A model generated the notes under the pieces. The model had not been told where the DNA came from. It ran no database searches and saw only the letters and a list, made by a program, of their open reading frames with translations. Shown piece after piece: positions 1 to 24,676 of a stretch of 24,676 bases of DNA. The stretch's first letter is position 1. The number at the start of each line of letters is the position of its first letter. Position numbers and translations under genes: made by a program. Source of the stretch: a virus; IMG/VR virus record IMGVR_UViG_3300042914_003092, positions 1 through 24,676 of that record, one strand, 5' to 3'.

Positions 1-99
1 AAATCTATTTTCATTTTTTACTATAAACCCGCAAGTCTCATTAGGAAAATCTTCTAATGATTTATTTCTTATAAAATTTTTATTTTTCTTATCGATCAT
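1..99 (-). CDS. Tail assembly protein, lambda gpK-like (JAMM/MPN domain), partial at left edge
   Basis: An ATG at 99 opens a frame that runs off the left end, giving 33 residues. It starts one base after the stop of the gpL-like gene. The visible protein contains a segment reading FPNETCGFIV, which matches the start of JAMM/MPN isopeptidase-type domains (pattern P-x-E-x-CG-h-h), as found at the N terminus of lambda tail protein K. In lambda, genes M, L and K follow each other in this order, and the two preceding genes here are M-like and L-like, so the neighbourhood supports the call. The family is thought to act in assembling the tail tip; the metal ligands (HxH...D) would lie outside the window. 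The frame is too short to appear as a typical long ORF. Call made from a short motif plus strong synteny. Confidence 0.75.
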   Translation of the reverse strand, partial: MIDKKNKNFIRNKSLEDFPNETCGFIVKNENRF

Positions 100-100
100 T

Positions 101-1471
101 TTATTGAGAAGCTGGTTGGTTTGTTCCTGGAAATCCTCCAAATGGTAAAAATCCATTTAGATAGTTGCCAAAAGCATCTTTTGGTAGTCCGTGCGCTCTA
201 GTAGAAGAAGGATCTTCGCATCCTGGTCTTCTTGGGAAATTTACTGCTACTCCATTTATACCAGTAACCCAAAGATTTAATCTTTCTCCTGTACCATAAA
301 GAGATTCAATTCGATTTCTTGTCTGAACAAAATTTTCTCCGTTCCTATTAGCTGGCCAAATAACTGGTCTGAAGGCTGGGTTCTTAAGCCATCTTAGCCT
401 GCAAGAATTAATACTTTTCGCACATGAATCAGAAGCCCAATAATTTATATTTGGTGGAGCATTAAATACGTCTGCCGTGTGGTTATTTATACAAACGTAA
501 TAATATTTTAAACCTCTATTTTGTAAAAATATAAAATCTCCAGATACGTATTGAGAAGTTTCTCTCCAAAGTCCCGAATTTCCTAATCCACCAGTGATCC
601 TAAAGATAGCAGTATTTGTTGCTGTTCCAGCAGCGCCTGTGGCAAATACGCCTCCAATAAATAATTGATCATTATCTGTGGCAACTGGTGGAGCAGTCTG
701 TAACCCACTAACTGTATATCCTGGATTAACTGTATAAGCATAAACTCCACTATGTATGTCTGTTAATCTACTATTATATTCGTAAACACATCCTTCACCT
801 CTATATTGAAATGGACATTTTTGAGCATAAAGCGTTCTAGCTGGGAGAGTTAAATTTTCGACATCAAGTATTGTGTTTAATTGATATTCAATAATATTTT
901 TGTTTTCTACAGTTTTTCTATCAATATAATATATATCCCTTGGTAATTCTATTTCATATAGACCTGTATTTGGATTAAATGGATTTACGTTTCCAGAAAA
1001 ATTTGCACCATCTAGATATTTTAAAAAGGTTTTAATTCTACTAAATTTTGCGCCAACAATATCACCTAGACTTTGCATCTGCATTCTAATGTATCTATAG
1101 AAAGAATTAGAGGAATAATCTGGAGATAAATTAGATATAGCAACTCTTGGAGTTGGCAAACTTCCAGCGGATGAATATTCAAATCCCTCTGCAAAAATTG
1201 GAAATGGATAATAATAATTTTGCTGCCATTTTATTGTACCATATGGATTTGTGGATAATTTATATATATTATAATCATTATATATTCTGAAGATTCCATT
1301 ATTTATAGGTTGCTCGCCGTTATAATTATAATTAATCATAGTTGGCGCAATCTCGGACAAATCTATTTCGTAAAGTAAGACTTGAGTAGAGGGCGTTAAA
1401 GAACTTAATTCGGTATTTAAAGATTGATTACCGCTTACAATTAAATCATAAATCTCTCTTGATGTTGGCAT
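101..1471 (-). CDS. Minor tail protein L-like (Fe-S tail-tip protein) with carbohydrate-binding-like insertion
   Basis: A 456-residue protein, much longer than lambda gpL (about 230). The C-terminal part has the cysteine arrangement of the phage minor tail protein L family: C219 and C228 in a KCPFQYRGEGC context, then C350 and C357 in DSCAKSINSCRLRW. In lambda gpL four such cysteines bind an iron-sulfur cluster in the tail tip. Between the two cysteine pairs about 120 residues are inserted. Residues about 300-347 of the insert look like a CBM5/12-type module (W302, Y308, G311-D312, Y324, C327, H331, P339-P340, W345). Residues 1-200 would form the tail-tip ring domain. The gene follows the gpM-like gene after a 4-base gap and precedes the gpK-like gene. 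It is therefore a tail-tip component that may also touch cell-surface polysaccharide. Family call is firm; the binding module is an inference from residue spacing. Confidence 0.85.
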   Translation of the reverse strand: MPTSREIYDLIVSGNQSLNTELSSLTPSTQVLLYEIDLSEIAPTMINYNYNGEQPINNGIFRIYNDYNIYKLSTNPYGTIKWQQNYYYPFPIFAEGFEYSSAGSLPTPRVAISNLSPDYSSNSFYRYIRMQMQSLGDIVGAKFSRIKTFLKYLDGANFSGNVNPFNPNTGLYEIELPRDIYYIDRKTVENKNIIEYQLNTILDVENLTLPARTLYAQKCPFQYRGEGCVYEYNSRLTDIHSGVYAYTVNPGYTVSGLQTAPPVATDNDQLFIGGVFATGAAGTATNTAIFRITGGLGNSGLWRETSQYVSGDFIFLQNRGLKYYYVCINNHTADVFNAPPNINYWASDSCAKSINSCRLRWLKNPAFRPVIWPANRNGENFVQTRNRIESLYGTGERLNLWVTGINGVAVNFPRRPGCEDPSSTRAHGLPKDAFGNYLNGFLPFGGFPGTNQPASQ

Positions 1472-1475
1472 AATC

Positions 1476-2024
1476 TTATACAGGCACTTCTATAAATTTT
1501 GCTTCTATTGAATAGTTATTGTAAGAAATATAATTAGAAGTCCATTCTGGGCAAACATATCTAGTAGATAAACTATTATTCGACTTTGAGTAGATTGTTG
1601 GTACATTGTATATAAAACTTTCTTGACCATTTCTTTGTCTTAAGAAATGAAGAATTGATACTGTTTCTTTTTCGTTTCTATTTTCAAAATTTAAAGAAAA
1701 TTCAATTAAATTATTATTTATTCCATCGTTTATTCTTTGTTGATAACCATTTCCAAATTGATTAATTTTAACTCTTGGTTTATTAGTGATATTTGCATTA
1801 TAAGAGGATTTCCACCAAAAGTTTGGTATTAAGTTGCCATTTAAAGAAATATAACCATCCCAGTCAACTTGAAGATTTGCGGGAGTCACTGGATTATTTC
1901 CTGCTCCTGTATTAGAATCTATAATTGAATAATAATATCTATTATCACTACCTAAGACTATATCGTACTTATTATAAGTACTACTTTGATTCCAAGATAG
2001 AATCGTATCATAAATACTAGCCAT
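1476..2024 (-). CDS. Minor tail protein M-like with N-terminal carbohydrate-binding-like module
   Basis: A 182-residue protein. The C-terminal 110 residues match the phage minor tail protein family of lambda gpM: residues in the segment PRVKINQFGNGYQQRINDGI are close to the family hallmark (FGDGYxQRxxDGIN), followed by a beta-rich stretch with an N-R-N-E region. Residues about 8-58 read like a CBM5/12 carbohydrate-binding module (W10, Y17, Y20-D21, YYY at 30-32, NP, W55-D56), which lambda gpM lacks. The ATG at 2024 is preceded by GAGG and AAAGG purine runs that can serve as a ribosome binding site, so this gene appears to have a real leader, unlike several others here. It is first in a leftward M-L-K operon and sits opposite the rightward gene starting at 2076. 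In lambda, M acts at the tail tip where the tape-measure end meets the tip complex. Confidence 0.85.
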   Translation of the reverse strand: MASIYDTILSWNQSSTYNKYDIVLGSDNRYYYSIIDSNTGAGNNPVTPANLQVDWDGYISLNGNLIPNFWWKSSYNANITNKPRVKINQFGNGYQQRINDGINNNLIEFSLNFENRNEKETVSILHFLRQRNGQESFIYNVPTIYSKSNNSLSTRYVCPEWTSNYISYNNYSIEAKFIEVPV

Positions 2025-2045
2025 ATACCTTTTACCTCGTATAAT

Positions 2046-2066
2046 TTACACTTAAAAGAAGTGTAA
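2046..2066. promoter_or_regulatory. Divergent control region with perfect 8-bp dyad
   Basis: TTACACTT at 2046-2053 and AAGTGTAA at 2059-2066 form a perfect inverted repeat with a 5-base centre, in the 51-base gap between the divergent genes at 2024 (minus) and 2076 (plus). Read outward on each strand, both arms are followed by AT-rich -10-like sequence: AAGTGTAA then TTATATTT on plus, and AAGTGTAA then ATTATAC on minus. A -35/-10 pair (TTTACA 2045-2050, 17 bases, TATATT 2068-2073) can also be read on plus, but it would start transcription inside the gene. The dyad could be an operator for a dimeric regulator or two back-to-back copies of one promoter element. It is unlikely to be a terminator because both genes point away from it. 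Confidence 0.5.
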
Positions 2067-2075
2067 TTATATTTA

Positions 2076-2882
2076 ATGTTTAATGTATATTCTATAGAAA
2101 ATCAAAATTTTTATCTAAATAATTCTATTATTTCTGGAGTGCAAACCGTTGGCATATCTTACGATAATAACATTGACCCATCTTTAGCTATATCTGATCC
2201 AAATATTAATTACTTTGTATCAAGACCAGTTGTAGCAAATTTAGATTTAAATTATCTTCTAAGCACAAGTGATCAGTTTATAAACTATACTGGATCTAGC
2301 TCTTTTTCTGGAAAATTAGAATATGGAAGTAATTATTTTACATTTTCTAGTGGATACTTAACTAACTATTCTTTAAGTTATAGGTTTGGAGAATATCCAC
2401 AAGTTAGTATTAGAAGTCTAATATTAGGAGAATTAGGAAATACATCTGGTACATTTTCTTACCAACCAAAATTATTAAATGATTTTCAAATTACTGATAA
2501 TTGCTATGTAGATTTAAACTTAGATGAAGCAAACTTTAATAGACTAGAGTCTTTTGGTATAAATATAGATGTTCCAAGAGAAACAGTCTATACTATCGGA
2601 AATTATTTACCAGATAATGTTATTATAAAGTATCCAATTAATATAAATTTAAATTTTGAATTTTCTATGAGTGAGTACAATCAACAAAAAGTAACAAATA
2701 TATTTACAGGTATTCTTAATAAAAATCTAGCTTTATCTTTTAAAAAATATGATACAGATCAAAAATTATTGACTTTTAATCTATCTAATTTGGTAAATTC
2801 TCAAACACAATTAAACTATAGCGTCAATGATGACGCAAAATTAACACTTAATTTTAATACATATATACTAAGTGGGGTATAA
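2076..2882 (+). CDS. Putative tail protein with internal duplication (possible tail-tube type)
   Basis: A 268-residue, almost entirely beta-rich protein with few charged helices. It looks internally duplicated. The first half has GVQTVGISYD (about 21-30), FVSRPVVANLDLNYLLS (47-63) and a C-terminal segment ending SLILG (113-118). The second half has RLESFGINIDVPRET (156-170), IKYPININLNFEFSMS (184-199) and an end reading TYILSG (262-267). In both halves a segment of the type LxNYSLSY / LNYSVND precedes the last strand. Two tandem copies of a beta domain is a layout seen in some phage tail-tube and distal tail proteins, so a structural role next to the M-L-K genes is plausible. No specific family is recognised. 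A GTGTAAT element ends 8 bases before the ATG, and there is no clear Shine-Dalgarno sequence. Confidence 0.55.
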   Translation: MFNVYSIENQNFYLNNSIISGVQTVGISYDNNIDPSLAISDPNINYFVSRPVVANLDLNYLLSTSDQFINYTGSSSFSGKLEYGSNYFTFSSGYLTNYSLSYRFGEYPQVSIRSLILGELGNTSGTFSYQPKLLNDFQITDNCYVDLNLDEANFNRLESFGINIDVPRETVYTIGNYLPDNVIIKYPININLNFEFSMSEYNQQKVTNIFTGILNKNLALSFKKYDTDQKLLTFNLSNLVNSQTQLNYSVNDDAKLTLNFNTYILSGV

Positions 2883-2889
2883 TAAATAT

Positions 2890-2917
2890 TTGAAATATAT
2901 AATCTATTATATATAAT
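2890..2917 (+). promoter_or_regulatory. Candidate near-leaderless promoter for the gene at 2926
   Basis: TTGAAA (2890-2895), a 16-base spacer and TATAAT (2912-2917) lie 8 bases before the ATG at 2926, so the predicted start site is within about two bases of the start codon. The region is extremely AT-rich, so chance matches are possible; there is no TGN extension. It fits the same design as several minus-strand candidates. Confidence 0.4.
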
Positions 2918-2925
2918 ATAAATAT

Positions 2926-3396
2926 ATGACATTTCAAGAATTACTTAATACCCCATTATTTTTTAGCATTTTTATAAAGAATGATACAGTATTTAACTCT
3001 TTAAAAGAGAAGTTTCCAGAAATTTTAGCAGATTTAACTAGCTCAAGAAATAATCCAAACTGTTCTTGTAAAAATAGAGTTAAGGCTCATCTTCAATCCA
3101 AATTACAAACAGAAACAGAATATTTTAATAATCTCTTAAATAATGAAGAGGTTAAAAAAATCATTCAAGAGAAAAACCAAGAGATCCAAGCTACTCAATT
3201 TAAAGATCCAATGGAAGAACATATGAGAATGATGCGCGAAAATATGTTTAAGAATAGTGGCGGTAGAGTTTTTGAAATTGGTAAAACCGAAGAAGATTGG
3301 AAGAGTCTCTGTAAAAAACTTGAGCTAGAGAAGATAGTGTTTAAGTCTTTCTCTGTAGTAGAAAAAGAAGATAAGTTAATAGTTTACTTTGTATAA
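2926..3396 (+). CDS. Hypothetical phage protein, mainly helical
   Basis: A 156-residue protein of no family I recognise. It is predominantly helical and charged, with a CSC motif near residues 47-49 (NPNCSCKNRVK), a glutamine/glutamate-rich middle (about 65-105) and a methionine-rich stretch (MEEHMRMMRENMF, about 96-108). The C-terminal 40 residues look like a small alpha/beta unit. It lies between the probable duplicated tail protein and the small membrane protein, and its TAA overlaps the next ATG (TAATG), so the two are probably translationally coupled. No Shine-Dalgarno sequence precedes its ATG. Position suggests a tail or late gene, but the sequence does not show a function. Confidence 0.7.
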   Translation: MTFQELLNTPLFFSIFIKNDTVFNSLKEKFPEILADLTSSRNNPNCSCKNRVKAHLQSKLQTETEYFNNLLNNEEVKKIIQEKNQEIQATQFKDPMEEHMRMMRENMFKNSGGRVFEIGKTEEDWKSLCKKLELEKIVFKSFSVVEKEDKLIVYFV

Positions 3397-3692
3397 TGTT
3401 TTACGGATTTCTAGTTTATCTTTTTCTTTGTCTAGGAATTACTTATGCTTGGAGTGACACTGAAGTTGCAAGGCCTTTTCGTAATTTTATAGCAAAGATT
3501 CCATATATTCATAAACCGCTTCTTTGCCATGAGTGCTCTAGCTTTTGGATCTCTTTAGCTATTAGTTCTTTTATTAATCCATTATCTGGATTAACTTATG
3601 GATTTTTAAGTAATATTTTAAGTGCGTTTTGCGGATTTTTTATCAATTTATATTTTGTAAGAAATGGTTTAATTAAATATAAAGATCTTTAA
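3396..3692 (+). CDS. Small membrane protein with CxxC motif (DUF1360-like)
   Basis: A 98-residue, strongly hydrophobic protein. Membrane segments are visible at about 2-19 and in two further stretches between about 49 and 87, with a basic end (RNGLIKYKDL). Between the first and second segments lies PLLCHECSSFW, with cysteines 44 and 47. That arrangement (a CxxC directly before an SFW membrane entry) resembles the DUF1360 family of small phage and bacterial membrane proteins of unknown function. The start overlaps the stop of the preceding gene by one base. A zinc- or thiol-bearing loop at the membrane is implied. A role in lysis or superinfection exclusion is possible but nothing in the sequence proves it. 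Confidence 0.7.
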   Translation: MFYGFLVYLFLCLGITYAWSDTEVARPFRNFIAKIPYIHKPLLCHECSSFWISLAISSFINPLSGLTYGFLSNILSAFCGFFINLYFVRNGLIKYKDL

Positions 3693-3724
3693 TTATTGTT
3701 ATTATAATTGTGTAATATCCTTAT

Positions 3725-4861
3725 ATGCCAGGATCGTGTTCATCAAGTGAGTTAAATGGTTGCGCGTCTTGCGGACCAAATTTAAATTTATTTGTTTTAA
3801 ATGCTAGTACTTCTCAAGAAAAAGTTGGTTTTGGATGTTTAAATGGAGATTTTTCTAATGATCCATTTGGATCAAAAATTGGTTCAGGTGGGAAAAGTCG
3901 TAATGCAGCCGATAATGTTATATGTTATTCATCGAATACAAGTCTAAATTATTCGCATAATGAAAAATATTCTTATGCTATTGATGAATTTGGAATAATT
4001 GCTATAGGATTAAATGCTGTAATTAGTATGAATTTTTCAGATTACGCAGGGGATGGTTGTGATATATATATTGACGGAACAGCTGTTGGTTCTTATTTTT
4101 ATCAAAGTGTAGCTAAAAAAAATTCATGCGAAGAAGATAGAATAACTCAGGACGGGAATTTAGGTAGTGTGCCTGGTAATTTATATTGCACTCCTAATCC
4201 TGGTCCTGTTTCGCCAGATTGTAGTGAAAGTTGTAATAATATAGATACTTGCACAATTTCAAGTTCTCAATATACAAATCAATGCGATGCTTCAACAGAT
4301 GTAAGTGGATTTACATATTGGGCTAATAGTAGCTTAAGTGAATATATTCGATTTTCTTTAAACGAAAATAAAAATTTATCTTTTTTTTATAATCTTTGCA
4401 AATCTTCTGTTGAAAAGAAAATGTCTCTTCTAGAGTCTAATGGTCCACAAAACTGTCAAAATGAAAGATGCGGCGATGGAAAAAAAGACGATTGCTGGGG
4501 AAGTGCTTCGCCCTTTTCAATAGTTGATAATAATCTTGACGATCCTAACGCAAATTCTACGACATCTCAGAAACTAAAGTTTAAAATTGCCGCGCCCAAA
4601 GAGGAATTCGGCAAAAAATACAAGAGTATCTCTGGAAGAGTCATTTTTTATTATGGTGGAACTGAAGGAAAAACGCCTTGTTGCGATGATGATTTTGATG
4701 GTACGATAGTAGAGGAAAGATCATATTCTATCTCATCTGGGCCAACTTTTAAAGACGATTATTTTGCCGTAGAGTGTGGCGGTTTTGATAATGATGACCA
4801 AAGTTTGGTAGGCGAAACTATAAATATCTGCTACACTATTGATAATATATATTTTATTTAA
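3725..4861 (+). CDS. Cysteine-rich protein of unknown function
   Basis: A 378-residue acidic, Asn/Ser/Gly-rich protein with 20 cysteines, including a CxxC near the start (C13, C16), a dense run at about 155-190 (PDCSESCNNIDTCTISSSQY region) and a CC pair followed by DDDFDG. No signal peptide is seen at the N terminus. The aspartate-rich DDDFDG and the paired cysteines would suit disulfide- or metal-stabilised extracellular domains. As the last gene of the rightward group beside tail genes, a virion surface or receptor-contacting protein is a reasonable inference, but no family was recognised. A GTGTAAT element occupies 3710-3716, with the ATG at 3725; the same spacing is seen before the gene at 2076. 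Its stop codon overlaps the stop of the convergent gene. Confidence 0.65.
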   Translation: MPGSCSSSELNGCASCGPNLNLFVLNASTSQEKVGFGCLNGDFSNDPFGSKIGSGGKSRNAADNVICYSSNTSLNYSHNEKYSYAIDEFGIIAIGLNAVISMNFSDYAGDGCDIYIDGTAVGSYFYQSVAKKNSCEEDRITQDGNLGSVPGNLYCTPNPGPVSPDCSESCNNIDTCTISSSQYTNQCDASTDVSGFTYWANSSLSEYIRFSLNENKNLSFFYNLCKSSVEKKMSLLESNGPQNCQNERCGDGKKDDCWGSASPFSIVDNNLDDPNANSTTSQKLKFKIAAPKEEFGKKYKSISGRVIFYYGGTEGKTPCCDDDFDGTIVEERSYSISSGPTFKDDYFAVECGGFDNDDQSLVGETINICYTIDNIYFI

Positions 4862-5667
4862 TCTTTAATTTTTTTAATTCTATCAATTAGTTCGAATATT
4901 TTTACTTTTGGGATATCGGTAATAACATTAAAGTTTTCTGCTCCATCAAACTTTTCTTTGATCAATTTCTTTTTAAGAATATCAAATGTAATCCCTTTAT
5001 CTTTCATTGTCTTTTCTAAAAGATTTTGTGGAGATGTTGGATTTTCTATCGTAGTACTAGAATCATCCAGTAATTTAGCATCACCAAGCTCTTCCTGAGA
5101 GACGATATTAATTTTAAGAAAATTACGGACACAACGAACAAATGCTCGATTCTCCGCGATTGCAGCTAGAAAGAATCTGGCGAAAGATTTAGTGTTATTA
5201 GAAGTGGCATCGGCAAGAGCTTCAAATGCTATCTCTCTGCCACCGGTCTCGTAATTAGGAATCCATATAATTCTGCAGCTTGTAGCAAAATAATTTTCTG
5301 TTGCAGCAACAACTTTGTATTCTACAGTTGTATAGCCTCTAATTTGAGCTAATTCTTTAATTCCACCAAGGAGTATGAGAAGATCTTTATCTTCTAATTT
5401 TGAAACATCTGTCTCTTGAGTCTTTTGACGATTTGGAACAAGGTACTCTGTTTTAACCATCTTTCTCCAATTAATCGTACCATCTTCGTTATATATATAA
5501 GTAATATTATTATTCTCTAATAGACCGTATTGATTTCTTGTGATAATATTAGGAGGTGTTTGAGTGACTGGTTTACTAGTCAATTCAAAAGTCTGAGATA
5601 CATGATTAATTAATTCAGAACTACCAATTGAAATTGTCTCTTCGTTATCTTTAATTTTTGGGCTCAT
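4858..5667 (-). CDS. Putative single-strand annealing protein (Rad52-like)
   Basis: The protein is 269 residues from the ATG at 5667; a TTG at 5697 would add ten residues, but that TTG lies within the candidate promoter, so ATG is preferred. The middle carries the pattern of Rad52/Sak-type annealing proteins: a W-R-K-M start, GYTTVEYKVVAATENYFATSC (a strand rich in phage annealing proteins), then an alanine-rich helix with ADATSNNTK and AAIAENRAFVRCVRNFL, comparable to the A-E-T-R-A-xx-R-A-x-R helix of that superfamily. The C-terminal 70 residues are helical and look like a separate small domain (KDKGITFDILKKKLIKEKF). With a RecA-like recombinase and nuclease elsewhere in the block, annealing on phage DNA is plausible. 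Similarity is by pattern only; an unrelated fold cannot be excluded. Confidence 0.55.
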   Translation of the reverse strand: MSPKIKDNEETISIGSSELINHVSQTFELTSKPVTQTPPNIITRNQYGLLENNNITYIYNEDGTINWRKMVKTEYLVPNRQKTQETDVSKLEDKDLLILLGGIKELAQIRGYTTVEYKVVAATENYFATSCRIIWIPNYETGGREIAFEALADATSNNTKSFARFFLAAIAENRAFVRCVRNFLKINIVSQEELGDAKLLDDSSTTIENPTSPQNLLEKTMKDKGITFDILKKKLIKEKFDGAENFNVITDIPKVKIFELIDRIKKIKD

Positions 5668-5673
5668 TTTATG

Positions 5674-5702
5674 ATGATAGCATGCTTTATATTTCAAGTC
5701 AA
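5674..5702 (-). promoter_or_regulatory. Extended -10 promoter predicting a leaderless mRNA for the gene starting at 5667
   Basis: On the minus strand TTGACT (5702-5697) is followed after exactly 17 bases by TATCAT (5679-5674), preceded by TGC (extended -10). Six bases later comes the ATG at 5667, so the expected start site falls on the A of the start codon. The promoter overlaps the last codons and stop of the preceding glycosyltransferase gene. No Shine-Dalgarno sequence precedes the ATG. Confidence 0.65.
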
Positions 5703-6845
5703 CTTAAAAATATAGAAATTATCACTTTCTTTCCAAAACTCTGGATCATCGACCACTTTATTTCCAGTTCTATTTAGCCAATCATATCTTGATATAAATT
5801 GACCTTCTGAAGAGTGTAGTACTCTTGAAGATTTATAATAAAGATTATCTACGGTTTCAATATTTGTATCTTTTTTTGTTTTATGCTTTTTATTTACTAT
5901 TAAATTATAGTCCATGTAATCTAATTTATATTTATTTAATATATTATCTTCTAGGAAAGAAAGTAGGACATAATTTATTGAATTATTTTTTAAAGTTTTA
6001 ACAAAATTAACATCATTATTTTCATCAATAATATAGATTAATTGATTGATATTTTTGCGATATTTTTGTATAAGATCTTTTTTAATTGGTTTATTCGTAA
6101 AGACAATTGATTTTCTTAAAGACACAATACTCTCAAAAGACTTTTCATTAAAAAAATAATCCATTCTGATGATTGGATTTTCGATTGGTATAGTATTTAT
6201 ATTAATATTTTCATCAGGTATAATTTCAAAACTTTTAACATTATAATCTAAACCAAAATATATTGTCGTAGGTAATTTTGAATGTTTTATATTTAATAAT
6301 TTTAAAATTGATTCTGCAATCTCTTCTGGTTTTATTGTATCTATTGATTTAGGAGATTCTACTTGAGAATAGGAGGGTTTTTTATTACCAACTCTTTCAT
6401 AGCCTTTTAAAAGTACATGCTTATTTTTATCACCAAAATGTGGTCCGGCTACATTTGGATTACTTATACTGTAAAGTGAGACTATGGGTTTATTGAAATG
6501 AGAAGCTAGATGCACTGAGAGGCTATCCGCTCCAAAATGTAAAATACCATTCTCTATGACATATGCTAATTGATTTAAAGTAGTTTGACCTAAAATACTC
6601 ATTGTGCCATTTACGGCTTTCTCTTCTTTCGTGCCAACTTGTAAAATATGTATATTTTCTTTCAATAAATATGGATGTATAATAGCTATTACTTCTTGCC
6701 AGTAAGAATAATTTCTAGAATCATAAGGCGTTTGTGCTTGGAAAGTTATGTAGCTTTCTTTTGGTAAAGGAAAGAATTTTGTATATATAAATGGCTTGTC
6801 AATCTTTGATCCTGTATTAGTAGCATATGTGTCTAGAAGTCTCAT
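5694..6845 (-). CDS. C-terminal half of a GT9 (heptosyltransferase-type) glycosyltransferase plus unknown domain
   Basis: A 383-residue protein. Residues about 1-185 match only the C-terminal, donor-binding half of GT9 enzymes (ADP-heptose:LPS transferase family): a linker helix (LLDTYATNTG), a strand starting SYITFQAQTP, then GQTTLNQLAYVIENG, and GADSLSVHLASHFNKPIVSLY (about 105-125), the GT9 hallmark D/S-x-G-x-x-H-x-A-x-A. The matching N-terminal half is found at the end of the preceding gene (residues 535-640 there), 14 bases upstream. The remaining 190 residues form no domain I recognise. No zinc or membrane features are seen. The two halves may assemble in trans, or the break may be a recent mutation; the separation at a domain boundary with a clean ATG favours a working split. 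Confidence 0.7.
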   Translation of the reverse strand: MRLLDTYATNTGSKIDKPFIYTKFFPLPKESYITFQAQTPYDSRNYSYWQEVIAIIHPYLLKENIHILQVGTKEEKAVNGTMSILGQTTLNQLAYVIENGILHFGADSLSVHLASHFNKPIVSLYSISNPNVAGPHFGDKNKHVLLKGYERVGNKKPSYSQVESPKSIDTIKPEEIAESILKLLNIKHSKLPTTIYFGLDYNVKSFEIIPDENININTIPIENPIIRMDYFFNEKSFESIVSLRKSIVFTNKPIKKDLIQKYRKNINQLIYIIDENNDVNFVKTLKNNSINYVLLSFLEDNILNKYKLDYMDYNLIVNKKHKTKKDTNIETVDNLYYKSSRVLHSSEGQFISRYDWLNRTGNKVVDDPEFWKESDNFYIFKLT

Positions 6846-6859
6846 TTAAATATTTTATA

Positions 6860-8773
6860 TTATACTAAATTAAAATCTATTTTATCTAATCCATTATGCA
6901 AATAATTTAAATTTCTTTGAGTACATGTATAAGGCAAATAAGCTATATCAAAATATCCATTGTGTTGATTATTTCCCTCTAGCCAAATTAGATTATCCAT
7001 TATAGGATTATATTCAATCCATTTATGGACGTAAGGATTACCTTCTAGTATATCTTTATATTGAGGTTTTGTAGCTACATATAAGCTATAATCTGGATAT
7101 CTATTTTTTATAGATTTAAATAAAGCGGTACTTAGAAATATATCACCCGCGCTCTCTGGCATTACATATACGATTCTACCCTTATCGTTTTTATCAAGAA
7201 GATCTTCGAACTTTATTTGTTTTTTATTTTCGTTTTCTTTTAAAGCTACATTTCTAAAATAATTTTCTATATCTTGTCTTTTTGTTCCTTTAGATAATTC
7301 TGACATCCAGTATTTATGTCCAGCGTCATTTGAGTCAATATTCTTCATTTTTAGAATATTATGATACATACATGTTAGCCATTCAGAATCATCAATAATA
7401 TTTGGTATTTGAAAATAAGGATCTTTCTTATCTTCTGGGTTCTCTTTTATTTTATCCCAATCTACAAATGGTTGCGCATCTATAAAATCTTCTATAATCT
7501 TACCTATATTCTTTACTCCAAAATTTTTAATAGTCCATTCTCTAGCCTTTTTGCCCAGCTCAAGTCTTTTATGTTCTGGCATCTTATATACAATATTTAT
7601 TTGTTTTGCTATAGACTCTGGAGAAGTAGAAGCCTTAATGAATTCAGTCCCATGCTCTCTATATTCTGACCAATCTAATGTAAGCGAATTTGCCTCTGGT
7701 TCACACATTTCTTCTCCGCATGAATAATTTGTAACTAAAGTAATTAATTCTGTTAATTTTGCTTCTTGAATTGGTATTTCTTGTCCACCGCTAGTGAAAG
7801 GATGACAGTAGACATCCATAAGATTATATACTTCATTTAATTGATTTTCTGTAACTCCTAGTCCAACATTAGTAGTTGTTTGACTTTTCTCTGCTCCACA
7901 ATATTTACAATTTAAATCTTGACCATTAAATGGTTTAATTTCATATTCACCACAATTTTTACATACATAAGTTGTTAATATCTCTTGAGGATTAACGCCT
8001 ATCTCTGCTGCAAGCTTATGTATATTCCAGCCTTCTCCCCAATGCGTATGAAATAAAAGGTATGAGTTTTTAATCTCTGGATTTTGCTTTTTCCAGAGTG
8101 CATAGCCCTGCAAAAGATTAGGGACGCTTTTCCTTAACTGGTTTCTAAATACAAACCCTATTACAAATGCATCTTGAGGGATATTATGTTTTTTTCTAAG
8201 TTGATTCCTTTCGAAATCAGATAGCCTATAGAAATCCTTATCTTCTAGTACGCCATGAACAGTTTTAACATGACTATACCCAAGTTTATGGAGCGCTTTT
8301 GTAGCAAAATTACTCCATATCCAATAATTTTTTATTTTTGAGGCATTTTTAATAGCCGACTCTAGAATAGGCAAAGAATCTAGAGTCGTCCAAATAACTG
8401 ATGTTATTTTATTAAACCAATTCTTCTCGATAGCAAAATCTACGCCCCATATGTCTTGGACTGCAAAATAAATGTCTGGCTTTTCTTCATTTATTACTCT
8501 GTCTATAAGATGCGCTCCATAACTTGCCATGCGAGCTAAATTTGGATCTCTATTAATTTGTTCTAATTCTTGCTGAGTATTTGGTAAAGATCCAACCGAT
8601 CTCCAAGGAGTTTTTCTAAATTCTGGATGATCATAAGTCATTCCGCATGAATATTGAACTATATCATATTTATTGGTAGAATATAGATATTTTAACAAAG
8701 CTTTGGCATTTCTACCAAAGCCTGTCTTGGCTAAAGAAAAATCACTTTGAAATAATATTTTCTTTTTTCTCAC
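6860..8773 (-). CDS. Multidomain glycosyltransferase: GT4 with zinc-ribbon insert, DUF4214-like, GT9 N-terminal half
   Basis: About 637 residues from the GTG at 8773; a TTG three codons earlier (8782) is possible and neither has a good ribosome site. Numbered from the TTG, residues 8-435 are a GT-B fold GT4-type transferase: an N-terminal QSDFSLAKTGFGRNAKAL loop, DIYFAVQD, and the donor-site signature SGGQEIPIQEAK at 331-342. Inside it, C274, C277, C292 and C295 form a zinc-ribbon-like insertion (CKNCG...CKYCG). Residues about 465-515 resemble DUF4214 (YHNILKMK...DAGHKYWMSELSKGTKR). Residues 535-640 are the N-terminal Rossmann half of a GT9 enzyme (RIVYVMPESAGDIFLSTALFKSI), cut off before its second half, which is encoded by the next gene. 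The protein would transfer sugars, probably from the products of the nucleotide-sugar genes in this window. Confidence 0.8.
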   Translation of the reverse strand: MRKKKILFQSDFSLAKTGFGRNAKALLKYLYSTNKYDIVQYSCGMTYDHPEFRKTPWRSVGSLPNTQQELEQINRDPNLARMASYGAHLIDRVINEEKPDIYFAVQDIWGVDFAIEKNWFNKITSVIWTTLDSLPILESAIKNASKIKNYWIWSNFATKALHKLGYSHVKTVHGVLEDKDFYRLSDFERNQLRKKHNIPQDAFVIGFVFRNQLRKSVPNLLQGYALWKKQNPEIKNSYLLFHTHWGEGWNIHKLAAEIGVNPQEILTTYVCKNCGEYEIKPFNGQDLNCKYCGAEKSQTTTNVGLGVTENQLNEVYNLMDVYCHPFTSGGQEIPIQEAKLTELITLVTNYSCGEEMCEPEANSLTLDWSEYREHGTEFIKASTSPESIAKQINIVYKMPEHKRLELGKKAREWTIKNFGVKNIGKIIEDFIDAQPFVDWDKIKENPEDKKDPYFQIPNIIDDSEWLTCMYHNILKMKNIDSNDAGHKYWMSELSKGTKRQDIENYFRNVALKENENKKQIKFEDLLDKNDKGRIVYVMPESAGDIFLSTALFKSIKNRYPDYSLYVATKPQYKDILEGNPYVHKWIEYNPIMDNLIWLEGNNQHNGYFDIAYLPYTCTQRNLNYLHNGLDKIDFNLV

Positions 8774-8775
8774 AA

Positions 8776-9318
8776 TTACCAAAGTTCGCTATCTTCTTGT
8801 GAATCTGATTTATCTGAATTTTGGGCTGATTTTGAATTTTTTATTTTCTTAATCGCTTCAACCTCTTGAGCCTTAAAAATAGAGTTTAGTGCGTGGGTAA
8901 GAAATTCTTTCAATAAACGAGCTTCATTAAAATAAAAGCCAAGTAAAAATGATTGTTTATTCTCTATATTATCTTTGCTTTCTTTATTTACGCTATAAGA
9001 AAATCCGACTTGTTTATCGTCTTTAATATATGGAGAGAATTTAATTTTTGTTATTTGTTTATCAGAAGAATGATAAGCTGAAAACTCTACATTTTTATCT
9101 AGCGCTTCTAAAAGGCCAGCTACTTCTGTCATTGAGAATTTTACTCTTGCGCTCTTTTGTGGATTATCTTTATTATCTGAGAACGAACCAGTTTTTGTTG
9201 CTTCATTCCAAGAGCTTTGTTTAATTAATGAACTCCAGACGGAGCCATCTTTTGAATTTACGCTGAAACTACAAGCTGTGCCTGTATTTTTACTATTTGG
9301 TTTATAAAATGATATCAT
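8776..9318 (-). CDS. Probable single-stranded DNA-binding protein with acidic C-terminal tail
   Basis: A 180-residue protein beginning ISFYKPNSKNTGTACSFSVN, with alternating strands (VKFSMTEVAGLLEAL, VEFSAYHSS, TKIKFSPYI, VGFSYSVN) followed by a long helix (NEARLLKEFLTHALNSIF). The layout of beta strands with a terminal helix recalls whirly/PC4-type ssDNA-binding proteins of phages, although I cannot confirm homology. The C terminus is low-complexity and acidic, ending QEDSELW; phage and bacterial SSBs commonly end in an acidic tail with a last aromatic residue that recruits partners. It follows the polymerase gene and has its own promoter, fitting a protein needed in large amounts. A basic lysine patch (IKKIKNSKS) precedes the tail. 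Confidence 0.55.
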   Translation of the reverse strand: MISFYKPNSKNTGTACSFSVNSKDGSVWSSLIKQSSWNEATKTGSFSDNKDNPQKSARVKFSMTEVAGLLEALDKNVEFSAYHSSDKQITKIKFSPYIKDDKQVGFSYSVNKESKDNIENKQSFLLGFYFNEARLLKEFLTHALNSIFKAQEVEAIKKIKNSKSAQNSDKSDSQEDSELW

Positions 9319-9326
9319 ATTATCTA

Positions 9327-9355
9327 ATGTTAGCAGATACTTTTAAAAAAGTCAA
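9327..9355 (-). promoter_or_regulatory. Extended -10 promoter for the SSB-like gene, near-leaderless
   Basis: TTGACT (9355-9350), 17 bases, then TAACAT (9332-9327) with TGC directly before it. The ATG follows after 8 bases at 9318, leaving a predicted leader of about two bases. The -35 overlaps the last bases of the polymerase gene. A short inverted repeat (9339-9352) lies in the spacer. Confidence 0.65.
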
Positions 9356-11946
9356 TTATTTTTATCTATTTTCTTTAAATCATTTAACTTCATGTATATT
9401 TCGTGATCTTGAATGGCTACTAAGTCTGCAAATATACAATCATTTTTCTTTAATCCTTTAACTATTACAATATTACCTTCTTCGAAAGCTTTATTATTTA
9501 ATAGTTTATTATTTTCAATATTATCATTAAATATAAGAGCATTGATTGATGAAGTTTCATCGGATATCTTTAACCTAACATACCTAGTCTTCTTTTCGTT
9601 TTTAGATACGCCAGAGTAAACTTCTTCTATTTGACCTACAAAAGCAATCTTAGAATTAATAGGTTCTTCAGCTAAATCATAAATATATTTTAAATTCTCT
9701 CTTTTCTCAGAAAATATCTCTTTTAGATTTTTATTATAAGTATAACCTAGTAGCTTTTTCTCGTAATACCAATTAGCGAAACTTTCACTTTTACTATTTT
9801 GATTATAGATTTTTAGATATGGGTCATACTTATTTTTAATTGTATTTAATCTAGTATCTTTAATTACTATATGATTCTTTTCGTCAGTAAATTTATTTAA
9901 ATGTTTAATTATCTTAATTAAGTCATAATCAAATTTCTCAGCGAAAGAGATTACGTATTTCTTTTCTTTTGAGGTTAAGACATTCCAAAGTTGAGCTTCC
10001 AATACTATTTTACTTCTAGATTGATTAAATCCACTTAAAGCGCCAGCTTGAATTAAAGCTGATAATACTCCAATATTAAGATCAGCCTCTTCTGCTGCTT
10101 GAAAAATTTCAAATTTATTAGAATATTTATTACGAAAACTATTTAGTTTTTCTATAGACTTATCCGAAATACCTTTAATTGATAGAAGTCCAAATCTTAT
10201 GTCTTTATCTTCGATAGAGAAATCCATATCCGATTTAATGATATGAGGTGGTAATAATTCTATACCAAACTCATGCATTTCTTTCTGAATCTTGGAAATT
10301 TCTCCAATTGGATCAGGTTCATTTCTACTCATCTTGAGTAAAGATAAGAAAAATTGTTGGGGATAGTTAAATTTAAGATAGATTGTTACTGCTGCTAAAG
10401 CTGCGTAGGCAAGAGAATGAGACTTATTAAATGAGTAGTTCGCAGAATCTTCCATAATTTTCCATAGAATTTCTCCGACTTCTTTTGGTAATTTATTCTG
10501 CTTAATCTTGGACTCAATTTTCTTTTGCCAAGCTTTAATTTCATCAATCTTTTTCTTTCCAACGATTCTCCTTAAAATTTCTGCTTCATCAAGAGTAAAT
10601 CCGATCTTATGAGCCATTTGCATTAATTGCTCTTGATAAAGTGCAACTCCACCAGTATGTTTTAAGGTGTCATCAAAGAAAGGATGAATTCCTTCGTAAT
10701 CTCCAGTATTTGTGTATTTTGCATATTTATCTACGAATTGTAAAGCTCCAGGTCTCGCAAGAGCAAGAACTCCACTTAGTTCTTCTAAGTTCTTTGGTTT
10801 TACTTTTTGACAGACTTTAAAATTTGTATCTGCTTCGATTTGAAAAAGTCCATGAGGAGATTTCAAGTCTTGAAGATTTCTATAAATTGATTCATGATTT
10901 AGATCAATGTCTTGAATTTTTATTCCAATATTTTTGCATACGTCATGAACTACCGACACACTTCTTAAACCTAAAATATCAAGCTTAATATTAAAAACAC
11001 TAACCCAATTCATATCAAAACTTGATACTGGTTCTTTATCTGAGGAAAATTCTGTAGGGCAGACTTTTTCTAAATCATCATATGATAGCAAAACTCCAGA
11101 TGGATGTACGCCTTTATTTTTAATTAGATCTCTTAGCTTTAAAGCAATTTCATATACCTCTTTATTTTCATCGCACCATTCTTTAAATTTTGGTACTTCC
11201 TCATAGGCAGTTGTAATATCTTTAACTTGGCCGAATATTTTTGGAATTAAAGAGGAGATCATTGTCATTTCTTCTTCGGTTTTTTCACCAATAATTTTTC
11301 CACACTCTTTAATTAATAGTTTTCCACTTAAAGTATTCAGAGTAAGAATTTTACTTGTTTTACCTCTGAATTTATTCTCAAGATATTCTAATACTTTGTG
11401 GCGATTATAATAACAAATATCAAGATCTACGTCACACATTAAACTGCCATCTAGATAGGTTATTCCATCAATAACCTGCTTTTTAGCACGAATCTTAGAT
11501 ATAAATCTTTCAAAATAAAGGTTATATTTAACTGGATCAATTCTTGTCACGCCAATGAGATATAAAATTAATGAACCAGCGGCAGAACCTCTACCTAATC
11601 CAATTGGTATATTATTAGTTTTACAAAAATTAATTACGTCCCAAACTAAAAGGATATAATCAATAAAGCCTAGCTCTCTTAGAGTTTCCAACTCGTACTT
11701 TGCGCGATCTACATATTTTTTATATTCTGGTAAAGATTTATCTATTTTTAGTTCTTTAAACCCATTTAATGACAAGGCTCTAAGAAAGTCGTAATTTGTA
11801 ACATCTTCACTAAGATTAAGATGTCTTTTAGATGAAGATTCGATAGTAAATTCTGGAAGCCTTACTCCATGTAGGCCTAAATCTACATCTTCAAATTTAG
11901 AAGAAAAATTTTTGTCTTCTAAGAAATTATTCAAATTTGCCTTCAT
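9352..11946 (-). CDS. DNA polymerase III alpha subunit, polymerase part without PHP domain
   Basis: An 864-residue C-family polymerase (DnaE type). Motifs in order: GLGRGSAAGS (116-125), the catalytic aspartates in DVDLD (D174 and D176, equivalent to E. coli D401 and D403), HPSGV (281-285), the third aspartate D323 in KLDILGLRS, FQIEADTNF, ALARPGAL, LYQEQLMQMAHKIGFT, LRRIVGKKK and the fingers motif SFNKSHSLAYAALAA. An OB-fold nucleic-acid-binding domain is near 740-850 (KIAFVGQIEEVYSG...). The usual N-terminal PHP domain is missing: the protein starts in the linker that follows PHP (LGLHGVRLPEF), and a separate PHP gene lies two genes upstream. It extends DNA primers as the phage replicative polymerase. 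The ATG lies inside the end of the preceding 71-residue gene (20-base overlap). Confidence 0.95.
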   Translation of the reverse strand: MKANLNNFLEDKNFSSKFEDVDLGLHGVRLPEFTIESSSKRHLNLSEDVTNYDFLRALSLNGFKELKIDKSLPEYKKYVDRAKYELETLRELGFIDYILLVWDVINFCKTNNIPIGLGRGSAAGSLILYLIGVTRIDPVKYNLYFERFISKIRAKKQVIDGITYLDGSLMCDVDLDICYYNRHKVLEYLENKFRGKTSKILTLNTLSGKLLIKECGKIIGEKTEEEMTMISSLIPKIFGQVKDITTAYEEVPKFKEWCDENKEVYEIALKLRDLIKNKGVHPSGVLLSYDDLEKVCPTEFSSDKEPVSSFDMNWVSVFNIKLDILGLRSVSVVHDVCKNIGIKIQDIDLNHESIYRNLQDLKSPHGLFQIEADTNFKVCQKVKPKNLEELSGVLALARPGALQFVDKYAKYTNTGDYEGIHPFFDDTLKHTGGVALYQEQLMQMAHKIGFTLDEAEILRRIVGKKKIDEIKAWQKKIESKIKQNKLPKEVGEILWKIMEDSANYSFNKSHSLAYAALAAVTIYLKFNYPQQFFLSLLKMSRNEPDPIGEISKIQKEMHEFGIELLPPHIIKSDMDFSIEDKDIRFGLLSIKGISDKSIEKLNSFRNKYSNKFEIFQAAEEADLNIGVLSALIQAGALSGFNQSRSKIVLEAQLWNVLTSKEKKYVISFAEKFDYDLIKIIKHLNKFTDEKNHIVIKDTRLNTIKNKYDPYLKIYNQNSKSESFANWYYEKKLLGYTYNKNLKEIFSEKRENLKYIYDLAEEPINSKIAFVGQIEEVYSGVSKNEKKTRYVRLKISDETSSINALIFNDNIENNKLLNNKAFEEGNIVIVKGLKKNDCIFADLVAIQDHEIYMKLNDLKKIDKNN

Positions 11947-12142
11947 CGTCTAGTCTATCAACTTCTTTTGTAAATCTATTTAGTCCTTCTGTTAAGATTT
12001 TCATAGAATTTCTATCTTTTAAAGAATAAAATACATCAGCTTTACCGATCTTTTTACCTTTCTGTACTGTAATCAAAAGATACTCAATATTAGAGTCGTC
12101 TAATTTTTGAATCATATCATAAATATCGTCTAATGAAGCCAT
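11927..12142 (-). CDS. Small hypothetical protein between exonuclease and polymerase genes
   Basis: A 71-residue acidic protein (MASLDDIYDM start, DRLDDEGKFE end) of no recognised family. It looks like a small alpha/beta unit: a helix, two strands (EYLLITVQKGK, KADVFYSL) and a helix (MKILTEGLNRFTKEV). The ATG has a good Shine-Dalgarno sequence (AGAGG, 7 bases upstream), formed by the last codons of the exonuclease gene. It overlaps the start of the polymerase gene, so the three are probably translated together. A role as accessory or bridging subunit of the split polymerase is an inference from position only. Confidence 0.7.
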   Translation of the reverse strand: MASLDDIYDMIQKLDDSNIEYLLITVQKGKKIGKADVFYSLKDRNSMKILTEGLNRFTKEVDRLDDEGKFE

Positions 12143-12143
12143 G

Positions 12144-12782
12144 TTATACCTCTATTTGCCATTTCAATTTATTCCATACTTTTATATTTAAGTCAAGATC
12201 GTTTATTGCATCATGAAGTCTATCGTAATCATGATCGATTCCATTCTCTTTACCTAGAGTAGTTAGAGAACTCTTTACATTTTTTCTTTTTGTATGGTAT
12301 ATTTTATATTGATACTCAATTAAACTTTCTTTTGGGCTATAAGGTATTCCGTATTTTATACCCCTAGCTATTGTATTTGTATCAATAAATTTACTGACTA
12401 AATGACTCCAGTTGCATCCCATAAATTTATAATACTCTTTTATTAAGTAAATATCAAATCCAATAGTATTGTGACCTATAATATAGTCTGCATGGTCTAA
12501 CCAATCTTTAATAGTTGGAAATATTTCTTTTGGATCATGTCCTTCTTTTTGAACTTTCTTATGATCGTATCTAGTAATTCTTGCTGCGTCTTGGCTAATT
12601 TTTAAATCAGTTTGCCATTTAAGATAAAAATTCTTTTCATCAATCTTTTGATCGCCCTTAACTTTTATCATAGCAATTTGCCAAGGTAAATTATGGCAAA
12701 AGTTTAAACAGAGATTAAATGTCTCGCAATCAATAAATACGAGATTCTTTTTCTTATCATATCTTAAAAGGTGTTCGTCCAT
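12144..12782 (-). CDS. DEDDh 3'-5' exonuclease (DnaQ-like proofreading subunit candidate)
   Basis: A 212-residue protein with all three exonuclease motifs: Exo I FIDCETF (D18, E20), Exo II IIGHNTIGFD (D110) and Exo III HDAINDLD (H190, D195). The H-x4-D spacing puts it in the DEDDh class with DnaQ and PolC proofreading domains. It lies between the PHP gene and the polymerase gene; in Gram-positive PolC the exonuclease is inserted inside the PHP domain of one polypeptide, so the gene order here is a broken-up version of that idea. GGAG lies 8 bases before the ATG, and the ATG overlaps the upstream stop (TAATG), so translation is from a polycistronic message. Proofreading for the phage polymerase is the likely role. 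Confidence 0.9.
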   Translation of the reverse strand: MDEHLLRYDKKKNLVFIDCETFNLCLNFCHNLPWQIAMIKVKGDQKIDEKNFYLKWQTDLKISQDAARITRYDHKKVQKEGHDPKEIFPTIKDWLDHADYIIGHNTIGFDIYLIKEYYKFMGCNWSHLVSKFIDTNTIARGIKYGIPYSPKESLIEYQYKIYHTKRKNVKSSLTTLGKENGIDHDYDRLHDAINDLDLNIKVWNKLKWQIEV

Positions 12783-13528
12783 TATTTTTTCTCCAAGTAA
12801 CTTTCAAAACAGAAATCATTACTAGACATGTGCTCAAGTTCTGGCTTATTTAGTATGCTTCTATTATTAATACAACGAAATGTTAAATATGTTTTAAAAT
12901 CTTTCTTTTTCTTATAGTAAATACTTTTAGTCTTATAGATCTCTAGATTATTTTGTTCGGCATATTTCTGCATTTTATTATGAACGATAGAATCAAATGG
13001 CAAATCATTTTCTTCTACAAAAGCTACTGGTTTAGTAAAATTAAACTGTGGAATGCATATAGAATTTCTTAAAGTATTATTAAATATAAAAGAATCGTAG
13101 AAAGGTATACATAATATTAAATTATCAGACCAATTCTTCTGAATAGTCTCGTAATCTAGTCTTGGTTCATAATAGAATCCAGTTTTCGCTGCTATACTAA
13201 ATAGTTTAGTCAAGGACTCATGACCTTTTTTATTCTTAAAAAATATTACAATTTTAGATGTTTTTTGTCTAGATTCATCTGTCTTATCATTCATTGATTC
13301 GGTAACTGAAAGTCTTAATCCATAATTTAACTTAATATTGTTAGATTTTGTATTGGTATAAGCTTCTAAGAAAGAAGACATGTTATCCTCTACTAAATAT
13401 ATCTCTTTTAATTTATTCTCTTTAGCTATTTGAATTATTGAGTCTGGGTAGTCATCTACTTCACTCTTATCTTCTAAAGTCAAAATTGATCTTCCTAGAG
13501 AATAGTGAGATTTAAATAAAGGTATCAT
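12782..13528 (-). CDS. Separate PHP domain of DNA polymerase III alpha, probably inactive
   Basis: A 248-residue protein from the ATG at 13528. A TTG at 13564 would add 12 residues, but the family normally begins at the sequence IPL...HxxYS, which follows this ATG directly, and the TTG is part of the promoter. It has the layout of the polymerase PHP domain: start IPLFKSHYSLGRSILT, AKENKLKEIYLVEDN (canonical A-xx-G-x-xx-lalTD), IKLNYGLRLSV (P-I-x-G-x-E), IVIFFKNKKGHESLTKLFSIA (L-L-A-x-N-xx-GyxnL), and an end NDFCFESYLEKK equal to the E-F-yLkS-xEEM linker. The HxH metal ligands of active PHP (HxHSxYS) are replaced (L-F-K-S-H-Y-S), so a structural role is more likely than phosphatase or nuclease activity. 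It probably docks onto the polymerase encoded at 9352-11946. Confidence 0.8.
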   Translation of the reverse strand: MIPLFKSHYSLGRSILTLEDKSEVDDYPDSIIQIAKENKLKEIYLVEDNMSSFLEAYTNTKSNNIKLNYGLRLSVTESMNDKTDESRQKTSKIVIFFKNKKGHESLTKLFSIAAKTGFYYEPRLDYETIQKNWSDNLILCIPFYDSFIFNNTLRNSICIPQFNFTKPVAFVEENDLPFDSIVHNKMQKYAEQNNLEIYKTKSIYYKKKKDFKTYLTFRCINNRSILNKPELEHMSSNDFCFESYLEKK

Positions 13529-13535
13529 TTTCTTA

Positions 13536-13564
13536 AGTATAACACACTTATCTTCAAGAATCAA
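13536..13564 (-). promoter_or_regulatory. Extended -10 promoter for the PHP-exonuclease-polymerase genes, near-leaderless
   Basis: TTGATT (13564-13559), 17 bases, then TATACT (13541-13536) preceded by TGT. The ATG at 13528 follows after 7 bases, so transcription would start on or beside the start codon. The promoter overlaps the end of the upstream nuclease gene and explains why a longer TTG-initiated frame exists. Confidence 0.6.
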
Positions 13565-14505
13565 TCTAAAAAGTCATCTTTAGTTTTTTGAGTATTAAAT
13601 TTGGGACAACCATAATATTTTCTTTTCTCTATCGTGTATCCTTCGGTATTTTTAAAATCACTAGTCAGACTAGATTCTATAGCTTCACCCTTTTCATTTA
13701 ATTTTACATAATATTCATAAGAATCTCTATATGGACATCTCCAGTTGCCTATCCCACACATCCACTTGTTTTTATCATTATCTATCGCAAAATTTGCTTT
13801 AGCTGAGTCTTCATCAAATTTATTAATATAATCATTAATATGTTCAAGATAATATTCAAACCCCTTGATTTGATCATCTGTAAATTCGAGTTCTTGTATG
13901 GGTTGTTTTGGGAACCTCAAGAATAAAAATCTTATAATAGGTTTCAATTTAGGCCAGAGTTTTTTACTTGCTAAACTATACATCATAGCCTGAATATTTG
14001 CTTCTAAGTCATCTCCCCTAAACTTAGCTTTAGAGCTTTTATAGTCAATTATAACCATTTTATTCTTTGATTTAATAGGCTTATCAATAAAGCCCTTGAT
14101 ATGATATTTTGGCTCATCATTCTTAATTTCAAAGGCGTATTCGGGAGATACAATTTTACCATCTTTTTCACCAAAAAAATCATGTTTTAAACCTACCATA
14201 ATCATCTGATCTAAAATCTCAAAATTAGAAGCATCTAAACCAACCTTAGATTTTAATTTTTTTACTAATCTTGTTATAGCTTTACTGCCACTAATTGAAT
14301 TACTTTTTATAATTTGATCATAGTGAGCTTTATGTCTTGGATTTAAAAGTAGCTCAAATATAGTATGACAAATAGTTCCTCTTAAGGCTCCATCATTTTG
14401 ACTCTGGGGTATTTTGGCATGGTAATTATTCCAATAAACCCAAGAGCAAGTCTCTAAAGTCTTAATTCTAGATGCAGATAATACTTTTAAAGATTTGCTT
14501 TCCAT
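13561..14505 (-). CDS. Fe-S PD-(D/E)XK exonuclease (Cas4/AddB/RecB-nuclease family)
   Basis: A 314-residue protein. Motifs: an N-terminal SASRIKTLETC (the S-x-S-xx-xx-xx-C opening with C20), GTICHTIFE with H47, GFIDKPI (D141), VIIDYKSSK (D154, K156) and the QhxxY motif IQAMMYSL (Q172, Y176). Three further cysteines at 250, 257 and 300 with C20 give the 1+3 arrangement that holds a [4Fe-4S] cluster in AddB and Cas4 nucleases. These enzymes resect DNA ends, here probably feeding the phage RecA-like or annealing protein. No helicase domain is attached. The start lies within the end of the primase gene (19-base overlap) with only a weak purine-rich site. Confidence 0.85.
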   Translation of the reverse strand: MESKSLKVLSASRIKTLETCSWVYWNNYHAKIPQSQNDGALRGTICHTIFELLLNPRHKAHYDQIIKSNSISGSKAITRLVKKLKSKVGLDASNFEILDQMIMVGLKHDFFGEKDGKIVSPEYAFEIKNDEPKYHIKGFIDKPIKSKNKMVIIDYKSSKAKFRGDDLEANIQAMMYSLASKKLWPKLKPIIRFLFLRFPKQPIQELEFTDDQIKGFEYYLEHINDYINKFDEDSAKANFAIDNDKNKWMCGIGNWRCPYRDSYEYYVKLNEKGEAIESSLTSDFKNTEGYTIEKRKYYGCPKFNTQKTKDDFLD

Positions 14506-15392
14506 TGTAATATTTCTTCTTTAGTCATTTCACCAAAGTCTTTTTTTGTTGGCAAAGATATTTGTAATTGTTTATCATCAAAATATCTTTTTAATTTTGC
14601 ATAACCTTTTTCTGCCCCAATATTACCGGCATTGTTTTTATTCGAATCATTATTTAGGCTAATATATATTTTCTTAGGATCAATCTTTAAGCAATAATTT
14701 AAAATTGATAAACTAATTGTTGTTCCAAATGTTACTAGAGTATTTTCAACGCCAGATTGATATAGGTTTAGCATGTCACCAATACTCTCCACAAGGATGA
14801 CTTCTTTCTGATATTCTATCGCCTTGGAGTTTAAGAATAAAGGATAAAGAAAGTCATTCTTTTCTCCTAGATGTTTCCATTTTATCTTAGAAAGATTAGT
14901 GATATCTCTACCAGAAAATCCTATAATATTATTTTTAATATCAAATATTGGGAATACATATCTATTTTTCATCTTTCCAGCTTTACCTATTCCGCCTTTA
15001 AACCTTATTAAGGTGTCTGTGTCTATGCCCCTACTATTCCAATATGAATGATTCTTCTCTAGATTAGATAATAAATTCAAATCAAATTTCTTTGATGATT
15101 TTAAAAGTGGTTTTAAATGTTCTTGAGGCTGATGAAACGTAAAATTTTTATTCTTAAGCCATTCTTTTGCCTTATCTGGGTCTTCTATCTTTAAAGTCAT
15201 TCCAACAAGCGAGCTAAAGTCTCCACTTATATTTTCCTTAAAGTCAAACCAATGACCTGTATCTTTGTAGATTTTTAGAACTGTATCATTATCACTATCT
15301 CTATATAGTGGTTTCGCTCTAAACTCCTTGCCATAGTCTTTTAGCTTATAGCCAAGATCAGTCAAGATTTGATAAACATTTACTTGTTCCAT
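14487..15392 (-). CDS. DnaG-type primase lacking zinc cysteines
   Basis: A 301-residue protein, about half the length of bacterial DnaG. The N-terminal 65 residues keep the outline of the zinc-binding domain (KEFRAKPLYRDSDNDT...WFDF) but have no cysteines. Next comes the RNA-polymerase domain: YWNSRGIDTDTLIRF, NRYVFPIFDIKNNIIGFSGRDI and WKHLGEK. The Toprim part has its glutamate in VILVESIGDML (E202), while the usual DxD reads NND (247-249) in ISLNNDSNKNNAG, so the first aspartate is asparagine. The C-terminal helicase-binding domain is absent or very short. It would make RNA primers with the DnaB helicase encoded two genes upstream. GAGG seven bases before the ATG is a good ribosome site; the start overlaps the thyX end by 13 bases. 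Confidence 0.88.
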   Translation of the reverse strand: MEQVNVYQILTDLGYKLKDYGKEFRAKPLYRDSDNDTVLKIYKDTGHWFDFKENISGDFSSLVGMTLKIEDPDKAKEWLKNKNFTFHQPQEHLKPLLKSSKKFDLNLLSNLEKNHSYWNSRGIDTDTLIRFKGGIGKAGKMKNRYVFPIFDIKNNIIGFSGRDITNLSKIKWKHLGEKNDFLYPLFLNSKAIEYQKEVILVESIGDMLNLYQSGVENTLVTFGTTISLSILNYCLKIDPKKIYISLNNDSNKNNAGNIGAEKGYAKLKRYFDDKQLQISLPTKKDFGEMTKEEILQWKANL

Positions 15393-16036
15393 TCCAAAGC
15401 CTCACTTATAGTAGGGAACTCTTTCACAAATATTTTCTTGCATCTTTCGGCAATTTCTCTGTGTTCTTTCTGAGTATTTTGTTCGGTTCTTAATTCGATA
15501 TAATGAATCCAACTTCTTAGAGATCCTTTCATATACATTGTGGTTTGGGTAGTTAAAGGTAGTATCATTCTAGCGACTTCTTTTGCTACGCCATTTTCTA
15601 TCATGGTTTCATAACAATGTTGTGATATTGATAAAGATTCTATTAAGAGTTCATTAATCTTATCATAAGCTTCTGTACCTGTTGGCAATAATTTTTCTCC
15701 AACTTGTCTATTTTTATCTCCTTGTAATCTTAATTCAACATCTTCGTATTCATTAGCAAGACTATACCTTTGACTAAATTCTTGAAATGAGAAAGATCTG
15801 TGACGTAAGATCTGAGCTGCGATAGCTCTACTAGTTTTTATTTCTACGCACATGTCTACTAGTTCAAATGGACTCCAATGTTTGTGTTTTATTAGGAATC
15901 TTAATAATTTTGGTGCAGTCTCTATATTCATTTGATTAGAGGGATTACTTACTCTAGCGCAATAAGCTACTAGATCTTCTGCATTTTTTATTCCTTTAAT
16001 CTCTGGTTTTGTAATTGATATTAATTCTACATTCAT
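15380..16036 (-). CDS. thyX: Flavin-dependent thymidylate synthase
   Basis: A 218-residue protein of standard ThyX length. The ThyX signature RHRx7SxR is present as RHRSFSFQEFSQR (78-90). Other conserved parts are CARVSNP near the start, HWSPFELVDMCVEIKTSRAIAAQILRH and, near the end, SWIHYIELRTEQNTQKEHREIAE. It makes dTMP from dUMP using FAD, NADPH and methylenetetrahydrofolate, supplying thymidine for an AT-rich genome. The ATG overlaps the dnaB stop (ATGA) and has GGAG 7 bases upstream, so it is translated from the dnaB message. Confidence 0.95.
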   Translation of the reverse strand: MNVELISITKPEIKGIKNAEDLVAYCARVSNPSNQMNIETAPKLLRFLIKHKHWSPFELVDMCVEIKTSRAIAAQILRHRSFSFQEFSQRYSLANEYEDVELRLQGDKNRQVGEKLLPTGTEAYDKINELLIESLSISQHCYETMIENGVAKEVARMILPLTTQTTMYMKGSLRSWIHYIELRTEQNTQKEHREIAERCKKIFVKEFPTISEALEWNK

Positions 16037-17517
16037 AATAGTTCTCCATCGTTTGCATTTTGATCGGTGAGTTCGTACTGTTCTCTTTGCCTTTCAGCGA
16101 CATCTCTTAAGGAGCCTCGTTCCTCAATATTAAAATTTGTTACTTGATAATTAAGATAATTTTGAGCCCAGATCTCTTTGCCAGCAGAGTCTAATCTTCT
16201 TACCAAGTCTTGATGACCAGCAGCATCCTTTCCTTGAAACCTAGTCTTAGTTGGAATTAATTTATGAGTTCCAAATGCTTGTCCGTCTAAAGTGACCTCA
16301 TCAAGAGTTTTTCTTCTAAATATTGCAACAAACGATGCAAACCATTGTAGTCTATCGGATAGTGAAATAACTGAACTATCATCAACTACATTATTTGAAT
16401 TACGATTAAAATTTTCTCCTGTTCTATTCAACTGCATCGCTGTAATAATTGGACAATGAATTTCCTCTGAGATTCTTTTAAGTTTATCAATTTTTTCACC
16501 AATCGCTTGATGCTCTGCCCAATTTTGGCTAACTTTTTCCCCAGTTAATTTAATATAATCATATGCTATCATCGCTTGATTTCCACGACCGACTTTAGAA
16601 AGATACCATCTACGAATGATAGAACATACTTGGTCAATATTTTTATTACCTACATGATAATGAAAATACTCATACGTTTTGACTTTTGCCCAAGCAGCTC
16701 TAACCTTCTTTGTCATCTCTTCATTTTTACGCCAATTACCAGTTTCAAGATACCAAACGGGTACATCAGTTAATGATGCAACCATTCTTAATTGAATATC
16801 TACTGTTTGCATTTCAGTATCGAGAATTAAAGTTTTGGTTTTGTTCTTAGGGTTAATAGAAGTTTTAAAACATATATCATTTAGCCACGTAGATTTTCCT
16901 TGGCCTGGACGACTTGCAATAGCGTAAATATTTCCATTCTTTAGTCCACCATACATTCTGTTAAATTCAGAATAGGGAGTTATTAATCCTGTATCATCCT
17001 TTGGTGCATTTCCTATCTCTTCTACAAGATCTTCGACCTCGGCAAAAATATTAATAGGCATATCATTTTCTGAATATGCCGATATTTTTTTATTATAGAT
17101 TTGATCTATTTTACCAATAATCTGATCTACAGAGTCCTCTGAGTTTTTATTAACATAATCTTTTAATTTATCTGCTGTTTGAGATATTTCTCTACGAATC
17201 CTTAATTTAATTAATTCCTTACAAGCATTTACTGTGGCTTCCTCCGTAATTTGAGAGAAGCTTAAATTATCAATATAATCAAAAATATTAATTTCATCCT
17301 TAAATGTAATTCCAAGGTTTTTAATCTTTTCTGCTAACAATACTTTGTCTACGTTTTCACCTTTATGTTTAATATTTTTAAAGACGGTATATATAGAAGA
17401 ATGAACATCATTATAGAAGTCATTCTCGGTTAAAAATACATCAATATCTGCGAAAAGATCTTGATGTTTAAGTAAGCCGCTTAATACGTGTCTTTCTACT
17501 TGTAAGGAGTAAATCAT
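16033..17517 (-). CDS. dnaB: Replicative DNA helicase, DnaB family
   Basis: 494 residues from the ATG at 17517. An in-frame ATG eight codons earlier (17541) is less likely because the family begins with the E-R-x-V-L-x-x-L helix (VERHVLSGLL), which follows the second ATG closely, and the earlier codons overlap the promoter. The N-terminal DnaB domain spans about 1-110 and the RecA-like motor the rest: Walker A SRPGQGKST (about 202-210), Walker-B-like TLILDTEM, AYDYIKLTG and the CPIITAMQLNR motif with its loop. It unwinds DNA at the replication fork as a hexamer and should pair with the phage primase. Its own extended -10 promoter lies just upstream, and thyX is coupled to its stop. Confidence 0.95.
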   Translation of the reverse strand: MIYSLQVERHVLSGLLKHQDLFADIDVFLTENDFYNDVHSSIYTVFKNIKHKGENVDKVLLAEKIKNLGITFKDEINIFDYIDNLSFSQITEEATVNACKELIKLRIRREISQTADKLKDYVNKNSEDSVDQIIGKIDQIYNKKISAYSENDMPINIFAEVEDLVEEIGNAPKDDTGLITPYSEFNRMYGGLKNGNIYAIASRPGQGKSTWLNDICFKTSINPKNKTKTLILDTEMQTVDIQLRMVASLTDVPVWYLETGNWRKNEEMTKKVRAAWAKVKTYEYFHYHVGNKNIDQVCSIIRRWYLSKVGRGNQAMIAYDYIKLTGEKVSQNWAEHQAIGEKIDKLKRISEEIHCPIITAMQLNRTGENFNRNSNNVVDDSSVISLSDRLQWFASFVAIFRRKTLDEVTLDGQAFGTHKLIPTKTRFQGKDAAGHQDLVRRLDSAGKEIWAQNYLNYQVTNFNIEERGSLRDVAERQREQYELTDQNANDGELL

Positions 17518-17526
17518 CCAATATAT

Positions 17527-17555
17527 ATAATACCAAAACAAAAAATAAAAGTCAA
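17527..17555 (-). promoter_or_regulatory. Extended -10 promoter upstream of dnaB
   Basis: TTGACT (17555-17550), 17 bases, then TATTAT (17532-17527) preceded by TGG. The ATG at 17517 is 9 bases downstream, so the predicted leader is about 3 bases. It occupies the gap after the small gene at 17559-17834, with no ribosome binding site between promoter and start. Confidence 0.65.
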
Positions 17556-17558
17556 GTT

Positions 17559-17834
17559 TTAATCTTTGTCTTCTGGATTATCAAAATCGTCTTCTTGATT
17601 GGTTCTTGCTATCTGATCTGTGGTAGCTTCTAGATTTAGTTGATCTACGCTTTGACTCCAAGTATTTACATAGTATAAAAGTGCCATAGCATTTATTTGA
17701 TTATCAAATTTTGTAAAGACTTGAGGCTCACCTTTACTAGAAAAGTTAAAAAGTATATATCCACCAAAACTGCATTCGTCAATTTGTTTTAAGAGAGAAT
17801 CTGGTATTTTAAAACTTTTTCTTTTATTTGTCAC
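17559..17834 (-). CDS. Small hypothetical protein with acidic C-terminal tail
   Basis: About 91 residues from the GTG at 17834; a TTG one codon earlier is the alternative and neither has a clear ribosome site. No family is recognised. The N-terminal half is a compact alpha/beta unit (KSFKIPDSLLKQIDECSFGGYILFNFSSKGEPQ pattern, strands around GGYILFNF), a helix follows (INAMALLYYVNTWSQSVDQL), and the end is acidic and disordered (EDDFDNPEDKD). Lying directly before dnaB in the replication block, it could be a helicase or recombination accessory factor, but that is only context. Confidence 0.65.
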   Translation of the reverse strand: MTNKRKSFKIPDSLLKQIDECSFGGYILFNFSSKGEPQVFTKFDNQINAMALLYYVNTWSQSVDQLNLEATTDQIARTNQEDDFDNPEDKD

Positions 17835-17849
17835 CAAAAACTTTTACAC

Positions 17850-18269
17850 TTAAATAATTAAAATTCCGCACTTTTCTTCTATATATTGTGGTGATAAATT
17901 TTTTAAATCATTTTCATACAATTCTAAAAACTTAAAATTATTCATTTCTAGCCATTTTTCTTTCTTTACATCTCTTTTTATACTTTGAAGATATTTAAGT
18001 CTAGAATTATCGTGAAAAAATTGATTAAATGATTCGTGTTGATTTCCTTGTATCTCAACTGCTATTCTTTTTGTTGCATTTAATATATCAACCTTAAGCA
18101 TTGTTCCGTAAACTGGAAATTCTTCATAAACAATATGATTTTTCCAATATGGATAGAAGAATTGTTTAAATTTAAATTGTAGTTTACTGCGACTTTTACC
18201 TTCCCAATCTACAAGATAATTTCTTACATTTTTATTAACGAGTTTGCCGTTAATATTTAACAATCTCAT
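17850..18269 (-). CDS. PD-(D/E)XK-type endonuclease candidate
   Basis: A 139-residue protein. Residues about 50-115 have the restriction-endonuclease-fold pattern: FPVYGTMLKVDILNATKRIAVEIQGNQH, i.e. a strand with D in VDI, then E-x-Q (AVEIQG) and a Q-H, followed by a helix with RDxxKExWLEMNNF and a strand KFLELYE. This is the layout of the Vsr/DUF559 group (D...ExDG..H). The catalytic lysine is represented by Q of EIQ, a common substitution. The gene starts within the recA stop (ATGA overlap), so it is coupled to the recombinase. A nuclease that works on recombination intermediates, such as a junction resolvase, would fit but is not shown. Confidence 0.65.
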   Translation of the reverse strand: MRLLNINGKLVNKNVRNYLVDWEGKSRSKLQFKFKQFFYPYWKNHIVYEEFPVYGTMLKVDILNATKRIAVEIQGNQHESFNQFFHDNSRLKYLQSIKRDVKKEKWLEMNNFKFLELYENDLKNLSPQYIEEKCGILII

Positions 18270-19408
18270 GATGCAAGAGTATTAATAAATTTAGTATAGA
18301 AATAGTCTGTAATTGGTTTATTTTCTTCCAGATACAATCTGAGATTATCTATCCCTTGATGTTGCTTCTTTAATTCTATATTGGATTTCTTAAGTTCTTC
18401 TATGATCTCATCAGAAAAGGTTACCCAAGCTCCTTTTGCTGTAGCAAATTCCCAAGCCAAAATTTGATCTATTATTTCGTATTCTTTCCATACTGAAGAA
18501 CCTTCTTTACGACCATATTTTATGGGATACTGAATCTTTGAATTTGTTGATTCATTTGTGGATTTTTTAATAGCGATCTTTACATTATGACCGATAATTT
18601 TATTCTTTACTGGATCGTACTTTTCATTTGGCTTCTCAAGAATAAGGTCTTTATTATATCTTGGTTCAAATTCAAGAATCCAGTTCGCAAAATGCAATAA
18701 AGCATTACCGCCTGTTGCCGTGGTCTGCCTAACTTCTTTGTTAGCTGCATATGGGTCAAGTTTAATGTCGGAGCGAACTTGACTAATAAAGATTGCCATA
18801 TGACCACGTTTGGACAATGCAAGTGAGATTTTTTTCATAAGCATAGAAGATATAACTGCTCCACCAGCTACTTTTGTTGCTTCACTTAAAGTTTTTTCCT
18901 TATCGCCTTTGGTGATAAGACCATCAACTGAATCAAGTATAAAAATATATCTTTTACTTTCATCATTGGATTGAATCAAGTCTTTCATCAATTCCGATAC
19001 TGTCTCAAATACATTACATTCAAAAACGAAACAGGTCCCATCAACCCATTCTTTAGGGTCAGTTACAAATTTAATTCCAGACCTTTCTTTTATTTCTTTA
19101 CTGAGTCGGCCTTCTGCTTTAAAAAGCAACGCTCTAGAACTTTCTACTGTTTTTAGAAAATTTTTAGCAACTTCTAATGCTTCAGAAGTTTTACCACCTT
19201 CATTCATACCAATAAATCTATGTAATCCAGGACATAGTCCTCCGCTAGTAGCAATATCAAGGTTTAAACTGCCTGTAGATACTTTATAATAAATCTCGTC
19301 TTCAAAATTATAATGATCTTCTTTATTGTCTTTTAAAAAGGATAATAATCTATCTGATGCAGATGGACCAGTAGATTGGACGGCTTCTTCTTTAGGTTTT
19401 CTTCCCAT
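18266..19408 (-). CDS. RecA/UvsX-like recombinase
   Basis: A 380-residue protein. Walker A is GMNEGGKT (67-74), unusual beside the bacterial GPESSGKT; the catalytic-glutamate region reads FKAEG; Walker B is YIFILDSVDGLI (D159). The RecA-specific FISQVRSD segment, followed by the DNA-binding loop 2 region TTATGGNALLHFANWILEF, is intact. The N-terminal 15 residues are basic and low-complexity. The C-terminal 100 residues differ from bacterial RecA and resemble phage forms. It forms filaments on ssDNA and drives strand exchange in phage recombination and repair. The start overlaps the preceding small gene by 17 bases, and the nuclease gene follows with an ATGA overlap. Confidence 0.92.
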   Translation of the reverse strand: MGRKPKEEAVQSTGPSASDRLLSFLKDNKEDHYNFEDEIYYKVSTGSLNLDIATSGGLCPGLHRFIGMNEGGKTSEALEVAKNFLKTVESSRALLFKAEGRLSKEIKERSGIKFVTDPKEWVDGTCFVFECNVFETVSELMKDLIQSNDESKRYIFILDSVDGLITKGDKEKTLSEATKVAGGAVISSMLMKKISLALSKRGHMAIFISQVRSDIKLDPYAANKEVRQTTATGGNALLHFANWILEFEPRYNKDLILEKPNEKYDPVKNKIIGHNVKIAIKKSTNESTNSKIQYPIKYGRKEGSSVWKEYEIIDQILAWEFATAKGAWVTFSDEIIEELKKSNIELKKQHQGIDNLRLYLEENKPITDYFYTKFINTLAS

Positions 19409-19730
19409 ATCTTATAAATTGTACCAAAGTTTTAGGCTTTTGACAAACATTTTTATCTTCTCCGATTTTATTTTTGCTTAATATAACTTCTTCTTTATTT
19501 AAATTTAATTTAAATGCTTCATATTCTTTTAAAAGAAATGCTTTGCCTTCTGGTTTAAGAAACCAAGCTAATGAAGGAGGCGGACTACCTAATTCTTTTA
19601 AATTATTCCAGAATTCAAAACAATTAAACTTTTTAATTAATTTCTGTGCAATTTTTATTTCTCTTGCCCAATTAATATTACCTCTTATAAATTTTTTTAC
19701 TATCAACTGACAAAGCTTATGTTTGGACAT
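19392..19730 (-). CDS. Hypothetical protein preceding the recombinase gene
   Basis: A 112-residue basic, helical protein with no recognised family. Visible pieces: a basic N terminus (MSKHKLCQLIVKKF), a helix pair INWAREIKIAQKLIKKF, then FWNNLKELGSPPPSLAWFLKPEGKAFLLKEYEAF and a lysine-rich tail. The compact run with S-LAWFLKPEG may be a DNA- or protein-binding unit. Its ATG overlaps the stop of the SDR gene (TAATG), and its end overlaps the recombinase start. It is a candidate loader or mediator for the recombinase by position alone. Confidence 0.7.
   Translation of the reverse strand: MSKHKLCQLIVKKFIRGNINWAREIKIAQKLIKKFNCFEFWNNLKELGSPPPSLAWFLKPEGKAFLLKEYEAFKLNLNKEEVILSKNKIGEDKNVCQKPKTLVQFIRYGKKT
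19418..19446 (-). promoter_or_regulatory. Extended -10 promoter upstream of the recombinase gene
   Basis: TTGTCA (19446-19441), 17 bases, then TACAAT (19423-19418) preceded by TGG. The ATG at 19408 is 9 bases downstream. The whole element lies inside the coding end of the preceding 112-residue gene. Confidence 0.55.
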
Positions 19731-20551
19731 TATATAAGTCTATCAACTCCTTGATAAATGTCAATCTCTTTTTTAAATCCTAATTTTTTAATCTTTTCAT
19801 TGTCTAAATACATGTCTTTAACCTGTACAATCTTATGAAATTCTGGTTGATCTATGGCAGTTATTGTTGATTTTGAATTAGTTTGTTTAATAGTATAGTC
19901 TATAATATCTTTAAATATTAAAGGTTCGCCATTTCCAATATTATATATTTCATCTAGACTTCCTTTATCAATACAAAGCTTTATAGCTCTACAGGCATCT
20001 TCGACATGAATGTAATCTCTTATAAATTTTCCATTAAAATATAAATTAATATTTTGATTATCTTTTATCTGATTAATTAAATATGTTAGAGCATTCTTTT
20101 TTTTTGAGACACCGCAGTCTTTGTTTCCGTATACATTTGCCAGCCGTAGTATTCTATATCTTATATTAAATGTTTTACAATAACTTATAAGTAAATCTTC
20201 TGCACATTTTTTTGTAATTGAATAGAAGCCCTTGGGATTGCAGCAATAACTTTCTTTAGCTGGAAGCTCTACATCTCCATAAACAAACCAAGAACTCACA
20301 AAATTAAAAACAATATCCTTATTTTTACAATTTTCTAATACATTAATCAGTTTAGTTAAATTAACATTTATATCTTTATATGGATCTTCAAGAACATTAT
20401 AGTTATCAGTTGTGCTAATCATATATAATATATTCTTATAGAAAGGAACGTTATGTTCTCTAGGATGAATATATGTATCTGATTTATATAGACTATAAAA
20501 ATTACTACCTACAAAACCTGTTCCACCAAAAAGATCAATCTTTGGTATCAT
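19730..20551 (-). CDS. NAD(P)-dependent SDR epimerase/reductase acting on nucleotide sugar
   Basis: 273 residues from the ATG at 20551, which sits directly before the Rossmann strand (IDLFGGTGFVGSNF); a GTG five codons earlier is the alternative. Extended short-chain dehydrogenase: GGTGFVGS nucleotide loop, FVSSWFVYGD with the catalytic Ser, YSITKKCAE with the Tyr-x3-Lys pair, LRLANVYG and GKFIRDYIHVEDACRAI for the sugar nucleotide. Placed directly after the RfbH-like dehydrase, it may carry out the last reduction or epimerisation in making a dideoxyhexose, as ColC or RfbJ-type enzymes do, but the exact substrate cannot be read from sequence. The start lies within the coding end of the RfbH-like gene. 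Confidence 0.8.
   Translation of the reverse strand: MIPKIDLFGGTGFVGSNFYSLYKSDTYIHPREHNVPFYKNILYMISTTDNYNVLEDPYKDINVNLTKLINVLENCKNKDIVFNFVSSWFVYGDVELPAKESYCCNPKGFYSITKKCAEDLLISYCKTFNIRYRILRLANVYGNKDCGVSKKKNALTYLINQIKDNQNINLYFNGKFIRDYIHVEDACRAIKLCIDKGSLDEIYNIGNGEPLIFKDIIDYTIKQTNSKSTITAIDQPEFHKIVQVKDMYLDNEKIKKLGFKKEIDIYQGVDRLI
19737..19764 (-). promoter_or_regulatory. Candidate promoter for the 112-residue gene and recombinase, leaderless
   Basis: TTGACA (19764-19759), 16 bases, then TAGACT (19742-19737) preceded by TGA; ATG at 19730 after 6 bases. The -35 is consensus, the -10 is 4 of 6. It lies in the end of the SDR gene and marks the switch from sugar genes to replication genes. Confidence 0.5.
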
Positions 20552-21839
20552 ATCTATCAATAACACTTGCCAAATACTCTATATTGCTTTCGCTTATAGT
20601 TGGAGAGCATCCAACAAAAAATACTTTTTCTAGCACCGCATTTGCATTCGTATAGCTTTCCCAATTTTCTAGATGCTTATATGCTGGATGCACCAAGATA
20701 TTTCCAGCGAAGTAATTTCTTGTTTGTATACCATTTTCTTCCAAGTAATTAACTAGTTTATTTTTTGATAGATAATCGCTACAAATAATTGGGACTCCAA
20801 ACCAAGATATGTCTGCTTTAGGAAAAAAAGAGGGAAACTTAAGTCCATCTAATCTACTAAGAATATTTTGAATTTTATCTTTATTGGAGACTCTTTTTAG
20901 ATGAAATTCTTGCATCTTTTTTAATTGAACTAGACCTATAGCTCCTTGTAAATCAAGAGGTTTTAGATTGTAGCCAATTTGCGTAAAGAAGTATTTATGG
21001 TCAATGTTATATGGAATTTCCTTAATCCAATTCGAAAATCTTTGATTACAGCTTCCATTCTTTAATAAATTGCAACTACCTATACAATAACAGTCTCTGC
21101 CCCACCACGCAAAACTCCTCGCTAGATTTACTACTTCTTCTATATCAGAAGAGACCATGCCACCTTCTCCAGTAGTAAGATGATGCGCTGGATAAAAAGA
21201 ACAACTTGAAGCTATACAATATTCATTTAAATGTTTACCATCCCATTTACTTCCAAAACTATCGCATCCATCAAGTATTAAATGTATATTATGCTTTTTT
21301 GAAATTTCAATTAGTTTATCAAAATCTGGCGGATTTCCTAATACTGGCGATATAAATATTGCTTTAGTGTTTTTTGTAATTTTTGCTTCTAATTGATTTA
21401 GATCAAAATTTAACGTTTCAAATTCAATATCTACAAATACTGGCTTTAAATTATTCTGAATAACTGGATTTAGTGTTGTAGGAAAACCGACTACAGATAT
21501 TAATATTTCATCCTCGTCTTTCCAATTGAGATGCTTCTTAAGTGCTGCGATCATAACTAAATTGGCAGAGCTTCCAGAATTTACCATTACAGAATATTTT
21601 TGATTAATTTTTTTAGAGAATTCTTTTTCAAATTTGGCTACATTTTCGCCACTAGCAAGCCATTTTCCAAATAACAATGTGTCTATTGCTTCTACAATTT
21701 CTTCTTTTGTATATGATGGTCCACCATAGTATACTTTATTTTTAACATCTTTTAAATTATGACAGAATTGAGGTATGAATAGATTCTCCTCATTCTCAAG
21801 AGAAAGCAAGAAATTTAGTATTTTTTCTTTTCTAGACAT
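20535..21839 (-). CDS. RfbH-type PLP/Fe-S sugar 3-dehydrase (DegT/DnrJ/EryC1/StrS family)
   Basis: A 434-residue protein of the size of RfbH/AscC/DdhC. The family's PLP-binding lysine is replaced by histidine in SFYPAHHLTTGEGG (H220), the mark of 3-dehydrases that remove a hydroxyl rather than transfer an amine. The cysteines of the iron-sulfur site are present in WWGRDCYC...C...SCNQRF (C250, C252, C256, C264), as in the CDP-6-deoxy-hexulose 3-dehydrase group, with four bases more of insertion between the last two than the usual form. Other hallmarks: NSGSSANLVM, GFPTTLNPVIQNNLKPVFVD, DGCDSFGS, GYNLKPLDLQGAIG and SWFGVPI. It would make a 4-keto-3,6-dideoxyhexose. The reductase partner (E3-type flavoprotein) is not in the window. 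It overlaps neighbours on both sides. Confidence 0.85.
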   Translation of the reverse strand: MSRKEKILNFLLSLENEENLFIPQFCHNLKDVKNKVYYGGPSYTKEEIVEAIDTLLFGKWLASGENVAKFEKEFSKKINQKYSVMVNSGSSANLVMIAALKKHLNWKDEDEILISVVGFPTTLNPVIQNNLKPVFVDIEFETLNFDLNQLEAKITKNTKAIFISPVLGNPPDFDKLIEISKKHNIHLILDGCDSFGSKWDGKHLNEYCIASSCSFYPAHHLTTGEGGMVSSDIEEVVNLARSFAWWGRDCYCIGSCNLLKNGSCNQRFSNWIKEIPYNIDHKYFFTQIGYNLKPLDLQGAIGLVQLKKMQEFHLKRVSNKDKIQNILSRLDGLKFPSFFPKADISWFGVPIICSDYLSKNKLVNYLEENGIQTRNYFAGNILVHPAYKHLENWESYTNANAVLEKVFFVGCSPTISESNIEYLASVIDRYDTKD

Positions 21840-22971
21840 TAGATATATCCCATTCTACCATCTTTTTGATTAGTTTGTCAAATGAAATCTTTGGCTTCCA
21901 ATTTAACTCTTGTCTTGCTTTATCAGAATTTCCTAATAGAATATCTACTTCTGCTGGCCTGTAGAATTTAGGATTTATTTGTATTAATATTCTCTTGCTG
22001 CGATCTACGAATACAGTATGTTCATCTTTACCAATCCATTCGCCTTCTATTCCTGCAAATTTAAATGCTTTTTCTGCAAATTCTTTAATCGTATGTGTTT
22101 CATTTGATGAGAATATATATTCTTTTGGTATACCATCATAATTTGAATTATATTTATCTTGGTTTAACATCATCCATACTCCCTCTACAAAATCCTCCGC
22201 ATCGCTCCAATCTCTTTTAGCTTCTATATTTCCAAGTTCTAATGGTTCGAATTGTTTATTACTTTTTATTGCGTGGTAGATTCTAGCTACATTTTTTGTT
22301 ATTTTTCTTGTTACAAATTCCTCGCCCCTTCTAATACCTTCGTGATTAAAAAGCCAACCTTGAATTGCATAGATATTATAAGACTCTCTATATACTTTAA
22401 CTAATTGTCTAGAGGCAGCTTTACTTGCTCCATATGGACTTCTTGGTTTAAGTGGATGATTTTCGTCTTGAGGAGTATATTGAACATTTCCAAATTCCTC
22501 ACTTGATCCAGCCTGATAAAGTCTACAAGAAGGTTTATATAATCTAATCGCTTCTAAGATATCTAAAACAGCGGTTGAATTTGTTGCCCAAGTCTGACGA
22601 GCAAAGTCCCAACTACTAGCTACAAAACTTTGTGCAGCAAAATTAATAAAGTAATCTGGTTTTAATTTTTCTACTGTTCTAGCTATGGCGTGAGAATCTG
22701 TTAAATCAAAATTTATTAAATGAAATCTATCAGATTTAATGTGTCTAATGTTTTCGTGATTATATACGCTTAATCTTCGAACTCCACCAAATATGAGATA
22801 ATCAGTATTCTTAAGTAGAAAATCTACCATATGGCTTCCATCTTGCCCAGTAACACCAGTTATAACAATTACATTCTTGTTTTTAATTAATTTACTTGCA
22901 TCTTCGATATTTAATATATTACAAGTATCTATTTTTTTACCATAATAGGTCTCTTGAATATTGATGCTCAT
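21832..22971 (-). CDS. gmd: GDP-mannose 4,6-dehydratase
   Basis: A 379-residue protein. GMD hallmarks: VITGVTGQDGSHMVDFLL, INFAAQSFVASSW, GSSEEFGNVQYTPQDE, PRSPYGASKAASRQLV (Tyr-x3-Lys), LFNHEGIRRGEEFVTRKIT, LGNIEAKRDWSDAEDFVEGVW and YRPAEVDILLGNSDKARQELNW. It makes GDP-4-keto-6-deoxymannose from GDP-mannose. Relative to bacterial GMD, which begins at the Rossmann strand, it has about 30 extra N-terminal residues (IQETYYGKKIDTCNILNIED) with no other ATG, so the extension is real. The next gene encodes a 3-dehydrase, as in colitose pathways, though that enzyme is of RfbH rather than ColD type. Confidence 0.92.
   Translation of the reverse strand: MSINIQETYYGKKIDTCNILNIEDASKLIKNKNVIVITGVTGQDGSHMVDFLLKNTDYLIFGGVRRLSVYNHENIRHIKSDRFHLINFDLTDSHAIARTVEKLKPDYFINFAAQSFVASSWDFARQTWATNSTAVLDILEAIRLYKPSCRLYQAGSSEEFGNVQYTPQDENHPLKPRSPYGASKAASRQLVKVYRESYNIYAIQGWLFNHEGIRRGEEFVTRKITKNVARIYHAIKSNKQFEPLELGNIEAKRDWSDAEDFVEGVWMMLNQDKYNSNYDGIPKEYIFSSNETHTIKEFAEKAFKFAGIEGEWIGKDEHTVFVDRSKRILIQINPKFYRPAEVDILLGNSDKARQELNWKPKISFDKLIKKMVEWDISNV
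21852..21881 (-). promoter_or_regulatory. Candidate extended -10 promoter before the RfbH-like gene
   Basis: TTGACA (21881-21876), 18 bases, then TAGAAT (21857-21852) preceded by TGG; ATG at 21839 after 12 bases. It lies in the last codons of the GDP-mannose dehydratase gene, so coding constraint may explain it. Confidence 0.35.
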
Positions 22972-22976
22972 AAGTT

Positions 22977-23005
22977 ATTTTAGTATATTCTTTTATAAAA
23001 ATCAA
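22977..23005 (-). promoter_or_regulatory. Candidate promoter before the GDP-mannose dehydratase gene
   Basis: TTGATT (23005-23000), 17 bases, then TAAAAT (22982-22977) with only 5 bases to the ATG at 22971. No TGN extension. The region is very AT-rich, so this is one of the weaker examples of the design. Confidence 0.3.
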
Positions 23006-23954
23006 TAGTTTGTTTTAGCCCATCCTCAAATTTAGTTGTAGGATACCAACTTAACTCTTTATTTATCTTGGTATTATCTATAGCATATCTAAAATCATGA
23101 CCTTTCCTATCTTCTACAAAAGATATATAGTCCTTTGGATTTACTTTCATGACTTTACAGATATCATCAATTATCTGTAAGTTGTCCTTTTCGCATTCTC
23201 CTCCAACATTGTATGTTTCTCCAATCTTACCTCTAATAACTATTTCCCAAATAGCCTCGCAGTGATCTTTGACATATATCCAATCCCTTATATTCTTGCC
23301 ATTTCCATATACTGGTATTTTCTTATTATTCAAAATTGAGCTTATGACAACTGGAATGAATTTTTCATAATTTTGATTTGGACCATAATTGTTAGAGCAA
23401 TTAGATATTGTTATAGGAATTTTATATGTATGATAGTAAGCTCTGACAAGCATATCACTAGAAGCTTTAGAAGCTGAATAGGGTGAATTTGGTGCGTATG
23501 GAGTTTTTTCTGTAAATTTGCCATTTAAACCCAAGCTTCCATAGACTTCATCTGTAGAAATATGATGAAATCTTATGTGTGGAAATATTTTACAAACCTC
23601 TAATAGATTAAAAGTCCCTAATATATTTGATTTTATAAATCTCATAGGATCATCTATAGAAGTATCTACATGTGTTTCTGCAGCGAAATGTATAATATGA
23701 GTTATATCAAATTGCTTTAATATTTGAATGAATTTCTTAGTATCATCCGGTGTGTTAAGCATCTCAAGCCACATGTCATAAAAATGGTACTTAGGATTAT
23801 TATCAAATGGCTCAACATTTCTTCTATTTGCTGCGCTGTTATATCTGCTGGGACAATCTATATTAACTATATTTTTAACTTGTGGTAAATTAATTATTAA
23901 TTCAATAAAATTAGAACCAATAAAGCCATGTCCACCAGTTAAAAGGATATTCAT
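22980..23954 (-). CDS. rfbB: dTDP-glucose 4,6-dehydratase
   Basis: A 324-residue SDR of the RfbB/RmlB type: LLTGGHGFIGSNF at the start, HFAAETHVDTSIDDP, HISTDEVYGSLG (catalytic Thr-Asp-Glu), SPYSASKASSDMLV (Tyr-x3-Lys), NCSNNYGPNQNYEKFIP and GNGKNIRDWIYVKDHCEAI, ending in a region that normally contacts the nucleotide. It makes dTDP-4-keto-6-deoxyglucose, the branch point to rhamnose and other deoxysugars. Partners such as RmlA, RmlC and RmlD are not seen in this window and may lie outside it or in the host. The ATG overlaps the stop of the GDPD-like gene (ATATGA). Confidence 0.92.
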   Translation of the reverse strand: MNILLTGGHGFIGSNFIELIINLPQVKNIVNIDCPSRYNSAANRRNVEPFDNNPKYHFYDMWLEMLNTPDDTKKFIQILKQFDITHIIHFAAETHVDTSIDDPMRFIKSNILGTFNLLEVCKIFPHIRFHHISTDEVYGSLGLNGKFTEKTPYAPNSPYSASKASSDMLVRAYYHTYKIPITISNCSNNYGPNQNYEKFIPVVISSILNNKKIPVYGNGKNIRDWIYVKDHCEAIWEIVIRGKIGETYNVGGECEKDNLQIIDDICKVMKVNPKDYISFVEDRKGHDFRYAIDNTKINKELSWYPTTKFEDGLKQTIDFYKRIY

Positions 23955-24385
23955 ATCAACTTAAGATATAATAAAGGGAAGTCCGTGCATATACCAAAAG
24001 ATTTTGGTAATTTATTGTTTTTACTTATTAACACAATTACCGATCTATCTGTGACATTCTTCTTGGGATATGTCCAGATGTATCCTTTAGAGGTGATCGT
24101 ATAATCATCATTTTGATGCCAAAAACAATGTATCTTTTTATTTTTTAACATTAAATTTAATGCGTTTAGATTTTTAGCATGACACCATAATTTCTTATTT
24201 TCTAAAAATTTTTGATCTATTTTATAGGTAGGTTCATCGTGACCTAGATACCAATTATTATTTTTATTCCATACGTCTATCTCTACATCAAAACCATGAT
24301 TCATTGCATCAATTATTGCTTCTTTTGAATTTTCTTTGTTGTTATCTGGGCCATTTAAATTGCCTCGATGAGAAATAATTTTCAT
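23951..24385 (-). CDS. GDPD/PI-PLC-superfamily-like protein, short
   Basis: A 144-residue protein that starts with the N-terminal signature of glycerophosphodiester phosphodiesterase-type TIM barrels: IISHRGNLNGP (H-R), KENSKEAIIDAMNHGFDVEIDVW (E-N and E-x-D) and WYLGHDEPTY (H of the G-H-D). Those are the metal-binding and catalytic elements of GDPD enzymes. At 144 residues it is far shorter than a normal GDPD (about 240 or more), with a barrel ending early. Such short proteins turn up in bacterial polysaccharide loci, and this one sits first among the sugar genes visible here. Whether it is active on a phosphodiester in a surface glycan is unknown. The start overlaps the stop of the preceding gene (ATGA). 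Confidence 0.75.
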   Translation of the reverse strand: MKIISHRGNLNGPDNNKENSKEAIIDAMNHGFDVEIDVWNKNNNWYLGHDEPTYKIDQKFLENKKLWCHAKNLNALNLMLKNKKIHCFWHQNDDYTITSKGYIWTYPKKNVTDRSVIVLISKNNKLPKSFGICTDFPLLYLKLI

Positions 24386-24676
24386 TTGTATGGTGAATGT
24401 ATATGAAGCCTAATAAAGACATTTTCCATTGTTTCTGGGCGAGTGTCTATTTTTAGCCACATGGGTTTATAGGTCTCAATTATTTTTTCAAATTCAATAT
24501 TATTTACCAGATGTTGTTGCTCTAAAAAACCATATGGAAGATCAATGATCTGATCATTAATTTTTAAATACTCTATCTGAGCTAAATTATTAATTAATAA
24601 ATAATATCCATAGATAATAAAATCAAAATCAATATATTCGAGCTTGCTTTTATTTTCTTCATAATTTATATATTCT
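24382..24676 (-). CDS. Unknown protein, C-terminal part; gene continues past the right edge
   Basis: An open frame of 97 codons enters from the right edge and ends with TGA at 24384-24382, overlapping the ATG of the GDPD-like gene. The residues are mixed acidic and aromatic (DFDFIIYGYYLLINN, IIDLPYGFLEQQHLV, MWLKIDTRPETMENVF). No domain is recognised; the length without a stop in very AT-rich DNA and the ATGA junction show that it is real coding sequence. It belongs to the same leftward sugar gene series. Confidence 0.75.
   Translation of the reverse strand, partial: EYINYEENKSKLEYIDFDFIIYGYYLLINNLAQIEYLKINDQIIDLPYGFLEQQHLVNNIEFEKIIETYKPMWLKIDTRPETMENVFIRLHIHSPYK

Follow-up and report, generated by a model that had tools for sequence, protein, structure and literature searches.

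Known leaderless genes and single-element phage promoters

In a survey of cellular genomes, leaderless genes were reported in 86 of 89 Actinobacteria, with an average of 19% of genes, and in one of 37 Bacteroidetes/Chlorobi. Bacterial leaderless (TA-led) genes carry a TANNNT some 12 bp ahead of the start codon, which the survey takes to be their −10 box, and a TANNNT-type −10 at about this distance is also what we find in the viral DNA described here; that survey covers cellular genomes, whereas here the layout belongs to a phage lineage, in which most of the promoters with a gene start in the next 40 nt show it. To our knowledge, leaderless phage genes are known mostly as single cases. Examples are lambda cI and genes of P2 (PMC9031893, PMC4633059), whose mRNA begins at the AUG like the mRNAs predicted here; those are isolated genes, whereas here the layout is lineage-wide and involves two promoter classes. 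For Lactococcus cremoris, PMC10986495 describes bimodal leaders, either shorter than 5 nt or about 40 nt long with none between 4 and 14; these are measured 5′ ends in a cellular genome, whereas our leaders are predicted, some of those in one group of relatives (group C) at about 5–8 nt. The phage phiEco32 provides a different kind of precedent, since the promoters of its gp36 sigma factor (PMC8948821) serve middle and late genes and consist of a single element, tAATGTAtA, with no −35 and with the start 6–8 bp downstream.

Promoter-like sites in the window

The window is the whole stretch of viral DNA analysed here, 24,676 nt long. An initial annotation had described nine promoter-like sites in it, each a few bases before a start codon, and all nine were located where described (Table 1). 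They have the features of sigma70-type promoters (a TTGACA-like −35, a spacer of 16–18 and a TATAAT-like −10), and we refer to this layout as class 1. The TGN said to precede the −10 is present at seven of the nine sites, but it does not extend to a general rule, being found at 22 of the 89 TTGAC sites before open reading frames (ORFs) in five related contigs.

The sites before 5667, 9318, 13528 and 17517, the four mainly intergenic ones, are conserved; those before 19408, 19730, 21839 and 22971 overlap upstream coding sequence. At 21839 the string probably just encodes the C terminus of an upstream epimerase-like gene (the peptide was judged by eye), and in relatives a nearly identical string is found ahead of other genes; several orthologues of the 19730 site look like the coding string also found before 21839. 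The plus-strand example before 2926 exists at the distance claimed, but few relatives retain its −35. A further site inside the exonuclease gene (12457–12429, with an in-frame ATG at 12422), found in 42 distinct relatives, was not counted because conserved codons dictate most of its sequence.

Table 1. Candidate promoter elements and ribosome sites in the window. Distances run from the element to the start codon; a promoter site is scored as kept when it lies 4–13 nt before the ATG, distinct orthologous upstreams being counted.
Candidate element	Position	Strand	Start codon, distance	Gene	Relatives and context
Class 1 promoter, TTGACT-N17-TATCAT	5674..5702	−	ATG 5667, 6 nt	4858–5667, no match in PHROGs or Pfam	Kept in 46/46, spacer 17 in all
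Class 1 promoter, TTGACT-N17-TAACAT	9327..9355	−	ATG 9318, 8 nt	8776–9318, 180 aa, no PHROGs match	Kept in 66/67
Class 1 promoter, TTGATT-N17-TATACT	13536..13564	−	ATG 13528, 7 nt	N-terminal part of split DNA polymerase	Kept in 55/63
Class 1 promoter, TTGACT-N17-TATTAT	17527..17555	−	ATG 17517, 9 nt	DnaB-like helicase	Kept in 54/54
Class 1 promoter, TTGTCA-N17-TACAAT	19418..19446	−	ATG 19408, 9 nt	UvsX/RecA-like	Overlaps upstream gene; kept in 42/48, a figure partly confounded by coding constraint
Class 1 promoter, TTGACA-N16-TAGACT	19737..19764	−	ATG 19730, 6 nt		Overlaps upstream ORF; kept in 35/40, spacer 18 in 19/35 of these
Promoter-like, TTGACA-N18-TAGAAT	21852..21881	−	ATG 21839, 12 nt		
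Class 1 promoter-like, TTGATT-N17-TAAAAT	22977..23005	−	ATG 22971, 5 nt		Overlaps end of gene 22980–23954; kept in 5/8
Weak class 1 promoter, TTGAAA-N16-TATAAT	2890..2917	+	ATG 2926, 8 nt		TTG-type −35 retained in only 5/20 distinct relatives' upstreams
GTGTAA	2061..2066	+	ATG 2076, 9 nt	268 aa, no PHROGs/Pfam match	
GTGTAA	3710..3715	+	ATG 3725, 9 nt	378 aa, no PHROGs/Pfam match	
GTGTAA	17844..17849	−	TTG 17837, 6 nt, or GTG 17834, 9 nt		Present in all 14 distinct relatives listed, of 53
GTGTAA	2046..2051	−	ATG 2024, 21 nt	Minor tail gene	Leadered case
GAGG ribosome site	2035..2038	−	ATG 2024	Minor tail gene	In the leader; SD core in 19/24 upstreams
GAGG	12149..12152	−	ATG 12142	71 aa	SD core in 38/55 upstreams
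GGAG	12791..12794	−	ATG 12782	Exonuclease subunit	SD core in 35/65
GAGG	15400..15403	−	ATG 15392	Primase-like	SD core in 50/58
GGAG	16044..16047	−	ATG 16036	Thymidylate synthase-like	SD core in 56/57

ATG is the start in all distinct relatives tested for the genes at 5667, 9318, 13528, 17517 and 19408, and the third codon position is the most variable one in the first four of these families; in the 19408 family it is not. At 5667, 13528 and 17517 the annotation had preferred the promoter-proximal start to a longer frame, a choice supported by the codon-position patterns and by relatives that have no longer in-frame start (39/43, 30/48 and 49/51, respectively).

Position of class 1 sites relative to start codons

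The pattern TTGNNN-N16–18-TGNTANNNT has nine matches on the minus strand of the window, seven of which end 6–12 nt before a gene ATG, as against none of four on the mostly non-coding plus strand; a rough binomial estimate puts the chance of the minus-strand placement at about 5e-14. The bare number of sigma70-like window sites is not clearly greater than in shuffled sequence (69 vs 70.3, s.d. 7.5; 79 vs 68.1, s.d. 7.8), so the signal lies in position, not in number. That unremarkable number, and the fact that the motif was already known when three of the starts were picked, are what speaks for mere chance, in which AT-rich DNA is simply rich in TANNNT and starts were selected to fit. The antisense, shuffled and scrambled positional controls, together with conservation in relatives, have already refuted this account, to which we give practically no credence.

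The initial annotation had proposed a genome-wide check for enrichment, and the motif is indeed enriched at the expected distance in five related contigs and in three locus groups. Across the five contigs (632 kb), 83 of the 255 matches to TTGAC-N16–18-TANNNT have an ORF ATG 6–10 nt on, 49 of the 255 at exactly 6 nt, with only two at 11–19 nt and nine at 20–39 nt; in 135 cases the next ORF ATG is at least 100 nt away. Four scrambled −35 words gave 0/373 at 6–10 nt. Two deeper groups behave alike, with 40 of 130 distinct sites at 6–10 nt in group B (0/275 for three scrambled words) and 93 of 301 in group C (3/463, likewise for three words), and both TTGACA and GTGTAA rank among the top 6-mers in these groups. 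Ill-fitting distances of 0–5 nt occur at 9/130 sites in group B and 5/301 in group C, and 24 of the 301 group C sites stand at 11–14 nt, corresponding to the short leaders mentioned above.

An unsupervised 6-mer scan of the five contigs (1005 candidate ATG upstreams, up to two per ORF) yielded TTGACA at −36..−34 (42 vs 0.7 expected), TTGACT (27 vs 0.8) and GTGTAA at −16..−14 (46 vs 0.5), along with Shine–Dalgarno (SD) words, and listed no TTTG-type word. The promoter consensus of Bacteroidota is TTTG and TAnnTTTG. No TTTG after TAnn was seen in the logos of TTGA-TAnnnT sites, which were preselected by sigma70 form and are A-rich, without TG past the −10; by logo and scans, both boxes of the class 1 sites agree with the sigma70 consensus, and the spacer is 16–17. 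A pyrimidine stands directly before the ATG at 47 of 60 six-nt sites, compared with 229 among 392 other genes (p = 0.003), the kind of excess that a Y(−1)A(+1) transcription start would produce.

A second element and sigma-like genes

The annotation had missed a second motif, GTGTAA. This motif has only four copies in the window, each just upstream of a gene, and in relatives it forms a class 2, a single element without a −35, mostly 8–10 nt before starts. Genes scanned behind it include portal and tape measure, with no match for 11 of the 20 class 2 proteins scanned, and those scanned for class 1 include kinase, methyltransferase, endonuclease and ligase. In a logo of 66 class 2 sites the positions upstream of GTGTAA carry at most 0.3 bits each, and 93 of 200 GTGTAA matches have no ORF ATG within 60 nt. 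A strict form, TTAAGTGTAA with an ATG 4–10 nt on, was discarded after giving only six matches, in five of 23 records, a rarity which indicates that the class 2 core is shorter. The match before the ribonucleotide reductase small subunit was likewise rejected as the coding end of the upstream gene (reading frame by eye); it makes up 5 of the 66 class 2 sites, one per contig. Non-ATG starts number 10/94 in class 1 and 19/76 in class 2, nine of them TTG; in mycobacteria TTG failed to start leaderless translation (PMC4633059).

Compared with phiEco32 (PMC8948821), class 2 is alike in having one conserved element without a −35 and in the company of a phage sigma factor. The element itself (GTGTAATA) differs, with no demonstrated kinship, and the start codon stands at the expected +1 place, unlike in phiEco32. 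Sigma-like genes of the phage are present: among the 11 group A records, 8 have a Sigma70_r2 protein at E ≤ 0.1 (six over the cut-off), and all 11 records of groups B and C have one at E ≤ 0.01 (seven over the cut-off). Two sigma-like members were matched by Pfam, in region 2 only, and one of these two also by PHROGs sigma families. In contigs G003 and G007 the two sigma-like genes each follow immediately on a class 1 gene, as does the larger one in G008; in G001 and G018 no sigma genes were seen behind class 1 genes.

The lack of a −35 at GTGTAA, the near absence of information further upstream and a recogniser that is so far only presumed lend something to the view that the motifs are not promoters at all, but serve as operators, as signals for RNA processing or as translation elements of an unknown kind whose place is set by the start codon. 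We consider this very improbable, because class 1 fits the sigma70 consensus in both boxes and in its spacer and loses its signal when the −35 is scrambled, and because single-element phage-sigma promoters are known and sigma-like genes are at hand.

Compactness is a more serious competitor, though still an unlikely one: the promoters would be real, lying near genes only because the genomes are densely packed, while most translation would proceed by coupling on longer read-through transcripts and the leaderless RNAs would be of little importance. Tight gene contexts are found for 21/94 class 1 and 34/76 class 2 starts, and the four window sites that overlap an upstream gene are in keeping with this; yet compactness predicts a spread of distances where the five contigs show an exact 6-nt peak and next to nothing at 11–19 nt, and 73 of 94 class 1 starts head a unit or follow a gap of at least 30 nt.

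Shine–Dalgarno sites and internal genes

The GAGG and GGAG sites reported before 12142, 12782, 15392 and 16036 are present. The proposal that internal genes use SD holds only in part: of the 499 other ORF starts, 128 have an SD-like core upstream, compared with a background of 4.4%. Among tightly packed ORF starts the count is 91/318. With cores at only part of the internal starts, many must use coupling or something else. Neither class 1 (0/94) nor class 2 starts (0/76) are preceded by an SD, an absence that follows in part from the layout itself, since the SD place is taken up by the −10 or by GTGTAA.

More initiator tRNA is reported to favour leaderless translation (PMC9031893), and a phage initiator tRNA was therefore considered; the CAU tRNAs of two contigs were without the usual initiator features, and the idea was dropped. 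A search of 11 records, possibly fragments, for a phage version of the ribosomal protein bS21 gave no match.

A probable lineage-wide placing of promoters at the start codon

From position and conservation we think it likely that, for many promoter-proximal genes in the broad uncultivated lineage to which this phage belongs, transcription starts on the start codon or no more than about 4 nt from it and the mRNAs are leaderless or nearly so; this central prediction of the initial annotation is strongly supported by the sequence evidence. The sequences themselves show where the elements lie, how well they are conserved, which codons start the genes and that sigma-like genes exist; their role as promoters, the RNA start points, the pairing of sigma factor and class, early or late timing and the ribosome route are inferred from these. 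Class 1, a sigma70-type promoter (TTGACA/T, spacer 16–17, TANNNT) ending 6–10 nt before the ATG, would serve replication, nucleotide and other non-virion genes and would presumably be read by the host sigma70 holoenzyme. Class 2, (A)GTGTAA(TA) mostly 8–10 nt before the start, would serve portal, tape-measure and many unknown genes and would presumably be read by the phage-encoded sigma factor. Initiation on the leaderless AUG would fall to 70S ribosomes or some equivalent mechanism, and some leadered and internal genes would use SD sites (GAGG, GGAG, AAGG), others probably coupling.

Two promoter types in one lineage converge on one fixed spacing from the start codon, in groups that have polymerases about 50% identical, and promoters this near to genes would make these phages dependent on an uncommon mode of translation initiation. 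If so, gene starts, transcription units and expression classes of uncultivated phages could be called independently from the layout, which would also predict a required behaviour of the host ribosome, a clue to the host, and would provide a natural setting in which to study the conditions that favour leaderless translation. We are more doubtful of a wider proposal, which we rate as less likely than not, that the whole large-phage lineage runs infection mainly on leaderless mRNAs, with host-sigma (early) and phage-sigma (late) classes both evolved to fire on the start codon; the phage would then channel translation via 70S/leaderless initiation throughout infection, with a possible gain where the state of the host weakens SD-led initiation.

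Relatives and host

No close cultured phage was found: the polymerase reaches at most about 35% identity among the matches listed, with none of the matching records at 60% or above, the tape measure about 25% among the matches listed, and the 180-aa protein had no match either to cultured phages or, in a host search, to genome contigs. Polymerase alignment placed four contigs of metagenome-assembled genomes (MAGs) at 49–53% identity; three of them carry a Flavobacteriaceae/Flavobacteriales label and the fourth is labelled Halobacteriovorax. Across these MAGs (13.2 Mb), the exact form TTGACA-N17-TANNAT-N6-ATG occurs seven times, once within a phage contig (L119), and the reversed pattern once, so these bins are not rich in this form. 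Virome scans for the 6-nt layout, a 15-nt layout and a TG-extended promoter gave at least 120 matches each, to be read as within-sample ratios only, and the identical promoter-to-start distance is also present elsewhere in the virome, as a minority.

Position and conservation of class 1 sites

The sigma70-type promoter-like sites described in the initial annotation are all present in the window, at the distances to the start codon that were reported for them. The bare number of sigma70-like matches in the window is about that of shuffled DNA, and it is the position of these class 1 sites (TTGACA/T, spacer 16–17, TANNNT, ending 6–10 nt before ATG), not their number, that is the signal. In the strict form first proposed (TTGNNN, spacer 16–18, TGNTANNNT), 7/9 sites on the minus strand and 0/4 on the plus strand end 6–12 nt before the ATG of a gene, the former with a rough binomial estimate of ~5e-14. 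The expected enrichment over shuffled sequence was borne out in the window plus 80 related loci (the best 80 of 228), where the next ATG lay 5–10 nt on in 158/318 sense sites, against 48/421 in Markov shuffles and 26/252 antisense sites of the same loci (sums over a histogram, near-duplicates included).

Orthologs were collected from the 80 loci by tblastn (at least 40% identity, start at most 9 nt from the projected start, identical upstreams dropped), and a site was scored as conserved where TTG-16/18-TANNNT ended 4–13 nt before the ATG; the resulting counts are over distinct upstreams of relatives that are not independent.

Upstream sites in relatives of window genes, with the two parts of the polymerase
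Position	Feature	Promoter sites	Shine-Dalgarno (SD) cores	Relatives without longer in-frame start
5667	start codon	46/46	0	39/43
9318	start codon	66/67	2	65/69
13528	start codon	55/63	0	30/48
17517	start codon	54/54	0	49/51
19408	start codon	42/48	4	44/47
19730	start codon	35/40	1	
22971	start codon	5/8	1	
2926	start codon	5/20	0	
12142	start codon	6	38/55	
12782	start codon	3	35/65	
15392	start codon	0	50/58	
16036	start codon	0	56/57	
12782-13528	polymerase part matching N-terminal region of phrog_405			
9352-11946	polymerase core, apart from N-terminal part by exonuclease gene and 71-aa gene			

The cleanest cases are 5667, 9318, 13528 and 17517, whose sites are mainly intergenic. The sites of 19408, 19730, 21839 and 22971 run into the gene upstream, where protein conservation accounts for part of what is retained and, at 21839, probably for all of it. 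The four genes to which SD sites had been assigned (12142, 12782, 15392 and 16036) display the opposite pattern in relatives, with SD frequent and promoter sites numbering 0–6. In five class 1 families the start is ATG in all distinct relatives tested; in four of these families variation from the second codon on is greatest at codon position 3, the 19408 family being the exception. The shorter frames originally chosen also find support in those relatives which lack a longer in-frame start.

Within the exonuclease gene, TTGATA-N17-TATTAT (12429-12457) is followed at 6 nt by an ATG in the gene's own frame (12422). This site recurs in 42 distinct relatives, its bases being largely fixed by codons; an internal leaderless product may arise here.

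Scans of whole contigs

Five related contigs (G001, G003, G007, G008 and G018; 632 kb) were analysed with start codons called mechanically. With no motif given beforehand, 6-mers were counted upstream of 1005 candidate ATGs (at most two per ORF), which returned GTGTAA at -16 to -14 (46 vs 0.5 expected), TTGACA at -36 to -34 (42 vs 0.7), TTGACT (27 vs 0.8) and the SD words AAGGAG (20 vs 0.7) and GGAGAA (23 vs 1.0); given the TTGACA peak, the -35 hexamer is some 35 nt ahead of the start codon itself. When 255 TTGAC-N16-18-TANNNT sites were taken with distance unconditioned, the next ORF ATG fell at 6 nt in 49, 7 nt in 18, 8 nt in 5, 9–10 nt in 11, 11–19 nt in 2, 20–39 nt in 9 and at least 100 nt in 135. 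Four scrambled -35 words gave no ORF ATG at 6–10 nt in these contigs (0/373). TTGAC with wrong spacers of 11–13 had 1/166 sites at 6–10 nt and 36 at 11–13, and with spacers of 21–23 had 0/125 and 15 at 0–5, shifts of the peak that are expected if the same promoters are being read out of register.

Transcription from sigma70 promoters begins about 7 nt past the -10, so that the predicted +1 at 6-nt sites is the A of the ATG. The base preceding the ATG is a pyrimidine in 47/60 of these sites compared with 229/392 other genes (p = 0.003), and the last of the six discriminator positions is the most pyrimidine-rich (0.78); a pyrimidine here fits a predicted Y(-1)R(+1) start.

The class 2 element

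The second class is the single element GTGTAA, the logo of which contains no -35. Over both strands of the five contigs it is not in excess (200 copies vs 209 expected); for 94 copies an ORF of at least 50 aa begins 3–15 nt further on, at 8–10 nt in 60 of these, and the window has only four copies, each just upstream of a gene. By eye, 5/66 listed sites (ORFs of at least 60 aa), one per contig, are the last codons of the preceding gene; each stands before a 354-aa gene, of which both proteins scanned matched the RNR small subunit. Twenty class 2 proteins were scanned, with matches to portal (weak), tape measure, phrog_1084 (two), HNH endonuclease, virion structural (weak), families of unknown function (one) and RNR small subunit (two), and no match for 11/20. 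Ten scanned class 1 proteins matched dNMP kinase, dehydrogenase (two), methyltransferase, endonuclease and DNA ligase, with no match for 4/10.

SD sites are commoner where the element lies farther from the start, occurring at 21–40, 15–20 and 6–14 nt in 9/21, 2/13 and 0/66 class 2 cases and 4/15, 2/3 and 0/87 class 1 cases, although the zeros are partly built in because so short a stretch leaves no space for an SD. The window's example of a distant element with SD is gene 2024, with GAGG. Several leadered class 2 genes of the five contigs carry repeated AAAGG/AAGG words in a 20–45 nt leader. Between the divergent genes 2024 (minus) and 2076 (plus), at 2046-2066 of the window, a pair of opposed class 2 elements makes up an inverted repeat (ACACTT/AAGTGT), which is also present in relatives; 2024 is predicted to be leadered and 2076 leaderless.

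Sigma-like genes

Pfam Sigma70_r2 was matched in 8/11 records of the window's own group (group A) at E<=0.1, six over the cut-off, and in 11/11 records of the deeper groups B and C at E<=0.01, seven over the cut-off. Records often carry two such genes, whose open frames measure ~200 aa and ~230–296 aa. Each kind is immediately preceded by a class 1 gene in G003 and G007: a gene of 194–197 aa (dNMP kinase in G003) stands before the smaller, and one of 146 aa, with TTGAAT or TTGAAA as its -35, before the larger. The larger gene of G008 is behind a 149-aa class 1 gene; the smaller was not seen behind a class 1 gene in G001, G008 or G018. We infer that class 2 may be read by a phage sigma-like protein, and a cascade is plausible in which host sigma70 would act on class 1, leading to a phage sigma and thence to class 2. 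The phage sigma gp36 of phiEco32, described as using a single-element promoter with starts 6–8 bp downstream, offers a precedent for such a putative recogniser (PMC8948821).

Deeper groups

Groups B and C (47 and 55 loci) were fetched with the polymerases of two MAG contigs, ~50% identical to group A. TTGAC sites were counted once per distinct 50-mer, with orthologs kept separate; among them an ATG lay at 6–10 nt in 189/482 (A), 40/130 (B) and 93/301 (C), against 0/787, 0/275 and 3/463 for three scrambled words, and at 20–39 nt in 8, 0 and 6. Each of the three groups has TTGACA (windows beginning -37 to -35) and GTGTAA (windows beginning -16 or -15) among its highest-ranking 6-mers, across loci of 27% to 43% G+C. 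Against a simple model, 24/301 group C sites fall at 11–14 nt (controls 4/463) and 9/130 group B sites at 0–5 nt.

Predicted leaderless layouts elsewhere

In IMG/VR, the ratio of leaderless (4–10 nt) to leadered (15–45 nt) TTGACA-N17-TATAAT sites among the matches listed was 12:24 in a sample picked for a 15-nt layout (picked sites removed) and 9:49 in one picked for a TG-extended -10. The exact form gave 7:2 in the 80 related loci, and the looser TTGAC form in the five contigs 83 at 6–10 nt vs 9 at 20–39 nt. Judged from site positions, the predicted leaderless layout seems to be the less common one elsewhere in the virome and dominant in this lineage, a rough comparison because each virome sample covers 120 stretches among at least that many matches and the bins differ. 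In another IMG/VR sample (L122-L241), 80/124 listed sites of TTGACA-N17-TATAAT with an ATG 6 nt on lead into a frame of at least 60 aa, including frames running open off the locus, against 32/120 among the matches listed for a 15-nt layout, so that predicted leaderless promoters occur beyond this lineage.

Leaderless genes with TANNNT ~12 bp upstream are already described in bacteria (PMC3160421), and the lineage-wide phage version would be the new part. An ATG or GTG at +1 is reported to suffice in mycobacteria (PMC4633059). Leaders in L. cremoris are described as bimodal, with none of 4–14 nt, a gap much like that between the predicted leaders of the five contigs (PMC10986495). Phage transcripts are said in one paper to lack a leader often (PMC5312081); among the open-access matches listed, going by their titles and the openings of their abstracts, none described a phage lineage built this way.

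Gene content and relatives

The window (24,676 bases, IMG/VR; G+C ~30%) carries minor tail genes (Phage_tail_L and Phage_min_tail families), sugar genes, and a replication and nucleotide set of split PolIII-type DNA polymerase with exonuclease, primase, thymidylate synthase, DnaB helicase and a UvsX/RecA-like protein. All three stop codons terminate mechanically called ORFs. No close cultured phage was found for it; a 73.8-kb contig (L001) has an identical polymerase, and the largest related contigs are of 172 kb in group A and 205 kb in the deeper groups. Relatives inside MAGs (L118-L121) are labelled Flavobacteriaceae/Flavobacteriales (three) and Halobacteriovorax (one), which are possible host hints or binning errors. 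The G003 gene at the DnaB position (L087:3234-5684) is of 816 aa vs 494 aa, and in locus L009 of that record the strongest hit to the window helicase starts only at residue 209; the enlarged gene possibly contains an intein or insertion. A tRNA-Ser with anticodon ACT, which is unusual for bacteria, is reported in four of the five contigs (G001, G003, G007 and G018).
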